From Enterovibrio baiacu (GTDB lineage: Bacteria; Pseudomonadota; Gammaproteobacteria; Enterobacterales; Vibrionaceae): 64,000 bases of DNA. Position 1 is the stretch's first letter; every line of letters starts with the position of its first letter. Of the stretch, positions 1-64,000 are shown one piece after another. The notes beneath the pieces were generated by a model. The model made no database searches. It saw only the letters and a list, made by a program, of their open reading frames with translations, and was not told the origin of the DNA. A program made the translations under genes and the position numbers. The stretch spans positions 463,810-527,809 of the forward strand of contig NZ_SCHN01000008.1 of assembly GCF_004120195.1 (NCBI RefSeq). Reading direction: 5' to 3'.

Positions 1-1782
1 GTCTTCAAACAAAGTAGCAGTGCCATCTTGGTTGAGATCTATCATTGTCATGAACTCATCGCGAACGCCGACGAGCTCTATGAGTTCTGCTTGATATCTT
101 TGTATCTCAGCGCGGTAAAACTCTTCATTCTCTGGAAAGTTAACGATTTCGTTTTCGTAATACGCAATTTGGTTTTCATGGTTGAACACCATCGAGTCAA
201 TTTGGCTTTCGACGGCGAGCTTATCATTCTGATAGGCGGTATTGAGCATGCCCGCAACCCAGCGCTGTTCTACTTCGTCCCAGCGATATTGCGTGCTTTG
301 TTGTCTTTCCCCGCCGAGTTCTAGGTCGGTACAATTGGCATCGGCACTTGATGCTTTTAGGCCTTCTGCAACGGCAATTTTCTCTAAGGTTGCGTTAAGG
401 TACATGGCCGTTTGAACGGATTGGTTTCCAACACTGGATTCTTCAGAGATGGATTCAATTAAATAACCACGGACTGTGCTGCCATTGACGATGCTTGTTG
501 GTAAGCCTGAGAGTGAGACATAAGCGTCTCGCCAAAAGCTGTCGGTTCCGCCGTTCTCACTGATGGTCGCAACGGTGATGTTTTCACCAGTGTTTTGGTT
601 GTATTGATCCGATACATAGTCAATGGAATAGAATGCGTCTTCAGCACTGGTGTCCATTAGGCCGAACTCGAGTACGGCAAAACGGCCTTCCCAAAGGTTG
701 TCTTCCCAGCCAGTCACCCCAATGACTTTTGAGCCTAAATGAATCCCGTAGTTATCACCTTCTGCGGTGTATTGTTGGCGAAGCACGCCAACAGATGACT
801 CAACCCAGAAATAGTTTTGTCCATTCAGCCAACCTTCTGAGTGGTAGATATCTTCGACGATTCTAAAATCATCTGGGAAGATGTTTTTAACGTTACCCGC
901 GTCGTTAACGCGAAGTATGGGTTGAAACGCTGTCGCGAAGTCTTCTGGTTTAAGATCTGAGTGCGAAAAGACACCGGCATTTTGCAGAAACTCGCCAGAC
1001 CAATCTTTATTTGGCTGAAGACCGCCTTTGTAGGTAAGAATGCTCGGTAGGTGCAGACCGACGAGGTTTCCATTCACACCGAGCGTTTCAGCTGCTGTTT
1101 GCACACCGTCTTTTTTAGGGTCCCAATCCAACGCATTGGTATTAAGCAATGCCAATGAGAGCGGTTCGTCAGCTGTCCACGTTGCTTCCATGCCTCGTAA
1201 TTTGAGGTTATGTGTACCGCCTGACAATGTAACGTGGCTGACGCTGGTTTCTTGGAGTTGGCTCTGGCTGTCAAAGAAGCGCGCTTCGACACGGTATTTA
1301 CCTGGCACAAGGCTAAGGTTTGCGCGTGACTCGGTTGGTGTGAGGGTCACTTGTGTGGCGTACTGACCTTTGAGTAAATCTTGGTTAAGGTCATCGCAAA
1401 ACATGCGCTTACCGTTAATGGTGAATTCACCATCGAAGTTGTCTTCAGACGTGCACTCTTCCTGTTGTTCAAACACCGTATCGATGTCAGCAAGACTGCC
1501 TATTATCTCCGTGTCGAAAAAATGCACTTCTATGCTGGTGGAATCGCCAATCCAAGCGGCATTAATGTCCGGTTGTGGGAACTTAACGCCAATAGAAATC
1601 GACGCTGTGGCTGCGACGGTTGATGCGCTATCGCTATCAACGGCACCGTTGGTTACATCGTCGACGACGGCGTTTTCTACTGTATTAGCAGCTTGTTCGG
1701 TGCTGCTTTCTGAACCACAGCCCGTGAGTGCAAGAGATGCTAAGACCACGGCTGCAATGGGGTTGAGTTTGTAGTGCTTCAT
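1..1782 (-). CDS. Lipoprotein of unknown function, 3' end beyond the window
   Basis: The reading frame starts at the ATG at 1782 and stays open for 594 codons to the left edge, so the C-terminus is missing. The N-terminus is a typical lipoprotein signal: a short basic start, a hydrophobic stretch and the lipobox L-T-G-C at about residues 18-21, followed by a Ser/Glu/Ala-rich linker. The mature part shows no motif I recognise. A segment near residues 85-105 has two cysteines (EECTSEDNF and MFCDDL) and the far end looks coiled and acidic (N-H-E-N-Q-I-A-Y-Y-E-N-E). It begins 21 bp after the stop of the large repeat lipoprotein, so the two are almost certainly one operon and may form one envelope complex. 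Function unknown. Confidence 0.85.
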   Translation of the reverse strand, partial: MKHYKLNPIAAVVLASLALTGCGSESSTEQAANTVENAVVDDVTNGAVDSDSASTVAATASISIGVKFPQPDINAAWIGDSTSIEVHFFDTEIIGSLADIDTVFEQQEECTSEDNFDGEFTINGKRMFCDDLNQDLLKGQYATQVTLTPTESRANLSLVPGKYRVEARFFDSQSQLQETSVSHVTLSGGTHNLKLRGMEATWTADEPLSLALLNTNALDWDPKKDGVQTAAETLGVNGNLVGLHLPSILTYKGGLQPNKDWSGEFLQNAGVFSHSDLKPEDFATAFQPILRVNDAGNVKNIFPDDFRIVEDIYHSEGWLNGQNYFWVESSVGVLRQQYTAEGDNYGIHLGSKVIGVTGWEDNLWEGRFAVLEFGLMDTSAEDAFYSIDYVSDQYNQNTGENITVATISENGGTDSFWRDAYVSLSGLPTSIVNGSTVRGYLIESISEESSVGNQSVQTAMYLNATLEKIAVAEGLKASSADANCTDLELGGERQQSTQYRWDEVEQRWVAGMLNTAYQNDKLAVESQIDSMVFNHENQIAYYENEIVNFPENEEFYRAEIQRYQAELIELVGVRDEFMTMIDLNQDGTATLFED

Positions 1783-1803
1783 GTATTCAATTCCTTTTGA
1801 AAA

Positions 1804-4800
1804 TTATTCGATTTCGACGCCGATGTTGCCGCTTTGCTCGGTGATGCTAAAACTGACTGACTGTGATGCTGTTTGACCGAGCTCGTCTGTGACTGTCGCG
1901 GTCGCTTGGTAACTGCCAGCGCCTAATAGCCCTTCTTGAATCAACAAGGTGTTACCCAGCGATTCAAGTTGAAGACCTGTATCGGTTTCCCATGTGATTG
2001 GCAGGTCGGATGTTCTATCGTCGTTCGCCAAGACGGTGATCAGTACGGGCTGATTATTCTTCTCGCCAACAGGCACAAGCTGTGTGCTTGCTGATACCGT
2101 GAGAGAGGTGATCTCTGGGCGTTGGTCAACGCTGACAACAAGAGTGCGTGTGGCTGTCGATGATTGGCCTCTTTCATCAGTGACGGTTGCAGTCACGACC
2201 GTTTGCCCTTGAGTCAATTCGTTGGCAGCTATTCTTGCTGTGCGTCCATCAGCCTCTACGTCGATAAAGACCCCATTATTGGCATCCCACTCAATGACAA
2301 GTTGCTGAGCGTCAGTGAGGTCGTCTGAAACGGATGCGGTGAATATCACATCGGTTTTGTTTTGGCCGCTTTCTCCTACTGTGACTGCGTCATGGCTTGC
2401 GGTGAGTTGAATGTCAGGTTGCTGATCGACACTTATCGTTAAGGTGTGAGTGGCAACGGATGACTGCCCCATTTCGTCAGTGACGGTAACGGTGATTTGC
2501 GTTTCGCCAACAGAGAGCTCTTGCGCGTCGATCTTTGCCGTGCGCCCATCGCTGCCTACTTCGACGAATGCGCCATTATTGGCCTGCCATACGATCTCAA
2601 GTTGTTGTGCGTCCGTGCGGTCATCTGAGACGACAGCAGAGAAGGTCACGTCTGTGGCGTTCAGTCCGTTTTCACCCACAATGATGTCACTGTGGCTTGC
2701 GTTAAGCTGGACCTCTGGGTGTTCATCGTTGATGAGTACCACATTGATGGTGAGGGAAATTGCTGTACTTTGACCTGCAGAATCAAAGACCTCTATCGTC
2801 ATCGTGGTCTCGCCTTCGACCAATGAATCCGCTTTGATCGTGGCTTGTGTGTTGTCTTGAGACAAGATAAACGGTGAAGGGCTTGAGGATGTCCAGAAGA
2901 CATCAAGATCTTCGTTGTTGGTGTTGTCATCAGAGAAGGTTGCGGTAAATACAACATCGTTCGCGCCGGTGCCATCTTCATAGATTTCGACGTACTGATG
3001 GTCGGCTTCCAGATTAACCAGCGGCCATTCATCGTTGGCAATGTTGACGCTCAGGTCATAGAGGGCAGTGGTCGTTTGACTCTCTTCATCGGTAACAGAT
3101 GCAGAGACGGTGACAATGCCACCTTGCAGTGCACTGCCCGGAAGTACGGCTGTTTTTCCATCATCCGACACACGAAGGTTTGCGCCAGTACTGGTGTACC
3201 AGGCAATATGCAGGTCTTCTGTTGGTGTGTAGTCGTCACTGACAGTCAACGTAAAGGTCACGTCTTCGGACCCTTCACCGTTTGCTGGGATTTCAATCTC
3301 AGTATGGCTGGCGGAAAGACTGGCTTCTGGGCTTGCATCATCTTCCATCACAACAATGAGTTGCTGAGTGTCTGATGATTCAGCGCCATTCTCGTCCGTA
3401 ACAGAGACAGTGATCAAGGTTTCGCCTGCGTACAAATCAGCGGCAAGAAGCGTCGCTGTTTTCCCATCTTGAGATATTTGGAGGTTGATCCCGTTGGTTG
3501 CTGTCCATGTCACCTCAAGAGCATCTGATGCGGTGAGGTCGTCACTGTAGGTCACTGTGAACGTAACATCGTGTGCACCTTGACCATTTTCAATCATATC
3601 CACACGGTTGTGGCTGGCGACGAGTGAAACTTCAGGGGCTGCATTTTCGATAATGTTGACGGTCAGCGTTTGATATTTCGTGGTGACTTGGCCGAACGCA
3701 TCGGTCGCCATAACAGAGACAACCGTGTCGCCATCCACCAATGCGTCTTTCAACATGGTCGCGCGGGTTTTGTCTTCTGACACGACCAATGACACACCGT
3801 TGTCCGTTGCCCACTCAATGGTGAGGTTTTCGATGTCGGTAAAGTCGTCGTCAATTTGTGCGGTGAAGATGACATCATGGGCATCTTGTTCCGCGTCAAT
3901 GATGTCGACCATGGTGTGACTTGCATTCAAGGTGACGTCTGGGGCGAGGTCTTCGGCAATTTGAATATCAATGGACAGCGTTTGAGATGTTGTTTGACCA
4001 AATGCATCTGTCACTGACACGGTGATATCCGTGATGCCTTCAACAAGGTTGTTCGCGAGCCAGGTTGCTTGTTGGTTGTCTTCTGCAATCTCTAAAGAAA
4101 TACCTGCCGGGAATGTCCAGTCAACATAAAGTGACTCAAGCGGCGTTCTATCATCTTCAAATGTGGCTTCAAAGAGAATGTCTTCGATGCCTTCCCCTTT
4201 GTCGGTGATTTGCAGACTGAGTGTCGACGCGACGAGATCGAGCGTTGGTGCGCTGTCTTCGCGAACCAGCAGTCTTGTTTCTTCAATGGTGACAGCGCCA
4301 AGGTTATCGCTTGCAGTAGCTCTAATGATGTATTCACCGGCTTGAACCGCATCGCCTTCAGCCAATGTGGCTTTTTTGTCATCGGTGGTGAATGCATTGC
4401 TTTCTTCGCCCTTGCTATCAATGAAGCTCCAAGCGAAGTTTGGCGCTGCGTTTTGGTCATCTTTTACAACGGCCCGAACGCGCCAATCACTGAGTGTAAC
4501 TTGGCTAGCTGTCCATAGGGTGTTGGCGGCTGAAGACAGCAGGACCTCTGGCGCTTGGTTTTCTTCAACAAGTATGGTGAATTCTGAGTCAGAAGACTTT
4601 GGCTCAGCGTTGTCATCGGTTGCGGTGACATTAATCGCAATGTTGCCTGTTGATGCTGAAGGAGAGGCGTAGTCGCAGCTTGCTGCTTCGCAATTTCCTT
4701 GAGGGTTGTTTTCCCAAGTATACGAAATTGCATCACCTTGTTTATCAATTGCGATGACATCAAGTGTGATGTTCTCGCCTTCTACAACAGTGATTGAACC

Positions 4801-6843
4801 ATTGGGTGAATAACGTTGGCCATTGATATCAAAACCGAGTATCTCTGGGGCGATATTACCGTCAGGTTTGACATCGTAAACAACGTCTTTTGTCGCACTA
4901 TCACCGTATTCGTCTGTGGCGGTAATGGAAACAGTGTGGATGCCTTCATTGGCAAAACTCACTTTTACGTATCGCCCGGACTCGGTAAAAGAACACCCTT
5001 CACTGCATGTGATTTCGTAGGTGTATTCATCGCCGTCTTGGTCATAGACCCAGTGATAGAAGCTAGCTCCGTCAGAGACGCGGTAGTCACGCTTATTACT
5101 TTGCCAAACGGAAATGCTCGGTGCTTGATTTTGGCGAATTAAGGCAACATTGGTGTGCGTGTCGCCCGGCTGAAGGCCATCAGGTAGCGTAATGGTCACG
5201 TTTTGGCCAAAGGCTCTTAATTCTGCCGTCCCCTCACAGTTTGAAGACAATGAGAATTGCCCTTGTTCATCTGAAACGGTAGAGAAACGCGTACCGACTA
5301 GGTTTGATTGTACCCAAGTGTTTGGAATAGTTGTCTCGCCATCAGGTTCAAACAACGTGCCCGAAATGGAACACTGATAGGGGTTGATGAGTTCATAGGT
5401 GACGTCAATATTGACATCACATTCGCCACCCGAGACCACTGATGGTTGGTAAACTTCACTTTCATTGGTGAGCGGGTTATAGACGTGTACTTGGTAACCG
5501 CTTGCGGCACCTTCAACTGCTTGGAACGTGTTCGATACGCGTCCTTCGTAATCGGCATATGTCCACTCGGTACCGCCGTCAGGCAGTGTGAGTATTACGT
5601 TTCCGCTGTGCGCTGCACCACGTTCATAGGAAAGCTCACCCGTGACACACGTTTGTGTTGGTTCAGCAAACATTGGCCAGTCAAGGTTGATCCATTTCAC
5701 CCACTGATTGGCACTTGTCACAGGAATGCTTACGTAAACAGAATGGCTTAATCCTTCTAAGTATTCCGGTAACGCACCTGGCGTATGGTTTGCCTCAATG
5801 AAATCACCTGCTGCATTGGTTAGGCTTCCGTTACCCACGAACTCCCATTTACTTGAGCGGTAAACGTAAATGGGTACTTGGATGCCATTAATTTCAGACG
5901 CAACATCTTCGGTGATGGTTTTGTATGCACTTGGAGAGACAAATGCTTGAACGGTGGGTGTATCGCCCGATGCCGATAGACTTTCTGAAATTGGTAGCAA
6001 GTCACCGTTTTGGTCGGTGATAGAGATCTGGGCAAAAGTGGTTGATATTAATCGGTAAGGATCTGCATCGGCATTGTCTACGCTAAAGTTCGTTCCAACC
6101 CCTTGATTTTCTGTTTCCCCGTACCCCACAAAATCACCAGGGAAAGCTTGTATATCTGTGGTGTTTGAAGAATCAAAGTGAGCCATTTCGACGTTGAGGG
6201 CTTCAACATCTTCTCCGATAGCGTCAATGGGAAGATCAATTTTTAGATTCGATTCAGTCGCTGACATGGCAAGCGGGGTACCCGCTTGGATGGCTTTTCG
6301 CCCACTGACGTCAGAGACCAGAGAAAAGGTCACAGTTCTTTTCTCACTGTTGCTCGCCACGATTTCTAGATCTTGCTTTTTGAATGATTTGACGACGACA
6401 GGAGAGATGACAGCATCTGCATTCACTGCTACGGAGTTATTATCAACGCTGAATAACTTTTCACCGCTGGTAAAGCCAGATTTGTCGAAGCTAACGATGA
6501 TTGAAGTCGCTGTATCAGCGTTTTCAAATTGAGGAAGCATTGCTTCAAAGAGGCCGTTGGAATCGGTTGTTGCTGTCTGTTGGTAGAGCGACTCTTCAGA
6601 TTTATTTAAAATACTGATGGAGACTTGAGCATCAGAAATTCCCGTGTAATCGGGTGTTGTCAGCTTTCCTGACACGATTTGAAGGCTGGCTTTTTGAACT
6701 TGTGGCGTACCCGTTTCTGTTTCACCCGTTTCTGGTGTTTCTACATTGGGGGTAGAGTTGGATGGTTCATCCTCTGAGCCACCACAACCCACGAGAATCG
6801 AAGCCAGTGCAAAAGCTAAGATGGAGGGTTTGGTTTTCAACAT
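1804..6843 (-). CDS. Very large lipoprotein with tandem Ig/cadherin-like repeats
   Basis: The protein is 1679 residues. The signal peptide ends in the lipobox L-V-G-C (residues 17-20), followed by a Ser/Glu/Thr linker, so it should be lipid-anchored, probably in the outer membrane. Residues ~50-150 and ~400-570 resemble carboxypeptidase-regulatory-like beta-sandwich folds. Residues ~580-860 resemble PKD/cadherin-like modules with D-x-D-G-D type calcium-binding patterns. From ~865 to ~1660 there are about eight copies of a ~95-residue module, each opening with a pattern like L-x-A-S-H-x-x-V and containing V-x-F-T-A-x-x-S-D-D and T-V-T-D-x-x-G-Q. Modules six and seven are nearly identical, suggesting recent duplication. 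No enzyme domain is seen; a surface adhesin or scaffold is the best inference. It precedes a second lipoprotein gene by 21 bp. Confidence 0.88.
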   Translation of the reverse strand: MLKTKPSILAFALASILVGCGGSEDEPSNSTPNVETPETGETETGTPQVQKASLQIVSGKLTTPDYTGISDAQVSISILNKSEESLYQQTATTDSNGLFEAMLPQFENADTATSIIVSFDKSGFTSGEKLFSVDNNSVAVNADAVISPVVVKSFKKQDLEIVASNSEKRTVTFSLVSDVSGRKAIQAGTPLAMSATESNLKIDLPIDAIGEDVEALNVEMAHFDSSNTTDIQAFPGDFVGYGETENQGVGTNFSVDNADADPYRLISTTFAQISITDQNGDLLPISESLSASGDTPTVQAFVSPSAYKTITEDVASEINGIQVPIYVYRSSKWEFVGNGSLTNAAGDFIEANHTPGALPEYLEGLSHSVYVSIPVTSANQWVKWINLDWPMFAEPTQTCVTGELSYERGAAHSGNVILTLPDGGTEWTYADYEGRVSNTFQAVEGAASGYQVHVYNPLTNESEVYQPSVVSGGECDVNIDVTYELINPYQCSISGTLFEPDGETTIPNTWVQSNLVGTRFSTVSDEQGQFSLSSNCEGTAELRAFGQNVTITLPDGLQPGDTHTNVALIRQNQAPSISVWQSNKRDYRVSDGASFYHWVYDQDGDEYTYEITCSEGCSFTESGRYVKVSFANEGIHTVSITATDEYGDSATKDVVYDVKPDGNIAPEILGFDINGQRYSPNGSITVVEGENITLDVIAIDKQGDAISYTWENNPQGNCEAASCDYASPSASTGNIAINVTATDDNAEPKSSDSEFTILVEENQAPEVLLSSAANTLWTASQVTLSDWRVRAVVKDDQNAAPNFAWSFIDSKGEESNAFTTDDKKATLAEGDAVQAGEYIIRATASDNLGAVTIEETRLLVREDSAPTLDLVASTLSLQITDKGEGIEDILFEATFEDDRTPLESLYVDWTFPAGISLEIAEDNQQATWLANNLVEGITDITVSVTDAFGQTTSQTLSIDIQIAEDLAPDVTLNASHTMVDIIDAEQDAHDVIFTAQIDDDFTDIENLTIEWATDNGVSLVVSEDKTRATMLKDALVDGDTVVSVMATDAFGQVTTKYQTLTVNIIENAAPEVSLVASHNRVDMIENGQGAHDVTFTVTYSDDLTASDALEVTWTATNGINLQISQDGKTATLLAADLYAGETLITVSVTDENGAESSDTQQLIVVMEDDASPEASLSASHTEIEIPANGEGSEDVTFTLTVSDDYTPTEDLHIAWYTSTGANLRVSDDGKTAVLPGSALQGGIVTVSASVTDEESQTTTALYDLSVNIANDEWPLVNLEADHQYVEIYEDGTGANDVVFTATFSDDNTNNEDLDVFWTSSSPSPFILSQDNTQATIKADSLVEGETTMTIEVFDSAGQSTAISLTINVVLINDEHPEVQLNASHSDIIVGENGLNATDVTFSAVVSDDRTDAQQLEIVWQANNGAFVEVGSDGRTAKIDAQELSVGETQITVTVTDEMGQSSVATHTLTISVDQQPDIQLTASHDAVTVGESGQNKTDVIFTASVSDDLTDAQQLVIEWDANNGVFIDVEADGRTARIAANELTQGQTVVTATVTDERGQSSTATRTLVVSVDQRPEITSLTVSASTQLVPVGEKNNQPVLITVLANDDRTSDLPITWETDTGLQLESLGNTLLIQEGLLGAGSYQATATVTDELGQTASQSVSFSITEQSGNIGVEIE
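1860..4250 (-). repeat. Tandem ~95-residue Ig-like repeat block within the large lipoprotein gene
   Basis: About eight successive protein modules share the opening L-x-A-S-H, the central S-D-D-x-T-D and the closing V-T-D-E-x-G-Q-S. At DNA level each unit is roughly 285-300 bp. The two units between about 2110 and 2730 are the most alike; both contain N-N-G followed by D-G-R-T-A. The array is a likely site of copy-number change and of assembly error. Confidence 0.8.
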
Positions 6844-6905
6844 TTATCCGATCCCTTGGAATTAAAATCGGCGTCATTGTTTTTGTTTCGTGGTTGTTTT
6901 TGAAA

Positions 6906-6951
6906 TGATAATGAATTTGAACTGTATTATTTGCGAGACAATGCAAGTTAA
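6906..6951 (-). promoter_or_regulatory. Possible promoter with Fur-like box for the lipoprotein operon
   Basis: Reading the minus strand, TTAACT and TAATAC are separated by 16 bp (plus-strand 6946-6951 and 6924-6929). Just downstream, at 6906-6920, the plus strand reads TGATAATGAATTTGA, matching 11 of 14 informative positions of a 7-1-7 Fur box. The left half is perfect and the right half is weak. The rest of the 6844-7171 gap is AT-rich with no gene seen. This is a by-eye suggestion only. Confidence 0.25.
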
Positions 6952-7103
6952 CGGCTTGTCATGCGTCAGCGGTCATATTTTGTTGTAATTGATAACATTT
7001 GTGTCATAAGTGGCTGCTTTCACTTATTCAACTGTCTAGTTGTTTGTATCAATTTTGAGTATTTTTATTTGGATATAAAGGAATGTCTGCCGAATAGAAA
7101 TTG

Positions 7104-7127
7104 AAAAGCCTCGTCAGTGCGAGGCTT
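7104..7127 (-). terminator. Rho-independent terminator of the MATE gene
   Basis: An 8-bp perfect stem (AAGCCTCG / CGAGGCTT) with a 6-nt loop lies 45 bp past the MATE stop codon. On the minus strand it ends in a short T run. Confidence 0.6.
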
Positions 7128-7171
7128 ATAAAAATTGGAGAGGCTTTTCCATGTGTTGTTTGTGGAAGAGG

Positions 7172-8551
7172 TTACACCCCCACCAAATTCTTAATCCACA
7201 CCTTCGCGCGCACGCGGTAAATCGACCCTATCCATTTCACGACTTCTTCTACGGCAAACAGCGCATAAACCCACTCCAGCGGCAGCTTTAGTACAAACGC
7301 GGCGAAGGCGACGATGGGGATGCCAATCATCCATTGGGCGGCGATGTCTTGATATAGGCAGTAACGAATGTCGCCACCGGCGCGAAGGACGCCGACAATC
7401 ATGCTCATTGGCACGGATTTCAACACCAGCATGCCTGCAAACACCCAATAGAATTTCTCGGTTAGCGCCATGGTGCTTGGCGACAGGGCGGAGAATAAAC
7501 TCAATACAGGTTGGCAGACCAGCAGCATGACTGCCGCGATAAGCACGGCACCAACAAAGCTAAATACCGCGATGCCCCATGCTTGCGGATACACCACATC
7601 TAAGCGGTTAGCGCCGAGCTGATTACCCATGACGACGCTGGCTGCGTTCGATAAGCCAATCAACAACGCGAGGGCGAACGATTCAATCGGTGTGATTACC
7701 GATAGGGCGGCTAACCCTTCTACGCCGGCTTGCCCCAAAATCGCATGGTAGACAAAGATGCCGCTCGACCAAATCAGGTGGTTTGCGGCTGTCGGCAGAG
7801 ACAGCGACATAAAGCGCCTCATGCCTTCTGGCTCAAAGGCTTCAACGATGTGTTGAAGGTTAAAAGCCGCGGCCAAGTTTTTGCGGTACACGTATAAGTA
7901 GAACAAGCCTACTTCGACGATACCGCTGATCAAGGTTGCCCATGCTGCACCTGCAATGCCCATGGCGGGGAAACCAAAATGGCCAAAGATGAGCATCCAG
8001 TTCAAGCCGATGTTGAGGCTGATACCCACAAAGCTAAACCACGTGCTGATGGCGGGTTTGTTCATCGCACGAAGAGAGACAGACAAACTGCTACCGAGCG
8101 CGACGGTGATCATCGCCACACCTGTAATTTGTAAGTATTCCGCGCCTAGGGCGATAACCGCGGGATCTTTAGTCGCCAGTCCCATCACCTGATCGGCCAT
8201 GAACAAGAAAATCAGTGCAAACAAACTCGCCACCGCCGATGTCATGACAACCGTCAGGGCGGTTTTGCGGCGGAAGCCTTCCATGTTCCCAGCACCCCAG
8301 TATTGGGCCGTCAGCATCGAACCGCCTGTGGTGACACCGAAAATCAAGATGGTGGCCACGAACAGGGCTTTACCTGCCACACCAATGGCCGCGACATCTG
8401 CTTCGCCAAGCTGACCCAGCATCAAAATGTCGACCAAACTTCGGCTGGAAAACAGCATGGTTTGCAGCGCAATAGGCAGACCTATGCTGATCAAGCGGCC
8501 AAAAAAGTGCGCATCGCAGTGCGTGCCAAGTGAGGTCAATAATGTGTTCAA
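7172..8551 (-). CDS. MATE-family multidrug/Na+ antiporter
   Basis: A 459-residue inner-membrane protein with about twelve hydrophobic segments, the usual MATE length. The N-terminus (F-F-G-R-L-I-S-I-G-L-P-I-A-L-Q) and the following L-V-D-I-L-M-L-G-Q-L-G-E match the first MatE repeat of NorM/DinF-like exporters. A second repeat starts near residue 240 (S-L-P-T-A-A-N-H-L-I-W). Such proteins export cationic drugs or metabolites using Na+ or H+ gradients; the substrate cannot be told here. The start is a TTG preceded by TAGGA at 8 bp. The next ATG lies inside the first membrane helix, so the TTG is preferred. It is a single-gene unit with its own terminator. Confidence 0.9.
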   Translation of the reverse strand: MNTLLTSLGTHCDAHFFGRLISIGLPIALQTMLFSSRSLVDILMLGQLGEADVAAIGVAGKALFVATILIFGVTTGGSMLTAQYWGAGNMEGFRRKTALTVVMTSAVASLFALIFLFMADQVMGLATKDPAVIALGAEYLQITGVAMITVALGSSLSVSLRAMNKPAISTWFSFVGISLNIGLNWMLIFGHFGFPAMGIAGAAWATLISGIVEVGLFYLYVYRKNLAAAFNLQHIVEAFEPEGMRRFMSLSLPTAANHLIWSSGIFVYHAILGQAGVEGLAALSVITPIESFALALLIGLSNAASVVMGNQLGANRLDVVYPQAWGIAVFSFVGAVLIAAVMLLVCQPVLSLFSALSPSTMALTEKFYWVFAGMLVLKSVPMSMIVGVLRAGGDIRYCLYQDIAAQWMIGIPIVAFAAFVLKLPLEWVYALFAVEEVVKWIGSIYRVRAKVWIKNLVGV

Positions 8552-8730
8552 TCCGGGATCCTACAAAGAGGGACGTGCAAAAATGGGAGAGATATCGGGG
8601 GCGATTATCAGGCAAACCTAGATTGTCAGCAAGTAGTAACCGAGCAAGGTTTAAGACTAAATTTTCATATTGTTGGAATGTTTTTGATAATTAATTATAT
8701 CTATTAAATTCAGATGGATAGATGCTTTTA

Positions 8731-8826
8731 GGTGCGAGGTGCGAGGTGCGAGGTGCGAGGTGCGAGGTGCGAGGTGCGAGGTGCGAGGTGCGAGGTGCGA
8801 GGTGCGAGGTGCGAGGTGCGAGGTGC
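8731..8826. repeat. Perfect 7-bp tandem repeat (GGTGCGA), about 13.7 copies
   Basis: Ninety-six bases consist of uninterrupted GGTGCGA units between the MATE gene and the amidohydrolase stop. It is non-coding. A perfect heptamer array is prone to slipped-strand copy-number change. Degenerate relatives occur after thiE (14328-14362). Confidence 0.97.
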
Positions 8827-8849
8827 TGGGCATCAGTTTCGTGAACGCT

Positions 8850-8883
8850 GCCGCTTAACCCCTCCCTTTGAAAAGTGGAGGGG
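8850..8883. repeat. Copy of a dispersed C-rich/G-rich palindromic repeat
   Basis: The sequence CCGCTTAACCCCTCCCT followed by TTGAAAAGTGGAGGG is shared almost word for word with 22484-22525, between the first two GH92 genes. The C-rich and G-rich parts can pair (CCCCTCC / GGAGGGG). It resembles REP/MITE-type intergenic elements and lies 32 bp from the stop of the convergent amidohydrolase. Confidence 0.7.
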
Positions 8884-8914
8884 ACTAGGGCGTATTCGGT
8901 TCGGTGAATGCGCG

Positions 8915-10609
8915 TTAGCTTTGTGTATGAATGGTCTTTCCGTCTTTGATGGTTTCAAGCACCTTGATATCTCGAATGTCCATTGGGTCAACGGAAAGTG
9001 GATTGTTGTCCAAGATGACCAAGTCAGCGCGTTTTCCGATTTCAATGCTGCCTTTGTCGCTCTCCTCAAAGTTCTGATAAGCCGCGGTAAGCGTGATGGA
9101 TTCCAACGCCTGATAAGGGCTTATCTTGTGGTGCTCGCCAAGGGTGTCTCCACTTCGTGTTACACGGTTAACCGCGGACCACATGTTGGTCATCATGTCT
9201 GGAAACAGCACAGGTGCATCCATGTGGATGGTAAAAGGCAGGTCGTTGGAATTTGCCCACCCCATCGGAGAAATGTTCGCTGCGCGCCATGGCCCTAACA
9301 CCGAATCGCGGTGGTAATCACCCCAGAAGTAAGTGTGTGCAGGGAAGAAAGACGGGATCATGTCGTTGCTCTTCATGCGTTTGATTTGATCTAAACGTGT
9401 GGTTTGGGCGTGAACCACAACGGTGCGCCGGTCTTTTTTACCGTGCTTAGCATCGGCCTTTTCGACCGCATTTAGCAAGATGTCGGCAGAGGCATCGCCA
9501 TTACTGTGGCTGAGGATCTGCGCATTCAGTTGATAGGCAGTATCTACCCAATGGTCCATTTCATCTTGCGTGAGCACAGGGTAGCCGTGGTAGTCATACG
9601 CATGGCTGTGTGGGGGCTCATAATACGGCGATGACAAGTAGGCGGTTTTGCCTTGTGGTGAACCGTCGCCCACCATTTTTACACCTGCGAGTGTGAAACC
9701 GTTGATGGTGCTACCCATCGGCATGATGTTGGCGGCTTCTTGCAGGTCCACCCATTTCGCGTAAGCCAACATGTCGATTTTCAGCAAATCATTCTCTGCC
9801 ATGCTTTTCATGACGTGCACAGTAGGTAATGTGGCGAGCCCTTCTTGCGCCGTTGTCACGCCGTGACGCGCAAACATATCTTGGACTTTGACGAACTTGC
9901 GCACAGCATCTTCAGCAGAGAGTGCTGGCAATGCACCTAGCACCGCATAAACAGCGGATTCTTCGAGCACGCCCGTCATGACGCCTTGGCTATCTCGACG
10001 TATCACGCCACCGCTTGGGTTAGATGAGTCATGTGAATAGCCAATAAAGCTAAGGCCAGCAGAGTTACAGGTTGCAAGGTGGCCCGACACGTGCACAGCG
10101 CAGAAATTGTAATCGCCGCTCATGTCATCGAGCTCGGTTTTAGTGGGGTGACGTTTTTCCTCTAACTCAGCATCATCGTACCCAAAGGCAACGTGTAGGA
10201 TGTCTTTGTCTAAATCTGGTTTAGAGAAATAGTTTTCCATCTGTGTTTTCAAATCATCAATGCTATTTACCGTCCCCATTGGCGCGGGGTAGAGAAATTC
10301 ACTTTCAATGAGGGGGATGTACTGTGCAAAGTGACCGTGTGCATCAATAAATCCTGGCGTTACCGTTTGCCCTTTTAAATCTCTCACTTGCGTATCACCG
10401 CGTTTTTCTTTTAACACGTCACGGTTTGTACCAACGGCAACGATCACGCCGTCTTTGATGGCGATTGCTTGGGCGCGATCGTTTTCGCCTGTCATGGTGA
10501 TGACATCGCCGTTAACCAAAATGATGTCTGGGGCAGCAATGGCAACACTGGTGAGCAATGCGAGAGGAAGAACAGCAAAAGGCAGGCAAGAACGTGATGT
10601 TTTTTTCAT
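8915..10609 (-). CDS. Exported amidohydrolase, YtcJ-like (Amidohydro_3)
   Basis: The protein has 564 residues. The N-terminal ~25 residues (M-K-K-T-S-R then a Leu/Ala-rich core ending A-I-A-A) form a cleavable signal peptide, so it acts in the periplasm. The mature part follows the YtcJ/Amidohydro_3 layout: an N-terminal beta segment (I-L-V-N-G-D-V-I-T-M), the metal-binding G-F-I-D-A-H-G-H at about residue 90, a later H-A-Q-T and a C-terminal D-L-V-I-L-D-N-N-P-L. The family hydrolyses amide or related bonds in small molecules; the substrate is not predictable. It is divergent from a LysR gene 154 bp away, which is its likely regulator. Confidence 0.88.
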   Translation of the reverse strand: MKKTSRSCLPFAVLPLALLTSVAIAAPDIILVNGDVITMTGENDRAQAIAIKDGVIVAVGTNRDVLKEKRGDTQVRDLKGQTVTPGFIDAHGHFAQYIPLIESEFLYPAPMGTVNSIDDLKTQMENYFSKPDLDKDILHVAFGYDDAELEEKRHPTKTELDDMSGDYNFCAVHVSGHLATCNSAGLSFIGYSHDSSNPSGGVIRRDSQGVMTGVLEESAVYAVLGALPALSAEDAVRKFVKVQDMFARHGVTTAQEGLATLPTVHVMKSMAENDLLKIDMLAYAKWVDLQEAANIMPMGSTINGFTLAGVKMVGDGSPQGKTAYLSSPYYEPPHSHAYDYHGYPVLTQDEMDHWVDTAYQLNAQILSHSNGDASADILLNAVEKADAKHGKKDRRTVVVHAQTTRLDQIKRMKSNDMIPSFFPAHTYFWGDYHRDSVLGPWRAANISPMGWANSNDLPFTIHMDAPVLFPDMMTNMWSAVNRVTRSGDTLGEHHKISPYQALESITLTAAYQNFEESDKGSIEIGKRADLVILDNNPLSVDPMDIRDIKVLETIKDGKTIHTQS

Positions 10610-10763
10610 TGTGTCCTCATTAGGCAGTAGCCAAGTGGGTCGTCATATTGTGTTGATATCTGCCATTTTAAGGTCTAATTCTTTACAAGAAAGTCCATTT
10701 TGATAGGGTATTACGTTCAAGTGTTGGGTGTTAAACGCGTTAATGTAGAGGGTGACGGATCAC

Positions 10764-11654
10764 ATGCACACGTTAGAACAGTTAAATGCCTTCATTGCTG
10801 TGTACGAACACGGGGCGTATAGCACTGCAGCAAAAATGCTGACTAAATCACGTACCACGGTGCGTGAACACGTCATGGCGTATGAAGATGTGTTGGGCTA
10901 TTCGCTGTTTGAGATCCAAGGGCGCAAGGCTGTTCCAACGGATAAGGCGAAGCAGTTATATTTCTACGCCAAGGTGGTGGAAAAGCAAAACCTCGCGCTG
11001 TTTGCACAAAGCCAAGCCTTGTTCAACAGCGATATTCATACCCTCAACATTGCCTATGATGTGGTCGTGCCGATTGCGTTGATGGCACGCGTTGAAGGTG
11101 AGGTGATTGCGCATTACCCCACCATGAAAGTGAACTGGTTGCACCGCACTCGGCAAGAAGCGCTGATGATGTTAGAAAACGGAGAGGCAGACTTCGCGTT
11201 AATGCCTAACCGTGGGGAAATCTTCACGGAAATCGATGTCACCTGGCAAACCTTGGGTGACATTAAGCTGCGATGCTACGCAGGGGCGAATTCCACGCTA
11301 GCTAAAGCCTCTCTCGTTACCATGGCGTTACTGCAATCGGAGACGCAATACATCACCGAAAACTTTATCAATATGAACATGCGATTTACGCAGGTGTCGC
11401 CACGTCTGCATGTGGTAAGCAACAGCGATTTGTTATGTGAGTTAGTCAAACATCATGGTTGGACGGTCATGCCTGAACACACGATGACGCCGTATTTAAA
11501 GGCTGGGGATATCGTTGAGGTTAGCCCCAAAGAGGCAATGGCTGGCGTCTCTATCGGGCTGAATGTGTTTTACCCGCGAGGCAAGGACAATCGCGCTGAG
11601 TTTGCGCATGTTATTCAATGGTTCGCAGAGGCCAGCAGGGACTATCTGAATTGA
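10764..11654 (+). CDS. LysR-family transcriptional regulator
   Basis: About 296 residues. Residues 1-60 form the winged HTH typical of LysR proteins (L-E-Q-L-N-A-F-I-A-V-Y-E-H-G-A-Y-S-T-A-A), though the recognition region (K-S-R-T-T-V-R-E-H-V) is slightly unusual. The rest is the periplasmic-binding-like effector domain. An upstream in-frame GTG at 10752 is possible. The ATG is preferred because AGAGGG lies 11 bp before it and the protein then begins M-H-T-L-E-Q-L. It is transcribed away from the exported amidohydrolase, the standard LysR arrangement, so control of that gene is inferred. The shared gap of about 150 bp holds both promoters. The effector is unknown. Confidence 0.9.
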   Translation: MHTLEQLNAFIAVYEHGAYSTAAKMLTKSRTTVREHVMAYEDVLGYSLFEIQGRKAVPTDKAKQLYFYAKVVEKQNLALFAQSQALFNSDIHTLNIAYDVVVPIALMARVEGEVIAHYPTMKVNWLHRTRQEALMMLENGEADFALMPNRGEIFTEIDVTWQTLGDIKLRCYAGANSTLAKASLVTMALLQSETQYITENFINMNMRFTQVSPRLHVVSNSDLLCELVKHHGWTVMPEHTMTPYLKAGDIVEVSPKEAMAGVSIGLNVFYPRGKDNRAEFAHVIQWFAEASRDYLN

Positions 11655-11719
11655 AAGACAGATCACTGATACATGGCGGAATACGTTAGGACTCTTTCGG
11701 GTTACTTGATATGATTTTG

Positions 11720-11826
11720 GCGATAGTCGGGGAGCCTGTTGGCTGAGAGTGCAGTGCGAGTTGAAAGACTTGCATGCATGACCCGTTGAACCTGATTCAG
11801 TTAATACTGACGTAGGGAACTATTGT
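11720..11826 (+). ncRNA. TPP riboswitch (THI element)
   Basis: The conserved core elements are present in order: GGGGAGCC, GGCTGAGAG, then ACCCGTTGAACCTGAT and CGTAGGGAAC. A closing P1 helix can be drawn between 11720-11727 (GCGATAGT) and 11819-11826 (ACTATTGT) with two G-U pairs. It lies 76 bp upstream of thiD, the first gene of a thiamin salvage operon, so thiamin pyrophosphate should repress the operon. No obvious terminator follows, which favours control of translation. Confidence 0.96.
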
Positions 11827-11902
11827 CACGCTGGTTGCGATTCCACCTGTGCTTTCCTTCCATCAGCGAGATTCTGTTCCTGTGCGTTGGTTTGGGAACA
11901 TT

Positions 11903-12754
11903 ATGATGCCAAATCCAAACACACCTTCTTCTCCGGTTTCACCTACTCCTATTGTATTGACCATTGCTGGCTCTGACAGTGGTGGTGGTGCGGGTATTCA
12001 AGCCGATATCAAAGCCATTTCAGCCACGGGTGGCTATGCCTGTTCGGTCATTACCGCGATTACCGCTCAGAACACACAAGGCGTATCTGCCATTTTTCCC
12101 ATTCCCGTTGAACACGTTAGCCATCAACTCGATGCGGTGTTTTCCGACCTCAATATCGTGGCGGTGAAAATTGGCATGTTGGCGGATGCTGACATCATCA
12201 AGGTGGTGGCGGACAAATTGCGTCAGTATCAGCCTCAATATCTGGTGGTTGACCCTGTCATGGTGGCAACCAGCGGTGACGTTCTGTTGGAGAATAGCGC
12301 GATTCGCGCCCTTAAAAATGCACTGCTTCCTCTCGCGGATATCATCACTCCCAACTTGCCTGAGGGCGCAGCGCTGACTGATAAAACGTTGCCAAACAGC
12401 GAAACCGACATGCAAGCCATGATCGACGACCTGCGTTTGTTGGGTGCGAAGACTGTGTTGCTAAAAGGCGGGCATCTCGAACAAGACGAAAACAGTAACG
12501 ATCTACTGATTTTCTCCGACCGTGTTGAAACCCTCAGTGCGAAACGCACCAACACTAAAAACACGCACGGCACAGGCTGTTCGCTTTCTTCTGCCATTGC
12601 ATCGTACTTGGCACAAGGACATGACCTAGAGCGCGCAGTGATTCTCGCTAAGTCGTATATCTCGAAAGCCATCGCCCATGCGGATGAGCTGAACATCGGA
12701 AAAGGCCATGGGCCTGTTAATCACTTTTTTGAGGGCCACTCAGCGCTGCGTTAA
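11903..12754 (+). CDS. thiD: Hydroxymethylpyrimidine/phosphomethylpyrimidine kinase
   Basis: This ribokinase-fold enzyme phosphorylates HMP and HMP-phosphate to give HMP pyrophosphate for thiamin synthesis. The family hallmarks are clear: T-I-A-G-S-D-S-G-G-G-A-G-I-Q-A-D near the N-terminus, the A-I-T-A-Q-N-T segment, V-D-P-V-M-V-A-T-S-G mid-protein, and the ATP/anion-hole motif T-H-G-T-G-C-S-L-S-S. The length from this ATG is 283 residues, close to the family norm. A GTG at 11849 would add 18 non-conserved residues and lacks a ribosome site. The chosen ATG has GGGA five bases upstream, and a second ATG follows directly. It is the first gene behind the TPP riboswitch, with thiM and thiE downstream. 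Confidence 0.93.
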   Translation: MMPNPNTPSSPVSPTPIVLTIAGSDSGGGAGIQADIKAISATGGYACSVITAITAQNTQGVSAIFPIPVEHVSHQLDAVFSDLNIVAVKIGMLADADIIKVVADKLRQYQPQYLVVDPVMVATSGDVLLENSAIRALKNALLPLADIITPNLPEGAALTDKTLPNSETDMQAMIDDLRLLGAKTVLLKGGHLEQDENSNDLLIFSDRVETLSAKRTNTKNTHGTGCSLSSAIASYLAQGHDLERAVILAKSYISKAIAHADELNIGKGHGPVNHFFEGHSALR

Positions 12755-12810
12755 TGCTCGAGTTAAATGTGTTGAGTTAAAACAGTTCTAATCATGCGAG
12801 TGGAGGCACT

Positions 12811-13653
12811 ATGAATTCAGGTATTCCAAAAACAAACACGGATGCGGTAAACACCGTTATTTCAGCGTTAAACGCGGTGCGAGAGTCTAAACCGTTGGTG
12901 GTGAACATCACCAACTATGTGGTCATGAACAACACCGCGAATGCATTGTTGGCCGTTGGAGCATCGCCCATCATGGCGCATTCAACGCAAGAAATGGCCG
13001 AGATGATGTCATTTGCCGGGGCGCTGGTGGTCAATATTGGCACGCTAGACAGCGTTTGGGTTCCGCGCATGCTGTTTGCGGTAGAACAAGCCAATGCGAA
13101 CAACAAGATTGTGGTGCTCGATCCCGTCGGGTGCGGCGCAAGTAAACTTCGCACGGAAACCTCACGACAAATCGCCCACCTTGCTGATGCGTTGATCATT
13201 CGAGGTAACGCCTCTGAAATTATTGCGTTGGCGGGTATTCAGCACCAAGGGAACACCAAAGGGGTCGATGCGCAAGACAGCAGCGACGAAGCGTTAGATG
13301 CCGCTAAATACCTGGTAGAAACCTATCGTTGTCAGGTGGTTGTTTCGGGTGAAACGGATTATGTCGTGACGCGAGAGGGGTATATCACCTTAAATAATGG
13401 CCACCCTATGATGCCATCCGTGACAGGCATGGGTTGTTCGCTTTCTGCATTAACAGGTGCGTTTGCCGCAGTAGGTGAAAAGTCTGGATTAGCGGCGGCT
13501 GCCGTGATGGGCGTGGCGGGTGAGATGGCCGCAGAGATGGCGAAAGGGCCGGGCAGTCTGCAAATGCATCTTCTCGATGCGCTTTATCAACTCGATGAAG
13601 AGACCCTGAAGCAACGCTTGCGACTGACAGTAAATATGGGGTCAGAAGGCTAG
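12811..13653 (+). CDS. thiM: Hydroxyethylthiazole kinase
   Basis: A 280-residue salvage enzyme that phosphorylates hydroxyethylthiazole so ThiE can couple it to HMP pyrophosphate. Family signatures are visible: [10 protein letters not shown] near residue 35, G-A-S-P-I-M-A, the [10 protein letters not shown] segment, I-I-R-G-N-A-S-E-I, and the C-terminal [10 protein letters not shown] anion hole. The start has GGAGG at a good distance. It lies 56 bp after thiD and only one base before thiE, so all three are one transcript under the riboswitch. The mix of thiD, thiM and thiE, without thiC or thiG here, marks this as the salvage operon. Confidence 0.95.
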
Positions 13654-13654
13654 A

Positions 13655-14323
13655 ATGAATACTTCTAATTCAATGTCTCCCCCTAACCCGTATCGTTTGT
13701 ATTTGGTGACAGACGACAACCAAGATCTCGCTACACTTCAACGCGTGGTGAAAGATGCCGTTGCCGGCGGCGTTACCATGGTGCAGGTGCGAGAGAAAAG
13801 CGGCGATGTGCGTCAATTCATTGCCCGCGCTGCAGCAGTGAAAGCCATTTTGGCAGGCACCGGAGTACCTCTTATTATCAATGATCGCGTGGATGTGGCG
13901 CTGGCTGTGGATGCTGACGGTGTCCACCTAGGGCAATCTGATATGCCTGCTGACATCGCAAGGACGTTGATTGGTGCGAATAAGTTGCTTGGGTTGTCCA
14001 TAGAAACTGAACAGCAGCTGCTGGACGCTGAATCTTTGCCCGTGGATTACCTCGGTTTAAGCGCGATATTTGCGACGCCAACCAAAACCAACATCAAAAA
14101 AGAGTGGGGCATTGATGGCCTTGCAAACGCGGTAAAGCAAAGCGCGTATCCCATTGTTGCTATCGGCGGTTTGAACGCCTCAAATCTCGAAGCTGTTATC
14201 GCCACAGGCGCGTCAGGCATTGCGTTGGTCTCCGCGATTTGCCATGCCGATTCGCCAAAGGAAGCGGCGAAAGCATTGATTCAGCAATTGGAGCGGAATG
14301 CGTCCGAAGATCATGAGAGTTGA
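13655..14323 (+). CDS. thiE: Thiamin-phosphate synthase
   Basis: A 222-residue TIM-barrel enzyme that joins HMP pyrophosphate to thiazole phosphate. It shows L-V-T-D-D at the start, then M-V-Q-V-R-E-K, the substrate-binding I-I-N-D-R-V-D, D-G-V-H-L-G-Q-S-D-M, the serine-rich loop region A-T-P-T-K-T, and A-I-G-G-L-N near the C-terminus. All are typical of ThiE. It follows thiM by one base, which implies translational coupling. An AAGG in the end of thiM serves as ribosome site. Last gene of the riboswitch-controlled operon; a hairpin terminator follows. Confidence 0.95.
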   Translation: MNTSNSMSPPNPYRLYLVTDDNQDLATLQRVVKDAVAGGVTMVQVREKSGDVRQFIARAAAVKAILAGTGVPLIINDRVDVALAVDADGVHLGQSDMPADIARTLIGANKLLGLSIETEQQLLDAESLPVDYLGLSAIFATPTKTNIKKEWGIDGLANAVKQSAYPIVAIGGLNASNLEAVIATGASGIALVSAICHADSPKEAAKALIQQLERNASEDHES

Positions 14324-14327
14324 GTGA

Positions 14328-14362
14328 GGAGATGCGAGATAAGAGGTGCGAGATGCGAGAAG
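14328..14362. repeat. Degenerate GATGCGA/GGTGCGA heptamer copies
   Basis: Directly after thiE the sequence reads as imperfect 7-bp units (GATGCGA, GGTGCGA, GATGCGA). These are the same family as the perfect array at 8731. Inverted, more decayed copies (TCTCGCA, TCTCG) occur at about 14425-14447. Confidence 0.55.
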
Positions 14363-14394
14363 AGAGTTGTATTCTCCGCTTCTCGTTTTGTTTT
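14356..14394 (+). terminator. Terminator of the thiDME operon
   Basis: The stem CGAGAAG / CTTCTCG is followed by TTTTGTTTT. It is built partly out of the degenerate heptamer repeat. The convergent EAL gene ends 59 bp further on. Confidence 0.65.
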
Positions 14395-14452
14395 AAGGAT
14401 TTTGCTTTTTGTTCTGTTGCTCTATTCTCGCAATCTCAAATCTCGTTCCTAG

Positions 14453-16657
14453 TTACTCCCCATTCAACGCCCTAATATGCTCCCTCAGCGGTCTTGGTTT
14501 CGCGATGCCAAACCCTTGAGCAAAATCTATTCCTAGATGCGTCAGAATCTGCGCATGTTTATCGGTCTCGACGTATTCCGCAACGGTGGTGAGTCGCATG
14601 TTTTCCGCCAGTAATTGTACCGATTGAACAATCAATTGATCGGCATCGTTGGAGGGGAGGTTTCGCACAAATTCGCCATCGATTTTCAGCACATTAATCG
14701 GAATACGGCGAAGGTAAGAAAAGCTCGCGTATCCGGTGCCGAAATCATCGAGGGCAATTTTGCATCCGGCTTTTCTTAGGGCGTGGACGGTTGCAATCGT
14801 GAGTGATTCATTTTCGATCGCGGAAGATTCGGTGATTTCAAAACACACTTTGTAAAGCGGAATTGAAAGCGCCTTGGCTTTTTGAATGACAAAGTCAGAC
14901 AAGCCTTCGTCGCCCAACGACTTCGCCGTGAGATTAATGGCACAGCGATTCACTAAATCCCAATTGTTGAGCTGAGTGGCGAGCATTTCGAAGGTGTGTG
15001 CAATCACCCATTTATCGAGCGTCGCTTCCAATCCGAATTCGTTGATCATCGGAAAAAACTCGTCCGGTTCGAGTGGGTTGGCATTGTCCTGCTTTAAACG
15101 AAGTAACACTTCAAAACTGCTGCTGATGGTGTCTGGATCTTTGAGATTGCGGTAGGGCTGGCAGTAGAGTTCGAACTGGTCTTCACGCAGCGCTCTCTGC
15201 ACGGAATTGAGCCTCAGGAACTTGTGAGAGGACAAATCAGAATCATCAAACCAGCGAATTTTATGGTCATGAAAAGTCGGTTGGTCGCAGAATACAGAAA
15301 TGGTTTCTTCCACGTTGTCTTTGTTACTGAGCTTGCAGCAATGCAGGGTGTGAGAGAACAACGAAATGGACGTGCCTTGCCAAAAGAACTGAAAGTTATC
15401 GCAAAGGTCACTGATTGCGACAAGGTCGTCATTCATGTCAGGTTTTAAGGATTCGATATAGATTAAACCGACAGAAAACGGTGGCCGATAAAAGCGAAGA
15501 ATGCTCGGCTGTGCGGTAAAGAAATGCTTGGTTAATTGGCGCAGAAACTGAGCCTGCCCGGTGTGCCCAATACCGGTCAGGTTTTGCATGGTGGTTTTTA
15601 AATCTAAGTAGACCAGCACCGGCTCATCAATGTGCGATAAATCCTCTTTCAGCTGTGCCAAATTATACAGCCCTGTGTAGGGGTCAATTCTCTCCTTCCT
15701 TAGTCGTTCTTGGTTGAGCATAAAGCTGCGAATACTGTCGCTACCTTGTATGTAGGCAAGCACGGAAAACAGGATTAATACCTCCAATAAGCCGAGAAAA
15801 TTCTCGTCTATGTCATCGGTGATGTTCACCCAAATTACGGCTTCGTAAACCATGACCAAGGTAACGATGGCACCCACCACCATCGGACGCAAAATACCGA
15901 ATCTGCCCAGTCCCATGAATACCAAAATAAGCAGAAAGAAGCAGATGGAGAAAAGAAGGAGGGAATAAGGGATAAGAACGGAAACACAGACCAATGTTAA
16001 TGACAGCGCGAGCCAAAGATAATACGTCCAAACCGTAAGGTTTTTTTCGAACAGTTGTCTGTCCAACCGCATATACGCGTCGGCGTGGTCTCTAAACACG
16101 TACACAAGGGCAACATACATTAATGGCGTGATCACCAAGTGCGTGAGCTCGATACTAATGGACGAGAAGAAAATAAAGGGTGTATCCACGTCGATGATGG
16201 ATGTGGATGCCACCAGAAAGAGCAAGGAGGCATTGAAGATGGGCAGCATAATAGCGAACAAGAAGAAATAAATCCCCGCTTTCAGCGGCACACTGCGTTG
16301 CCTGATGCGAAGCGTGATGTGGTTGTAAGCAAAGGTCGTGAGTGCAGGGGCGATAGGAAGCACACAGGAAAAAAGTAACACTTCGTTCCAGCGTAAATCG
16401 GAGGCAAACAGCCCGTGCGTCAGCATGGCTAAAAAAATGGCAGGAAGTGCAAAAATACCGCGGTGAAAGAGCGTCGCCACCATAAACGCATTCACAAAGG
16501 AAATGACAAAGAAGCCCGTTTCTTCAATTTCAAAAAAAGACGACAGGTAGTAACTCGCCCATAGTCCCAAAAAGATGATGCACTGAGAAACCAGCGGTTG
16601 ATGTAAGAAACGGCGAAACATCTTTTCAGCATGAGGGGGTGGTGTGGAGACCAGCAT
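14453..16657 (-). CDS. Membrane c-di-GMP phosphodiesterase (degenerate GGDEF plus EAL)
   Basis: A 734-residue inner-membrane protein. Residues ~15-320 hold about eight hydrophobic segments, a MASE1-like sensor region. Residues ~335-480 look like a GGDEF fold (D-P-Y-T-G-L-Y-N-L) but the GGDEF signature is absent; the expected site reads R-F-Y-R-P-P-F. Residues ~500-730 form an EAL domain whose key positions appear present: E-V-L-L-R in place of E-A-L-L-R, an Asn in A-I-N-L-T, E-I-T-E-S, D-D-F-G-T-G, L-K-I-D, A-E-Y-V-E and A-Q-G-F. So it should degrade c-di-GMP rather than make it, perhaps lowering biofilm formation. ATAAGG lies before the ATG. The 480-bp upstream gap contains fragments resembling a c-di-GMP riboswitch core. 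Confidence 0.9.
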   Translation of the reverse strand: MLVSTPPPHAEKMFRRFLHQPLVSQCIIFLGLWASYYLSSFFEIEETGFFVISFVNAFMVATLFHRGIFALPAIFLAMLTHGLFASDLRWNEVLLFSCVLPIAPALTTFAYNHITLRIRQRSVPLKAGIYFFLFAIMLPIFNASLLFLVASTSIIDVDTPFIFFSSISIELTHLVITPLMYVALVYVFRDHADAYMRLDRQLFEKNLTVWTYYLWLALSLTLVCVSVLIPYSLLLFSICFFLLILVFMGLGRFGILRPMVVGAIVTLVMVYEAVIWVNITDDIDENFLGLLEVLILFSVLAYIQGSDSIRSFMLNQERLRKERIDPYTGLYNLAQLKEDLSHIDEPVLVYLDLKTTMQNLTGIGHTGQAQFLRQLTKHFFTAQPSILRFYRPPFSVGLIYIESLKPDMNDDLVAISDLCDNFQFFWQGTSISLFSHTLHCCKLSNKDNVEETISVFCDQPTFHDHKIRWFDDSDLSSHKFLRLNSVQRALREDQFELYCQPYRNLKDPDTISSSFEVLLRLKQDNANPLEPDEFFPMINEFGLEATLDKWVIAHTFEMLATQLNNWDLVNRCAINLTAKSLGDEGLSDFVIQKAKALSIPLYKVCFEITESSAIENESLTIATVHALRKAGCKIALDDFGTGYASFSYLRRIPINVLKIDGEFVRNLPSNDADQLIVQSVQLLAENMRLTTVAEYVETDKHAQILTHLGIDFAQGFGIAKPRPLREHIRALNGE

Positions 16658-16995
16658 TCGGAGACCTTATCCAAGTTCTATGAGTGCAGCGTAGCAGTTT
16701 CCGGTGCGAAACCTTGGTTCTCAGCGCCGTAGCGCTGGGTAAAATACGGGGTTTCTTAGATGTGAAATTAGGTGCGTTGAATCCAGCAATAAAACACACA
16801 AAATAGCATTATTTTTAAGACACGGCTTTCATGGCTCTGCGTCCCTGTAGACGGGCTCGTTGGCTGAATATTTGCATAGATAAGCAGGCGATTTTGTCGT
16901 GAATTCCCCGTGGTTTGCGGCTTCAACCCTTCGTAGCACAGTAACCTCCCTATAAGTGAACCAAGATCACAACCTTTATTTCTCAACAAGATAGT

Positions 16996-17011
16996 GAGTC
17001 AGTTTTGACTC
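16996..17011. promoter_or_regulatory. Inverted repeat GAGTCA-GTTT-TGACTC, candidate operator
   Basis: A perfect 6-bp inverted repeat with a 4-bp spacer lies 126 bp upstream of the PTS EIIB gene and abuts a CRP-like site. Its GTCA-N4-TGAC core resembles the GTCA-N5-TGAC palindrome upstream of the AraC gene at the other end of the locus. Confidence 0.35.
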
Positions 17012-17027
17012 GGTGACCGAATTCACA
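17012..17027 (+). promoter_or_regulatory. CRP-like site upstream of the PTS/GH92 locus
   Basis: The sequence GGTGA-CCGAAT-TCACA matches nine of ten positions of the CRP consensus TGTGA-N6-TCACA. It lies 110 bp before the EIIB start, a suitable place for catabolite control of a sugar locus. Not tested. Confidence 0.5.
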
Positions 17028-17137
17028 CAATGAATTTACGGCTACTTTTGTCCAGTAAATGCGAGATATTTCATCTGTCTGGAATCCTGATACTCCCTTA
17101 GCATGAGCCTGTCTGAATCAAACGATAAGTAGAGCAC

Positions 17138-17434
17138 ATGAACGTCGTCGCTATCACTGCATGCCATACCGGAATTGCCCACTGTTACATGGCCGCAGAT
17201 CGCCTCATCGAAGCCGCTAAAGCACTCTCCATCAACATCAAAGTTGAAACCCAAGGCGCGATGGGTATCGAGAACAAGATCTCCAAACGCGAGTTTGATT
17301 CCGCAGATTTTATATTGTTGGCCACTGAAATTAGCCCGGCAGAAAGCGATCGTTATGAAGGGAAAAATCCCACTATCGTTTCCGTGCAAGACGCCATCAA
17401 TCACCCCCTATCTCTTTTGAAAAAATTTAAGTGA
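17138..17434 (+). CDS. PTS fructose-family EIIB component
   Basis: A 98-residue cytoplasmic EIIB protein. It carries the phosphorylated cysteine at residue 9 in I-T-A-C-H-T-G-I-A-H-C-Y. The family norm is T-x-C-P-T-G-I-A-H-T-Y, so the P-loop has H instead of P and C instead of T. V-E-T-Q-G-A-M-G and A-D-F-I-L-L-A-T-E complete the fold. It passes phosphate from EIIA to sugar bound in EIIC. It overlaps the following HPr-EI-EIIA gene region, so the two are co-translated. A second EIIB gene lies next to EIIC 17 kb away. This one may be the FrwD-like partner or an accessory subunit. Confidence 0.9.
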   Translation: MNVVAITACHTGIAHCYMAADRLIEAAKALSINIKVETQGAMGIENKISKREFDSADFILLATEISPAESDRYEGKNPTIVSVQDAINHPLSLLKKFK

Positions 17435-17439
17435 ACACA

Positions 17440-19920
17440 ATGAAAAAAGAAGTCGCATTTACCTGTGAACTGCCAAACGGTATTCACGCTCGCCCAGCAA
17501 ACCAGCTTGAAGCGGTTTGCCGTCAATTTAGCAGTGACATCACGCTGAAAAACCTGCGTAACGAAAACACAGGTTCAGCAAAAAGTGTCCTGTCGCTGGT
17601 GGGTACAGACACCCTGTTGAACGACCCGTGTTCATTGATCATCGAAGGTGATGACGCAGAAGCCGCATTTGATGTGTTGGCGACCTACCTGCGTGAAGAA
17701 TTCCCGCATTGTGACGAAGAGTTGGTGGTGATGGATGAGGGCGATGTGACGCTGCCACAATCACTGATGAACCATAACCCAACCCTTATCCGCGCGAAGC
17801 GCCTGTCTGCAGGTATCGCCAAGGGTAAACTGATTCGCTACAACGAGATCGAACTGTCAGTGTTCGAGCAAGAAACCGCAACGCTGAACTTTGAACAAGC
17901 GAAGCAGCAAGTGACCGAAACCTTGATTGATAAGGCTGAACTGGCAAGCGGCCAAGAAAAAGAAATCATCAAGGCGCATTTGGGCATTTTGAACGATGAA
18001 ACCTTGAACGAAAAAGTGTCGGGTTTTGTGTCAAACGGTGAGTCGCTGGCGAAAGCGATTCTTCTGACCGTTGCAGCCATCACTGAAACCTTGATGCAGT
18101 CGTCTTCGGCATACCTGAAAGAGCGTGTGCTAGACATCAAAGACATCGCACTGCAATTGCTGATGACGGCGCACCCGCACGTTGAAGTGTCGACTGAATT
18201 CACGTTGACTGAACCGTCAATCGTGATAGCTAACGACCTGACGCCAAGCCAGTTCTTGGGTCTAGATCGTGAATTCTTGCAAGGTCTGATCCTGACGCAA
18301 GCAGGTTCTACCTCGCACACTGTCATTTTGGCGCGCGCATTCAACATCCCTGCGGTATCTGGCGTTGAAATTGACGCATGTGCGAAGCACGAAGGCGAAA
18401 TCCAATTTGTTGATGGTGGCCTAGGTATCGTGGCACTCGCACCTTCTGATGCAGTGGCAACCTACTTCGAACGTGCGATGTGGCTGGCAGAGCAAGTAAA
18501 AGCCGCCGAAAGCGAATACTTAAACCTGCAAGCGCAGACCAAAGATGGTCACAAGATTGAAATCGCAGCAAACATCGCGTGTACCGTAGAAGCGGAATCG
18601 GCGTTTGCGAAAGGCGCGGAAGGCATTGGTCTTTTCCGCACTGAAATGCTGTTCATGGATCGCAGCACGGCACCTGACGAACAAGAGCAGTTTGATGCGT
18701 ACAAAGAAGTGCTTGAAGCCGCGGGTGACAAAGCCGTGATTATCCGCACCATGGATATCGGTGGTGACAAGCCGCTGGATTACTTGAACCTGCCACACGA
18801 GCACAACCCGTTCTTGGGTTACCGCGCGGTGCGTATCTACCCACAATTCCTCGCGTTGTTCCACACCCAACTTCGTGCGATTTTGCGTGCGGCGCAATAC
18901 GGTCACACCAAAGTGATGATCCCGATGATTCAAAGCATCGAAGAAATCCGTTGGGTGAAAGCGCAGCTAGAGATCGTGAAAGCGGAATTGGTGAGCGACA
19001 ACACCCCATTCGGCGAGATTGAATTGGGCATCATGGTAGAAATTCCATCCGTGGCATTCATCATGGATCAGTTCTGCAAAGAAGTGGATTTCTTCAGTAT
19101 TGGCTCAAACGACATGACTCAATACTTGCTGGCAGTTGACCGTGACAACGACAACGTTGCCAAGCTTTACAACAGCCTAGCACCGTCATTCCTGCGCTTA
19201 CTTCGCGCGGTGGTCTCTGGCGCACAAGCGTACGACAAATGGGTTGGCCTGTGTGGTGAGCTAGGCGCGAACAAGAAAGTGCTGCCATTGCTTGTAGGCG
19301 CTGGCTTGAACGAACTAAGCATGGCGGCGCCAAGCATTGCACCAACCAAAGCGGCACTTCGTCAGTTTGACAGTGAAGCGTGTAAAGCACTGTTCAATGC
19401 AGCGTGTGATTGCGCGACGATTGCCGATGTTGAGGTACTGCTAGATGTCTTCGCGCAGTCTCAAGAAGATAAGCCACTGCTAGATGTTGAATGTGTGCTG
19501 CTTGATTGCGACTTCAACAGCAAAGAAGAAGCGATTCAAACGCTGGTGGGCAACCTAGGTGTGCGCGGTCGTACTCACTTGGTGAACGAGCTAGAAGCGG
19601 ATATCTGGGCGCGTGAGTCTGTGTTCACCACAGGTCTTGGCAATGGCTTTGCGATCCCACACACCAAATCAGACAACATTGCGCATTCGTCCATCTCTAT
19701 CGCTCGCTTGAACAAGCCTGTGATTTGGAGCGACGACGAAGACGGCGAAGTCGAATTTGTCATCATGCTGACGCTTAACAAAAACCAAGGCGACCAGCAC
19801 ATGCGCATTTTCTCTGGCCTTGCGCGCAAACTTATCCACGAATCTTTCCGCAACACCCTAAAAACAATGACGACGGAAGCTGAAATCATCGGCTACCTGC
19901 AGTCTGAGCTCTCTTTGTAA
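17440..19920 (+). CDS. Fused PTS HPr-EI-EIIA multiphosphoryl transfer protein
   Basis: About 826 residues joining three phosphoryl carriers, as in E. coli FryA/FrwA-type proteins. The HPr domain (1-90) has G-I-H-A-R-P-A with the active His at 16. The EI domain (~115-660) has the phospho-His at 293 in S-T-S-H-T-V, the PEP-binding G-L-F-R-T-E and F-F-S-I-G-S-N-D-M-T-Q-Y, and Cys 605 in L-C-G-E-L-G-A-N, where the usual text is C-G-E-M-A-G-D. The C-terminal EIIA of the fructose type has His 741 in A-I-P-H-T-K. It needs only PEP to energise EIIB. The ATG is preferred to a GTG nine bases upstream, which overlaps the EIIB stop. A strong terminator follows, then the GH92 array. Confidence 0.94.
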   Translation: MKKEVAFTCELPNGIHARPANQLEAVCRQFSSDITLKNLRNENTGSAKSVLSLVGTDTLLNDPCSLIIEGDDAEAAFDVLATYLREEFPHCDEELVVMDEGDVTLPQSLMNHNPTLIRAKRLSAGIAKGKLIRYNEIELSVFEQETATLNFEQAKQQVTETLIDKAELASGQEKEIIKAHLGILNDETLNEKVSGFVSNGESLAKAILLTVAAITETLMQSSSAYLKERVLDIKDIALQLLMTAHPHVEVSTEFTLTEPSIVIANDLTPSQFLGLDREFLQGLILTQAGSTSHTVILARAFNIPAVSGVEIDACAKHEGEIQFVDGGLGIVALAPSDAVATYFERAMWLAEQVKAAESEYLNLQAQTKDGHKIEIAANIACTVEAESAFAKGAEGIGLFRTEMLFMDRSTAPDEQEQFDAYKEVLEAAGDKAVIIRTMDIGGDKPLDYLNLPHEHNPFLGYRAVRIYPQFLALFHTQLRAILRAAQYGHTKVMIPMIQSIEEIRWVKAQLEIVKAELVSDNTPFGEIELGIMVEIPSVAFIMDQFCKEVDFFSIGSNDMTQYLLAVDRDNDNVAKLYNSLAPSFLRLLRAVVSGAQAYDKWVGLCGELGANKKVLPLLVGAGLNELSMAAPSIAPTKAALRQFDSEACKALFNAACDCATIADVEVLLDVFAQSQEDKPLLDVECVLLDCDFNSKEEAIQTLVGNLGVRGRTHLVNELEADIWARESVFTTGLGNGFAIPHTKSDNIAHSSISIARLNKPVIWSDDEDGEVEFVIMLTLNKNQGDQHMRIFSGLARKLIHESFRNTLKTMTTEAEIIGYLQSELSL

Positions 19921-19937
19921 TACCCAATTACGTTTTC

Positions 19938-19968
19938 AGGTGCTGCATCCCCCTGCGGCACCTTTTTT
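19938..19968 (+). terminator. Terminator-like hairpin between PTS gene and GH92 array
   Basis: A 10-bp stem (AGGTGCTGCA / TGCGGCACCT, one G-U pair) with a 6-nt loop is followed by six T. It sits in the 63-bp gap before the first GH92 gene, leaving almost no room for a new promoter. Confidence 0.85.
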
Positions 19969-19983
19969 AAAAAAGGTAGAAGA

Positions 19984-22386
19984 ATGAACATCAAGTTAGC
20001 GCCTTGTGCACTCGCTATAGCCCTTGCTTTGTCTGTTGTTGGCTGTAATTCAGATTCCAACACCTCAGAACCTAGCATTTCTATTCCATCCGTGTCGATT
20101 ATCGATAAAGCGGTATTGAAATACGTCGATCCAATGATTGGTACCGCTGCATCGGGCCACACATTCCCAGGTGCGGTTGTTCCTGCGGGCATGGTTCAAC
20201 TTTCACCAGATACGTTTATTGGCTCAGAAGTAGGCCATGAAGCTGGCCAAAATGCGTGGCATTCAGCATCGGGTTACTGGGATTCATCCAACTATGAAAC
20301 TGGCGAAATTGTTGATACTGACGTGTCGCTATACGGCTTCTCGCATACCCACTTGTCAGGCACGGGTGCTACCGATCTAGGCGACATTCTTGTTTTGCCT
20401 TATTCAGACTTGAATGATCACGGCATCAATACCTTTGATAAGTCGAACGAAATTGCCACGGCAGGTTTTTACAAAACCAAACTGAACAACGGCAACATCG
20501 ACGTCGAACTTACAACAACAAAGCGCGTTGGTTTGCACAAGTATACCTTTGCGAAAGGTGCTGAGCGCAACGTCAAGTTCGACTTAGGCCATACCTTGTT
20601 GCCTAACGGCGGTAAGTCGCTGAAAAACAAAATTGAAGTCATCGACGAATACACCATTCGCGGTCGTAAATCGTCAACGGGTTGGTTCCAAGGTCAAGAT
20701 CACCAAGGTCATGACATCTTCTTCTACGCGAAGTTTAACCAGCCTGTAGCAAGCGCCATTCTGGGTAAAGACGGTGGCGAACCGACTACTGATATGCGTC
20801 ACAACGCCGTCTATCAAGGTGATGATTTAACGGCATTCCTAAACTTTGGTGCGGGTGAGGAATCGATTGAAATTCGCGTCGGTATTTCCCCTGTTAACTG
20901 GCACGGCGCACAGAAAAACTTAGAAGCAGAAGCACCGACGTTTGATTTTGCAAAAGTGAAATCAGACGCGGAATTCGCATGGGCTGAGAAGCTTGCAAAA
21001 GTGAAAGTGGAAGGTGGCTCAGAAGCAGAAAAGACCAACTTCTACACGGGCATGTATCACATGATGATCGCGCCAATTGAATTTTATGACGTTGATGGTC
21101 GCTACGTGGATATGCTTGGCACCACTCGCACCTTGGAAGAAGGCGACACGCCGAACTATTCCATCTATTCAACGTGGGATACCTTCCGTGCGGTTCACCC
21201 ATTCTGGACCATCATTGATCCGAAGCAAGCCACTTTGTACGCGGAAGATTTGATCCGTAAATCAAACGACGAGTTCGGCATGCTGCCTAAGTGGGAAGGT
21301 CACGGATCTGAAACGGGCACCATGATCGGCTACCCATCAACGGCAATCCTTGGTGATGCGGTTACCAAAGGTTTGGTGGATGCAGAACAAGCGCTTGAAG
21401 CATCGGTGAAGTCGGCGCACTACCGCCCACATGACTTCCCGCAAATCAACGATGGTATTTTGACTGCGCTAATGGCGGGTCAATTGAACTACCACATCAA
21501 AGAGAAGTGTGTTCGCGTTCCAAACTGGAACTCCGTGTCTTACTCGCTTGAGTTCTCTTTCTACGATTGGACCATTGCTGAAATGGCGAAAGCCGCTGGC
21601 GATATGGAAACCTATGACGAATTCAAAGCGCGTTCTTATAACTCTCTAGAGCATTGGGATCCAAGTGTTGGCTTCTTTGTTCCTACAGAGACGAAAGATG
21701 GCGATGTTTGTGCATTCAAATACAGCGCTGACACTTTCAGCCCTTATAAAGCGGATGCGTTCTACTTCACCGAAGGTAACGCATGGCAGTGGCAGTGGGC
21801 GTTCATGCAGGACTTGGACAAGCTGACCGAAATAATGGACGGCACAGAGGGTCTGAACCAGAAACTCAATAATTTGTTCAATGCTGATCCAAACGGTGGT
21901 GAAGCTCACCAAGATATGACGGGCTATATCGGTCAATACATTCATGGTAACGAGCCTTCACACCACGTGATTTACCTGTATAACCGCACCCAAGAATCTT
22001 ACAAGACACAGGAATACTTGGATCAGGTTTACGACGAATTCTACAAACCAACGCCAGACGGCATCATTGGTAACGAAGACGTTGGCCAAATGTCAGCGTG
22101 GTACTTGATGTCGTCCCTTGGTTTCTACCAAATTTCACCGACTGACCCAACGTACAGCATTGGCCGCCCAATCTTCGACAAAGCCACCATGTCGATTGGC
22201 GATGGCAAGTTTACGGTTATTGCTGAAAACAACGGCCCGGACAACATGTACGTGAAATCCGTCACCATCAACGGCAAACCTTTGGATAAATTCAACACCT
22301 TTAAACACGAAGAGTTTAAAGCGGGTGGTGAACTTCGCTTCGTGATGACCGCTGATAAGTCAGAGGCCATGGCTGCGAATCTTTAA
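19984..22386 (+). CDS. GH92 alpha-mannosidase lipoprotein (copy 1)
   Basis: An 800-residue exo-acting alpha-mannosidase of family GH92, which is calcium-dependent and inverting. The signal ends in the lipobox V-V-G-C (residues 18-21) followed by Asn-Ser, so it is likely sorted to the outer membrane. The beta-sandwich N-domain carries P-A-G-M-V-Q-L-S-P-D and F-S-H-T-H-L-S-G-T-G. The (alpha/alpha)6 part carries S-T-W-D-T-F-R, S-Y-S-L-E-F-S-F-Y-D-W (Glu 523, candidate general acid), H-G-N-E-P-S-H-H near 654 and G-N-E-D-V-G-Q-M-S-A-W near 696 (candidate base region). First of five paralogues, and 63 bp after the PTS gene. Linkage specificity cannot be read from sequence. Confidence 0.95.
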   Translation: MNIKLAPCALAIALALSVVGCNSDSNTSEPSISIPSVSIIDKAVLKYVDPMIGTAASGHTFPGAVVPAGMVQLSPDTFIGSEVGHEAGQNAWHSASGYWDSSNYETGEIVDTDVSLYGFSHTHLSGTGATDLGDILVLPYSDLNDHGINTFDKSNEIATAGFYKTKLNNGNIDVELTTTKRVGLHKYTFAKGAERNVKFDLGHTLLPNGGKSLKNKIEVIDEYTIRGRKSSTGWFQGQDHQGHDIFFYAKFNQPVASAILGKDGGEPTTDMRHNAVYQGDDLTAFLNFGAGEESIEIRVGISPVNWHGAQKNLEAEAPTFDFAKVKSDAEFAWAEKLAKVKVEGGSEAEKTNFYTGMYHMMIAPIEFYDVDGRYVDMLGTTRTLEEGDTPNYSIYSTWDTFRAVHPFWTIIDPKQATLYAEDLIRKSNDEFGMLPKWEGHGSETGTMIGYPSTAILGDAVTKGLVDAEQALEASVKSAHYRPHDFPQINDGILTALMAGQLNYHIKEKCVRVPNWNSVSYSLEFSFYDWTIAEMAKAAGDMETYDEFKARSYNSLEHWDPSVGFFVPTETKDGDVCAFKYSADTFSPYKADAFYFTEGNAWQWQWAFMQDLDKLTEIMDGTEGLNQKLNNLFNADPNGGEAHQDMTGYIGQYIHGNEPSHHVIYLYNRTQESYKTQEYLDQVYDEFYKPTPDGIIGNEDVGQMSAWYLMSSLGFYQISPTDPTYSIGRPIFDKATMSIGDGKFTVIAENNGPDNMYVKSVTINGKPLDKFNTFKHEEFKAGGELRFVMTADKSEAMAANL

Positions 22387-22399
22387 AAGATTTGCACTT

Positions 22400-22527
22400 G
22401 CTCCTCCCACTCTTCGAGGGGGAGGCTGGGAGGGGGTGCTCTTTGTCTGATGATTGGCCTGAGTTTGAGTGTCGTTATCAAGGCCGCTTAACCCCTCCCT
22501 AACCCTCCCCTTGAAAAGTGGAGGGAA
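22400..22527. repeat. Palindromic intergenic repeat between GH92 genes 1 and 2
   Basis: The left arm is G-rich (GGGGGAGGCTGGGAGGGGGT) and the right arm C-rich (AACCCCTCCCTAACCCTCCC), so the ~128-bp element can fold back on itself. Its right end (CCGCTTAACCCCTCCCT, then TTGAAAAGTGGAGGG) recurs at 8850-8883. It resembles a small non-autonomous mobile element or BIME. It explains why this gap (388 bp) is much longer than the other gaps in the array. Confidence 0.7.
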
Positions 22528-22592
22528 TAAAGAAAAAACAAAGTCGGAATTAAACTACTCACGAATGAGAAGTGGGTAAATAAAAGTAATAC

Positions 22593-22651
22593 AAACCGCC
22601 CAAAAGATATTTAAGCAATGTGGACATGTTTAAGTGTCGGGCGGTTTTTTT
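22593..22651 (+). terminator. Terminator-like hairpin after GH92 copy 1
   Basis: A 9-bp stem (AAACCGCCC / GGGCGGTTT) encloses a 37-nt loop with a smaller inner hairpin (AATGT/ACATG) and is followed by a T run. Confidence 0.75.
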
Positions 22652-22774
22652 ATGAAAACGATTTACAAATAAATAATGAGAGCGCGATTCAAAAATCTTA
22701 TGCCGGTATCGGCAGGGGTTCGATCACGCCAAAAACAATCATCCAATACGTTTCTAACACTATATAGGTCGAAA

Positions 22775-25483
22775 ATGATAAACAAAAAGTCTGTGCTTTC
22801 TATGGCGATCGTTTTTGCGTTAGCGGGCTGTAATTCCAGTTCATCGGACAACAGTGGACATATCGGTACCTTGCCGCAGCCTGATCTTTCTGTACTGAAT
22901 TATGTTGATACGCTTATCGGGACGAAAGGGTTGGGTAACGTGAACCCGTCACCTGTCATGCCGGAAGGCATGATCCAACCGTCACCAGACAACTTCGATC
23001 CTAACGGGTGGAATGGCAAAGGTTCTCCCTCTGAGTATGACCCAACCAATGCGCTGCTTTCTGGTTTCACCATGACTCACATTTCAGGTGCAGGTAAAGG
23101 TGATCTGAATGATTTCGCCTTCTTGCCCTACACAGGCTTTAACACCGACGCACCAACCATCAACAAAGACACAGAAACCGCAGAAGTGGGTTACTACTCG
23201 GTGGAATTAAAAGAGACGGGTGTGAAAGCGGAACTGACGGCGACTGATCGCGTGGCGTTCCAGCGTTACACCTTCAAAAAAGGCGAAGACCGTAAAGTTC
23301 GTATCGACCTACAACACGAGTTGTTGGAAACCTATGGTAACCACTCTCGCAATATTTACTACAAGCGTTTGAACGACACCACGGTGGTGGGCGCGCGTAC
23401 ATCAAACGAATGGGGACAATGGCAGACGGTTTTCTTCGTTGCTGAGTTCTCTGAATCTATCGTTGAAGAAAACCTTTACGCGAAACTGGCCTCTGAAAGC
23501 AAATTGCGCCCAGTCGATGCGACAGAAGTGGGGTTGGCAGACTACCGTGGCTACGCAGAACATCAGCCAATGCCGGGCGAGCCTGAGCCAGATGCGGAGC
23601 GTCTCGCCAAGCGCGCAAACGATGTGATGACACACCTGAACTTCGGCAAAGGTGATGCACCAATCACAGTCAAAGTGGCAATTTCCGGCACTAGTGTGGA
23701 AGGTGCTATCAATAACTTGAATGCGGACACAAACGATTTCAACTTTGATGCTGTGGTAGAGAAAAACCGTATCTCATGGGCTGAAATTTTGGGTGAGTTT
23801 GAACTGGAAGGCGGCAAAGAAGCCGATAAAACCATGTTCTACACCTCGCTTTACCGCACCTATGTCGCGCCATTCGTTTACCAAGATGTAGACGGAAAAT
23901 ATCGTGGCATGGATGGCAAAGTGCATCAGGCAGAAGACGGTTTGGTGAACTACTCGGTGTATTCAATGTGGGATACGTTCCGTGCCGCGCACCCGCTAAA
24001 AACCATCATTGATAAATCACGTGCTGTGGAATACGCACACGATTTGCTGAACAAATACAAAACAGGCGGCGTGCTGCCTAAATGGGAACTTCACTCGGAT
24101 TACACTGGAGAAATGGTCGGGCATCCTGCGGTTTCTGTTATTGCGGACATCATGGTGAAACACCCTGAAGCCTTCACGCAGGATCATTTTGAACTCGCGA
24201 TCCAAGCGGCGAATGACACACTCGATTTCTCGCTAGATAAAACTGATAGTTGGGTGCCTTACAAAGATGCATGGTCTGGTGACAAGCGTTTCACCGTCAT
24301 GACGCGCCACAACAATTACCAAGAAGCGCTCGGTTACATTCCTGCGAATGCGAAATGGGCGGCGGACGCCGGCGACAAACCCGCATACGTGAACGGGATT
24401 TCTGAAGATAAATATGACGGGCTGGTGAACGAATCTGTGTCATATGGTTTGGAGAATGCCTACTACGACTGGACAGTCGCGCAGATCGCCAAACTGGCAG
24501 GTGATGACGCGTCATTTGAGCGTTACATGCAGCGTTCTGAGTCATTCAAAAACTACTTTGATTACAACCCAGAGTTTTACGGCAAGCTCAAAGACAGCAA
24601 AGGCAACTCACTTGGCGCGACGGGCTTTATGCGCCCGGTCTACAACCAAAACGGTGAGAAGGTTTTCGCGAACAACCTGAAAGCGGATTGTGTGGATGAA
24701 AATCTGGCACTGTCTATCCCGCAAGGCTTGGATTACAACACGTGTAAAGACCGCAAAAACCTGACAGAAAACGATGTGTTCTGGCCTTACCGCGCCGAGC
24801 ACCGTGGTGAAGATTTCACCGAAGGAAATACGTGGCAGTGGACGTGGTTTGCACCGCACAGCATCAATGGCCTTGGCAATGTGATGGCGGGTCAGAACAA
24901 TGTTCGCGCTGACTTCGACACCCCAGAAGCATTGACAGCAGAAGGTAAAGCGTCGCTATTGGCAAACTTGAATGCGCTGTTCAATGCCAACTCGAACGCT
25001 GACACCAGCCAGTCTCATGACATGTCTGGCTACATCGGCCAGTTCGTGATGGGCAATGAACCTGACCACCACGTGCCAATGATATACAACTGGACCGCAG
25101 AACCTTGGAAAACACAGGAAATTGTCAACCGTGCAATGAATGAGTTCTACCACCCAACGTTAGAAGGCCTGATTGGTAATGAAGACGTTGGCCAAATGTC
25201 GGCGTGGTATGTGATGAACGCCTTGGGCTTCTACCAAGTGACGCCGGCGGATCCGTCTTACACCATCACGCGCCCAATCTTCGATAAAGCAGTGATCCCC
25301 GTTGATGGCGGTTCATTCACCATCACAACGGAAAACAACAGCGAAGAGAATATCTACGTGAAATCTGTTGCCATTAATGGCAAGCCTCTAAATAACAACT
25401 TCTCATTTAAACACTCAGATCTGAAAGCGGGCGGGCAATTAAGTTTTGTCATGACCGGAAATAAAGAAGACGCATTAAAGTAA
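22775..25483 (+). CDS. GH92 alpha-mannosidase lipoprotein (copy 2)
   Basis: About 902 residues, the longest copy together with copy 3. The start is placed at the ATG that gives a clean lipoprotein signal (M-I-N-K-K-S then hydrophobic core, lipobox L-A-G-C and a Ser-rich linker). An upstream in-frame extension of 33 residues has no signal character. GH92 motifs: F-T-M-T-H-I-S-G-A-G, S-M-W-D-T-F-R, S-Y-G-L-E-N-A-Y-Y-D-W near residue 560, G-N-E-P-D-H-H near 759 and G-N-E-D-V-G-Q-M-S-A-W near 801. The S to D change in the H-H motif is shared with copy 3 only. An insert near residues 255-290 contains many charged residues. The role is inferred to be a different linkage or glycan branch from copies 1, 4 and 5. 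Confidence 0.94.
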   Translation: MINKKSVLSMAIVFALAGCNSSSSDNSGHIGTLPQPDLSVLNYVDTLIGTKGLGNVNPSPVMPEGMIQPSPDNFDPNGWNGKGSPSEYDPTNALLSGFTMTHISGAGKGDLNDFAFLPYTGFNTDAPTINKDTETAEVGYYSVELKETGVKAELTATDRVAFQRYTFKKGEDRKVRIDLQHELLETYGNHSRNIYYKRLNDTTVVGARTSNEWGQWQTVFFVAEFSESIVEENLYAKLASESKLRPVDATEVGLADYRGYAEHQPMPGEPEPDAERLAKRANDVMTHLNFGKGDAPITVKVAISGTSVEGAINNLNADTNDFNFDAVVEKNRISWAEILGEFELEGGKEADKTMFYTSLYRTYVAPFVYQDVDGKYRGMDGKVHQAEDGLVNYSVYSMWDTFRAAHPLKTIIDKSRAVEYAHDLLNKYKTGGVLPKWELHSDYTGEMVGHPAVSVIADIMVKHPEAFTQDHFELAIQAANDTLDFSLDKTDSWVPYKDAWSGDKRFTVMTRHNNYQEALGYIPANAKWAADAGDKPAYVNGISEDKYDGLVNESVSYGLENAYYDWTVAQIAKLAGDDASFERYMQRSESFKNYFDYNPEFYGKLKDSKGNSLGATGFMRPVYNQNGEKVFANNLKADCVDENLALSIPQGLDYNTCKDRKNLTENDVFWPYRAEHRGEDFTEGNTWQWTWFAPHSINGLGNVMAGQNNVRADFDTPEALTAEGKASLLANLNALFNANSNADTSQSHDMSGYIGQFVMGNEPDHHVPMIYNWTAEPWKTQEIVNRAMNEFYHPTLEGLIGNEDVGQMSAWYVMNALGFYQVTPADPSYTITRPIFDKAVIPVDGGSFTITTENNSEENIYVKSVAINGKPLNNNFSFKHSDLKAGGQLSFVMTGNKEDALK

Positions 25484-25495
25484 AAATAAAAAACC

Positions 25496-25521
25496 AGGAG
25501 ATCTACGAATAGATCTCCTTT
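25496..25521 (+). terminator. Terminator-like hairpin after GH92 copy 2
   Basis: A perfect 9-bp stem (AGGAGATCT / AGATCTCCT) with a 6-nt loop is followed by TTTCCC, so the T tract is short. It lies 12 bp after the stop codon and 29 bp before the next start. Confidence 0.65.
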
Positions 25522-25550
25522 CCCTATTTTTAGTGAAATGAAGGTGTAAC

Positions 25551-28247
25551 ATGAAATTCAAAAAGAGTTTAGTTTGTGTTGCGGTAATAGCAGGAATATT
25601 GGGGTCGACGGGTTGTACTACTCAGGGCGTTTCTTTCACTGAACAACCTGTTATTGAAATGGGATTAAACGTGCCAGTTGCGTTTGATGACATGGACATT
25701 ACACGCTTTGTTAATCCATTTATTGGTACGGGCAATTTAGGTAACACGTATCCTGGGGCGACAACACCACACGGTATGGTGCAACTGTCGCCGAACAACG
25801 GGTCGAACGGGTGGGAATACACCTCTGGGTATTACTACAACGATAACCGCGTTTCAGGCTTCTCTCACACTCACCTTTCTGGCGCAGGCGCAGGGGATTT
25901 GAACGACATCCTTGTGATGCCAATCAACTCCCGCTCAGATTACATGCTTAACGAAGGCTCTCCGCAGCTGAACCTCGAAGCATCACGCTTTAAGCACCGC
26001 AACGAACAAGCCACTGCCGGTTACTATTCTGTTTTCCTCGATGACTATGACATCAAAGCTGAGCTGACTGCGTCAGATCGCGTGGGTGTTCACCGCTATA
26101 CCTTCCCGCAAGATGATAAATCCGAAATCATTGTGAACCTGGGTTTCAACATTAACTGGGACTACACGGCGGAATCGCATTTCGAGTGGGATAAAGACGC
26201 CAACACCTTATCGGGCCACCGTTTCTCAGACGGTTGGGCGGCGAGCCAAAAAGAATTCTTCGTGATGGATTTCGATAAGCCAATCAAGTCGATTCGTTTT
26301 GAGTATTTCGATCGTGAAACCAAATCGTATGTGCCAGCGAAAGCGGGAACGACCGTATTCACCAACCAATATGCCCGTGCCTATGTCGAGTTTGATACGG
26401 CAGAATCAGGCCTAGTGGTTGAAGCCAAAGTTGCACTTTCAAACACAGAAGTGGGCGAGAATGCACAATCTGGTGCGTCGTTGAACATGACGGAAGTGGC
26501 GGGTAAAACCTTCGACCAAGTGCGCAAAGACGCCACGGCGAAGTGGGAAATCGAGCTAGGTAAAATCAAGGTTGAAGGGGATGTGGAATATAAACAAACC
26601 TTCTACACCGCGATGTATCACGCCTTCTTGGGTCAAACCATTCACTCGGACCTTGATGGTCGTTACCGTCAAGTGATGCAAGGCCGCGGTGCCTACCCGA
26701 ATGGCACCAATGCCAACGGTGATGTAGTTTCTGAGCCGCTGATTGAAAAAGTCCGCATTGCGGATGCGAACAAAGATGGCAAAGCCGATTTCGTTCGCTA
26801 CGACACCTTCTCCCTGTGGGATACCTACCGCTCTGTTCAACCGCTTTCAAGCATCATTGAGCCAAACCGCTTGGCAGATGTCGTGCTTTCCATGCTGTCG
26901 TATGCAGAAGAAAGCTGGGTCGACCACAACGGCAAAACCCGCCACGGTCGTTTGCCAGAATGGACATTCAAAGGCAACGAAACCGGCATGATGATGGGCA
27001 TGCATTCAACCCCTGTGATTGCGGATGTGTTGACCAAAGGTTCACTGGATGCGCGTATGGATGAGCTGGGCTTTACCCAAGCGCAGCAAGACGATATTAA
27101 GCAGCGTCTGATCAGTGCCATGATCAAAGATGGTCGCAAGGGCAGTGCGGTTGATTCCATCGACGAGTACGTCACTAAGGGTTACAAAGCGTCGAAGATG
27201 CGTATCGGTAAAGGTGACCTATGGGCGCACTCACCGTTCGAAACCAGTTGGACGGCGTCATACTCACTCGAGTATGCCTACAACGATTGGACCATCGCGC
27301 AAGCAATCAAAGCCGTGATGGGTGAAGACGCACCAGAATACAAAGAGTTTGCTGACCGTTCGAATAACTGGATGGCGCAATTCGATTTCAACGGTAAGAA
27401 ATACAAAGGCTGGTTTAAAGCGCGTGATACCAAAGGCAACTTCATTGATGCCGATTGGGTTGACCCTGCAACAGGCCTCGCGGTGGATAAAGACTGGCGT
27501 CCAGACATGTTCAACTATGCGTTTGCAGAGTCGAACGGCTGGCAGTACTCGTTCAGTGTTCAGCATGATATTCATGGTCTGATTGACCTGATGACGGAAT
27601 TCGATAAAACCCAGAACCCTGAGGCGAAACGCGGCGAGCTGTTTACCAAACGCTTAGACGAATACTGGTCAACCTACCCAGACCGTAACGCCGGTGACAA
27701 TCAGTTCCCAGTGTTTAACACGGGCAACGTAGGTCAGCATGTTCAGGGCAACGAGCCTGACCACCATGTCCCTTACCTGTACAACTACGTGGGACAACCT
27801 TGGAAAGGGCAAGCTGCCATCGCAGCGGCTACCAATGTGTGTTACGACAATACCCCTGACGGTATTTGTGGCAACGACGATTTCGGCACCATGTCAGCGT
27901 GGTTTGTGTTCCGTGCATTGGGCTTCTACCCAGTCAGCGCGTCAACGGGTATTTATGAAATCGGCACCCCGCTGTTTGATAACGCCACCATCAATGTGGG
28001 CGACGGTAAAACCTTCACCGTGACGGCGAAAGATGTCAGCCGCGAGAATATCTTCATTCAATCTGCAACATTGAATGGTGAAGTGTTCGAACGCACCTAC
28101 CTAACCCAAGAAGACATTATGAATGGCGGCACACTGTCATTTGTGATGGGTGATGAGCCAAATAAACAATGGGGTTCTCAACCTGAAAATACGCCGCCAG
28201 ATTTTGGCGTGGGTAAATTCTTGCATGCGGATCACATGCCGAAATAA
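25551..28247 (+). CDS. GH92 alpha-mannosidase lipoprotein (copy 3, most divergent)
   Basis: The protein is 898 residues, with an N-terminal lipobox S-T-G-C at about 20-23 but no Ser/Asn linker. GH92 landmarks are F-S-H-T-H-L-S-G-A-G-A-G-D, S-L-W-D-T-Y-R-S-V-Q, S-Y-S-L-E-Y-A-Y-N-D-W near 573 and G-N-E-P-D-H-H near 733. The usual N-E-D-V-G-Q is G-N-D-D-F-G-T-M-S-A-W here. An extra segment near residues 405-420 (D-A-N-K-D-G-K-A-D) looks like an EF-hand/dockerin-style calcium loop. The C-terminus is longer and Pro-rich. These changes mark a different subfamily and probably a different glycan linkage. AAGGTG precedes the start. Confidence 0.94.
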   Translation: MKFKKSLVCVAVIAGILGSTGCTTQGVSFTEQPVIEMGLNVPVAFDDMDITRFVNPFIGTGNLGNTYPGATTPHGMVQLSPNNGSNGWEYTSGYYYNDNRVSGFSHTHLSGAGAGDLNDILVMPINSRSDYMLNEGSPQLNLEASRFKHRNEQATAGYYSVFLDDYDIKAELTASDRVGVHRYTFPQDDKSEIIVNLGFNINWDYTAESHFEWDKDANTLSGHRFSDGWAASQKEFFVMDFDKPIKSIRFEYFDRETKSYVPAKAGTTVFTNQYARAYVEFDTAESGLVVEAKVALSNTEVGENAQSGASLNMTEVAGKTFDQVRKDATAKWEIELGKIKVEGDVEYKQTFYTAMYHAFLGQTIHSDLDGRYRQVMQGRGAYPNGTNANGDVVSEPLIEKVRIADANKDGKADFVRYDTFSLWDTYRSVQPLSSIIEPNRLADVVLSMLSYAEESWVDHNGKTRHGRLPEWTFKGNETGMMMGMHSTPVIADVLTKGSLDARMDELGFTQAQQDDIKQRLISAMIKDGRKGSAVDSIDEYVTKGYKASKMRIGKGDLWAHSPFETSWTASYSLEYAYNDWTIAQAIKAVMGEDAPEYKEFADRSNNWMAQFDFNGKKYKGWFKARDTKGNFIDADWVDPATGLAVDKDWRPDMFNYAFAESNGWQYSFSVQHDIHGLIDLMTEFDKTQNPEAKRGELFTKRLDEYWSTYPDRNAGDNQFPVFNTGNVGQHVQGNEPDHHVPYLYNYVGQPWKGQAAIAAATNVCYDNTPDGICGNDDFGTMSAWFVFRALGFYPVSASTGIYEIGTPLFDNATINVGDGKTFTVTAKDVSRENIFIQSATLNGEVFERTYLTQEDIMNGGTLSFVMGDEPNKQWGSQPENTPPDFGVGKFLHADHMPK

Positions 28248-28296
28248 CCAATAATTATTTTAAGAATAAATTAGCACCACATTAAATAACAAAATT

Positions 28297-28320
28297 AAAG
28301 GGGGAGGTCTCCCCCTTTTT
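28297..28320 (+). terminator. Terminator after GH92 copy 3
   Basis: The stem AAAGGGGGA / TCCCCCTTT with a 4-nt loop is followed by a T run. It lies 16 bp before the next start codon, so no promoter fits between the two. Confidence 0.85.
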
Positions 28321-28335
28321 CTAAAAGGAATGAAA

Positions 28336-30792
28336 ATGAAACATACATTAGCACCGCTAGCGGTGGTGATTGCTATTGCGCTGTCTGGTTGTAATTCAGA
28401 TTCGGATTCAAACTCTCAAATAGGTTTGGTCGGTGAAGTGGTTAATAAGTCACTGATTAAATATGTTGACCCCTTTATTGGCACGGGCGCCGACGGCCAC
28501 ACCTTCCCAGGCGCAGTCTACCCGGGCGGTATGGTGCAGCTTTCGCCTGACACAGAAATGGAAGGGTGGGGCTCTGCTGCGGGTTATTTTGACCACGGTA
28601 AAAAAGAAGACATTCCTGTTTACGGTTTTTCTCATACCCACCTTTCTGGAACAGGTATCACTGATTTAGGTGATATTCTTATTTTGCCATTTACTGAAAA
28701 AAGCAATGCGACTTATAACACCTTCGATAAAGAAAATGAAAAAGCGGAAGCGGGTTATTATTCTGTCGAATTAAACCGTGGTGATATCAAAGTGGAATTA
28801 ACCACATCGCCACGTGTGGGTTACCACAAATACACGTTTAAAGAAGGCACGACGCCGTTTCTTAAACTGGATTTAGACCACACGCTAAATAAAAGCTGGG
28901 GCAACCGCACCACAATCGGTGATATCGAATTTATTGACGAATACACGGTGCGTGGCATGCGCAGTTCCGATGGCTGGGCGAACAACCAGCACATCTATTT
29001 CTACGCTAAGTTCAATCAACCTATCGTCAAAGCGACGGGCATGATCGACGGTGTCGAAACAGAAATCTCGCTGGATAACGACGCTTTCCAAGCCACCAAG
29101 ACCATCGCCTACCTCGAGTTTGCGCCGTCAGACAAACCTATCGAGCTAACCCTCGGCCTATCGCCAACCAGCGTGCGTGGCGCGAAGAAAAACTTGGATG
29201 CAGAAGTCACTGAATGGGGCTTTGATAAGGTACTGACCAAAACGCAACAAGCATGGCACAACGAGCTAGCAAAAGTGTCCGTGAAGGGCGGTACGGAAGA
29301 GCAGAAAGAGATTTTCTACACGGCCATGTACCATGCCAACATTGCGCCTATGGTGTTCCAAGACGTTGACGGTACGTACCGTGCAATGCGTACACAGGAA
29401 CTAAAAGAGGCGGGTGATACCCCTAACTATTCTATCTATTCTATGTGGGATACCTTCCGTGCATTCCACCCGCTGCAAACCATTGTTAATCCAGATCGCG
29501 CTGAAGAATACGCGAACGATTTGATCCGCAAATACAAAGACGGCGGCATCTTACCGAAGTGGGAACTTCAAGGTCACTACACGGGCACCATGATTGGCTT
29601 CCCTGCGATTTCTATCATTGCCGATGCGATGGTGAAAGGGTTAGACGTTGACGCGCAAGACGCGTTGGAAGCGGCTGAGTTTACGGCGCGCTACCACGAA
29701 AAAAGTGAATTCCCTGATTGGACCGATGACCAAAACATCGGTGCAGCCAATGTTGTTCAGGTAAAGGTGTATGAAGAAAATGGCTTTGTTCACCACGGCT
29801 ACTGGAACTCAGCATCCTACACCTTAGAATTCGCTTACGGTGACTGGGCGGTCTCTGAAATCGCACGTATGGCGGGTGATGTGAAGGTTCAAGATGAGTT
29901 CCTTGCGCGCGCTGACAACTGGTTAAATCACTGGGATGCATCAACTGGCTTCTTGCGTCCGAAAAACCACCCAGCGAGTTCTTCGCCAAACAAACCGCCA
30001 TTGGCGTTCAACCAGCCGATCGATGAAGAGCGTAAAGACGAATGTGTGATGGTCGAATGGCCTGCAGGTTCTGGCACGATGAAAGAACAATGTCCGTTGC
30101 TTGATTTCGACCCGTATTACGTCGATGAATTCGCCTTCACCGAGGGCAATGCATGGCAATGGAAGTTCCAGCCAATGCATGACTTTGCCCGTCTAAAACA
30201 AGAAATCTTCAACGCGGACAAAGCAAGCGGAAAAGACATCACGCCTGAGAAAGCCTTCCGAGAAGATTTGGACGAGTTGTTCACCGCACGCTCCTCAAAC
30301 ACGGGTGAAGAATTGCCTGACTTGACTGGATACATCGGCCAATACATGCACGGTAACGAACCGTCGCACCACATCCCATACCTGTACAACATGACGGACG
30401 AGCCTTGGAAAGCCCAAGAATACCTCGACCGCATCATGGCTGAAATGTACACCATCGAGCCGACCGGTTTGATTGGCAACGAAGACGTCGGCCAGATGTC
30501 AGCGTGGTACATCATGTCAGCGATGGGCTTCTACCAAGTTTCACCAGCAGACCCGTCTTACTCGATTGGTCGCCCGCTGTTTGATGAAGTGGCTATAGAC
30601 GTTGAAGGCGGCAAGTTCTCCATCATTGCTGACAACAACAGCCCGCATAACAAGTACGTAAAATCCGTGACCATCAATGGCAACGCGCTTTCTGATGACT
30701 TGACCTTTGAGCACAGTGAAATCAAAGCCGGCGGCGAGCTTCGCTTCGTGATGACTGGCGACAAGAAAGAAGCCATGCAGGCAAAAATCTAA
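28336..30792 (+). CDS. GH92 alpha-mannosidase lipoprotein (copy 4)
   Basis: The protein is 818 residues. The start is set at the second of two close ATGs because AAGGA is then six bases away; the first ATG touches the AAGGA. The lipobox is L-S-G-C followed by N-S-D-S. Motifs: Y-P-G-G-M-V-Q-L-S-P-D, F-S-H-T-H-L-S-G-T-G, S-M-W-D-T-F-R, S-Y-T-L-E-F-A-Y-G-D-W near 497, H-G-N-E-P-S-H-H near 673 and G-N-E-D-V-G-Q-M-S-A-W near 714. It is most like copy 1 by eye (shared H-G-N-E-P-S-H-H and similar length), suggesting these two arose by duplication. Confidence 0.95.
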   Translation: MKHTLAPLAVVIAIALSGCNSDSDSNSQIGLVGEVVNKSLIKYVDPFIGTGADGHTFPGAVYPGGMVQLSPDTEMEGWGSAAGYFDHGKKEDIPVYGFSHTHLSGTGITDLGDILILPFTEKSNATYNTFDKENEKAEAGYYSVELNRGDIKVELTTSPRVGYHKYTFKEGTTPFLKLDLDHTLNKSWGNRTTIGDIEFIDEYTVRGMRSSDGWANNQHIYFYAKFNQPIVKATGMIDGVETEISLDNDAFQATKTIAYLEFAPSDKPIELTLGLSPTSVRGAKKNLDAEVTEWGFDKVLTKTQQAWHNELAKVSVKGGTEEQKEIFYTAMYHANIAPMVFQDVDGTYRAMRTQELKEAGDTPNYSIYSMWDTFRAFHPLQTIVNPDRAEEYANDLIRKYKDGGILPKWELQGHYTGTMIGFPAISIIADAMVKGLDVDAQDALEAAEFTARYHEKSEFPDWTDDQNIGAANVVQVKVYEENGFVHHGYWNSASYTLEFAYGDWAVSEIARMAGDVKVQDEFLARADNWLNHWDASTGFLRPKNHPASSSPNKPPLAFNQPIDEERKDECVMVEWPAGSGTMKEQCPLLDFDPYYVDEFAFTEGNAWQWKFQPMHDFARLKQEIFNADKASGKDITPEKAFREDLDELFTARSSNTGEELPDLTGYIGQYMHGNEPSHHIPYLYNMTDEPWKAQEYLDRIMAEMYTIEPTGLIGNEDVGQMSAWYIMSAMGFYQVSPADPSYSIGRPLFDEVAIDVEGGKFSIIADNNSPHNKYVKSVTINGNALSDDLTFEHSEIKAGGELRFVMTGDKKEAMQAKI

Positions 30793-30806
30793 TTGTTCAT
30801 AGACTC

Positions 30807-30831
30807 GATGCCGCCAGCGTGCGGCATCTTT
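30807..30831 (+). terminator. Terminator-like hairpin after GH92 copy 4
   Basis: A perfect 8-bp stem (GATGCCGC / GCGGCATC) with a 6-nt loop is followed by TTT. It lies 16 bp before the next start codon. Confidence 0.7.
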
Positions 30832-30846
30832 CTCAAGGATTATTCT

Positions 30847-33345
30847 ATGTCTATTTCTCGTGTTTCTAAGGTTGCGTTGTCAGTCTCTGCCGCCCTTTTT
30901 ATGTTTGGTTGTAACTCCAGTTCTTCTGATTCAAACCCGAACACAGGCGTTGTTTCGCCAGAAGTGAATGTTCTGAAATATGTTGACCCGTTTATTGGCA
31001 CTGGGTTTAACGGTCACACGTTCCCTGGCGCAGTGGTGCCTGAAGGTATGGTGCAGTTGTCTCCTGATACAGAGCTCATGGGCTGGCACTCATCGTCGGG
31101 TTATCACTACGACAAAGACACCCTGTTTGGCTTCTCACACACTCACTTGTCTGGCACCGGCATGGGCGGTTTGGGTGACATTCTGTTCCTTCCGTTTACG
31201 GAAGAGAACGCCAAATACATTGAAGACTCTGACGATTACCGCGATGCGATTTCCGTCAAAATGGATAAAGCCTCTGAAGTGGCAGAAGCGGGTTATTACT
31301 CAGTGAACATCGCTGAGAATGGCATCAAAGCTGAGCTTACCGCCTCTGAGCGCGTCGGCTTCCATCGTTATACCTATCCAGAAGGCCAACCGCAGCGTTT
31401 GAAAGTCGATTTAAATTCGATCCTTAACAGCGATTGGGGCTCCACGTCGCTGCGCAACAAACTGACGATTTCTGAAGATGGTTACACCATCACAGGTGAG
31501 CGTGATGCGGCGCATTTCTCTGGCTGGGCGAAGAACCAAAAGATCTTCTTCCACGCCACCTTCGACAAGAAAATCAAAAACGTTCAACTTCTCGTTGGCG
31601 GAGAGCAAGTTGATGGTCTGAGTGCCGAAGACATTTCCGAATTGGTTTATGACACTGACGGTAAACCGATCAAACGCACGAAAGCCGACGTGACCGCGTA
31701 TGTCGAGTTTGAACAAGGTGACTCACAATCCCTGAACGCACAGGTGGCGATCTCTGCCGTCAGTGCGGAAGGTGCACAAAACAATCACCAAGCAGAAGCC
31801 GGTGTGTCGTTTGATACGGCGCGTACACAAGCCAGTGAAAAATGGGCAAACGCGCTGAACCTAAGCGTGAAAGGTGGTACTGATTCGCAGAAAGAAATTT
31901 TCTACACCGCGCTGTATCACACCAAGATCGCACCGCAAGTTCACCAAGATGTCGATGGAAGTTTCCGCGGCATGGGTAAAGGCTCAATCCGAGAAGGTGA
32001 GGGCGAGTATTCCATCGCCTATGGCCAAGCGACAGAAGCGTTACCTAACTTCTCGGTTTATTCCTTGTGGGACACACACAAAGCGCTGCACCCTTTGAAA
32101 ACCATCACTGAACCAACGCGCGCCGTTCAATACGCGAAGAACTTGGTTCAGAAGTACACCGAAAGTGGCTTGTTGCCGAAGTGGGAACACTTAGGGGACG
32201 AAACCGGCACCATGGTGGGTTACCCTGCGGTTGCTGTGATTGCAGATGCGATCACTAAATTCCCAGACGCCTTCACGCAATCTGAAAAAGCGCTGGCCCT
32301 CAAAGCGGCGATTGATTCCTCCACGTACGACAACTACGACTCGCTTGCCACAGAGTGGGATGTGCCGGTGTTGAATCGTACCCTGACCAAGCACATCGAC
32401 TACATCCAGAAAGAGGGTTTTGCACCAGCGATTCAACGTGATGCGAATGGTGATCCGATCGACCCTGATCACACCATTGAATCCGTGTCATACGGTTTGG
32501 AAAACGCCTTCTATGACTGGGCCATTGCGCAGATTGCGAAAGCGGCAGGCGATACCCAAGCAGAAGCGACCTATCTCGAACGCTCAAAAGGTTACAAGCA
32601 TTACTTCGACAATAATCCGATGGAGTATGCCGAGTACGGTGTAACGGGCTTTATGCGCCCCGTCATGATGGATGGCTCGTTCATGGCACCGTTCGACCCG
32701 TTTGGTACTGCGCATGAAACAGGGAACTACACCGAAGGTAATGCATGGCAGTGGACATGGTTTGTGCCCCACGACATTGCGGGTTTGAAAGAGGTGATGG
32801 GGGGAGAGGCTGCGTTCAAGACCAACTTGGAAGCGACGTTCACAGCTAAAAGCCAAGGTACCGAAACGCCAGACATGTCGGGTTTGATCGGTCAGGTGGC
32901 GTTCGGTAACGAACCTTCACACCACATTCCGTACTTGTACAACTGGACGTCAGAGCCTTGGAAAACCCAAGAAGTCGTCGACCACATTTTGGATGACATG
33001 TACTTAGCGGAGCCAAAAGGCATCATCGGTAACGAAGACGTTGGCGCAATGTCAGCGTGGTATGTCATGTCTGCCATGGGCTTCTACCAAGTCAACGCGG
33101 CTGATCCTACCTACACCATTGGCCGACCTCTGTTCGATGAAGTGAGCATCCCAGTTGCTGGTGGCGAATTCAAAATCACCGCTGAAAACAATGCTGACGA
33201 TAACTTCTACGTCAAATCAGTGACCATCAATGGTCAACCTCTTGAAGACGATTTGTTCTTCAAGCACACCGATATCAAAGCGGGTGGAAAACTCCACTTC
33301 GTGATGACTGGCGATAAAAACGAAGCGATGACACTTGTTCGATAA
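30847..33345 (+). CDS. GH92 alpha-mannosidase lipoprotein (copy 5)
   Basis: About 832 residues from the ATG that follows AAGGA. An in-frame extension of 18 codons upstream runs through the preceding hairpin and is rejected. The lipobox is M-F-G-C followed by N-S-S-S-S. Motifs: P-E-G-M-V-Q-L-S-P-D, F-S-H-T-H-L-S-G-T-G-M-G-G-L, S-L-W-D-T-H-K, S-Y-G-L-E-N-A-F-Y-D-W near 551, G-N-E-P-S-H-H near 687 and G-N-E-D-V-G-A-M-S-A-W near 728 (A replaces Q). The W-D-T-H-K text replaces the W-D-T-F-R of copies 1, 2 and 4. Last of the array, followed by a very strong terminator facing the AraC gene. Confidence 0.95.
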   Translation: MSISRVSKVALSVSAALFMFGCNSSSSDSNPNTGVVSPEVNVLKYVDPFIGTGFNGHTFPGAVVPEGMVQLSPDTELMGWHSSSGYHYDKDTLFGFSHTHLSGTGMGGLGDILFLPFTEENAKYIEDSDDYRDAISVKMDKASEVAEAGYYSVNIAENGIKAELTASERVGFHRYTYPEGQPQRLKVDLNSILNSDWGSTSLRNKLTISEDGYTITGERDAAHFSGWAKNQKIFFHATFDKKIKNVQLLVGGEQVDGLSAEDISELVYDTDGKPIKRTKADVTAYVEFEQGDSQSLNAQVAISAVSAEGAQNNHQAEAGVSFDTARTQASEKWANALNLSVKGGTDSQKEIFYTALYHTKIAPQVHQDVDGSFRGMGKGSIREGEGEYSIAYGQATEALPNFSVYSLWDTHKALHPLKTITEPTRAVQYAKNLVQKYTESGLLPKWEHLGDETGTMVGYPAVAVIADAITKFPDAFTQSEKALALKAAIDSSTYDNYDSLATEWDVPVLNRTLTKHIDYIQKEGFAPAIQRDANGDPIDPDHTIESVSYGLENAFYDWAIAQIAKAAGDTQAEATYLERSKGYKHYFDNNPMEYAEYGVTGFMRPVMMDGSFMAPFDPFGTAHETGNYTEGNAWQWTWFVPHDIAGLKEVMGGEAAFKTNLEATFTAKSQGTETPDMSGLIGQVAFGNEPSHHIPYLYNWTSEPWKTQEVVDHILDDMYLAEPKGIIGNEDVGAMSAWYVMSAMGFYQVNAADPTYTIGRPLFDEVSIPVAGGEFKITAENNADDNFYVKSVTINGQPLEDDLFFKHTDIKAGGKLHFVMTGDKNEAMTLVR

Positions 33346-33367
33346 GATACGTTGTTAAAGAAAAAAC

Positions 33368-33394
33368 AAGCCGCTCGTAAAGAGCGGCTTTTTT
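33368..33394 (+). terminator. Strong terminator closing the GH92 array
   Basis: A perfect 9-bp stem (AAGCCGCTC / GAGCGGCTT) with a 5-nt loop is followed by six T. It separates the array from the convergent AraC gene. Confidence 0.9.
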
Positions 33395-33439
33395 GTGTGT
33401 GTTGATACAGATAAGGACAAGGAAAAAAGGGTCAGCGAA

Positions 33440-34267
33440 CTACGCGGCATTCAAACGGTATTCGCTCGGCGTCTTACCGGTTTTCTGCTTAAACACGCGG
33501 CAGAAGTAGTTAGTGTCTTTGAAGCCGCATCGGCGGGCGATTTCTTCCACTTTGAAGTTGTATTTCTTCAACATGAACTTGGCACGGTCTAGGCGCACAT
33601 AGGTCACGTAGTCAGCGTATTTCACGCTGCCTTCTTGGTTAAACAGGCGAGAGACATGCGCGGATGACACACCAAAGCGGTTGGCGACTGAAATGCGGGT
33701 GATGTCTTTGTGGAAGTTCTCCTGCACGTAAATACACATACTGCGATAGAGCTTCTCGCCGCGGCTGACTTTCTCTTGTTGCGGGTTTTGCAGTAACGCT
33801 AAGCAATACAAAATCAATGATTTGGCAAGGTGCTCACCCATCACGGTGCATTTCTTCTCTTCCGCAATGCAATTCAATGCGGCTAAGACATGTTCGACGG
33901 CCATGGATGAGGGCAGAGGGAGCGCTTGTTTAATGACGTCAACAAACCCTTCCCCTTCTTTGTAATGCACATAACTGAAGCCCACTTGGTTTTTGCTAAA
34001 CAAAATAGAAATCATCTGTGAGGATTTTTCCCAGGTGGGTTTGCTCCATGCATTGGAAGGGATGTAAATCATTTGATTTTCGGTGAGAGAAAGGTTTTCA
34101 AAACCTTGAGAAGAGTCGACCACTAAATCATATTGCCCCTCAATAATGATCTCTAGTCGATTAAAGTTAACTTGGTATGAACCTTCTGGTGGCGTATTTT
34201 CGCCACAACAAACACGGACAAGAGGCCCATTAAATTTTTGTAGGGATTCGGTTATTATTTTGTTCAT
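33440..34267 (-). CDS. AraC-family regulator, likely of the mannoside locus
   Basis: A 275-residue protein. The N-terminal ~165 residues form a cupin-like effector domain (Y-Q-V-N-F-N-R-L-E-I-I-I, then Y-I-P-S-N-A-W). The C-terminal ~100 residues hold two HTH motifs: I-S-V-A-N-R-F-G-V-S-S-A-H-V-S-R-L-F, then V-E-E-I-A-R-R-C-G-F-K-D-T-N-Y-F-C-R-V-F-K-Q-K-T in two stretches, with the typical family ending G-K-T-P-S-E-Y-R. It stands between the GH92 array and the EIIB/EIIC genes, so it most likely activates the locus in response to a mannose-containing sugar. This is inferred from position. AAGGCT precedes the ATG. Confidence 0.92.
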   Translation of the reverse strand: MNKIITESLQKFNGPLVRVCCGENTPPEGSYQVNFNRLEIIIEGQYDLVVDSSQGFENLSLTENQMIYIPSNAWSKPTWEKSSQMISILFSKNQVGFSYVHYKEGEGFVDVIKQALPLPSSMAVEHVLAALNCIAEEKKCTVMGEHLAKSLILYCLALLQNPQQEKVSRGEKLYRSMCIYVQENFHKDITRISVANRFGVSSAHVSRLFNQEGSVKYADYVTYVRLDRAKFMLKKYNFKVEEIARRCGFKDTNYFCRVFKQKTGKTPSEYRLNAA

Positions 34268-34351
34268 TTTTTCGAAGCCTTATTTTTACCGATGAAAGTA
34301 TTAATAAAGCGGGATGAGGGCAAGGTAACTTTGATTTGAAACGACACGAAT

Positions 34352-34368
34352 ATGTCATTTTATGACAT
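34352..34368. promoter_or_regulatory. Palindrome ATGTCAT-TTT-ATGACAT, candidate operator
   Basis: A perfect 7-bp inverted repeat with a 3-bp spacer, 85 bp upstream of the AraC start. It could be the AraC protein's own operator or that of another regulator. The GTCA/TGAC half-sites recur at 16996-17011. Confidence 0.4.
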
Positions 34369-34411
34369 GGGTTAGATTAATAAAGACAGAGGTGGATGAC
34401 GGGAAGGAAAT

Positions 34412-34447
34412 AAAAAAGCGGAATGAAATTTTTCAATCTCACTCCGC
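34412..34447 (-). terminator. Terminator of the EIIC-EIIB operon
   Basis: On the minus strand a 12-bp stem (GCGGAGTGAGAT / ATTTCATTCCGC with G-U pairs) is followed by six T, 20 bp beyond the EIIB stop. Confidence 0.85.
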
Positions 34448-34467
34448 AACATTTTTATTTTACTGGA

Positions 34468-34782
34468 TTATGCTTGCGCTAGCATGCTTTCAAGTTTCGC
34501 GATGATTTCAGGTGCTTGTTTCGCAGCCTGAGCAACGGTGACGCGAACGATCTTTTTACCGTTGAAACGCTCTTCTTGTTTGATAGCGATATCTTTAGTT
34601 AGAACCACTACATCTGCGCCTTCCACGTCTGCTGCAGTCAGTTCGTTTTCGATACCGATAGCGCCTTGAGTTTCAATTTTAACGTCCCAGCCTTTTGCTT
34701 TTGCAGCGGTTTCCAGAGCTTCAGCAGCCATGTAAGTGTGAGCAACGCCAGATGGGCAAGAAGTTACGCCGATAAGTTTCAT
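34468..34782 (-). CDS. PTS fructose-family EIIB component
   Basis: A 104-residue cytoplasmic EIIB with the canonical P-loop V-T-S-C-P-S-G-V-A-H-T-Y-M-A-A; Cys 9 carries the phosphate. I-E-T-Q-G-A-I-G-I-E-N and A-D-V-V-V-L-T-K-D complete the family pattern. It follows EIIC by 94 bp and precedes a terminator, so EIIC-EIIB form one transcript running away from the locus centre. It would receive phosphate from the EIIA domain of the fused HPr-EI-EIIA protein encoded at the far left of the locus. Unlike the other EIIB here, its active-site loop matches the family norm, so this is likely the main sugar-phosphorylating subunit. Confidence 0.93.
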   Translation of the reverse strand: MKLIGVTSCPSGVAHTYMAAEALETAAKAKGWDVKIETQGAIGIENELTAADVEGADVVVLTKDIAIKQEERFNGKKIVRVTVAQAAKQAPEIIAKLESMLAQA

Positions 34783-34876
34783 AATATTTCTCTCTTTTAC
34801 ACTTTTATGGTTTTTCAGTTCTATCTAGAGCGACCATCGAGTTGTGGATAAATCGCTCCAGTTTATTCAATGTTGT

Positions 34877-35929
34877 TTAGTCGAAAGACAGTTCTAGTTC
34901 TTCTGTATTCGCTTTTGTATCTTCTTCGCGGTCAGCTACTGGTTTTTTCAGGTAGTTGACGACAAGGGCCGTGGTTGCAGCACCGGCGATAACAGCGATG
35001 ACATACATCATGCGGCCTTCAACAACCGGTAGAACAATCAGACCACCCCAAGGTGCGTGGTTAAGTACGCCTGCCATGAAGGCCACAACGTTACCAACGA
35101 TACCGCCAGCGATGATTGCAGGGATAACACGTGCTGGGTCATTTGCTGCGAATGGGATTGCACCTTCAGTGATACCGATACAGCCCATGATTGCTGCTGC
35201 TTTACCTGCTTCACGCTCTTCTGGAGAGTATTTCTTAGGCGCAAGGAAGGTTGCCAGTGCCATACCTAGTGGTGGAACACAGATTGCAACACCAACACCA
35301 CCCATCAACCAAGGTTGAGTACCGACTTGAGTTTGCGCGAATAGGGTTGCTACTTTGTTGATTGGACCACCCATATCGAATGCAGTCATACCACCTAGAA
35401 CCGCACCCAGTACCGCTTTAGATGTGCCAGCCATTGATTGTAGGCCTTCGTTCATGAATGCCATGAAGCCTGCGATAGGTTGACCGATTACCCATACAAC
35501 CAGTGCAGAAACGATGAACGTACCGCCGATTGGAATGATGAAGTAAGTAGAAAGCGCTTTAAGCTTGTTAGACAGAGGGATGCGCTTAAGTTGTAGAACA
35601 ACGTAACCAGCGATGAAGCCGACGACGATTGCGCCTAGAAAACCAGCTTGAACTTGGTTAGCAAGGTAAGCACCAATCATACCCGGAGCAAGTGCTGGGC
35701 GGTCTGCGATAGAGTAGGCGATGTAACCGCCAAGAACAGGAACGAACAGGGTGAAACCTGCGATACCCATGTCCCAAATACCTTCAAGGAACACGCCTTC
35801 TGGCACTGCGCCTTTACCGCCTAGCATTACAGACAATGCAAGTAGAACACCACCGGCAACAACGAACGGCAACATGTGGCTGGTGCCCGTTAATAGGTGT
35901 CTTTTTAACTCCGAGAAATCAACTTTCAT
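34877..35929 (-). CDS. PTS fructose-family EIIC permease
   Basis: A 350-residue inner-membrane sugar channel of the FrwC/FryC type, with about nine to ten hydrophobic stretches. Diagnostic pieces are L-L-T-G-T-S-H-M-L-P-F-V-V-A-G-G near the N-terminus, A-F-D-M-G-G-P-I-N-K-V-A mid-protein and G-I-T-E-G-A-I-P-F-A later. All are conserved in the fructose EIIC family (the last contains the substrate-contact Glu). The cytoplasmic tail is acidic. No EIIA or EIIB is fused to it; those are supplied by separate genes. The sugar is inferred to be mannose or a mannoside because the gene is locked to five GH92 genes. AAGGTC stands before the ATG. Confidence 0.93.
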   Translation of the reverse strand: MKVDFSELKRHLLTGTSHMLPFVVAGGVLLALSVMLGGKGAVPEGVFLEGIWDMGIAGFTLFVPVLGGYIAYSIADRPALAPGMIGAYLANQVQAGFLGAIVVGFIAGYVVLQLKRIPLSNKLKALSTYFIIPIGGTFIVSALVVWVIGQPIAGFMAFMNEGLQSMAGTSKAVLGAVLGGMTAFDMGGPINKVATLFAQTQVGTQPWLMGGVGVAICVPPLGMALATFLAPKKYSPEEREAGKAAAIMGCIGITEGAIPFAANDPARVIPAIIAGGIVGNVVAFMAGVLNHAPWGGLIVLPVVEGRMMYVIAVIAGAATTALVVNYLKKPVADREEDTKANTEELELSFD

Positions 35930-36475
35930 GTGTAAGACCTTTATTTATAGTTTGACGATTGGATTTAGCGAGATAGATATTTTTCCCTCTCGTTTATGGG
36001 GCTGATTATGCGCCGTGAATGCCGTGCTGGATATTGGACAAATAATCTCTTTACTGGAGAATTGTTGCATGTTGAATTGACTGAGAAGGCAATCACATAA
36101 ACGCGGTTGTTAATGATTTTTGGTGACTTTACGCACATTTATATCGCCGAAATAATAAAGGTAAGCCAGTAAGAATGCGGTATGTAAAGGAATGTTGAAT
36201 TAAATTGTTAAATAAGATGAGCAGTGCAGATAGGCGAAAGTGAGGGTGTAAACAAGCAGTGTTAATCACATTTTTACTGGATAAATAAAGACGGCCTTCA
36301 CATATATCCAAACAACCTGTAGATGCTAGAGTTTATTGTATTATCTCTGTCCTTAACTAGTGGGAAGCGTCGCTGGGCACCGTCATTCTCTTTCCATTAG
36401 GCATAGGGAATAAGAAGGTGTAATGAGAGAGACATCTGAAGCTGATTGTGGAAGGGAGTGTGTACAGGAATAAAC
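35930..36475. other. 546-bp non-coding control region upstream of EIIC
   Basis: No convincing gene is seen. A CRP-like match TGAGA-AGGCAA-TCACA (nine of ten informative positions) lies at 36082-36097, about 150 bp before EIIC. The remainder is AT-rich and carries the EIIC promoter plus the tail of the RTX transcript. Confidence 0.45.
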
Positions 36476-36509
36476 AATGCCACTGACATAAGAAACGGAC
36501 AGTGGCATT
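36476..36509 (-). terminator. Hairpin terminator of the RTX gene
   Basis: A perfect 10-bp stem (AATGCCACTG / CAGTGGCATT) with a 14-nt loop follows the RTX stop. The trailing minus-strand sequence GTTTATT is only weakly T-rich. Confidence 0.6.
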
Positions 36510-36523
36510 GATTTACTTAGCTG

Positions 36524-38353
36524 TTATACAAATTCAAAAATGTCGCTGCCTATGTTATCAACAGACACGTATTTGAGCTGGATATCAGAAAGGCCATTAT
36601 TGATGGATACGATGCTGTAAACGCCAGATTGAACATAACTGATCATGCTCATGTCAGTCGCTAAAGAGCTGTCTATCTGAATCTTGTCTTCGAACACGTT
36701 GAAGTCGAGAATAGCATCGTCGCCAGATTGAACATCATAGAAAAAGGTGTCTTGGCCAGCACCACCTTGAAGTACGTCGAAACCTTGTCCACCAGAGATA
36801 TAATCATTGCCGGCATCACCATAAAGCGTATCGTTGCCTTCACCGCCAAACATTTGGTCTTGGCCATCTCCTCCGTGCATGCGATCATTACCGCCTTCAC
36901 CAAGGAGGAGATCATTGCCACCCCAGCCTCGAACTGCATCGACGCCATCGCCAGCATAAAGCTGATCATCACCGTTTCCGCCGTCGACTCGGTCATGTCC
37001 ACCACCTGCGCGTAAGATGTCATTGCCATCCCCACCAAGAAGAAGATCATTACCTTCACCGCTTTCTAAGATATCGTTGCCATTGTCACCGCGAAGGCTG
37101 TCATCACCTGCGCCTCCCGTCAGATAGTCATCTCCGTTACCACCGCTCAGGCGGTCGTGACCATCATTGCCATGCACAACGTCGTCACCGTCGTCACCGT
37201 GTAACAAGTCATTGCCTGTTCCACCGACAACAGTGTCGTTCCCGTCACCACCATGGAGGCGATCATCACCCTCTTGGCCATACAATTCATCAGTACCTTC
37301 ATCCCCTGTGATTGCATCATTACCAAGTCCACCTTCGACGAGATCGTTACCAGCGCCTGCATTGATTCGGTCGCCACCGTCTTGGCCGTACAAACGGTCA
37401 TCGCCTTCGCCACCGTTGAGAAGGTCGTTTCCTACGCCGCCAAAGATCAGATCTTGGCCAGTGCCACCGATAAGTGTGTCATTGCCGTTATCACCGAACA
37501 ATTGATCGTCACCGCCTTCACCAAACACAAAGTCGTCACCGTCTCCCGCATGAATAATGTCGTTTCCGTCGTTGGCAAAAGAATCTTGGTCACCAGGAAT
37601 AAAAAGTTCGATGTTTTGGAGGAAATGAAAATATTGAGGAATGTTAAGCCCTGTATCACCGTAGAGAATGTCATTACCTTGACCACCCAGGAGTTGATCA
37701 TCATTTTCTCCACCGAAGAGTTGGTCGTGACCTTCACCACCGGAGAGAACATCGTCACCTATCTGACCACGTACCGTATCATTACCTAAGCCGCCGCTGA
37801 GTGTATCGTTGCCATCTTCAGCCCACAGAGAGTCGTCACCATCGCCACCTTCAAGGGTATCATCTCCTTCGCCACCCCAAAGTACGTCGTTTCCTTCGTC
37901 GCCATAGAGAGCATCATTTCCTGCTTGTCCAAAAAGAACGTCTCTGTCGGCTCCGCCATGGAGGGTATCTGTGCCGTTTCCGCCTCTGGCAATATCATTT
38001 CCTTCACCAGCGAAAACAGTATCATCCCCTTCGTTGCCAAAAATACGGTCATCCCCAGAGCCACCATCAATACTGTCGTTGCCTAGACCACCTTCAATAA
38101 GATCATTACCCGTACCGCCAAATAAATTGTCGTTTTCGAATCCACCTCGTACCCAATCGTCGCCTGCATCGCCGTAAACGGCATCTACGCCATCTCCGCC
38201 AATAACCGTGTCATTGCCGTCGCCGCCGTAGATGAAATCTGTGTCGCCATCTCCCTGTATGACGTCATCTCCCCCAAAACCATAGATAAAATCTACGCCT
38301 TCAGTGCCTTTAATCCTGTCGTTATTCTCAGTTCCATTGATAGTATTTGTCAT
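36524..38353 (-). CDS. RTX (hemolysin-type calcium-binding) repeat protein
   Basis: The protein is 609 residues, almost entirely the nonapeptide G-G-x-G-x-D-x-x-x from residue ~10 to ~540, so it should form long calcium-filled beta-rolls. One break of about 30 non-repeat residues sits near 235-265 (Y-F-H-F-L-Q-N-I-E-L-F-I-P-G). The C-terminal ~75 residues (D-T-F-F-Y-D-V-Q-S-G-D-D, then I-L-D-F-N-V-F-E-D-K-I) match the end domain of serralysin-type proteins that carry the type I secretion signal. No Sec signal is present. No catalytic or adhesin domain is seen, and no type I exporter genes lie nearby. It may be a secreted matrix, calcium-binding or adhesive protein; its role is unknown. Strong ribosome site AAGGAAGATCGT before the ATG. 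Confidence 0.9.
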   Translation of the reverse strand: MTNTINGTENNDRIKGTEGVDFIYGFGGDDVIQGDGDTDFIYGGDGNDTVIGGDGVDAVYGDAGDDWVRGGFENDNLFGGTGNDLIEGGLGNDSIDGGSGDDRIFGNEGDDTVFAGEGNDIARGGNGTDTLHGGADRDVLFGQAGNDALYGDEGNDVLWGGEGDDTLEGGDGDDSLWAEDGNDTLSGGLGNDTVRGQIGDDVLSGGEGHDQLFGGENDDQLLGGQGNDILYGDTGLNIPQYFHFLQNIELFIPGDQDSFANDGNDIIHAGDGDDFVFGEGGDDQLFGDNGNDTLIGGTGQDLIFGGVGNDLLNGGEGDDRLYGQDGGDRINAGAGNDLVEGGLGNDAITGDEGTDELYGQEGDDRLHGGDGNDTVVGGTGNDLLHGDDGDDVVHGNDGHDRLSGGNGDDYLTGGAGDDSLRGDNGNDILESGEGNDLLLGGDGNDILRAGGGHDRVDGGNGDDQLYAGDGVDAVRGWGGNDLLLGEGGNDRMHGGDGQDQMFGGEGNDTLYGDAGNDYISGGQGFDVLQGGAGQDTFFYDVQSGDDAILDFNVFEDKIQIDSSLATDMSMISYVQSGVYSIVSINNGLSDIQLKYVSVDNIGSDIFEFV

Positions 38354-38572
38354 ACGATCTTCCTTTGATTAAACGTGTGGTAGTTATAGTTGCATTCCAG
38401 ATGTATGTATTAGAACGGATGACGTTGATTTTTTGCTCACTCAAAAATGAGACAATCGCAATTTTTTTCCATGTTGGTTGTTTACTATCTGAAATGTTTA
38501 ATTATTTTTTAATCTTATGAGAATCTTTCGGAGGGTCTGCGGTTTCTTGAGGCATTCACAAGGCGTGGAAGT

Positions 38573-39509
38573 TTGAATGATCACATTGTACTGATCGGCG
38601 AATGGATGGTTGAACTCATCAAACAAGATGGTGAAATGATGCAGGGTTTTGGTGGTGATACGCAAAACACGGCGGTCTACCTAAAAAGGCGGCTCTCTGG
38701 CATCCCGAATGACGTTACGTATGTCACAGGGTTAGGGCACGACCCTTTCAGTGATGAAATGATGGCCGCGAGGCATGCTAAAGGTATTAATAGCGATTTG
38801 GTTTCACGTCCACAGAGCAAGCTGCCTGGCATGTAAAGCGTGCATACTGATGAGGAAGGGGAGCGCGCCTTTCATTATTGGCGTAGCGATTCCGCGGCGC
38901 GATATTGGCTTGAGGGAATGGATATTTCAGCATTGGTAAAAAAGCTCAGTAATTTTAATGTGATTTACTTGAGTGGGATAAGCCTCGCCATTCTGCCAAC
39001 CAAAAGCCGTGAAACCTTGTTTGAGGGGCTTGCCGCGCTAAAGGAACAAGGCTACAAACTGGCGTTTGACAACAATTTTGTCCTCGGTTATAGCGTCACG
39101 GGCAGAAGCCAATGCGTGCCACCAGCAGATGTTAGCACTCACTGACATCGCGTTGCTGACGTTTGACGATGAACAGGCATTGTGGGGGGATGCAGATGTT
39201 GAATCCACGCTATCTCGAACCCAACAGTTCGGTGTGCCCGAGATCGTCATTAAGCGAGGGAAAGCCCCTTGCTTGGTCTATTTCGATGGTATTACTGACG
39301 CTGTGGAGGTTGAGCCTGTTAGCAAGGTGGTTGATACGACCGCTGCTGGCGATTCGTTCAGCGCGGGGTATTTGGCGAAGCGATTGCAAGGTGGTTTGCC
39401 CACCGAGGCGGCAAAAGCGGCCCATTCACTCGCAGGGTGTGTTATTCAACATCGTGGTGCGCTTATTCCACAAAACGCCATGCCAAAGATGTCTACCCAC
39501 ATAACCTGA
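38573..39509 (+). pseudogene. kdgK: Decayed 2-keto-3-deoxygluconate kinase (kdgK)
   Basis: The pieces read as a PfkB-family KDG kinase: L-I-G-E-W-M-V-E-L, G-F-G-G-D-T-Q-N-T-A, H-Y-W-R-S-D-S-A-A-R-Y-W-L-E, Y-L-S-G-I-S-L-A-I-L-P, F-D-N-N-F, then in another frame A-L-T-D-I-A-L-L-T-F-D-D-E and the ATP-site V-D-T-T-A-A-G-D-S-F-S-A-G-Y. A TAA (38834-38836) replaces the Tyr expected after L-P-G, and near 39075-39100 the expected R-P-R-L-W-A-S is lost through small deletions that shift frame. At least two lesions therefore break the gene. The first codon is a TTG. Sequencing error seems unlikely given independent lesions. No other Entner-Doudoroff or hexuronate genes flank it. Confidence 0.88.
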
Positions 39510-39553
39510 GGTGCAGAATTTAGCGAGTTTGGCTGGCGTTGTGATCGTGGCGG

Positions 39554-39985
39554 CTATAACTCGACGTTGGTCACCACTTTTTGCAGTAGGTGAATCAGTT
39601 GGGTTTGTTCGTTGTCGTTTAAGGTCGTTAAAAGCTCAGCATTGATCGCCATTGGAATCGCAGCCACCTTGTCACGCAGCGCCTTGCCGCTTTCGGTAAG
39701 GTAGATACGGTAGTTTCGACGACTATCTGGGTCATCACGTCGCTCTACGAGCCCGAGCTTTTCTAACTTGTCCAAGGTGCGGGTTGTCGTCGAGTTTTCC
39801 ACTTTTGCTTTTAAGGCAATTTGGCGCTGTGTGACACCTTCTTCTTCCCATAGACACATCATGGTCGGCCAGAGTGCGACAGTAAGCCCGTGCTGTTTTA
39901 GCTCAGCGTCCAAACGTTTCTCGGCCTTTCCTGCCACAACGTTGATAAGCCAACCAAAACTTGCTTGGCGGTCAAATTCACTCAT
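39554..39985 (-). CDS. MarR-family transcriptional regulator
   Basis: A 143-residue protein with the MarR winged helix: L-T-V-A-L-W-P-T-M-M-C-L-W, the recognition region T-Q-R-Q-I-A-L-K-A-K-V-E-N-S-T-T-T-R, and the wing R-R-D-D-P-D-S-R-R-N-Y. MarR proteins are dimeric repressors that respond to small phenolic or oxidative signals. It is transcribed towards the broken kdgK and stands 61 bp beyond the stop of the cytochrome b561 gene. It could be co-transcribed with that gene; its targets are unknown. Confidence 0.9.
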   Translation of the reverse strand: MSEFDRQASFGWLINVVAGKAEKRLDAELKQHGLTVALWPTMMCLWEEEGVTQRQIALKAKVENSTTTRTLDKLEKLGLVERRDDPDSRRNYRIYLTESGKALRDKVAAIPMAINAELLTTLNDNEQTQLIHLLQKVVTNVEL

Positions 39986-40046
39986 TCTTATTCTCTATGT
40001 TCAATGACACGGTTCTGGGGTGTTTGGGTACGTTAATATAGAAACG

Positions 40047-40661
40047 TTAACTCAACAGCATGCCAAACATGCCGCCCACACTGATGAGCAGTATACCAGC
40101 ACGAATATTCGAGCGGAAAAATACCGAAATAGGGCGAGGTAAGTGCTTTTGGGTTCCGGTGATCATCGCCTTCACCAGAGGGGTACCCTGGCGCTTGTAG
40201 AAGATGATTGCGCTGATGTGCAATGCCACGGTAGCGACCAGTAGGTAAGCAGCATACAGATGCATCGTGACAAGCAGATCGGTGTCATAAAGTATGCTGT
40301 CGTCGCTGAGAAAAGCATCAAAGAAACCTGCCATCGACATACCAATAAAACACTGCTTAAGCAGAAGTGACAGCATTGCGATAACCATCCAGCCGCCCGC
40401 GGGGTTATGGCCCGCACCATGATGAGGGTGTTGACCCTTCATATAGCGATACACCGTGCTTGGTGAGCGCAAGAATTGGCGAAATCGACTCGTTTCGCTG
40501 CCAAACACTCCCCACAGAATACGCCAAACAAGTAACCCTGATAGAGCAATCCCCAGTAATTCGTGTGGGCCTGTTGCGTTGAACCCTGTGACTGCGAGAA
40601 GGGTAAAGAGTAGGGCTTGAAGCCAGTGATAGAGGCGCGTGGGGAGATCCCAGATTTTCAT
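40047..40661 (-). CDS. Cytochrome b561-type di-heme membrane protein
   Basis: A 204-residue protein with four to five hydrophobic helices and histidines placed as in the PF01292 cytochrome b family: W-D-L-P-T-R-L-Y-H-W near residue 12, a His in G-P-H-E-L-L near 33, T-M-H-L-Y-A-A-Y near 133 and A-L-H-I-S-A-I near 147. These are the expected axial ligands of two b hemes. Such proteins pass electrons between the quinone pool and periplasmic c-type carriers. It is divergent from a cytochrome c-prime gene, 224 bp apart; this pairing is common in proteobacteria and suggests the two exchange electrons. Confidence 0.88.
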   Translation of the reverse strand: MKIWDLPTRLYHWLQALLFTLLAVTGFNATGPHELLGIALSGLLVWRILWGVFGSETSRFRQFLRSPSTVYRYMKGQHPHHGAGHNPAGGWMVIAMLSLLLKQCFIGMSMAGFFDAFLSDDSILYDTDLLVTMHLYAAYLLVATVALHISAIIFYKRQGTPLVKAMITGTQKHLPRPISVFFRSNIRAGILLISVGGMFGMLLS

Positions 40662-40885
40662 TTTTCATGTTCCGACGTGGAGTGTTTGCGTTAATTTACA
40701 CAACAATAGTTGCGCAGGCAATGATTGCAATGTAAATTAAGTGTCAGTTCGGTCAGGATACGTCGCATTCAGGTGCGACGTCAGTGCTTAAAATATGAGC
40801 GCAGAGTGCATAGCTTAAAAGGCGTATGACCTGACATTCAATCTTCCAATTGCAACAGCATATTTCGGTTTTAAAGGAACAAGGT

Positions 40886-41341
40886 ATGACAGGCTCATCG
40901 CGCAAGTTAGTACACACTCTGGTTTTTGGCACCACGCTAAGTTTGATGGCGATTCCGTCAATGGCGGAGAAGCAAGACGTTGTTGATGCACGCCAAAAGA
41001 CCTTTGTGTCGATGGCTGATTCTTTTAATAGCATGAAGAAATTGGAAGATGGGCGAGATACGGATTGGGACACGATCAAAACCATGGCGTTGAAAAATGC
41101 AGCATCCATCAGCTCGCTGCCGGCGTTGTTTCCTGAAGGCAGTTTAGAGGGTAGCCGAAGTAAGGACACCGTGTGGACCAAGTGGGGCAAATTTGAAAAA
41201 GGCTTGGTGTCGTTAGAAGCAGCCTTTGAAGACATGATCACGGCGGCGGAAGCACAAGATGCCAAAGCCTTAAAGAAAGCGTTTAAGACCGCCGATCGCA
41301 GCTGTAAAAGTTGTCATCGTGCTTATCGTTCTAAATGGTAA
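40886..41341 (+). CDS. Cytochrome c-prime family protein
   Basis: The protein is 151 residues. The N-terminal signal (S-S-R-K-L-V-H-T-L then hydrophobic, cleavage near A-I-P-S-M-A-E) directs it to the periplasm. The C-terminal heme site is C-K-S-C-H at the end of the last helix (R-S-C-K-S-C-H-R-A-Y), the hallmark of the four-helix-bundle cytochromes c-prime / c556. The family binds NO or carries electrons. The start was chosen at the ATG with AAGGAACAAGGT upstream; an in-frame TTG 36 bases earlier is rejected. The divergent b561 gene is its likely electron partner and the small membrane protein downstream is in the same operon. Confidence 0.92.
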   Translation: MTGSSRKLVHTLVFGTTLSLMAIPSMAEKQDVVDARQKTFVSMADSFNSMKKLEDGRDTDWDTIKTMALKNAASISSLPALFPEGSLEGSRSKDTVWTKWGKFEKGLVSLEAAFEDMITAAEAQDAKALKKAFKTADRSCKSCHRAYRSKW

Positions 41342-41356
41342 TCAGGAGAAAACAAC

Positions 41357-41821
41357 ATGAACCGACAACCATTGACGGTGATTCATCGCACAGCGGGCGC
41401 TGTGGCGTTTCTGACCATTGCGGCTTTTTTCAGTAGTACTGTATACAGCGAATTCTTTGGCGACCATGCGTTAGTTGTGCAAGTGAAGCACGCCATTCTT
41501 TGGTGCCTTCCATTGCTGATCGGTTCCATGGTGCTCACTGGGCTTTCAGGCAACAAGCTTTACCCTGCAAAAGGGAAAGGGGTGATGGGGCGAAAGCAAA
41601 TGCGCATGAAGCTGGCGGCCATGAACGGAACCTTGGTGATGCTGCCAGCGGCGGTGTTTCTGTTCTTTAAAGCAAGCGCAGGGGAGTTTGATGCGTATTT
41701 TTGGACAGTGCAAGGCATTGAGCTGGTTGGCGGCGCACTGAACTTATCCTTGATTGGTTTGAACATTCGCGATGGCTTGTCATTGAAAAAGGCGAAGCAG
41801 CCCCGTCAGCAAGCAGCATAG
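41357..41821 (+). CDS. Small four-helix membrane protein, possibly heme-linked
   Basis: A 154-residue inner-membrane protein with four hydrophobic segments (residues ~12-30, 48-65, 88-106 and 116-138) and a basic C-terminal tail. I do not recognise the family with certainty. Histidines at about 10 (V-I-H-R-T) and 44 (V-K-H-A-I-L-W) sit at the ends of the first two helices and could bind heme. It starts 15 bp after the cytochrome c-prime stop with AGGAG upstream, so it is in that operon and may anchor or reduce the cytochrome. A perfect bidirectional terminator follows. Confidence 0.75.
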   Translation: MNRQPLTVIHRTAGAVAFLTIAAFFSSTVYSEFFGDHALVVQVKHAILWCLPLLIGSMVLTGLSGNKLYPAKGKGVMGRKQMRMKLAAMNGTLVMLPAAVFLFFKASAGEFDAYFWTVQGIELVGGALNLSLIGLNIRDGLSLKKAKQPRQQAA

Positions 41822-41846
41822 CCACACCACACGTGATTGGTGAACA

Positions 41847-41882
41847 AAACACAAACAGCACCCTTGGGTGCTGTTTGTGTTT
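41847..41882. terminator. Bidirectional terminator, 17-bp perfect stem
   Basis: AAACACAAACAGCACCC pairs perfectly with GGGTGCTGTTTGTGTTT around a TT turn. It lies between convergent genes, and A/T-rich stem ends serve both directions. Confidence 0.9.
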
Positions 41883-41904
41883 GGGTTCGACGATGAAGCT
41901 AACG

Positions 41905-43062
41905 CTAAAGCGCGGCGACAGCCGCTTTCATTCTTTTTAATGCTTCATCCAGTGTTTTTCTTGTGCAGCCGAAATTAAGGCGTACAAACCTGCGATTGCC
42001 AAAATCTAAACCCGGAGATAAACCAACGCCCGCCGCTTCAAAGAAACGATGAGGGTTATCAACGGGCAACCCGCTGCAATCAATCCATGCCAAATAGGTG
42101 GCTTCGATGTGTTCGAGTTTCAGGCCTGGAATCGCATTGATTTCGGTCATGAGCAGATCGCGATGGTTGGCGAGGTAATTGAGCTGTGCTTGCAGCCATG
42201 CCTCTCCATGCTCATAAGCCGCTTCTGCTGCGGTGAAGGCCAGCACATTCACGCCCGGCACAATGCCGCGTTTCACTTTGTTAAAGCGTTTGCGAATGTC
42301 GGGATTCGGAATAATGGCAATGGATGCACCTAACCCTGCAATATTGAAGGTTTTACTCGGTGCCATGAGTGTAATGCTTCGCTGAGCTGCGCTTTCATTC
42401 AAACTGGCGAAAGGGATGTGGGTGAGCGAATCATCAAGGAGCAGGTCGCAATGAATTTCGTCGGAACACACGAACAAGTCGTGTTTTTCTGCGAAAGCCA
42501 GTGTCGCTTCTAATTCCTCGCGGCGGTAAACCGTGCCACCTGGGTTAAGTGGGTTACACATCTGGAATAAGCCACCCTTGCCGGTTAACTGTGCTTCTGC
42601 TGCATCCAAATCCGGCAACCAACGGCCTTCATTCAATACGACAGGGGCTTTGACTAATGGCCTTTCTGCAAACTTAGCCGATGAGATAAAAGGTGGATAA
42701 ATAGGGCTTGGGCTGATGATGGTTTGTCCATCGTCAGTGAGTGCTCTCGCGGCAAGGTTTAAACCACAGACTAACCCTGGCAAATATACCACCCATTCCG
42801 GCTCAACCTGCCAGTGATACTTCTCCGCCAAACGTGCAATGAAAAGCGCTGTCAGCTTTTCTGATGAATGTGTGTAGCCAAAAATGCCATGAGACACGCG
42901 CTCGTGAAGGGCTTCAATCACTTCGGTTGGCGATTGGAAATCACTGTCTGCAACCCACATCGGTAAGACGTCTTGCCCTTTGTATTTATCCCATTTGTCG
43001 CTGTCTGTGCGGGTGCGATCGAGTTCTAAGTCGAAATTGAAGGTGGTTTGGCGTGTTGTCAT
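41905..43062 (-). CDS. PatB/MalY-type PLP-dependent C-S lyase/aminotransferase
   Basis: A 385-residue fold-type I PLP enzyme. M-W-V-A-D-S-D-F near residue 34, N-P-L-N-P-G-G-T near 165, C-S-D-E-I-H-C-D-L near 195 and the PLP-lysine site A-P-S-K-T-F-N-I-A-G-L near 225 match the PatB/MalY cystathionine beta-lyase branch of class I/II aminotransferases. Such enzymes cleave cystathionine or other cysteine S-conjugates to pyruvate, ammonia and a thiol. The ATG is preferred because AGGA stands seven bases before it; a TTG nine codons upstream is possible but unneeded. A single-gene unit. Confidence 0.9.
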   Translation of the reverse strand: MTTRQTTFNFDLELDRTRTDSDKWDKYKGQDVLPMWVADSDFQSPTEVIEALHERVSHGIFGYTHSSEKLTALFIARLAEKYHWQVEPEWVVYLPGLVCGLNLAARALTDDGQTIISPSPIYPPFISSAKFAERPLVKAPVVLNEGRWLPDLDAAEAQLTGKGGLFQMCNPLNPGGTVYRREELEATLAFAEKHDLFVCSDEIHCDLLLDDSLTHIPFASLNESAAQRSITLMAPSKTFNIAGLGASIAIIPNPDIRKRFNKVKRGIVPGVNVLAFTAAEAAYEHGEAWLQAQLNYLANHRDLLMTEINAIPGLKLEHIEATYLAWIDCSGLPVDNPHRFFEAAGVGLSPGLDFGNRRFVRLNFGCTRKTLDEALKRMKAAVAAL

Positions 43063-43230
43063 TGGCTCATCCTGCGGGTTAGCAATCAAATGAGCTTACT
43101 GAATTCATTGTCGCAAGGTAATCAAAACCCGTGCATTTCTTGAAATGGAGCCGAATAAAAGAGTCGATTACAAAATTGGAGGACAAGGTGACAAGGTGAT
43201 AGGGGGTAGAAAGGAACACCTAAAACGGAC

Positions 43231-43255
43231 AATGCGCTTCTTTTCGAAGCGCATT
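43231..43255 (-). terminator. Hairpin after pyruvate kinase
   Basis: A perfect 10-bp stem (AATGCGCTTC / GAAGCGCATT) with a 5-nt loop lies 47 bp past the pyk stop. On the minus strand it continues GTCCGTTTT, a weak T tract. Confidence 0.6.
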
Positions 43256-43302
43256 GTGTGGAGAGGTTTACCGGCCGCGCGTATTGCGCGGTGACGTTAC
43301 CA

Positions 43303-44748
43303 TTAGGTCACGGTGATCATACGCATGGTATTGGTTGTGCCGACATAGCCAATGATGTCACCTTGCGTGAAGATCACCACGTCCCACGGCTTCAAATAAC
43401 CCATTTCTTTCAGCATCTTGATCGCTTTGTGTGCAACCTCAGGGCCTGCGCCAGTGTCGCTTTCAAAATACACAGGCGTTACTCCACGGTAGAGCGCCGC
43501 GCGGCTGAGTGTCGATTCGTGTTGGGAAAGGGCGAAAATGGGTTTGCCCGAACTGATACGCGACATCATCAGTGCTGTCTTGCCTGATTCTGTCAGCGAG
43601 ACCATGGCTTTTACTTTTGGCATGTGGTTTGCCGCGTACATGCTTGCCATGGATACCGTTTCTTCAATCAGCTCAAATTCTTTGTTTAATCTGTGGTTCG
43701 AGACGTTGATGGACGGCATTTTCTCTGCGCCCACACACACTTCCGCCATGGCTTTCACGGTTTCTAGTGGGTAGTCACCTGCGGCGGTTTCTGCTGAAAG
43801 CATCACGGCATCTGTGCCATCGAGCACGGCGTTTGCAACGTCCATGACTTCCGCACGGGTTGGCATGGGCGCTTTGATCATGGATTCCATCATTTGTGTG
43901 GCGGTGATAACACAGCGGTTGAGAGCACGTGCGCGTCGAATGAGTTTTTTCTGCACACCTACCAATTCCGGGTCACCAATTTCTACCCCGAGATCCCCGC
44001 GCGCCACCATGACGCAATCCGACGCCTCGATGATATCGTCAATGTTTTCATCGGTAGAAACGGTTTCTGCGCGTTCTACTTTGGCGACAAGGCGCGTTTC
44101 TAACCCTGCATCCCTCGCCAGAGAGCGTGCCAAGCGCATGTCGTCACCATTACGCGGGAAAGAAATCGCCAAGTAATCCACACCGATTTTAGCGGCGGTG
44201 AGGATGTCTTGTTTGTCTTTATCTGTCAGTGCTGGTGCGGACAAGCCGCCGCCTTTTTTGTTGATCCCTTTGTTATTCGAAAGGGGGCCACCCACCGTCA
44301 CTTCGGTATGTACGCAGGTACCTTTAACAGAAATCACTTTGAGTTGAACGCGGCCATCATCAAGCAACAGGATGTCACCATTCGACACGTCCTTTGGCAG
44401 TTCTTTGTAATCCAGTCCCACACGCTCTTGATCGCCTTTGCCAAGAGGAAGGTCGCTGTCGAGGATGAACTTGTCGCCGACTGCCAAGGTGATTTTGCCG
44501 TTTTCAAACGTCGAGACGCGAATTTTAGGGCCTTGAAGATCGCCCAATATACCAATGTGTTGCCCCAGCTTGGCCGCAATCGTTCTCACTTTTTGCGCGC
44601 GCGCCATGTGGTCTTCGGCGCTGCCGTGAGAGAAGTTCATTCGGACGACGTTAGCACCTGCAGCGATGATTTGCTCGAGCATGTCGTCTTTATCTGTCGC
44701 TGGGCCAAGAGTGGTAACAATTTTTGTTCGACGCATTGGTTCAGTCAT
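43303..44748 (-). CDS. pyk: Pyruvate kinase
   Basis: A 481-residue glycolytic enzyme converting PEP and ADP to pyruvate and ATP. It begins [12 protein letters not shown], with the N-terminal PEP-site R-M-N-F-S-H-G near residue 37, [11 protein letters not shown], the Mg/K-site segment [11 protein letters not shown], and A-T-Q-M-M-E-S-M. The ATG with GGAG at six bases is used; an in-frame TTG four codons upstream overlaps that ribosome site. It lies downstream of hexR on the same strand, 152 bp away with a terminator between, matching the hexR-pyk arrangement of gamma-proteobacteria. It is of the PykA type by this context. Confidence 0.96.
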
Positions 44749-44864
44749 GAATATCTCCAAAGTGAATGCTTAGTTCAAAAAGCAACAGCATCTCGTACTG
44801 CCAAAGTGAATTCCCTATTTGTTAATAAAGTGTAGCCGAGGAGGGTCGTGCGCGGAAAAAAGAG

Positions 44865-44893
44865 AGAAAAAAGGCAGACTTAGTGTCTGCCTT
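44865..44893 (-). terminator. Terminator of hexR
   Basis: A perfect 9-bp stem (AAGGCAGAC / GTCTGCCTT) with a 5-nt loop is followed on the minus strand by TTTTTT. It implies that pyk has its own promoter. Confidence 0.85.
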
Positions 44894-44900
44894 TAAGCGG

Positions 44901-45755
44901 TTAGGTCAGTGACTCTTTGTTAAATCGCGAGTCCTTGATGGCGTCTTTTACGCGTTTTAGGTTCTCTCGGAACCCAGGGCCTCGTCGTAACGTAAAGCCT
45001 GTGGCCAATACGTCAATCACTGTCATTTGCACCACGCGGCTTGCCATTGGCATATAGATGTCGGTGTCTTCTGGTACATCTAGCGTGATGGTCAGTGAGC
45101 ACACTTTATCCAGCGGTGAGCCTTTTTCGGTGATACCAATAACGGTTGCCCCGTTTTCTCTCGCAAGGGTTGCGACATCGACGAGTGATTTGGTGCGACC
45201 CGTGTGAGAAATAACCACCACAACATCACCGTCTGAGCAGTTAATGCAGCTCATGCGTTGCATGACGATATCATTGAAACAAACGATAGGAATGTTGAAG
45301 CGGAAGAATTTGTTTTGCGCATCATGCGCGACGGACGCTGACGCACCAAGGCCAAAGAAGGAAATCTTCTTCGCTTGTGTCAGTAGGTCAACGGCACGGT
45401 TAATTTGGTGTGGGTCTATGCTGTTTTTAGCAACATCAAGACACGCCATGGTGGATTCGAAAATCTTGGCAGTGTAGGCGTCAGCGCTGTCGTGTTCTTC
45501 AACATTGCGATTTACATAAGGCGTGCCATTGGCAAGGCTTTGCGCAAGATGAAGTTTAAAGTCAGGGAAACCCTTAGTGTCTAAACGACGGCAAAAACGG
45601 TTAACAGTAGGCTCACTCACGTCTGCCAATTTGGCTAAGGTAGCAATGCTCGAATGAATCGCTGTTTGTGGCGACGCAATGATCACCTCAGCGACTTTTC
45701 TCTCCGATTTGCTGAAATTTTCAATATTTTTTTGTATTTTTTCTAAGGTATTCAT
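44901..45755 (-). CDS. hexR: HexR, RpiR-family regulator of central carbon metabolism
   Basis: The protein is 284 residues. Residues 1-77 form the RpiR HTH_6 domain (I-A-T-L-A-K-L-A-D-V-S-E-P-T-V-N-R-F-C-R-R). Residues ~110-260 form a SIS sugar-phosphate-binding domain (F-F-G-L-G-A-S-A-S-V-A and V-V-V-I-S-H-T-G-R-T-K-S). This layout, the sequence R-F-C-R-R-L-D-T-K-G-F-P-D-F-K-L and the neighbouring pyk gene identify HexR. It senses KDPG and controls Entner-Doudoroff, glycolytic and gluconeogenic genes. No perfect HexR palindrome was seen upstream of either gene here. The broken kdgK nearby belongs to the pathway that makes its effector. Confidence 0.93.
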   Translation of the reverse strand: MNTLEKIQKNIENFSKSERKVAEVIIASPQTAIHSSIATLAKLADVSEPTVNRFCRRLDTKGFPDFKLHLAQSLANGTPYVNRNVEEHDSADAYTAKIFESTMACLDVAKNSIDPHQINRAVDLLTQAKKISFFGLGASASVAHDAQNKFFRFNIPIVCFNDIVMQRMSCINCSDGDVVVVISHTGRTKSLVDVATLARENGATVIGITEKGSPLDKVCSLTITLDVPEDTDIYMPMASRVVQMTVIDVLATGFTLRRGPGFRENLKRVKDAIKDSRFNKESLT

Positions 45756-46071
45756 CCAGATTACCGCTTTGCGTCCGCTGTATAATTTATCGGCATGGTT
45801 GATGTTTTTTGCTGCAAAACGCCACTACCGACTTGAAGTTTAGGATAAAAATAATCCTCAATAATGTTATAGATAAGTCTAACGTTTGGTGGTTAGTAAG
45901 AACATTTTATTGGGGTTTTGACATTAAAAACTTTGTATTCATTCACGCTTTCAGTTGTTTTATTACACAAGTTCGGAGTTTTTTTTCATCAAAAATTAAA
46001 CTTTTGCCCACATGTAGCACGTATTCTGTGCTTTTCCCCGATTAATGAAATTGGATTACAGAGAACTTTCG
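45756..46071. other. Divergent non-coding region between hexR and the SDR gene
   Basis: AT-rich, with no gene seen. TTGACA occurs at about 45919-45924, but no well-spaced -10 is evident. It must hold the hexR and SDR promoters. Confidence 0.4.
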
Positions 46072-46917
46072 ATGCAGAAACCATATAAAACAGTGTCCGT
46101 ATGTGGATGCGGCTGGCTAGGATTGCCGTTGGCCGAATCTCTGGTTCAATCGGGCTATCAGGTCTTTGGCACGAAGCGCGTACAAGCTGATGCCGATGCG
46201 CTCAATACAAAAGGGATCCAAGGCGTATGTTTCGATGTGTACGCTCCGACTGCTTCTTCGAATACTGATGTGCTGTTTAGTGCTGACGTGCTCGTTGTAA
46301 ATATCCCTCCGGGAAGGCGAAACTTTGAGCGCGAGCGCTTTGTTAACGCCATGAAATCTTTGGTAGATACCGCAAAATTGCAAGGCGTGAAACAGCTCAT
46401 TGTTGTAAGTACCACCTCTGTCTATGGGGAAGTCACGGGTAAGGTAACAGAAGAGACGGTTTGCGTGCCGAATACTGAATCTGGCAAAGCGCATCTCGAC
46501 ATTGAAGAGCATGTACTAAAGACGTTTCCTGAAACGGGTGTTGTGTTGCGATTTTCTGGGCTCATTGGTGCTGAGCGACACCCTGCGAAGCATCTTGCGG
46601 GCAGAGAGGGGATCACCAACGGCAATGACCCTGTGAATTTGATTCATCGTGACGACTGTATTCAAGCCATTTCTCTTATCATCAATCAACAAATCGGTGG
46701 CGGGGAGGTGTTGCATCTTAGTGCGAATGCTCACCCAACGCGTGCGGAATTCTACTCATGGGCAGCAGGGGGGATGGGGTTGCCATTGCCGACCTTTGAA
46801 CTGACCGGTGGCGAAGGAAAATGTATTGTCGCCAAAGGCACACTCGATAAGTTGAAGATGACATTGAAGTATCCGTCGCCCTTTGACATGCCGTTGCCTG
46901 TTGTGAATGTGGAGTAG
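46072..46917 (+). CDS. NAD(P)-dependent SDR/epimerase family protein (YeeZ-like)
   Basis: A 281-residue Rossmann-fold protein. The nucleotide loop is V-C-G-C-G-W-L-G-L-P at residues ~10-19. It also has S-T-T-S-V-Y-G-E near 120, a region common to extended SDRs (S, Y) though the full Y-x-x-x-K is not obvious, and R-F-S-G-L-I-G-A near 160. It resembles E. coli YeeZ-type proteins of unknown substrate. The second of two in-frame ATGs is chosen because AGAGA precedes it and the nucleotide loop then has a normal distance to the start; the first ATG (46045) would add nine residues. A single gene. Confidence 0.82.
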   Translation: MQKPYKTVSVCGCGWLGLPLAESLVQSGYQVFGTKRVQADADALNTKGIQGVCFDVYAPTASSNTDVLFSADVLVVNIPPGRRNFERERFVNAMKSLVDTAKLQGVKQLIVVSTTSVYGEVTGKVTEETVCVPNTESGKAHLDIEEHVLKTFPETGVVLRFSGLIGAERHPAKHLAGREGITNGNDPVNLIHRDDCIQAISLIINQQIGGGEVLHLSANAHPTRAEFYSWAAGGMGLPLPTFELTGGEGKCIVAKGTLDKLKMTLKYPSPFDMPLPVVNVE

Positions 46918-46985
46918 GCAACTGCCGATGAACCTGAAGCAAAAGGCCTGATGGCAAGCGGGCTAGTAGTCCATAAATGGAAGCC

Positions 46986-47126
46986 AAAAAAAAGCCCGCT
47001 TCATAGAAGCGGGCAACATAAATGTTTTGTAACTAGGAGTAAGAAAAAGCAGCAGCATTTAGCGATAAGTTAGAAATCATGTTTGGCGGCCAGCTATACA
47101 TTTTAAGGCACTTATTCGCTATCTAC
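46986..47126 (-). ncRNA. vrrA: Sigma-E-dependent small RNA, VrrA-like
   Basis: A 141-nt transcript is predicted on the minus strand. A sigma-E-type promoter precedes it. The 5' part folds into a hairpin (TAGCGA-A-TAAGT with ACTTATCGCTA). Then comes an open C/U-rich stretch (GCTGCTGCTTTTTCTTACT) resembling the RybB seed, and a 9-bp terminator stem (GCCCGCTTC / GAAGCGGGC) with eight T. V. cholerae VrrA, a 140-nt sigma-E sRNA that represses outer-membrane proteins, is as I recall encoded next to the VC1741 TetR gene, and a TetR-fadE pair lies here too. Name assigned from structure, length and synteny, not alignment. Confidence 0.78.
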
Positions 47127-47132
47127 GTATAC

Positions 47133-47159
47133 TATGACGTCCCACATTTTGTTTAGTTC
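47133..47159 (-). promoter_or_regulatory. Sigma-E-type promoter of the VrrA-like sRNA
   Basis: Minus strand: GAACTA, then GTCATA, with 17 bases between GAAC and GTC. This is the spacing of the sigma-E consensus GGAACTT-N15-GTCTAA. The predicted start is seven bases downstream of the -10. Confidence 0.7.
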
Positions 47160-47425
47160 AAACTAAATTCACTTTTTTTCGAATTTCTTTTTGTTGCCCT
47201 CCTTCATACCGTTTCATTCCCCATCGACATGCCTGCTCTGAATGCGCGTCTCGTTTCGCCCCTTGTGCTTCTGATGTAAAAAACCGTTAGAGAGGGGGAG
47301 ACATCGTGGCGAGTAACAATCAGGACGAACTACGAACTACGAACAATGAACGCGACAGAAATAGAGGGTTAAGAAAAGTTGGGTCAAAGAAGACGAAGAA
47401 AAACTGTTTTAGAACCAGCAAGATG
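47160..47425. other. Spacer between the two sRNA genes
   Basis: About 266 bp with no gene. It contains a short heptamer-like run (ACGAACT repeated, about 47330-47352) and an AAATTCGAAAAAAAGTGA block (minus strand) that recurs upstream of the second sRNA. The recurrence hints that the sRNA units share ancestry. Confidence 0.45.
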
Positions 47426-47496
47426 AAAAAAAGCCCGTACGCAAATTGGCGTTACGGGCTTCAGAAGATAAAAACTTCTTAAGAAAAAGCAGTGGC
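47426..47496 (-). ncRNA. Sigma-E-dependent small RNA with RybB-type 5' seed
   Basis: A 71-nt RNA is predicted, starting GCCACTGCTTTTTCTTA. E. coli RybB begins GCCACTGCTTTTCTTTG, so the seed matches at nearly every base from the first nucleotide. A small hairpin (AAGAAG / CTTCT) and a terminator stem (AAGCCCGTA / TACGGGCTT region) with seven T follow. Family knowledge: RybB and the Vibrio RNA MicV use this seed with Hfq to repress outer-membrane protein mRNAs under envelope stress. It lies 300 bp upstream of the VrrA-like gene on the same strand. MicV/RybB homologue is the best call. Confidence 0.8.
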
Positions 47497-47502
47497 ATTA
47501 TA

Positions 47503-47529
47503 TGTGACCTGTTACTGTTGGATTTGTTC
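47503..47529 (-). promoter_or_regulatory. Sigma-E-type promoter of the RybB-like sRNA
   Basis: Minus strand GGAACAA and GTCACA with 17 bases between GAAC and GTC, identical in spacing to the neighbouring VrrA-like promoter. The -10 ends seven bases before the first base of the RybB-type seed. Confidence 0.72.
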
Positions 47530-47693
47530 CCGCTCCCTCCAATTTTTTTCTCAAAAATGAGTATTTTCTTTTTCTTTCCAAGGGAAAGTTAATAAATAAC
47601 AACAAGATAAATTTTGTGACTTTTTTTCGAATTTGATTGCGGTCACGCCTCCAATTGTTTTTGGCTTGTTATTAATGCTAACGGGATGTAAAG

Positions 47694-47709
47694 TTAAACG
47701 GGTGTTTAA
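47694..47709. promoter_or_regulatory. Candidate PsrA operator TTAAAC-GGGT-GTTTAA
   Basis: A perfect 6-bp inverted repeat with a 4-bp spacer contains AAAC-N4-GTTT, the form described for PsrA boxes in Pseudomonas. It lies 15 bp before the psrA start, suited to autoregulation. Repression of fadE through the same transcript is inferred. Confidence 0.55.
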
Positions 47710-47724
47710 TACAGGTGAATGAAA

Positions 47725-48402
47725 ATGGCAGGGAAAGGCGAAACTAAGGGTAAAATCCTTGATGCGGCAGAACAGCTTTTTGCTGAACATGGCTTTAAAG
47801 ACACCTCGCTGCGTACCATCACGAGTAAAGCAGGTGTGAATTTGGCGTCTGTGAACTATCACTTTGGTGACAAGAAGTCGTTGGTTCGCGCCGTACTCGA
47901 AAGATATTTAGAACAGTTCATGCCTCAGATCGAAAATGAACTGAAAGCACTCCTCGTAAAAGACGATGTCTCGATGGACGATGTCTTCGCTTGCACAAAA
48001 AGACCACTTCTTGAGCTTGATAAGTTTCGCCGTCATGGCGCGTCTGTGTTTATGCAACTTATCGGCAGAGGTTACACCGACGTGCAAGGTCACTTGAGAT
48101 GGTTTATCACCACCCGCTATAGCGGCGTGCTCTCTCTATTTACACAAGCCGTCTCGAAAGCAAATCCTACACTTAAACCAGAACACATTTTCTGGCGTTT
48201 GCACTTCACGTTAGGTGCGGCAATTTTCACCATGGCGTCGAATGTGGCGCTGAGTGAAATTGCGGAAAACGATTTTGGTCATACGGTTTCGATAGAGGAA
48301 ATTTTAGACCGATTGATCCCTTACCTTGCTGCAGGTGTAGATGCTTCTGTAAGCAAAGAATTAATGCTGGTGCCGAGTGATTCATCACTGAGCGCGAGCT
48401 AA
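47725..48402 (+). CDS. psrA: PsrA-type TetR regulator of fatty-acid degradation
   Basis: A 225-residue protein. The N-terminal TetR HTH is clear: I-L-D-A-A-E-Q-L-F-A-E-H-G-F, T-S-L-R-T-I-T-S-K-A-G-V-N and L-A-S-V-N-Y-H-F-G-D-K-K. The length and the ligand-domain text (R-R-H-G-A-S-V-F-M-Q-L-I-G-R) fit the PsrA/RutR-like group. It directly precedes fadE (51 bp), as in V. cholerae VC1741-VC1740. PsrA-type repressors are released by long-chain fatty acids or acyl-CoA. The second of two close ATGs is used because AGGTG is then at a workable distance. Assignment rests on synteny and the palindrome upstream. Confidence 0.85.
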   Translation: MAGKGETKGKILDAAEQLFAEHGFKDTSLRTITSKAGVNLASVNYHFGDKKSLVRAVLERYLEQFMPQIENELKALLVKDDVSMDDVFACTKRPLLELDKFRRHGASVFMQLIGRGYTDVQGHLRWFITTRYSGVLSLFTQAVSKANPTLKPEHIFWRLHFTLGAAIFTMASNVALSEIAENDFGHTVSIEEILDRLIPYLAAGVDASVSKELMLVPSDSSLSAS

Positions 48403-48453
48403 AGAATAATAAGAAAGTAAATTAACGTCTTACGAAACAAAAGGATCTGAATC

Positions 48454-50748
48454 ATGAGCTCTCAACCATCACTAAGAAGACGCTACCTCAGCGATCCGGC
48501 GTTTAAGTTTTTCAAAAAAGTCCTTCCTCCACTTTCCGAAACAGAGCGTGAAGCCATGGAAGCGGGGAGCGTTTGGTGGGATGGAGAACTATTTGCAGGT
48601 AATCCTGATTGGCGCACCTTGCTTCAATACCCTAAACCACGTCTTTCTGACGAAGAGCAGGCGTTTGTTGATAACCAACTCGAAACACTTCTAGAGATGC
48701 TGGATGATTTCGACATTGTTCAGCAGCGCAAAGATTTGCCGCCAGAAGTGTGGGCGTATCTGAAAAAAGAAAAGTTCTTCTCGCTGATCATTTCGAAAGA
48801 ATTCGGTGGTTTGGCTTTCTCAGCGTATGCGAACTCGACGATCGTTTCTAAGATCGCGACGCGCAGTTTGAGCGCCGCCGTGACAGTGATGGTACCTAAC
48901 TCGTTAGGCCCAGGGGAGCTTCTGACTCACTATGGCACTGACGCTCAGAAAAATTACTGGTTGCCCCGCCTTGCAAACGGTGAAGACGTGCCATGTTTTG
49001 CACTGACGGGTCCAGAAGCGGGTTCTGATGCAGGCTCTATCCCTGATAAGGGTGTGGTGTGCATGGGCAAATTCAACGGCGAAGAAGTGTTGGGCATCCG
49101 CCTGACGTGGAACAAGCGCTACATTACGCTTGCGCCGGTGGCAACGGTGCTAGGTTTGGCATTCAAGCTTGACGATCCTGATGGCTTGATTGGCGACACT
49201 GAAAACCTCGGTATTACCTGTGCCTTGATTCCTGCGGATCATGAAGGTGTTGAAATCGGTGAGCGCCATAACCCACTAGGATTGGCGTTCATGAATGGTC
49301 CAACGCGCGGTGAAGATGTCTTCATCCCAATGGATTGGGTCATCGGTGGTCAAGATTATGTAGGTAAAGGCTGGCGTATGCTGGTGGAGTGTCTATCAGC
49401 GGGGCGTGGTATTTCTTTGCCAGCACTTGGCACTGCTGTTGGTCATCTTGCCGCTCGCACAACGGGCGCCTATTCGTACGTACGCAAGCAATTCGGCATG
49501 AACATCGGTAAATTTGAAGGTGTGGCGGAAGCGCTAGGCCGCATCGGTGGTCATACCTACATGTTGGAAGCAGCCCGTACGCTGACGACCACGTCGCTCG
49601 ATATGCATGAGAAGCCGGGAATCGTGACAGCGATTGCCAAATATCACATGACAGAGTTGGCGCGAACGATACTGAATGACTCCATGGATATTCATTCGGG
49701 TCGTGCTATCCAATTAGGACCACTTAACTACATTGGTCACCACTACTTTGGTATGCCTGTGGCTATCACCGTAGAAGGGGCAAACATACTCACGCGTAAC
49801 CTCATGATCTTCGGTCAAGGTGCAACGCGTTGTCACCCGTATGTCCTTAAAGAAATGGAAGCTGCCGCGAACACTGACGAAAACAAAGGAGCGGAAGAAT
49901 TTGATGCCTTGTTGATCAAGCACATCAGTTTCGCGACGAAGAACGTGTTCAAGTCATTCGGCAATGCGTTTACGCGTTCTCGCTTTAATCAATCGCCAGT
50001 CTCTGGAGAGACCGCTGATTACTACCGCCAATTGTCACGCATGAGCCGAGCGCTTGCAGTGACCGCGGATGTTTCAATGTTGACCTTAGGTGGAGAACTC
50101 AAGCGTCGTGAGATGATTTCAGCGCGATTGGGTGATGTATTGAGTAACCTTTACTTGGCATCTGCCGTACTCAAGCGTTTTGAAGACGAAGGCCGTCAGC
50201 AATCAGACCTTCCACTTGTTCATTACTCGCTCCAGCATTGTTTGAACAAATGTGCGATTGCCTTTGATGGTGCGTTTAACAATTTCCCTCGCAAAGGCGT
50301 TGGTTCTTCGCTGCGTGTGTTGTTGTTCCCATTGGGTATGCACTTTAAAGCGCCTTCCGATGACGTTGCTGTTGAAATTGCAAACTTGTTGATGACGCCT
50401 GGCGCGCACCGCGAGCGACTCACGCACCTTTGCTATGTTGGCAATAAAGAGACCGATCCGGTTGCGATCATGGAGCGTGCGTTTGAAGCCATGCAATCCA
50501 TCCGTCCGATTGAAAAGAAAATGGCAATCGCTGCGAAGAATGGTCAGATTGCGAGAAAAGGCCCACTCGCTGACCGTCTAGCCCAAGCCCTTGAGCAAAA
50601 CGTGCTGACGGAAGACGAAATCGAGCAAGTGAAACAGGCTGACGCTTTGCGCTCGAAAGCCATCCAAGTGGATAACTTTGACCCTTCTTGGTTTGCACAA
50701 TCAGACACTGCATCAGCAGGAAAAGGGAAAAAAGGTAAGGCTGCGTAA
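48454..50748 (+). CDS. fadE: Acyl-CoA dehydrogenase FadE
   Basis: A 764-residue FAD enzyme for the first step of beta-oxidation (acyl-CoA to enoyl-CoA). The long FadE form is recognised by an extra C-terminal ~250 residues beyond the acyl-CoA dehydrogenase core, slightly shorter than E. coli FadE (814). Core motifs: L-T-G-P-E-A-G-S-D-A-G near residue 190, A-G-R-G-I-S-L-P-A near 310, I-H-S-G-R-A-I-Q-L-G-P near 415 and E-G-A-N-I-L-T-R near 440. AAGGA precedes the ATG. It is cotranscribed with psrA and ended by a strong terminator before fabV. The last residues are Lys/Gly-rich. Confidence 0.94.
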   Translation: MSSQPSLRRRYLSDPAFKFFKKVLPPLSETEREAMEAGSVWWDGELFAGNPDWRTLLQYPKPRLSDEEQAFVDNQLETLLEMLDDFDIVQQRKDLPPEVWAYLKKEKFFSLIISKEFGGLAFSAYANSTIVSKIATRSLSAAVTVMVPNSLGPGELLTHYGTDAQKNYWLPRLANGEDVPCFALTGPEAGSDAGSIPDKGVVCMGKFNGEEVLGIRLTWNKRYITLAPVATVLGLAFKLDDPDGLIGDTENLGITCALIPADHEGVEIGERHNPLGLAFMNGPTRGEDVFIPMDWVIGGQDYVGKGWRMLVECLSAGRGISLPALGTAVGHLAARTTGAYSYVRKQFGMNIGKFEGVAEALGRIGGHTYMLEAARTLTTTSLDMHEKPGIVTAIAKYHMTELARTILNDSMDIHSGRAIQLGPLNYIGHHYFGMPVAITVEGANILTRNLMIFGQGATRCHPYVLKEMEAAANTDENKGAEEFDALLIKHISFATKNVFKSFGNAFTRSRFNQSPVSGETADYYRQLSRMSRALAVTADVSMLTLGGELKRREMISARLGDVLSNLYLASAVLKRFEDEGRQQSDLPLVHYSLQHCLNKCAIAFDGAFNNFPRKGVGSSLRVLLFPLGMHFKAPSDDVAVEIANLLMTPGAHRERLTHLCYVGNKETDPVAIMERAFEAMQSIRPIEKKMAIAAKNGQIARKGPLADRLAQALEQNVLTEDEIEQVKQADALRSKAIQVDNFDPSWFAQSDTASAGKGKKGKAA

Positions 50749-50764
50749 TTCAAACTCTTACCCC

Positions 50765-50791
50765 AAAAACGCCGCATTTGCGGCGTTTTTT
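50765..50791 (+). terminator. Terminator of psrA-fadE
   Basis: The stem AAAAACGCCGC / GCGGCGTTTTT with an ATTT loop, ending in T. Confidence 0.9.
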
Positions 50792-50901
50792 GTTGCTAAC
50801 ACCTCCAACCACTGCCTCAAACCCACCTTTTGCAACAAAATTAAGTGCCAAAACAAGATGAAGTATTTATCCTAAGCCCAACTTTGTAAGGAAGGTTGAA
50901 T

Positions 50902-52104
50902 ATGATCATCAAACCGAAAATTCGCGGATTTATCTGTACGACGACGCATCCAAAAGGCTGTGAAGCTAACGTTAAAGAGCAAATCGAATACACCAAAGCC
51001 CAAGGTCCTATCGCAAACGCACCGAAGCGTGTGCTGGTAATTGGTTCATCAAGCGGCTACGGCATGTCATCGCGCATCGCTGCGGCGTTTGGCGGCGGTG
51101 CGGCGACCATCGGTGTCTTTTTTGAAAAACCAGGTACTGAGAAGAAGCCTGGCACAGCGGGTTGGTACAACACTGCTGCATTCGACAAATTTGCAAAAGA
51201 AGAAGGTCTCTACAGCAAAAGCTTGAACGGTGATGCTTTCTCTGATGAAGCAAAACGTAAAGCGATTGAGCTGATTAAAGAAGACTTGGGCCAAATCGAT
51301 ATGGTGGTTTACTCACTGGCATCGCCAGTACGTAAATTGCCGAAAACCGGTGAAGTGGTTCGTTCGTCGTTGAAGCCAATTGGTGAAACGTACACATCAA
51401 CAGCGGTGGATACCAACAAAGACGAGATCATCCAAGCAAGCGTAGAGCCAGCAACCCAAGAAGAAATCAAAGACACCATTACTGTTATGGGTGGCGAAGA
51501 TTGGGAATTGTGGATGCAAGCGCTGTCTGATGCTGGTGTATTGGCAGACGGCTGCAAAACAGTGGCCTACAGCTACATTGGTACTGAACTGACGTGGCCT
51601 ATCTACTGGGACGGTGCACTAGGCCGTGCGAAGATGGATCTAGATCGTGCTGCATCTGCATTGAATGACAAGTTGTCCACCACAGGTGGCAGCGCAAATG
51701 TGGCAGTACTGAAAAGTGTTGTTACGCAAGCGAGCTCAGCGATTCCCGTTATGCCTCTATACATCGCGATGGTGTTTAAGAAAATGCGTGAGCAGGGCGT
51801 ACACGAAGGCTGTATGGAACAAATCTATCGTATGTTCAGCCAACGCTTGTATAAAGAAGATGGCACAGCGCCAGAAGTGGACGATAAGAACCGTCTGCGT
51901 TTGGATGACTGGGAGCTGCGTGACGACATTCAACAACATTGTCGTGATCTGTGGCCTCAAATTACGTCAGAGAACCTGAAAGAACTGACGGATTACGTTG
52001 AGTACAAAGAAGAGTTCCTGAAATTATTCGGTTTTGGCATCGATGGTGTCGATTATGACGCTGACGTAAACCCTGAAATCGACTTTGACGTTCAAGCTAT
52101 TTAA
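50902..52104 (+). CDS. fabV: Enoyl-ACP reductase FabV
   Basis: A 400-residue monomeric SDR that reduces trans-2-enoyl-ACP with NADH in fatty-acid synthesis; FabV is the triclosan-resistant type first described in V. cholerae. It starts [17 protein letters not shown], then the NAD loop V-I-G-S-S-S-G-Y-G. The active-site Tyr-x8-Lys is [10 protein letters not shown] near residue 235. AAGGAAGG lies before the ATG; an in-frame TTG two codons upstream is not needed. It has its own terminators on both sides, so it is a single unit. Its position beside fadE joins synthesis and breakdown of fatty acids in one neighbourhood. Confidence 0.97.
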
Positions 52105-52123
52105 GCTTTTCGTCTCTAAAATG

Positions 52124-52155
52124 AAAAAAGCCAGCCACTATGCGCTGGCTTTTTT
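52124..52155 (+). terminator. Terminator of fabV
   Basis: The stem AAAAAAGCCAGC / GCTGGCTTTTTT with an 8-nt loop and a T run. Confidence 0.92.
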
Positions 52156-52292
52156 GTTTTTGAAACAACTCTGCTAGATAGTTATTGATGAAAAATTCCA
52201 GTCAGAATTGCTAAAAGTTTGATCAATGTGGCTGATATTTATCATATTTGGTTGATAAAGAAGCAAACGAACAAAAACGACATAATTAATGC

Positions 52293-52320
52293 GTGACAGC
52301 CTCAAAAAGTTAGGTAGAAT
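52293..52320 (+). promoter_or_regulatory. Promoter of the tRNA operon
   Basis: GTGACA and TAGAAT are 16 bp apart, followed directly by the GC-rich discriminator GCGGCCC. That discriminator is typical of growth-rate and stringently controlled stable-RNA promoters. A small hairpin (AACCCC-TC-GGGGTT) lies in the leader before the first tRNA. Confidence 0.72.
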
Positions 52321-52387
52321 GCGGCCCATACCAACGAGGAAGACAACTTCCAAAGTGAGTATGAACCCCTCGGGGTTGGGAAACAAA

Positions 52388-52461
52388 GGCGCGTTGGCAG
52401 AGTGGCTATGCAGCGGATTGCAAATCCGTGGACCTCGGTTCGACTCCGGGACGCGCCTCCA
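52388..52461 (+). tRNA. tRNA-Cys (GCA)
   Basis: A 74-nt cloverleaf with encoded CCA. The anticodon loop reads ATTGCAAAT, giving GCA. The acceptor GGCGCGT pairs with ACGCGCC. First tRNA of the operon. Confidence 0.97.
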
Positions 52462-52464
52462 TTT

Positions 52465-52540
52465 GCGACACTAGCTCAGCTGGTAGAGCGCAACCTTGCC
52501 AAGGTTGAGGTCACGAGTTCGAACCTCGTGTGTCGCTCCA
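52465..52540 (+). tRNA. tRNA-Gly (GCC), copy 1
   Basis: A 76-nt cloverleaf with CCA; anticodon loop CTTGCCAAG. It starts three bases after tRNA-Cys. Identical in sequence to the second copy downstream. Confidence 0.97.
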
Positions 52541-52623
52541 AATTTTTGTTCTTGATGTTGTCAGGAATGAAGCCATGTTAAAGCATGGTGAAGTCTACGC
52601 CGTACTTTGAACGGTCAATCGGA

Positions 52624-52700
<77 letters not shown>

Positions 52701-52734
52701 CATTATGTTATTCGACGTTACGTCGTGTAACTCT

Positions 52735-52810
52735 GCGACACTAGCTCAGCTGGTAGAGCGCAACCTTGCCAAGGTTGAGGTCACGAGTTCGAACCTCGTG
52801 TGTCGCTCCA
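52735..52810 (+). tRNA. tRNA-Gly (GCC), copy 2
   Basis: 76 nt, identical to copy 1, again with encoded CCA. Confidence 0.97.
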
Positions 52811-52893
52811 AACATTGACTTTCATTTCGGTGAAAGTAAGTATGCAGAAATGCATGCGACGATGGTGCCTATCATCGCAATAAAGAATTGCGT

Positions 52894-52980
52894 GCCCTGG
52901 TGGTGGAATTGGTAGACACAAGGGATTTAAAATCCCTCGACGTTCGCGTTGTGCCGGTTCAAGTCCGGCCCGGGGCACCA
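52894..52980 (+). tRNA. tRNA-Leu (TAA)
   Basis: An 87-nt class II tRNA with a long variable arm and CCA. The anticodon loop ATTTAAAAT gives TAA. Last tRNA of the operon, followed by a terminator. Confidence 0.96.
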
Positions 52981-52989
52981 TCTATAACG

Positions 52990-53021
52990 ACGGCTCACAA
53001 GCTTGCTTGTGGGCCGTTTTT
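52990..53021 (+). terminator. Terminator of the tRNA operon
   Basis: A 13-bp stem (ACGGCTCACAAGC / GCTTGTGGGCCGT, one G-U) followed by five T. Confidence 0.9.
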
Positions 53022-54084
53022 ATTTTCTGCGCCATATTTTCCTCACTTTATCGTTAGATATTCCATTGGAAGGTTTTCACACCGTTCCAGCACCACTTCA
53101 TTGTGGCGTTTCATGTCGCCGTACTACGTTGCATGTTGTTAAAGGTCATAAGTGACTTGGATATATTTTAAAAGCCTGCTGTAAGCGATAGAGCATTTAT
53201 CCTGAGCGAATTACGCATCGCCTTCTTCTATCTGCAAAGAAAACGCTCACGATTAAATATTCGATGTGCGGTCTTGTCGCCGGATAAGCATACGGTTAAA
53301 GATACTCTTCATTGTTTTGGCTACGCCGACATATTTTGAGAAAGGGAAGTGGTATTGCTTTTCTACAGAAGCGCTATGTATGCCCATGTCATGGATCATA
53401 TTGAACACGGATGTATTGAAATCTTCCCATCATTTTTGTCGACTAGATTTGCTCTTGTGTCTTTTTGACTCGAACCTCACTCAGAAAATAGCGGACAAGA
53501 AGACAACGGATCGTGTTTTATGATCGCTTAGGATCCTTTTCTCGATCATATGATGTGCGTGAGAGGATCCTCCCTCATTGATCATTGAATCGAGTGTTCA
53601 TTGAGAAAGAGGAAGGGAATATCTATTAATAAATTTGAAATTAAGATCCTTCATTACGGAATCTCAGAGAAAGAAATATTGTTGAATGATGCTACGACAG
53701 TGGCGTTTTTTATTGCATCAAATGCTGGTACTTGCAAGGGGCGTGATGCCGTTGCTTGGTGCTCTTGAGGCTTGTGCTTCCTGTGACTAGCTAAGTGCGA
53801 ATATAGGGAGAACTTTCGAAAAGGATCCTTGGTTTTAGCATCGAAAGTGATGGCATTATTAATTGGAGTTGGGTGAGTAAGGAGAAAATGATCATAAGGA
53901 ATAATCACTCACGATCTTTATCTTGGATCTTCTTTTTTGATAAATTACTTATAAAAGTGAAATAATATTTAACAGATATGTGGCATTAAAGAGAATGTTT
54001 GTTATCCTTTGACAGGATGGTGTATTTATTAGCCACCTTCAAAAACTAAAACGTTATCTGAAACGCGGTTGAGAGCCAGTACTT
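53022..54084. other. AT-rich non-coding kilobase with dense GATC sites
   Basis: No gene is supported; short open frames here lack ribosome sites and protein character. Twelve GATC sites fall between about 53394 and 53929, six of them within 53519-53583. Several sit in a repeated word near AGGATCCT (53531, 53565, 53823, with AGATCCTT at 53644). The stretch is clearly lower in GC than its flanks. Confidence 0.6.
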
Positions 54085-54549
54085 ATGGATGCAGAAACAA
54101 TTGTCACGGAATCTGGTGTGGTATTGCCAAAGTTAGCGAATCCGACTGGAGATTTAGGACACGGTTTTCAAACTGGAAATTTGTTGTTTATTTCATATAA
54201 AGGACCTCACTCCACAACTGGAAAAGTAGGTCAGAATATTTCTGTTGAAGATGCGTATGAGTACTCGAGAGAGATCGGCTTATACCTGCTGTCCGCAATT
54301 CAACATGATTTGGGATCACTAAATAACGTTGCACGCGTTGTTAAAGTGATAGGCCTCGTCAACAGCGATCCTTCTTTTATTCATCACCCAAAAGTCATCG
54401 AAGGTTGTTCAGATCTTTTTGACGAAATCTTTGGTGAAACTGAAAAAGATTCGCGTATTGCTGTGGGCGTAAGTTCGCTGCCTGATAATATGCCAGTAGA
54501 AATCGAAGCTGTTGTTGAAGTTCGGACGCCTTGTAAAATAGCATCTTAA
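54085..54549 (+). CDS. RidA/YjgF-family protein
   Basis: A 154-residue protein of the RidA (YjgF/YER057c/UK114) superfamily, whose best-known members remove reactive enamine/imine intermediates. Recognisable parts are G-H-G-F-Q-T-G-N-L-L-F-I-S near residue 30, V-V-K-V-I-G-L-V-N near 90, and the C-terminal R-I-A-V-G-V-S-S-L-P-D-N then V-E-I-E-A-V-V-E-V. There the Arg and Glu match the substrate-pocket signature. It is longer than the ~128-residue archetype and resembles the subfamily often annotated as RidA-like with unknown role. It stands alone in an AT-rich stretch, suggesting possible transfer. Confidence 0.88.
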   Translation: MDAETIVTESGVVLPKLANPTGDLGHGFQTGNLLFISYKGPHSTTGKVGQNISVEDAYEYSREIGLYLLSAIQHDLGSLNNVARVVKVIGLVNSDPSFIHHPKVIEGCSDLFDEIFGETEKDSRIAVGVSSLPDNMPVEIEAVVEVRTPCKIAS

Positions 54550-55331
54550 CGTTTGTGCGTTCTTATTGCCGCTTGTATCTGAATCCTCAGAGGCAAAGAC
54601 GACTGCCCTCTATAATTCTCTCACCTTATCTGTGTCTATCTTGAAATTAATATATTTAACAATTAGTTAAGTATATTCTGTTATATTAACCATATAACTC
54701 ACATGGTTAATTGGCTGAAATTAGGCAAGGTTGCATACGATCTTAGACTGTTAAAACTCCACATTAAAATTGAGTGTTATTTTTTATCAATCGGTTAAAG
54801 AATTTTCTTGTGTTCGAAAATCACGCTGTGTTACCTTTCGCAACAATCTCGAACATCAGTTTTTCGGGGCACACGTGACAATCTGTAAATTTGCAGAATG
54901 TTGCAAGTAGGTACTGGAGAATTCACTCCAGTAGAAGGGCATTGATAGAGCTGTCCGGCCGAGAGGTTAGGGGCATATTGAGGAACCCAACAGTGATTAA
55001 GTTATCCACTCACTTCGCTTTCGTTCTACCACATTCCAGTATTATTACTGAGCCTTGATCATCCCGATCAACTGAGGCTTTAATCTCGCGTTGTCCAAAC
55101 ACATGAATTGATTCATGTGCTTAGCTGCGTGCGCTTTGTTTGCCTCTACCACACGTTTGCCTCCGCTTCGTGAACGATCACGTGCTGAGGTTAATGCTCT
55201 TCTATAAAGAGCGTGTGTTTCGTTTGACGCTTATATCTCCAAGAACTCAACGTTCGTGCCAATTCAGGTAGTTCGTTCGAGGAAGATGTTCTTGAGGTGG
55301 TCGAATGAAAAGACAAGGATGAACTCTAGTA
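54550..55331 (+). promoter_or_regulatory. Long structured leader region upstream of the norspermidine operon
   Basis: About 780 bp without a gene. The first third is very AT-rich. Closer to the operon several hairpins stand in a row: AGCC-TTGAT with ATCAA-GGCT (55051-55079), CACATGAAT-TG-ATTCATGTG (55100-55119) and GCTCTT-CTATA-AAGAGC (55196-55212). A near-perfect DnaA-box-like TTATCCACT occurs at about 55012. A long 5' leader with hairpins could sense polyamines, but none matches a known riboswitch to my eye. Confidence 0.45.
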
Positions 55332-58235
55332 ATGATGAACTACACCACTGACACTCTGGGCGAAAACATTGAAAGCCCAATCCCTGTTTTGCAAGGCTTA
55401 CATGACCTAACACCTGATGAGCTCTTACTTAGCCAAGAGCACTATGAGTCTGAAGTGCGTTCTTATCCGCGCCGACTCCCCGTCGCAATTGCGAAAGCAT
55501 CAGGGGTTCTTGTTGAAGACAGTCGTGGCCAAACGTATCTTGATTGCCTTGCTGGTGCTGGAACGTTAACCCTCGGCTATAATCACCCCGAAATTAATCA
55601 GGCGTTGATCGAGCAATTGAACGCGGGTATTCCGTATCAAACACTCGATATCACGACCCCAGCCAAAGACAATTTCATTCGCGAATTGATGGCTTTTCTT
55701 CCACAAGACTTCTCTGAGAATACCAAAGTTCAATTTTGTGGACCTTCGGGCGCTGATGCCGTTGAAGCGGCGATTAAATTGGCGAAACAGACGACAGGCA
55801 GAAACACCATTGCTGCTTTCCACGGTGCATATCACGGCATGACCAATGGCACGATGGCGATGATGGGTAACCTTGGCACTAAATCACGCCGACAAGGTTT
55901 AATGGCAGACGTGCACTTCTTGCCATTCCCATACGATCTGCGCTGTCCATTTGGTCTTCAAGGTGAGCAGGGCGCTCGCCAAGGTCTTCGCTATATTGAG
56001 CGCATGTTGGCTGATGATGAAAGCGGGGTTCAAAAACCTGCGGCCATTATCGTTGAACCTGTTCAAGGTGAAGGCGGTGTGATTCCTGCCCCCGCATTTT
56101 GGCTACAAGAGTTACGTCGAATTACCGAAGAAAATGGCATTTTGCTGATCTTTGATGAAATTCAATGTGGCATTGGTAAAACAGGCGACCACTTCGCATT
56201 TGAAGAATCTGGCGTGACGCCAGATATCTTATGTTTATCAAAAGCCGTAGGCGGCGGCTTGCCAATGTCTTTACTGGTGTTCGATAAAGAAATCGATACT
56301 TGGTTGCCTGGTGAACATACCGGCACATTCCGTGGTAACCAACTTGCTATGGTCTCTGGGGCGAAAGCGATGGAAATCATCCGTCGTGACAACCTTGCAC
56401 ACAAAGCCAAAATCACCGGTGATTACCTTCGCCGTGGGCTTGAAAAGATTGCATCTACCACCAGTTGTATTGCAGAAGTGCGTGGCAAAGGCCTCATGCT
56501 TGGTGTTGAAATTTGCGACCCTGAAGGGGGCAAAAACAAATTTGGTGAACCGCTTTCCGCACCAGAATTAACCATTGCTATTCAGCGTGCAGCGCTAGAG
56601 CGTGGTTTGATCATCGAGAAAGGGGGTCGGGAAGGCTCAGTGCTTCGTTTCTTACCCCCTATCATCATTACGTTTGAGCAAATCGATTTTGCATTGAAGG
56701 CGTTGCAAGACGCGATTGAATCATTGGTTGAACCGACACAAGCGGTTCAGCCTGCTGATACCTTGCAACAAAACTGGCGTGATCACTTTATCCATACGGG
56801 CAAAGATGGCGCAGAGAGTTTTGAAGCGGCGATGAATGCAACGACACAAGCGTTGAAGAAGATCTTCGAAAACACAGAATCGCCATATAGCGGTATTGAC
56901 CCGACAGTGTTGGCATCTCAAATTCGTCATGCGAACTTGGGTGAAACACCGCAGTCATTGGACGACGTGATTGAAGAAACCAGCGATCTTATCGCGAAGA
57001 ACTCGATCATCGTTCAGCACCCTCATTGTATTGCCCACCTGCATACCCCACCTTTGATTCCTGCTGTTGCAGCCGAAGCCTTCATTACGGCACTCAATCA
57101 GTCGATGGATTCATGGGATCAGGCCAGTGCGGCAACGTTTGTTGAGCAAGAAGTGACAGATTGGTTGTGCCAGCGCTTTGGCTTTGATGAAAAAGCAGAT
57201 GGCGTGTTCACCAGTGGCGGCACGCAAAGTAACTTGATGGGTCTATTGATGGCGCGAGATAACGCCATCGAAAAGATCTCAGGGACTGATGTTCAAAAAG
57301 ACGGCTTACCAGACTACGCAGACAAACTGCGTGTCATCAGCTCGAAAAATTCGCATTTCACCATGCAAAAATCTGCGTCCTTGTTGGGGCTGGGCGAGCA
57401 CGCGGTGATCTGTGTGGATACCTACAGCGACGGCACCATGGACATTGAGTCGGCCGATGCCACATTGGCGGCCCTGAAAGCCGAAGGTTTGATTCCATTT
57501 GCAATCACAGGCACAGCCGGTACCACAGATCACGGTGCAATCGACGATCTGGACGATGTCGCGATGCTGGCGGAAAAGCATGGCTTATGGATGCATGTTG
57601 ATGCGGCTTATGGCGGTGCGTTAATGCTAAGTCGTCACCATGCGCGTTTGGAAGGCATTGAACGTGCTGATTCGTTGACCATCGACTTCCACAAAATGTT
57701 CTTCCAGCCAATCAGCTGTGGTGCGGTGATCCTCAAGGACAAAAACCACTTTGGGTATATTCGCCACCATGCTGACTACCTCAACCGTGAAGAAGATGTA
57801 CTTCCGAATCTGGTCGACAAATCTATTGCAACCACGCGCCGCTTTGATGCGCTCAAGCTGTGGATGACGTTACAGAATGTTGGGCCACAAGCGCTCGGTT
57901 CTATGGTTGATCACTTGCTCAATCAAACGCAGCTTGTGGCTGACATGGTCAATAACCGATCTCAATTTGAATTGCTGGCAGCACCGTGTTTGTCCACGGT
58001 TCTGTTTAGATATGTGGGCGTGAATCAAGGCCTCGACCTTGATTACCTCAACAAGCAAATACGATTAGATGCTCTGGTTAAAGGGCGCGCTGTCGTGGGT
58101 GAAACCGTGGTGGATGGAAACGTGGCACTCAAGTTCACGCTCCTGAATCCATGCTTGAAACTTAGCGACTTCGATAGCTTGTTGAATGAATTAGAGAGCC
58201 TTGCTGACGACGCGGTTAAGCAAGTTCAGGGTTAA
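55332..58235 (+). CDS. Fused DABA aminotransferase / DABA decarboxylase
   Basis: A 967-residue bifunctional PLP protein, as in V. cholerae VC1625. Residues ~1-465 are a class III aminotransferase (EctB-like) with G-A-D-A-V-E-A-A near 140, F-D-E-I-Q-C-G-I-G near 275 and the PLP lysine in L-S-K-A-V-G-G-G near 303; it makes L-2,4-diaminobutyrate from aspartate semialdehyde. Residues ~490-967 are a group II decarboxylase with the PLP lysine near 788 in D-F-H-K-M-F-F-Q-P and V-D-A-A-Y-G-G near 757; it yields 1,3-diaminopropane. First gene of the norspermidine operon. Two adjacent ATGs start it, and the AAGGA is rather far (12 bp). Confidence 0.95.
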   Translation: MMNYTTDTLGENIESPIPVLQGLHDLTPDELLLSQEHYESEVRSYPRRLPVAIAKASGVLVEDSRGQTYLDCLAGAGTLTLGYNHPEINQALIEQLNAGIPYQTLDITTPAKDNFIRELMAFLPQDFSENTKVQFCGPSGADAVEAAIKLAKQTTGRNTIAAFHGAYHGMTNGTMAMMGNLGTKSRRQGLMADVHFLPFPYDLRCPFGLQGEQGARQGLRYIERMLADDESGVQKPAAIIVEPVQGEGGVIPAPAFWLQELRRITEENGILLIFDEIQCGIGKTGDHFAFEESGVTPDILCLSKAVGGGLPMSLLVFDKEIDTWLPGEHTGTFRGNQLAMVSGAKAMEIIRRDNLAHKAKITGDYLRRGLEKIASTTSCIAEVRGKGLMLGVEICDPEGGKNKFGEPLSAPELTIAIQRAALERGLIIEKGGREGSVLRFLPPIIITFEQIDFALKALQDAIESLVEPTQAVQPADTLQQNWRDHFIHTGKDGAESFEAAMNATTQALKKIFENTESPYSGIDPTVLASQIRHANLGETPQSLDDVIEETSDLIAKNSIIVQHPHCIAHLHTPPLIPAVAAEAFITALNQSMDSWDQASAATFVEQEVTDWLCQRFGFDEKADGVFTSGGTQSNLMGLLMARDNAIEKISGTDVQKDGLPDYADKLRVISSKNSHFTMQKSASLLGLGEHAVICVDTYSDGTMDIESADATLAALKAEGLIPFAITGTAGTTDHGAIDDLDDVAMLAEKHGLWMHVDAAYGGALMLSRHHARLEGIERADSLTIDFHKMFFQPISCGAVILKDKNHFGYIRHHADYLNREEDVLPNLVDKSIATTRRFDALKLWMTLQNVGPQALGSMVDHLLNQTQLVADMVNNRSQFELLAAPCLSTVLFRYVGVNQGLDLDYLNKQIRLDALVKGRAVVGETVVDGNVALKFTLLNPCLKLSDFDSLLNELESLADDAVKQVQG

Positions 58236-58323
58236 ATATTGAGTTTGATGTCTTTGCTACATTGCTGATAGGCAAAGGCATCGCACTGTTTAAAGACTGA
58301 GTGTCTTATAAGGAATTAAGAAC

Positions 58324-59568
58324 ATGGCAATTTTACAGATTGGTGCTGGCGGTGTTGGTTGGGTGATAGCGCACAAAGCGGCACAGAACAATGATGTATT
58401 GGGCGATATCACTATCGCATCGCGCACGGTCGCGAAATGTGACGGGATCATCGCGTCAATCAAAGGCCGTAATAACCTCAAAGATCCAAGCCTAAAGCTT
58501 GAATCTCGCGCTGTTGATGCTGATGACGTAGATGCACTTGTTGCACTCATCCAAGACGTGAAGCCTGACTTGGTGATCAACGCTGGCCCTCCATGGGTAA
58601 ACATGACCATTATGGAAGCGTGTTACCAAGCAAAAGTCTCCTACCTTGATACGTCAGTCGCCGTTGACCTTTGTTCTGAAGGCCAGCAAGTACCACAAGC
58701 CTATGATTGGCAGTGGGGCTACCGTGAGAAGTTTGAACAAGCGGGTATCACAGGCATTCTTGGTGCGGGTTTTGATCCTGGTGTGGTCAGTGTGTTTGCT
58801 GCGTATGCGGTGAAGCATTTGTTTGACGAGATCGACACCATTGATGTGATGGACGTGAACGCAGGCGACCACGGTAAGAAGTTTGCGACCAATTTTGACC
58901 CAGAAACGAACATGCTCGAAATCCAAGGCGATTCTTTCTACTGGGAAAACGGTGAGTGGAAACAAGTGGCGTGTCATACGCGTATGATGGAATTTGAATT
59001 CCCACTTGTTGGCAGCCATAAAGTGTACTCTATGGCGCACGATGAAGTGCGCTCTATGAAAGAGTTCATCCCAGCAAAACGCATCGAGTTCTGGATGGGC
59101 TTTGGTGATGCTTACCTAAACTATTTCAACTGCATGCGCGACATTGGCCTGTTGAGTCCTGAGGCTGTCACTCTGCAAGACGGTACTGTGGTTGAGCCGC
59201 TAAAAGTGCTGAAAGCACTGCTACCAGATCCAACGTCGCTGGCACCTGGCTATACAGGTAAAACCTGTATCGGCACGTGGGTGCAAGGCACGAAAGATGG
59301 CAAAGCGCGCAGCGTGTTCATCTACAACAATGCTGACCATGAAGTGGCTTACAAAGATGTTGAGCATCAGGCAATCGCCTACACCACAGGCGTTCCTGCG
59401 ATCACTGCTGCATTGCTTTACTTTAAAGGGGCTTGGAACGGCAAGGGCGTGTTCAATATGGAACAGTTAGATCCTGACCCATTCCTCGAATTGATGCCGT
59501 CAATTGGCCTAGATTGGGGTGTTGAAGAACTTGAACCGCAAGCGCCAACCATCAATATTCTAAAGTAG
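58324..59568 (+). CDS. Carboxynorspermidine dehydrogenase
   Basis: A 414-residue saccharopine-dehydrogenase-like enzyme. It condenses diaminopropane with aspartate semialdehyde and reduces the imine with NADPH to carboxynorspermidine. The N-terminus is the nucleotide fold [20 protein letters not shown] near residue 88 and G-A-G-F-D-P-G-V near 150 are typical of the group. AGGAATTAAG precedes the ATG. It lies 88 bp after the fused DABA gene and 61 bp before nspC, matching V. cholerae VC1625-VC1624-VC1623. A small hairpin without a T run sits in the upstream gap. Confidence 0.95.
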
Positions 59569-59580
59569 ATTTGCTGATGA

Positions 59581-59617
59581 AGCCTGCGATGTTGTCATCA
59601 AACATCGCAGGCTTTTT
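59581..59617 (+). terminator. Strong terminator-like hairpin inside the norspermidine operon
   Basis: A perfect 13-bp stem (AGCCTGCGATGTT / AACATCGCAGGCT) with a 7-nt loop is followed by five T. It sits between the dehydrogenase and nspC, 13 bp before the nspC start, so it may limit nspC expression. Confidence 0.85.
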
Positions 59618-59629
59618 GTGAGAAGAACA

Positions 59630-60763
59630 ATGAATTCATCATCGTTAAAAACACCTTATTTTCTGATTGATGAAGATAAGCTGATTCGTAATCTGGAAAT
59701 AGCAAAACGCCTGAAAGCCTTGTCCGGTGTGAAACTGGTACTGGCGCTTAAATGCTTCTCCACGTGGGGCGTGTTTGACATCATCAAGCCATACCTTGAT
59801 GGCACCACGAGCAGCGGCCCATTTGAAGTGAAGCTTGGTCACGAAACCTTTGGCGGTGAAACCCATGCCTACAGCGTTGGTTACAGCGAGGACGATGTGC
59901 GTGACGTGGCGGACATTTGTGACAAGCTGATCTTCAATAGCCAATCGCAGCTTAAAGCGCACCGTCACTTGGTGGAAGGCAAAGCTTCGTTAGGGCTTCG
60001 TTTAAATCCTGGTGTGAGTTATGCCGGACAAGATCTTGCGGATCCCGCGCGTCAGTTTTCGCGTTTGGGTGTGCATGCCGACAAGATCGACCCAGAAGTG
60101 TTTGCATCACTCGATGGCGTGATGTTCCACATGAACTGTGAAAACAAAGATGTGGATGCGTTTATCGGTTTATTGGATGCTATTTCGGACAAGTTTGGTA
60201 CTTATCTCGATTCACTCGAGTGGGTGAGCTTAGGTGGCGGTGTGTTTTTCACATGGCCGGGGTATGACGTTGAAAAACTCGCATCAGCGCTGAAAGCATT
60301 CAGTGATCGACACGGTGTTCAGTTGTATCTGGAGCCGGGTGAAGCCATTATTACCCAGACAACGGATCTTGTTGTTACCGTGGTAGATATCGTCGAAAAC
60401 GACATGCAAACCGCGATCGTAGACAGCGCAACCGAAGCGCACCGTTTAGACACGCTGATCTACAATGAGCCAGCCTCCATTGAGGAAGCCACAGACACTG
60501 GCGAACACACCTATGTGATCGGCAGCTGCTCATGCTTGGCGGGTGATCAGTTCTGTGTGGCGAACTTTGACGAGCCGTTAAAGATCGGGCAACGCCTGCA
60601 CATTTCCGACAGTGCAGGTTACACCATGGTGAAGTTGAACTGGTTTAATGGTTTGCGAATGCCTTCTATCTATTGCCAACGCAGCAATGGGGACGTGCAG
60701 CTACTGAATGAGTTTGATTACCAAGATTTCAAGCGAACCTTGTCGCAGTGGGCTGTTTCATAA
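59630..60763 (+). CDS. nspC: Carboxynorspermidine decarboxylase
   Basis: A 377-residue PLP enzyme of the alanine-racemase-fold decarboxylases; the length equals that of V. cholerae NspC. It converts carboxynorspermidine to norspermidine (and carboxyspermidine to spermidine). The PLP lysine is in [10 protein letters not shown] near residue 39. L-N-P-G near 125, L-E-P-G-E-A near 240 and G-S-C-S-C-L-A-G-D near 300 (catalytic Cys) are family signatures. The ATG with AGAAG upstream is used; an in-frame GTG four codons earlier overlaps the hairpin. Norspermidine is known to affect Vibrio biofilm through NspS-MbaA. Confidence 0.96.
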
Positions 60764-60797
60764 CATCCTGTTATTCGGTAAATAAATATAAAAAATG

Positions 60798-60819
60798 AGC
60801 GCTGTGTGCGCTCTTTTTA
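60798..60819 (+). terminator. Terminator of the norspermidine operon
   Basis: A perfect 6-bp GC-rich stem (GAGCGC / GCGCTC) with a 5-nt loop and TTTTT. Confidence 0.85.
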
Positions 60820-60917
60820 TTTAGATCTTTGATGTATCTCTGAGCATTTTCTCTCTTCAATAGCACTATTTCCTTAATTCTCTTATAAAGGCAGTGATCA
60901 TGGATGGAGGAAACAAC

Positions 60918-61121
60918 ATGGATGTGTTCTTATTTGTGATTGCCATCGTTACCGTCGTGTTAGCGGTTAAAACGCTGCGCAGTTACTTTGCTTATCACGC
61001 GCAATTACGCGAGTTTGAAATCAATCGTCAGAAGACGACAGGTCTAAATCGTGCCTATCAGCAAGAGCTTGATGCATTGAGACAACGCGTAGACAGTTTA
61101 GAAACGAAAACAATACATTAG
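60918..61121 (+). CDS. Small single-pass membrane protein with coiled-coil tail
   Basis: A 67-residue protein with one N-terminal hydrophobic helix (V-F-L-F-V-I-A-I-V-T-V-V-L-A-V) followed by a charged, heptad-like tail (L-R-Q-R-V-D-S-L-E-T-K). The layout resembles phage-shock PspB proteins, but no psp genes are near, so the family is uncertain. The start is set by GGAGG eight bases upstream; earlier in-frame GTG and ATG codons lie before this ribosome site. Confidence 0.75.
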   Translation: MDVFLFVIAIVTVVLAVKTLRSYFAYHAQLREFEINRQKTTGLNRAYQQELDALRQRVDSLETKTIH

Positions 61122-61137
61122 CTGTGATGATAGAGAA

Positions 61138-61839
61138 TCAGAGGGAAAGGTAGTGCTTTCTCTCTGTGTTATCTAATTTTTCAATCGCATAGCGAAGCAT
61201 GGTTCTTGGCATGGACGACACATTGCGATCAAGAAAACCGCGAAGCCTATCGACGTCTCTCTTTCCTGCCTCCCTTAACATCCATCCCGACACTTTGTGA
61301 ATCAAATCTTCTTTGTCTGTCAGATACTTTTCTGCAAGGGCATACGTGTCATCAAATTGATTGAGCCGAATAAACGTAAACGTCGCCATCATGGCGATGC
61401 GTCGTTCCCATAATGACGAAGACTCAGAGAGCGCATAGATCTTTGCTCTGTCTTTGTCCGCGAGATACCCGCCCACAATATGGTGCGCTGAGCTATCAAC
61501 CAAATCCCAATTATTAATGCGGTGGGTTTGAGTCAGATAGAAATTGTAAATGGTGGTGCGATCCTCTCCTTTGGCTTTTTTAAACTGTTCGGAAAGTAGA
61601 ATAACGGCCAACAGTCGGATTTCATGCCAATCACTATCAAGCAATGAACCGATTGTGTCTAACGAGGCATGAATGTGGGCTTTTGCGCAGCTTCGAATAA
61701 CGGGCACACGTACGCCGATAAACTGATCGCCTTCACCGTATTCCCCTGGCCCCGATTTGAAAAAACGCTGGGCGTTCTGAGCAAGTGCTTCATCCCCCTG
61801 TGCTTTTATCGTGTCGATAATGGTAGTGGCGTCGTTCAT
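61138..61839 (-). CDS. AlkD-like DNA alkylation repair protein
   Basis: A 233-residue all-helical HEAT-repeat protein of the DNA alkylation repair (AlkD) family. AlkD glycosylases remove bulky cationic alkylpurines without base flipping. Family text: F-I-G-V-R-V-P near residue 40, W-D-L-V-D-S-S-A-H-H-I-V-G near 110 (the W-x-x-V-D core), L-W-E-R-R-I-A-M-M-A-T near 140 and I-H-K-V-S-G-W-M-L-R-E near 180. The ATG with AGGA is chosen over an in-frame ATG eight codons upstream. It is convergent with the small membrane protein, 16 bp apart, with no clear terminator between. Confidence 0.9.
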   Translation of the reverse strand: MNDATTIIDTIKAQGDEALAQNAQRFFKSGPGEYGEGDQFIGVRVPVIRSCAKAHIHASLDTIGSLLDSDWHEIRLLAVILLSEQFKKAKGEDRTTIYNFYLTQTHRINNWDLVDSSAHHIVGGYLADKDRAKIYALSESSSLWERRIAMMATFTFIRLNQFDDTYALAEKYLTDKEDLIHKVSGWMLREAGKRDVDRLRGFLDRNVSSMPRTMLRYAIEKLDNTERKHYLSL

Positions 61840-62339
61840 GATTCGTCCTTTTTCCAAATCCATATCAGCGATTCTGCAAGTGATAGTGTATTGAAAAATC
61901 GTGGTTTGAGACAGCGAGTGTTAATACATACAAAATGTGAATGCATGCCTTTTTATGTTGCCTTAATTTCTGATTTTCAGCCCGCTTTCCACAACAGTTG
62001 TAAGTGAATATTTCGCGAAACACATCACTGGTTTTCTCATTAACAGCTTGAAGTCACTCGGATAAATATCATCCCGTCTGCTGGTGGCGTGTCTACTGGA
62101 GGGTGGGTCTCATTTTAATATTCGCACAGTGCATATATTGAGGCGGCTGCGCGGGAATTATAGTCGCTGCTCGTCGTCATCATTAGGCAAAAACACTCAA
62201 CAATGTCGTATCGAAGTTTGCGTATTCCTTCGGCAGTTTAGGGCATAGAGGTGGAGTTGGGTAAAGCACAGACAGCGCAGTTTACGTGATTTGAATCCGA
62301 TAGGAGGCAAATCTCACTTTTTGATAAGGAATTTTTACG
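61840..62339. other. 500-bp non-coding region upstream of the chitinase
   Basis: I see no gene. It must hold the divergent alkD and chitinase promoters. No clear operator or riboswitch is recognised. An AAGGA ribosome site stands at the end. Confidence 0.4.
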
Positions 62340-64000
62340 ATGAAACAAACTGCTTTGATTCCAGTGTTGCTCGGCGCAACATTTGCGGCTCAGGGGGCAA
62401 CCATGACGCCTCAGCCTGATCCAGAAAATCCCAATGGATTCATTGTCGAGCGCGCAGAAGTGAATGCCGCGGCCGCAGCCCAAACGTCTAACCCTATGTA
62501 TGCGACATGGTCTAAGGCTCTTGAAACTCAGCCGAACGCTGTTGTCAATGCCATTGATGAAGGGTTGGCGAGCAATCCGATCAACGTAAAACGAGTAGAG
62601 CGCGTGTTCTCTCGTCAGGATTGGGATTTTCTGACTCAAATGGCCGCGCCTGAATATACCTACACCCGATTCCTACAGGCGATTGGTAAGTTCCCAGCGT
62701 TCTGTGGTGATTACACTGATGGCCGCGATGCCGATGCGATTTGTAAGAAATCCATTGTGACGGCGTTTGCGCACTTTGCGCAGGAAACGGGTGGACATAT
62801 TGCTGTCGATAATACGTGGGACAACCCTCTTGGGCTTGAAGAGTGGCAGCAAGCTTTGGTGCACGTGCGTGAAATGGGTTGGTCTGAAGGTCAAGAAGGC
62901 TACACAACAGGGTGTGGGCAGAATGATTGGCAAAACCAGCGTTGGCCATGTGTGGCAGGGCAGGGGTATTTCGGCCGTGGTGCTAAACAACTTTCTTACC
63001 ACTTTAACTACGGCGCATTTTCTGAAGTGATGTTTGATGGTGATGCCAACAAACTGCTGGGTGAGCCGGGATTGGTTGCTGATTCTTGGTTGAACCTTGC
63101 ATCTGCGATTTGGTTCTTCTTAACGCCACAAGCGCCAAAACCTGCAATGCTGCATGTGATTGACCGTACTTGGGTGCCTTCACAGCGCGAGAAAGATGCA
63201 GGCATTGGTTATGGTTTTGGTACCACTATCAATATTATCAATGGTGGTATTGAGTGTGGCGAGCAAAACAAAGACAAAGGACAACCGGTTAACCGCATCC
63301 GTTATTGGGAAGGCTTGGCAAAACACTACGACATTCCAATTGAAGCCGATGAAGTGAATACCTGCTGGCAGCAATTGCCGTTTGGTAGCTTGAATCTGCA
63401 AGGTGCTACAGATGTGCTTTACACTAACTGGGATGGCAACTGGAAGTATTTTGCTGATCGCCCGGGTGGCTATTCATTTGAATGTGAATTAGTTGGCTTC
63501 CAAACTGCTTACTCCGCGCTTGTTGAGGGTGACTACGAGAAGTGTGTGACGAATTTCTATGGTTCGCATGCAGGTTGGCCAGAAGTGCGTGTCGTTGACA
63601 AAATTGATGGCGGTGACACCGGTGGTGGTACGAATCCTCCTGCAGAAAATGCTTGGGACGCCACTAAGGTTTACAACACTGGTGATCAAGTCGTGGTAAA
63701 CGGTGTTACCTACCAAGCGAAATATTGGAACCAGGGCGTTAACCCAGAGACCAGTGGTGAATATGGCGCATGGAAAGTAGTGTCTGGTACACCACCAACG
63801 CCGACGCCAGAACCAACGCCTGACCCAGAACCTACACCGACGCCCGATCCAACACCAACTCCAACCCCGGACCCTGAACCAACACCAGAACCAGGCAATA
63901 CAACATGGGATGCCAACAAGGTTTACCTGGCGGGTGACCAAGTTGTTGTGGGCGGTGTGACTTATAAAGCCAAGTATTGGACACAAGGTGACAACCCAGC
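62340..64000 (+). CDS. Secreted GH19 chitinase with CBM5/12 modules, 3' end beyond the window
   Basis: The open frame runs 553 codons to the right edge. A signal peptide (residues ~1-20, ending T-F-A-A-Q-G-A) sends it out. Residues ~90-430 form a GH19 chitinase: the catalytic Glu 149 in A-H-F-A-Q-E-T-G-G, and the signature G-Y-F-G-R-G-A-K-Q-L-S near residue 207. After a short G-G-D-T-G-G-G linker comes a CBM5/12 (A-W-D-A-T-K-V-Y-N-T-G-D-Q-V), then a Pro/Thr-rich linker of P-T-P-x repeats (~63792-63895), then a second CBM5/12 cut by the edge. It hydrolyses chitin, consistent with a marine lifestyle. Confidence 0.95.
   Translation, partial: MKQTALIPVLLGATFAAQGATMTPQPDPENPNGFIVERAEVNAAAAAQTSNPMYATWSKALETQPNAVVNAIDEGLASNPINVKRVERVFSRQDWDFLTQMAAPEYTYTRFLQAIGKFPAFCGDYTDGRDADAICKKSIVTAFAHFAQETGGHIAVDNTWDNPLGLEEWQQALVHVREMGWSEGQEGYTTGCGQNDWQNQRWPCVAGQGYFGRGAKQLSYHFNYGAFSEVMFDGDANKLLGEPGLVADSWLNLASAIWFFLTPQAPKPAMLHVIDRTWVPSQREKDAGIGYGFGTTINIINGGIECGEQNKDKGQPVNRIRYWEGLAKHYDIPIEADEVNTCWQQLPFGSLNLQGATDVLYTNWDGNWKYFADRPGGYSFECELVGFQTAYSALVEGDYEKCVTNFYGSHAGWPEVRVVDKIDGGDTGGGTNPPAENAWDATKVYNTGDQVVVNGVTYQAKYWNQGVNPETSGEYGAWKVVSGTPPTPTPEPTPDPEPTPTPDPTPTPTPDPEPTPEPGNTTWDANKVYLAGDQVVVGGVTYKAKYWTQGDNP

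Follow-up and report, generated by a model that had tools for sequence, protein, structure and literature searches.

A GH92 lipoprotein array enclosed by fructose-family PTS genes in Enterovibrio baiacu, a probable mannoside-scavenging branch of the ManR regulon

Arrays of GH92 genes are known mainly in Bacteroidetes, where uptake is of the TonB type. In Enterovibrio baiacu, five GH92 lipoprotein genes were found enclosed by PTS genes together with an AraC-family gene, which raises the questions of whether enzymes, transporter and regulator form one system and which sugar it takes up. The genes lie in a stretch of 64,000 nucleotides that was analysed as a whole (the window), and a preliminary description had read them as a PTS-coupled mannoside locus. 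The coordinates, strands and Pfam/NCBIfam names of all ten locus genes were verified and agreed with that description (the Pfam scan covered 20 proteins of the window). EIIB1, a fused HPr-EI-EIIA and GH92a-e are encoded on the + strand, followed by AraC, EIIB2 and EIIC on the – strand, so that two convergent operons are formed:

17009..17030, + strand: CRP-like site 5' of the GH92/PTS operon (consensus match only, 9/10 scored positions)
17041..17059, + strand: candidate ManR-type operator, 79 bp before EIIB1, core TCCAGTAAA at 17051-17059 (motif match)
17138..17434, + strand: EIIB1, fructose-family PTS EIIB with an atypical CHTGIAHC loop, Cys retained (Pfam/NCBIfam, residues)
17431..19920, + strand: fused HPr-EI-EIIA of the PtsA/FryA type, overlapping EIIB1 by 4 bp (Pfam/NCBIfam, residues)
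19938..19963, + strand: terminator-like stem 3' of the fused PTS gene and 5' of GH92a, a possible attenuator (pattern match only)
19984..22386, + strand: GH92a lipoprotein (Pfam/NCBIfam, residues, tree)
22676..25483, + strand: GH92b lipoprotein, likely start at internal Met34 (Pfam/NCBIfam, residues, tree)
25551..28247, + strand: GH92c lipoprotein, more divergent than the other four (Pfam/NCBIfam, residues, tree)
28330..30792, + strand: GH92d lipoprotein (Pfam/NCBIfam, residues, tree)
30793..33345, + strand: GH92e lipoprotein, likely start at internal Met19 (Pfam/NCBIfam, residues, tree)
33368..33390, no strand: bidirectional terminator-like stem between the convergent operons (pattern match only)
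33440..34267, – strand: AraC-family regulator, ManR paralogue (Pfam/NCBIfam, identity)
34468..34782, – strand: EIIB2 (Pfam/NCBIfam, 71% identity to E. coli FrwB)
34877..35929, – strand: EIIC, fructose-family, Frw/VC1821-VC1822-like clade (Pfam/NCBIfam, identity, tree)
36050..36068, – strand: candidate ManR-type operator, 120 bp before EIIC, core at 36050-36058 (motif match)
near 36050..36068, – strand: second TCCAATAT, 20 bp downstream of the EIIC-operon operator candidate, start to start (motif match)
36079..36100, – strand: CRP-like site 5' of the EIIC operon (consensus match only)
36273..36284, – strand: additional TTATCCAGTAAA, 343 bp 5' of EIIC (motif match)

Both GH92 Pfam domains scored above the curated cut-off in all five proteins (catalytic domain E ≤ 1.1e-123), and each protein carried a lipobox-type cysteine; GH92b and GH92e probably start at the internal Met residues listed above. 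They are the only GH92 genes of the genome. The general acid Glu and the base Asp (E533 and D644 of BT3990) were retained in 5/5, and the alpha-1,2 determinants (Trp88, His584-Glu585 of the +1 site and the DED motif) were found in none of the five. At the DED position, NED was observed in GH92a, b, d and e and NDD in GH92c, motifs that have been reported for alpha-1,3 enzymes (PMC12858847; this and the other PMC papers are cited from excerpts). The GH92 enzyme of Streptococcus pneumoniae, an alpha-1,2-mannosidase, possesses a Trp/His/Glu trio (PMC5215778) which was missing in all five window proteins. The alpha-1,2-mannosidase label carried by database names was ruled out by the missing +1-site residues, and the residues suggest cleavage of alpha-1,3 or of some other non-alpha-1,2 linkage. 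GH92a and GH92d were aligned with PDB entries, and the closest solved structures to these two were 6f8z (BT3130), 7zgm and 6f91 (BT3965). In the GH92 tree, made by a quick method that warned of long branches and with types labelled by best BLAST hit, types a, b and c each formed a supported group that spanned several genera, and so did type e with the exception of one distant sequence (L059); type d formed one group with low support (45). Because pairwise identity among the five proteins was 31–52% and the types grouped with other genera, recent tandem duplication was ruled out as their origin.

The phosphorylation residues of the PTS proteins were identified by eye in the translations: GIHARPA in HPr, TSH and GLCGE in EI, AIPH in EIIA, CPSGVAHT in EIIB2, CHTGIAHC in EIIB1 and GITEGAIPF in EIIC. 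Fructose-type EIIB and EIIC domains together with the EIIB phosphorylation Cys identified a fructose-family PTS permease. The earlier proposal of a self-sufficient relay was borne out, EI, HPr and EIIA domains (Pfam/NCBIfam) being present with their active His as judged by eye. The fused protein was 49% identical to E. coli FryA and 49% to the compared part of PtsA, and EIIC was 49% identical to FrwC and 37% to MngA of E. coli, and 45% and 42% to the ManP-like and FruA-like proteins of its own genome. A PDB search with EIIC gave no match at E 0.001. In the EIIC tree (102 rows, the window plus 101 of the 111 EIIC stretches found; built by a quick method that flagged long branches for FryC, FrwC and others), the window EIIC grouped with VC1821/VC1822-like proteins and ManP formed a separate clade, which, with the 45% identity, ruled out that EIIC is ManP. 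The link to VC1820-VC1827 was drawn from the similar genes present in L136, L137 and L145 and from the descriptions in PMC9392796. The gene set also resembles the Frw PTS of E. coli K-12 (ptsA, frwC, frwB, pflD, pflC, frwD, yijO), which has a fused HPr-EI-EIIA, an EIIC, two EIIBs and an AraC gene; but Frw, a putative PTS by annotation, has pyruvate-formate-lyase-like genes where the window has GH92.

A search for the same order of GH92 and PTS genes in Vibrionaceae had been suggested; the linkage was recovered in relatives, with differing layouts. Among 120 genomes sampled, GH92 sequence adjoined such PTS genes in 18 of the 19 that bear it, including one with a GH92 stub only (G009) and two with broken GH92 genes (G005, G061), and was without a PTS link in G087. 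Layouts varied: EIIB1-FryA-GH92 with EIIC-EIIB2-AraC, IIA-EIIBC-GH92, or EIIABC with GH92, manA and AraC (genes in relatives were called from the longest ORF and BLAST to the ten window proteins and some neighbours). Several others of the 19 also had GH92 loci without adjoining PTS (L038, L040, L041, L043-L045, L047, L069). Of 394 genomes of the order, 17 (that of the window among them) had GH92 scores above the cut-off; 7 of the 17 carried an EIIC with ≥ 64% identity to the window EIIC, and 10 did not. With the window genome dropped, EIIC occurred in 6/16 GH92 genomes vs 34/377 others (Fisher P = 0.003). The best 80 of 180 confirmed EIIC relatives gave 79 named loci, 49 of which had at least one mannose marker within about 10 kb (GH92 in 16, manA in 24, GH2 beta-mannosidase in 12, ManP in 8) and 30 of which had none of the four nearby. 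The GH2 protein of L089 was judged a beta-mannosidase by its solved relatives. In L061 (genome G061), manA-manP-manR directly adjoin IIA-EIIBC and an interrupted GH92a. EIIC-EIIB2-AraC-EIIB1-FryA are contiguous in L093 and L098, which indicates that the split PTS halves are one system. Nothing on GH92-PTS coupling in these genera was found among the matches listed in searches of open-licence PMC papers.

The window AraC protein was 47% identical to the ManR-like protein of its own genome and 34% to E. coli YijO. ManR of Vibrio cholerae is a Man6P-responsive activator that binds AATCC sites and also controls VC1820-VC1824 (PMC9392796). An operator-like TCCAGTAAA, which resembles this AATCC site and is a candidate ManR operator, precedes the GH92 and EIIC operons as well as the separate manP-manA operon, so that the locus has a promoter motif in common with the mannose operon, with ManR binding as a prediction. 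The extended pattern, which was built from these three promoters, had 3 exact matches in the 5.37 Mb genome, those before the three operons, and none elsewhere. The core preceded 44/93 leading EIIC/EIIABC/ManP/IIA genes, 13/31 leading EIIB/FryA genes, 5/47 leading GH92 genes and 0/658 unrelated leading genes after 43 repeated promoters had been dropped (49/99, 14/32, 5/52 and 0/683 with them); fetched loci overlap partly, the same genome being reached by two routes (e.g. L050/L130, L070/L071). The five GH92 genes were those of L040, L041, L043, L044 and L045, stretches without PTS genes, and the core was found before 0/44 AraC/ManR, 0/16 manA and 0/12 beta-mannosidase leading genes. All 7 exact matches of ACAAANNTCCAGTAAATG in 61 genomes precede ManP, IIA-EIIBC or EIIB-FryA genes, and 19 of 30 fetched motif loci precede PTS genes. 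Where a named EIIC locus has GH92 (16 loci), the exact core lay before a PTS or GH92 gene in 5 (L071, L072, L075, L083, L097), lay elsewhere in 2 and was missing in 9, some being cut at contig or locus ends; most GH92-PTS loci outside Enterovibrio, Grimontia and some Photobacterium (P. lutimaris) were without the exact motif. A CRP-like site, by consensus match only, was observed 95–129 bp before the called start in 9/9 Enterovibrio/Grimontia-group promoters compared, the window's included. The bare five-letter AATCC was too short to inform and inconsistently placed, and a sigma-70 promoter scan gave fewer matches than shuffled sequence (14 vs 23.3).

It is very improbable, and strongly disfavoured here, that two unrelated convergent operons are adjacent by chance. 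They do have opposite orientations, and a terminator-like stem separates them; but an EIIC lay within 19 kb of GH92 in 7/7 genomes of the order sample that have both, the PTS halves are near each other with no GH92 between in L074, L076, L077, L081, L093 and L098, and the identical motif stands before both operons (3 matches in the window vs 0.02 expected, for a motif picked after these promoters had been viewed and with related loci not independent). A PTS for some unrelated sugar (fructose or glucose, for instance) that is merely co-regulated or neighbouring, with ManP alone taking up the GH92 products, also seems improbable. It would fit the fructose-type NCBIfam names of EIIC and EIIB2, the response of V. 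cholerae ManR to Fru1P as well, and the naming of VC1821 as FdgA, for facilitated diffusion of glucose (PMC9392796). It would also fit Enterovibrio norvegicus DSM 15893, in which the PTS is nearly unchanged and nearly all GH92 is lost, implying that the PTS has a use without GH92. Against it stand the recurrence of EIIC, across several genera, next to GH92, manA, beta-mannosidase and ManR-like genes, the motif common to both operons and manP-manA, and a separate FruA-like locus in the genome (L055).

A different cargo within the same regulon is a more serious alternative, though still an unlikely one: ManP would take free mannose, and EIIC a second product (a manno-disaccharide or glycan fragment) that a cytoplasmic enzyme splits. 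E. coli MngA-MngB, by annotation a 2-O-alpha-mannosyl-D-glycerate PTS coupled with an alpha-mannosidase, is a precedent for a fructose-family PTS carrying a mannoside. MngB belongs to GH38 and works in the cytoplasm following uptake, whereas the lipid-anchored GH92 enzymes of the window would act ahead of it; a GH38 enzyme is encoded in a second PTS cluster of the genome (L056). A manP-manA operon is already present elsewhere in the genome (L051), EIIC is outside the ManP clade, and V. cholerae without ManP (VC1826) is severely impaired in growth on mannose despite VC1821 and VC1822 (PMC9392796), so that this clade need not carry mannose well, although its expression needs ManR. On the other hand, GH92 enzymes are exo-acting and take off terminal sugars (PMC5930347), no intracellular mannosidase was found among the ten locus proteins (Pfam/NCBIfam), and the EIIC relatives are paired with GH92 or GH2 beta-mannosidase, whose linkages differ and whose common product is mannose.

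We therefore consider it likely that the locus belongs to the ManR (mannose-6-phosphate) regulon of the cell as a branch that scavenges mannosides, and the mannoside reading of the preliminary description was supported by conserved linkage, mannose genes recurring beside EIIC, the manP-manA promoter motif and the joined PTS halves in relatives. GH92a-e would be five old, distinct exo-alpha-mannosidases, lipid-anchored in the envelope (periplasmic or at the surface), which would free mannose from glycans, a single residue per step. EIIC and EIIB2, perhaps with EIIB1, would import and phosphorylate the released sugar, presumably free mannose, with the fused HPr-EI-EIIA as the operon's own PEP-driven relay. 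ManA would convert Man6P to Fru6P; manA was found outside the window, in the manP-manA operon, as the earlier suggestion of partners elsewhere had anticipated. The whole genome gave no match for GH76 or GH85, and 6 for GH18. A rise in Man6P may activate the AraC protein of the locus, the ManR encoded elsewhere in the genome, or both; together with CRP, these would bind the motif at all three promoters (GH92 operon, EIIC operon, manP-manA), and the outcome would be a feed-forward loop.

As in Bacteroidetes GH92-rich PULs, several GH92 genes of different type occur in one locus; but no SusC/SusD-like pair was found among the ten locus proteins, so that it is not a PUL of the Bacteroidetes type, and uptake would be by PTS. 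The V. cholerae ManR-ManP-ManA and VC1820-VC1824 system shares the AraC-family regulator, the fructose-family PTS, the Man6P route, AATCC operators accompanied by a putative CRP site, and a regulon with extra fructose-family PTS genes resembling the window EIIC; unlike it, the window PTS is split, with a fused HPr-EI-EIIA and an EIIC outside the ManP clade, and GH92 genes are not mentioned in the excerpts of PMC9392796. The N-glycan locus of S. pneumoniae (GH92, GH38, GH125, EndoD and the Ngt ABC transporter) likewise trims glycans for sugar with exo-mannosidases, but its uptake route is the ABC transporter (PMC5215778).

We lean towards a broader proposal, in which Vibrionaceae, Aeromonadaceae, Endozoicomonadaceae and, in a single case, Bacillus possess an equivalent of the Bacteroidetes GH92 locus that is coupled to a PTS. 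A PTS clade that has been little studied (Frw/VC1821/VC1822-like) would be fed by as many as five ancient GH92 types, its physiological substrate would thereby be assigned as mannose or a mannoside that the envelope enzymes release, and one Man6P-sensing ManR-type operator would stand over enzymes and PTS at least in Enterovibrio, Grimontia and Photobacterium. The enzyme family known from Bacteroidetes is here linked to import driven by PEP, under a promoter motif that the mannose operon also has, and a PTS clade so far named just 'fructose-like' gains a testable function. These gammaproteobacteria inhabit sea animals and sea water, and the suggested diet is glycoprotein N-glycans and yeast or algal alpha-mannans. 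If this is true, the ManR regulon would reach from sugar uptake to glycan harvesting.

Features of the locus (all proteins were assigned with Pfam and NCBIfam):
17041-17059 and 36050-36068: candidate operators before EIIB1 and EIIC, core TCCAGTAAA
17138-17434, plus strand: EIIB1
17431-19920, plus strand: fused HPr-EI-EIIA (FryA)
19938-19963: terminator-like stem of 10 pairs that separates the fused PTS gene from GH92a
19984-33345, plus strand: five GH92 proteins (GH92a-e)
33368-33390: bidirectional terminator-like stem, at which two operons converge
34267-33440, minus strand: AraC-family regulator
34782-34468, minus strand: EIIB2
35929-34877, minus strand: EIIC

The ten genes of the preliminary description were all found at the positions it gave. 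The stem at 19938-19963 is perhaps an attenuator splitting expression. By eye, the active residues of the PTS relay were seen in the translations. The EIIB1 loop had the odd form CHTGIAHC, which retained the Cys and was also the form in most Enterovibrio/Grimontia-type relatives; it read CPTGIAHT in five of the stretches fetched from relatives' genomes (L039, L049, L058, L062 and L098). A gene for an RTX protein lay immediately upstream of the EIIC operon and shared its strand (36524-38353, minus strand); 22 calcium-binding repeats were matched in its product. Fragments in two frames at 38573-39509 (plus strand), one with a weak PfkB kinase match under the curated cut-off, are a pseudogene or a sequence error. 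A TPP riboswitch ahead of thiamine genes (11718-11835) and a DABA-DC-AT motif RNA (54843-54992) were also observed in the window.

The five GH92 genes were the only ones in the whole genome. A lipobox-type Cys closed the N-terminal stretch of all five proteins, an internal Met being best read as the better start in two of them. The catalytic acid and base were retained in all five. Trp88 and His584-Glu585, described as the alpha-1,2 determinants of BT3990 in PMC5215778, were absent from all five, and DED was replaced by NED or NDD, which PMC12858847 gives for alpha-1,3 enzymes. For GH92a and GH92d, the two compared with the PDB, the nearest solved structures were 6f8z, 7zgm and 6f91; 6f8z is BT3130, likely alpha-1,3, and 6f91 is BT3965, alpha-1,4 (PMC5930347). 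Prediction of the exact linkage of each enzyme goes beyond this evidence. The types GH92a-e are old: each was found in Enterovibrio-type genomes, in genomes of other Vibrionaceae, and in either Aeromonas or Endozoicomonas. Their coexistence looks like a division of labour.

GH92 was present in 19 of 120 sampled genomes, the window's included, and the surroundings were read in all 19. It was found that GH92 sequence adjoined related PTS genes in 18 of them, as a stub in E. norvegicus DSM 15893 (G009) and as broken genes in G005 and G061; the sole exception, G087, had no PTS genes near GH92. The linkage noted in the preliminary description thus recurred in relatives; a uniform gene order did not, as the layouts varied. 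The Enterovibrio/Grimontia group had EIIB1-FryA-GH92 with EIIC-EIIB2-AraC. EIIB1-FryA was divergent from GH92b and/or GH92c in L039, L049, L058 and L062 with L042, the order IIA-EIIBC-GH92 was seen in L046, L048 and L061, and L050 carried EIIABC, GH92c, manA and AraC. PTS-free GH92 loci were also present in several of the 19 genomes (L038, L040, L041, L043-L045, L047 and L069). In G061 (L061:8660-12263), GH92a adjoined the mannose operon and was interrupted; a 318-aa ORF of the opposite strand lay between its two parts. In Enterovibrio sp. JCM 19048 (L060/L075), frame changes broke five GH92 genes, the fused PTS gene and the AraC gene, and might be sequencing error because the assembly is 87% complete.

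Among 394 genomes sampled evenly from the order, 17 had GH92 over the cut-off, 41 had an EIIC at least 64% identical to the window's, and 7 had both (Fisher P = 0.003 for co-occurrence, window's genome excluded). The two lay within 19 kb of each other in all seven, and the remaining 10 of the 17 GH92 genomes were without this EIIC. Therefore, GH92 has other roles in the order, yet lies close to this EIIC when both are present in this sample.

The window EIIC was 99% identical to that of E. norvegicus DSM 15893 and 91-97% to those of other Enterovibrio and Grimontia, which makes an Enterovibrio species the most likely source of the window. A search of named genomes gave 79 EIIC loci from the best 80 of 180 confirmed relatives, with surroundings of ~10 kb, less at contig ends. 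Among these 79 loci, GH92 was near EIIC in 16 (a 118-aa stub in L071 and a broken set in L075), manA in 24, a GH2 enzyme in 12, ManP in 8 and a ManR-like AraC gene in 52; at least one of GH92, manA, GH2 and ManP was found in 49, and none in 30. Compared with solved structures, the GH2 enzyme of one locus (L089) gave E ~7e-141 to beta-mannosidases and 1.3e-7 to exo-glucosaminidase, which identifies it as a beta-mannosidase. Mannose is what GH92, beta-mannosidase, manA, ManP and ManR have in common.

In the Photobacterium phosphoreum group and relatives (L085-L092, L094, L095, L099 and L149), a GH2 beta-mannosidase-like gene was observed near EIIC-EIIB2-AraC, and an oligopeptide-type ABC transporter followed the GH2 gene in L089, the one such locus scanned. 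The window genome had a second mannoside-looking cluster (G000:C28:39449-48002; L056:1449-10002), in which an EIIB gene overlapped a GH2 beta-mannosidase-like gene, followed by a GH38 alpha-mannosidase-like gene. Near the latter were genes for IIA, for an EIIBC belonging to another clade and for an AraC protein.

The two PTS halves were also found together without GH92. EIIC-EIIB2-AraC-EIIB1-FryA was contiguous, with no intervening ORF of at least 100 aa, in Photobacterium chitinilyticum (L093) and P. rosenbergii (L098), and the halves were at most 10 kb apart with no GH92 between them in Enterovibrio norvegicus FF-33 (L074), Grimontia indica (L076), G. celer (L077) and P. aquae (L081). This indicates that the split PTS is one system, to which GH92 genes were gained and lost. 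Three separate gaps (window 20042-22554, 22650-25531 and 25678-32917) had removed nearly all GH92 sequence from E. norvegicus DSM 15893 (L070/L071), and the PTS and AraC proteins were still 98-100% identical to the window's. The PTS is therefore useful even when its mannosidases are missing, which would be expected of a system able to import sugar released by others.

The E. coli parts closest by BLAST were those of Frw (EIIB2 71% to FrwB, EIIC 49% to FrwC), and the fused HPr-EI-EIIA was equally near to PtsA and FryA (49% to both). The window AraC protein was 47% identical to the genome's own ManR-like protein versus 34% to YijO. In a quick-method tree of 102 rows, the window EIIC clade (support 99) included Aeromonas EIIABC as well as Vibrio and Photobacterium EIIBC and EIIABC, and ManP, FruA and MngA fell outside it. 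Loci of V. fortis, Vibrio sp. D404a and P. sanguinicancri (L136, L137, L145) carried EIIBC, IIA, manA, ManP, AraC, EIIB, EIIABC and a 258-aa gene, a set resembling the one described for VC1820-VC1827. Because their EIIBC and EIIABC fell inside the window clade, the window EIIC most likely belongs to the VC1821/VC1822 kind. A related EIIC was adjoined by two GH92-like genes in Bacillus renqingensis (L144), one of 1677 aa and one of 1220 aa that was truncated by the end of the locus; this PTS was of the fructose family, its EIIC fell in the window clade, and a PRD-type regulator accompanied it. The GH92-EIIC pairing thus extends beyond Gram-negatives.

Comparison of promoters showed that ACNNTTNTCCAGTAAA was common to those of the GH92 operon, EIIC and the genome's separate manP-manA operon (L051), with a CRP-like site ~20 bp upstream in each. 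The EIIC promoter had a second TCCAATAT 20 bp further on, about two helical turns; AraC-type direct repeats are spaced by about two helical turns. The pattern GNNACNNTTNTCCAGTAAA, derived from the same three promoters it matches, matched exactly only there in the 5.37-Mb genome, with one more match at one mismatch; its reversed control gave a single match when one mismatch was allowed. A 12-base form had 3 matches in the window versus 0.02 expected, two being the promoter sites and one lying further upstream of EIIC.

Across the window plus 119 fetched loci, some of which overlap, the nine-base core occurred 100 times versus 17 expected from length alone, the motif having been selected after viewing these promoters and many loci being closely related. 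Among operon-leading genes, it preceded 49/99 EIIC/EIIABC/ManP/IIA, 14/32 EIIB/FryA, 5/52 GH92 and 0/683 unrelated ones. After removal of 43 repeated promoters, the counts were 44/93, 13/31, 5/47 and 0/658, respectively, and the core preceded 0/44 AraC/ManR, 0/16 manA, 0/12 beta-mannosidase and 0/4 other PTS genes. The five core-bearing GH92 promoters were all in PTS-free stretches (L040, L041, L043, L044 and L045). Many motif copies in relatives had the form AATCCAGTAAA. The form ACAAANNTCCAGTAAATG, suggested by relatives' promoters, had 7 exact matches in 61 genomes scanned genome-wide, all before ManP, IIA-EIIBC or EIIB-FryA genes. When one mismatch was allowed, there were 32 matches versus 11 with the reversed control; of 30 matches fetched, 19 preceded such genes. 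Among the 16 named EIIC loci with GH92, the exact core stood before a PTS or GH92 gene in 5 (L071, L072, L075, L083 and L097), elsewhere in 2, and was absent from 9; the motif is not general among GH92-EIIC loci.

According to PMC9392796, V. cholerae ManR binds AATCC sites in the manR-manP region, which also contains a putative CRP site, answers to Man6P (Kd ~152 nM) and also controls VC1820-VC1824, encoding further PTS proteins. The shared motif and CRP-like site of the window promoters are reminiscent of this arrangement, and we infer that the motif is the ManR-type operator.

The chief doubt over the EIIC cargo arises because, according to PMC9392796, ManP loss alone severely impairs mannose growth of V. 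cholerae, and the window EIIC is most likely of the VC1821/VC1822 type. Since the other V. cholerae PTS genes need ManR for expression, the ManP-loss test is not clean. In our judgement, free mannose is moderately likely to be the PTS cargo, and membership of the locus in the mannose regulon is very probable. The observation itself was confirmed; the reading of a PTS-coupled mannoside locus was supported and extended, and the locus combines known parts in a new way. The genome yielded neither GH76 nor GH85; therefore, the cell is likely to trim exposed chains or to share the work with other degraders. As a whole, a mannoside-scavenging branch of the ManR regulon is, we judge, a likely explanation of the locus.
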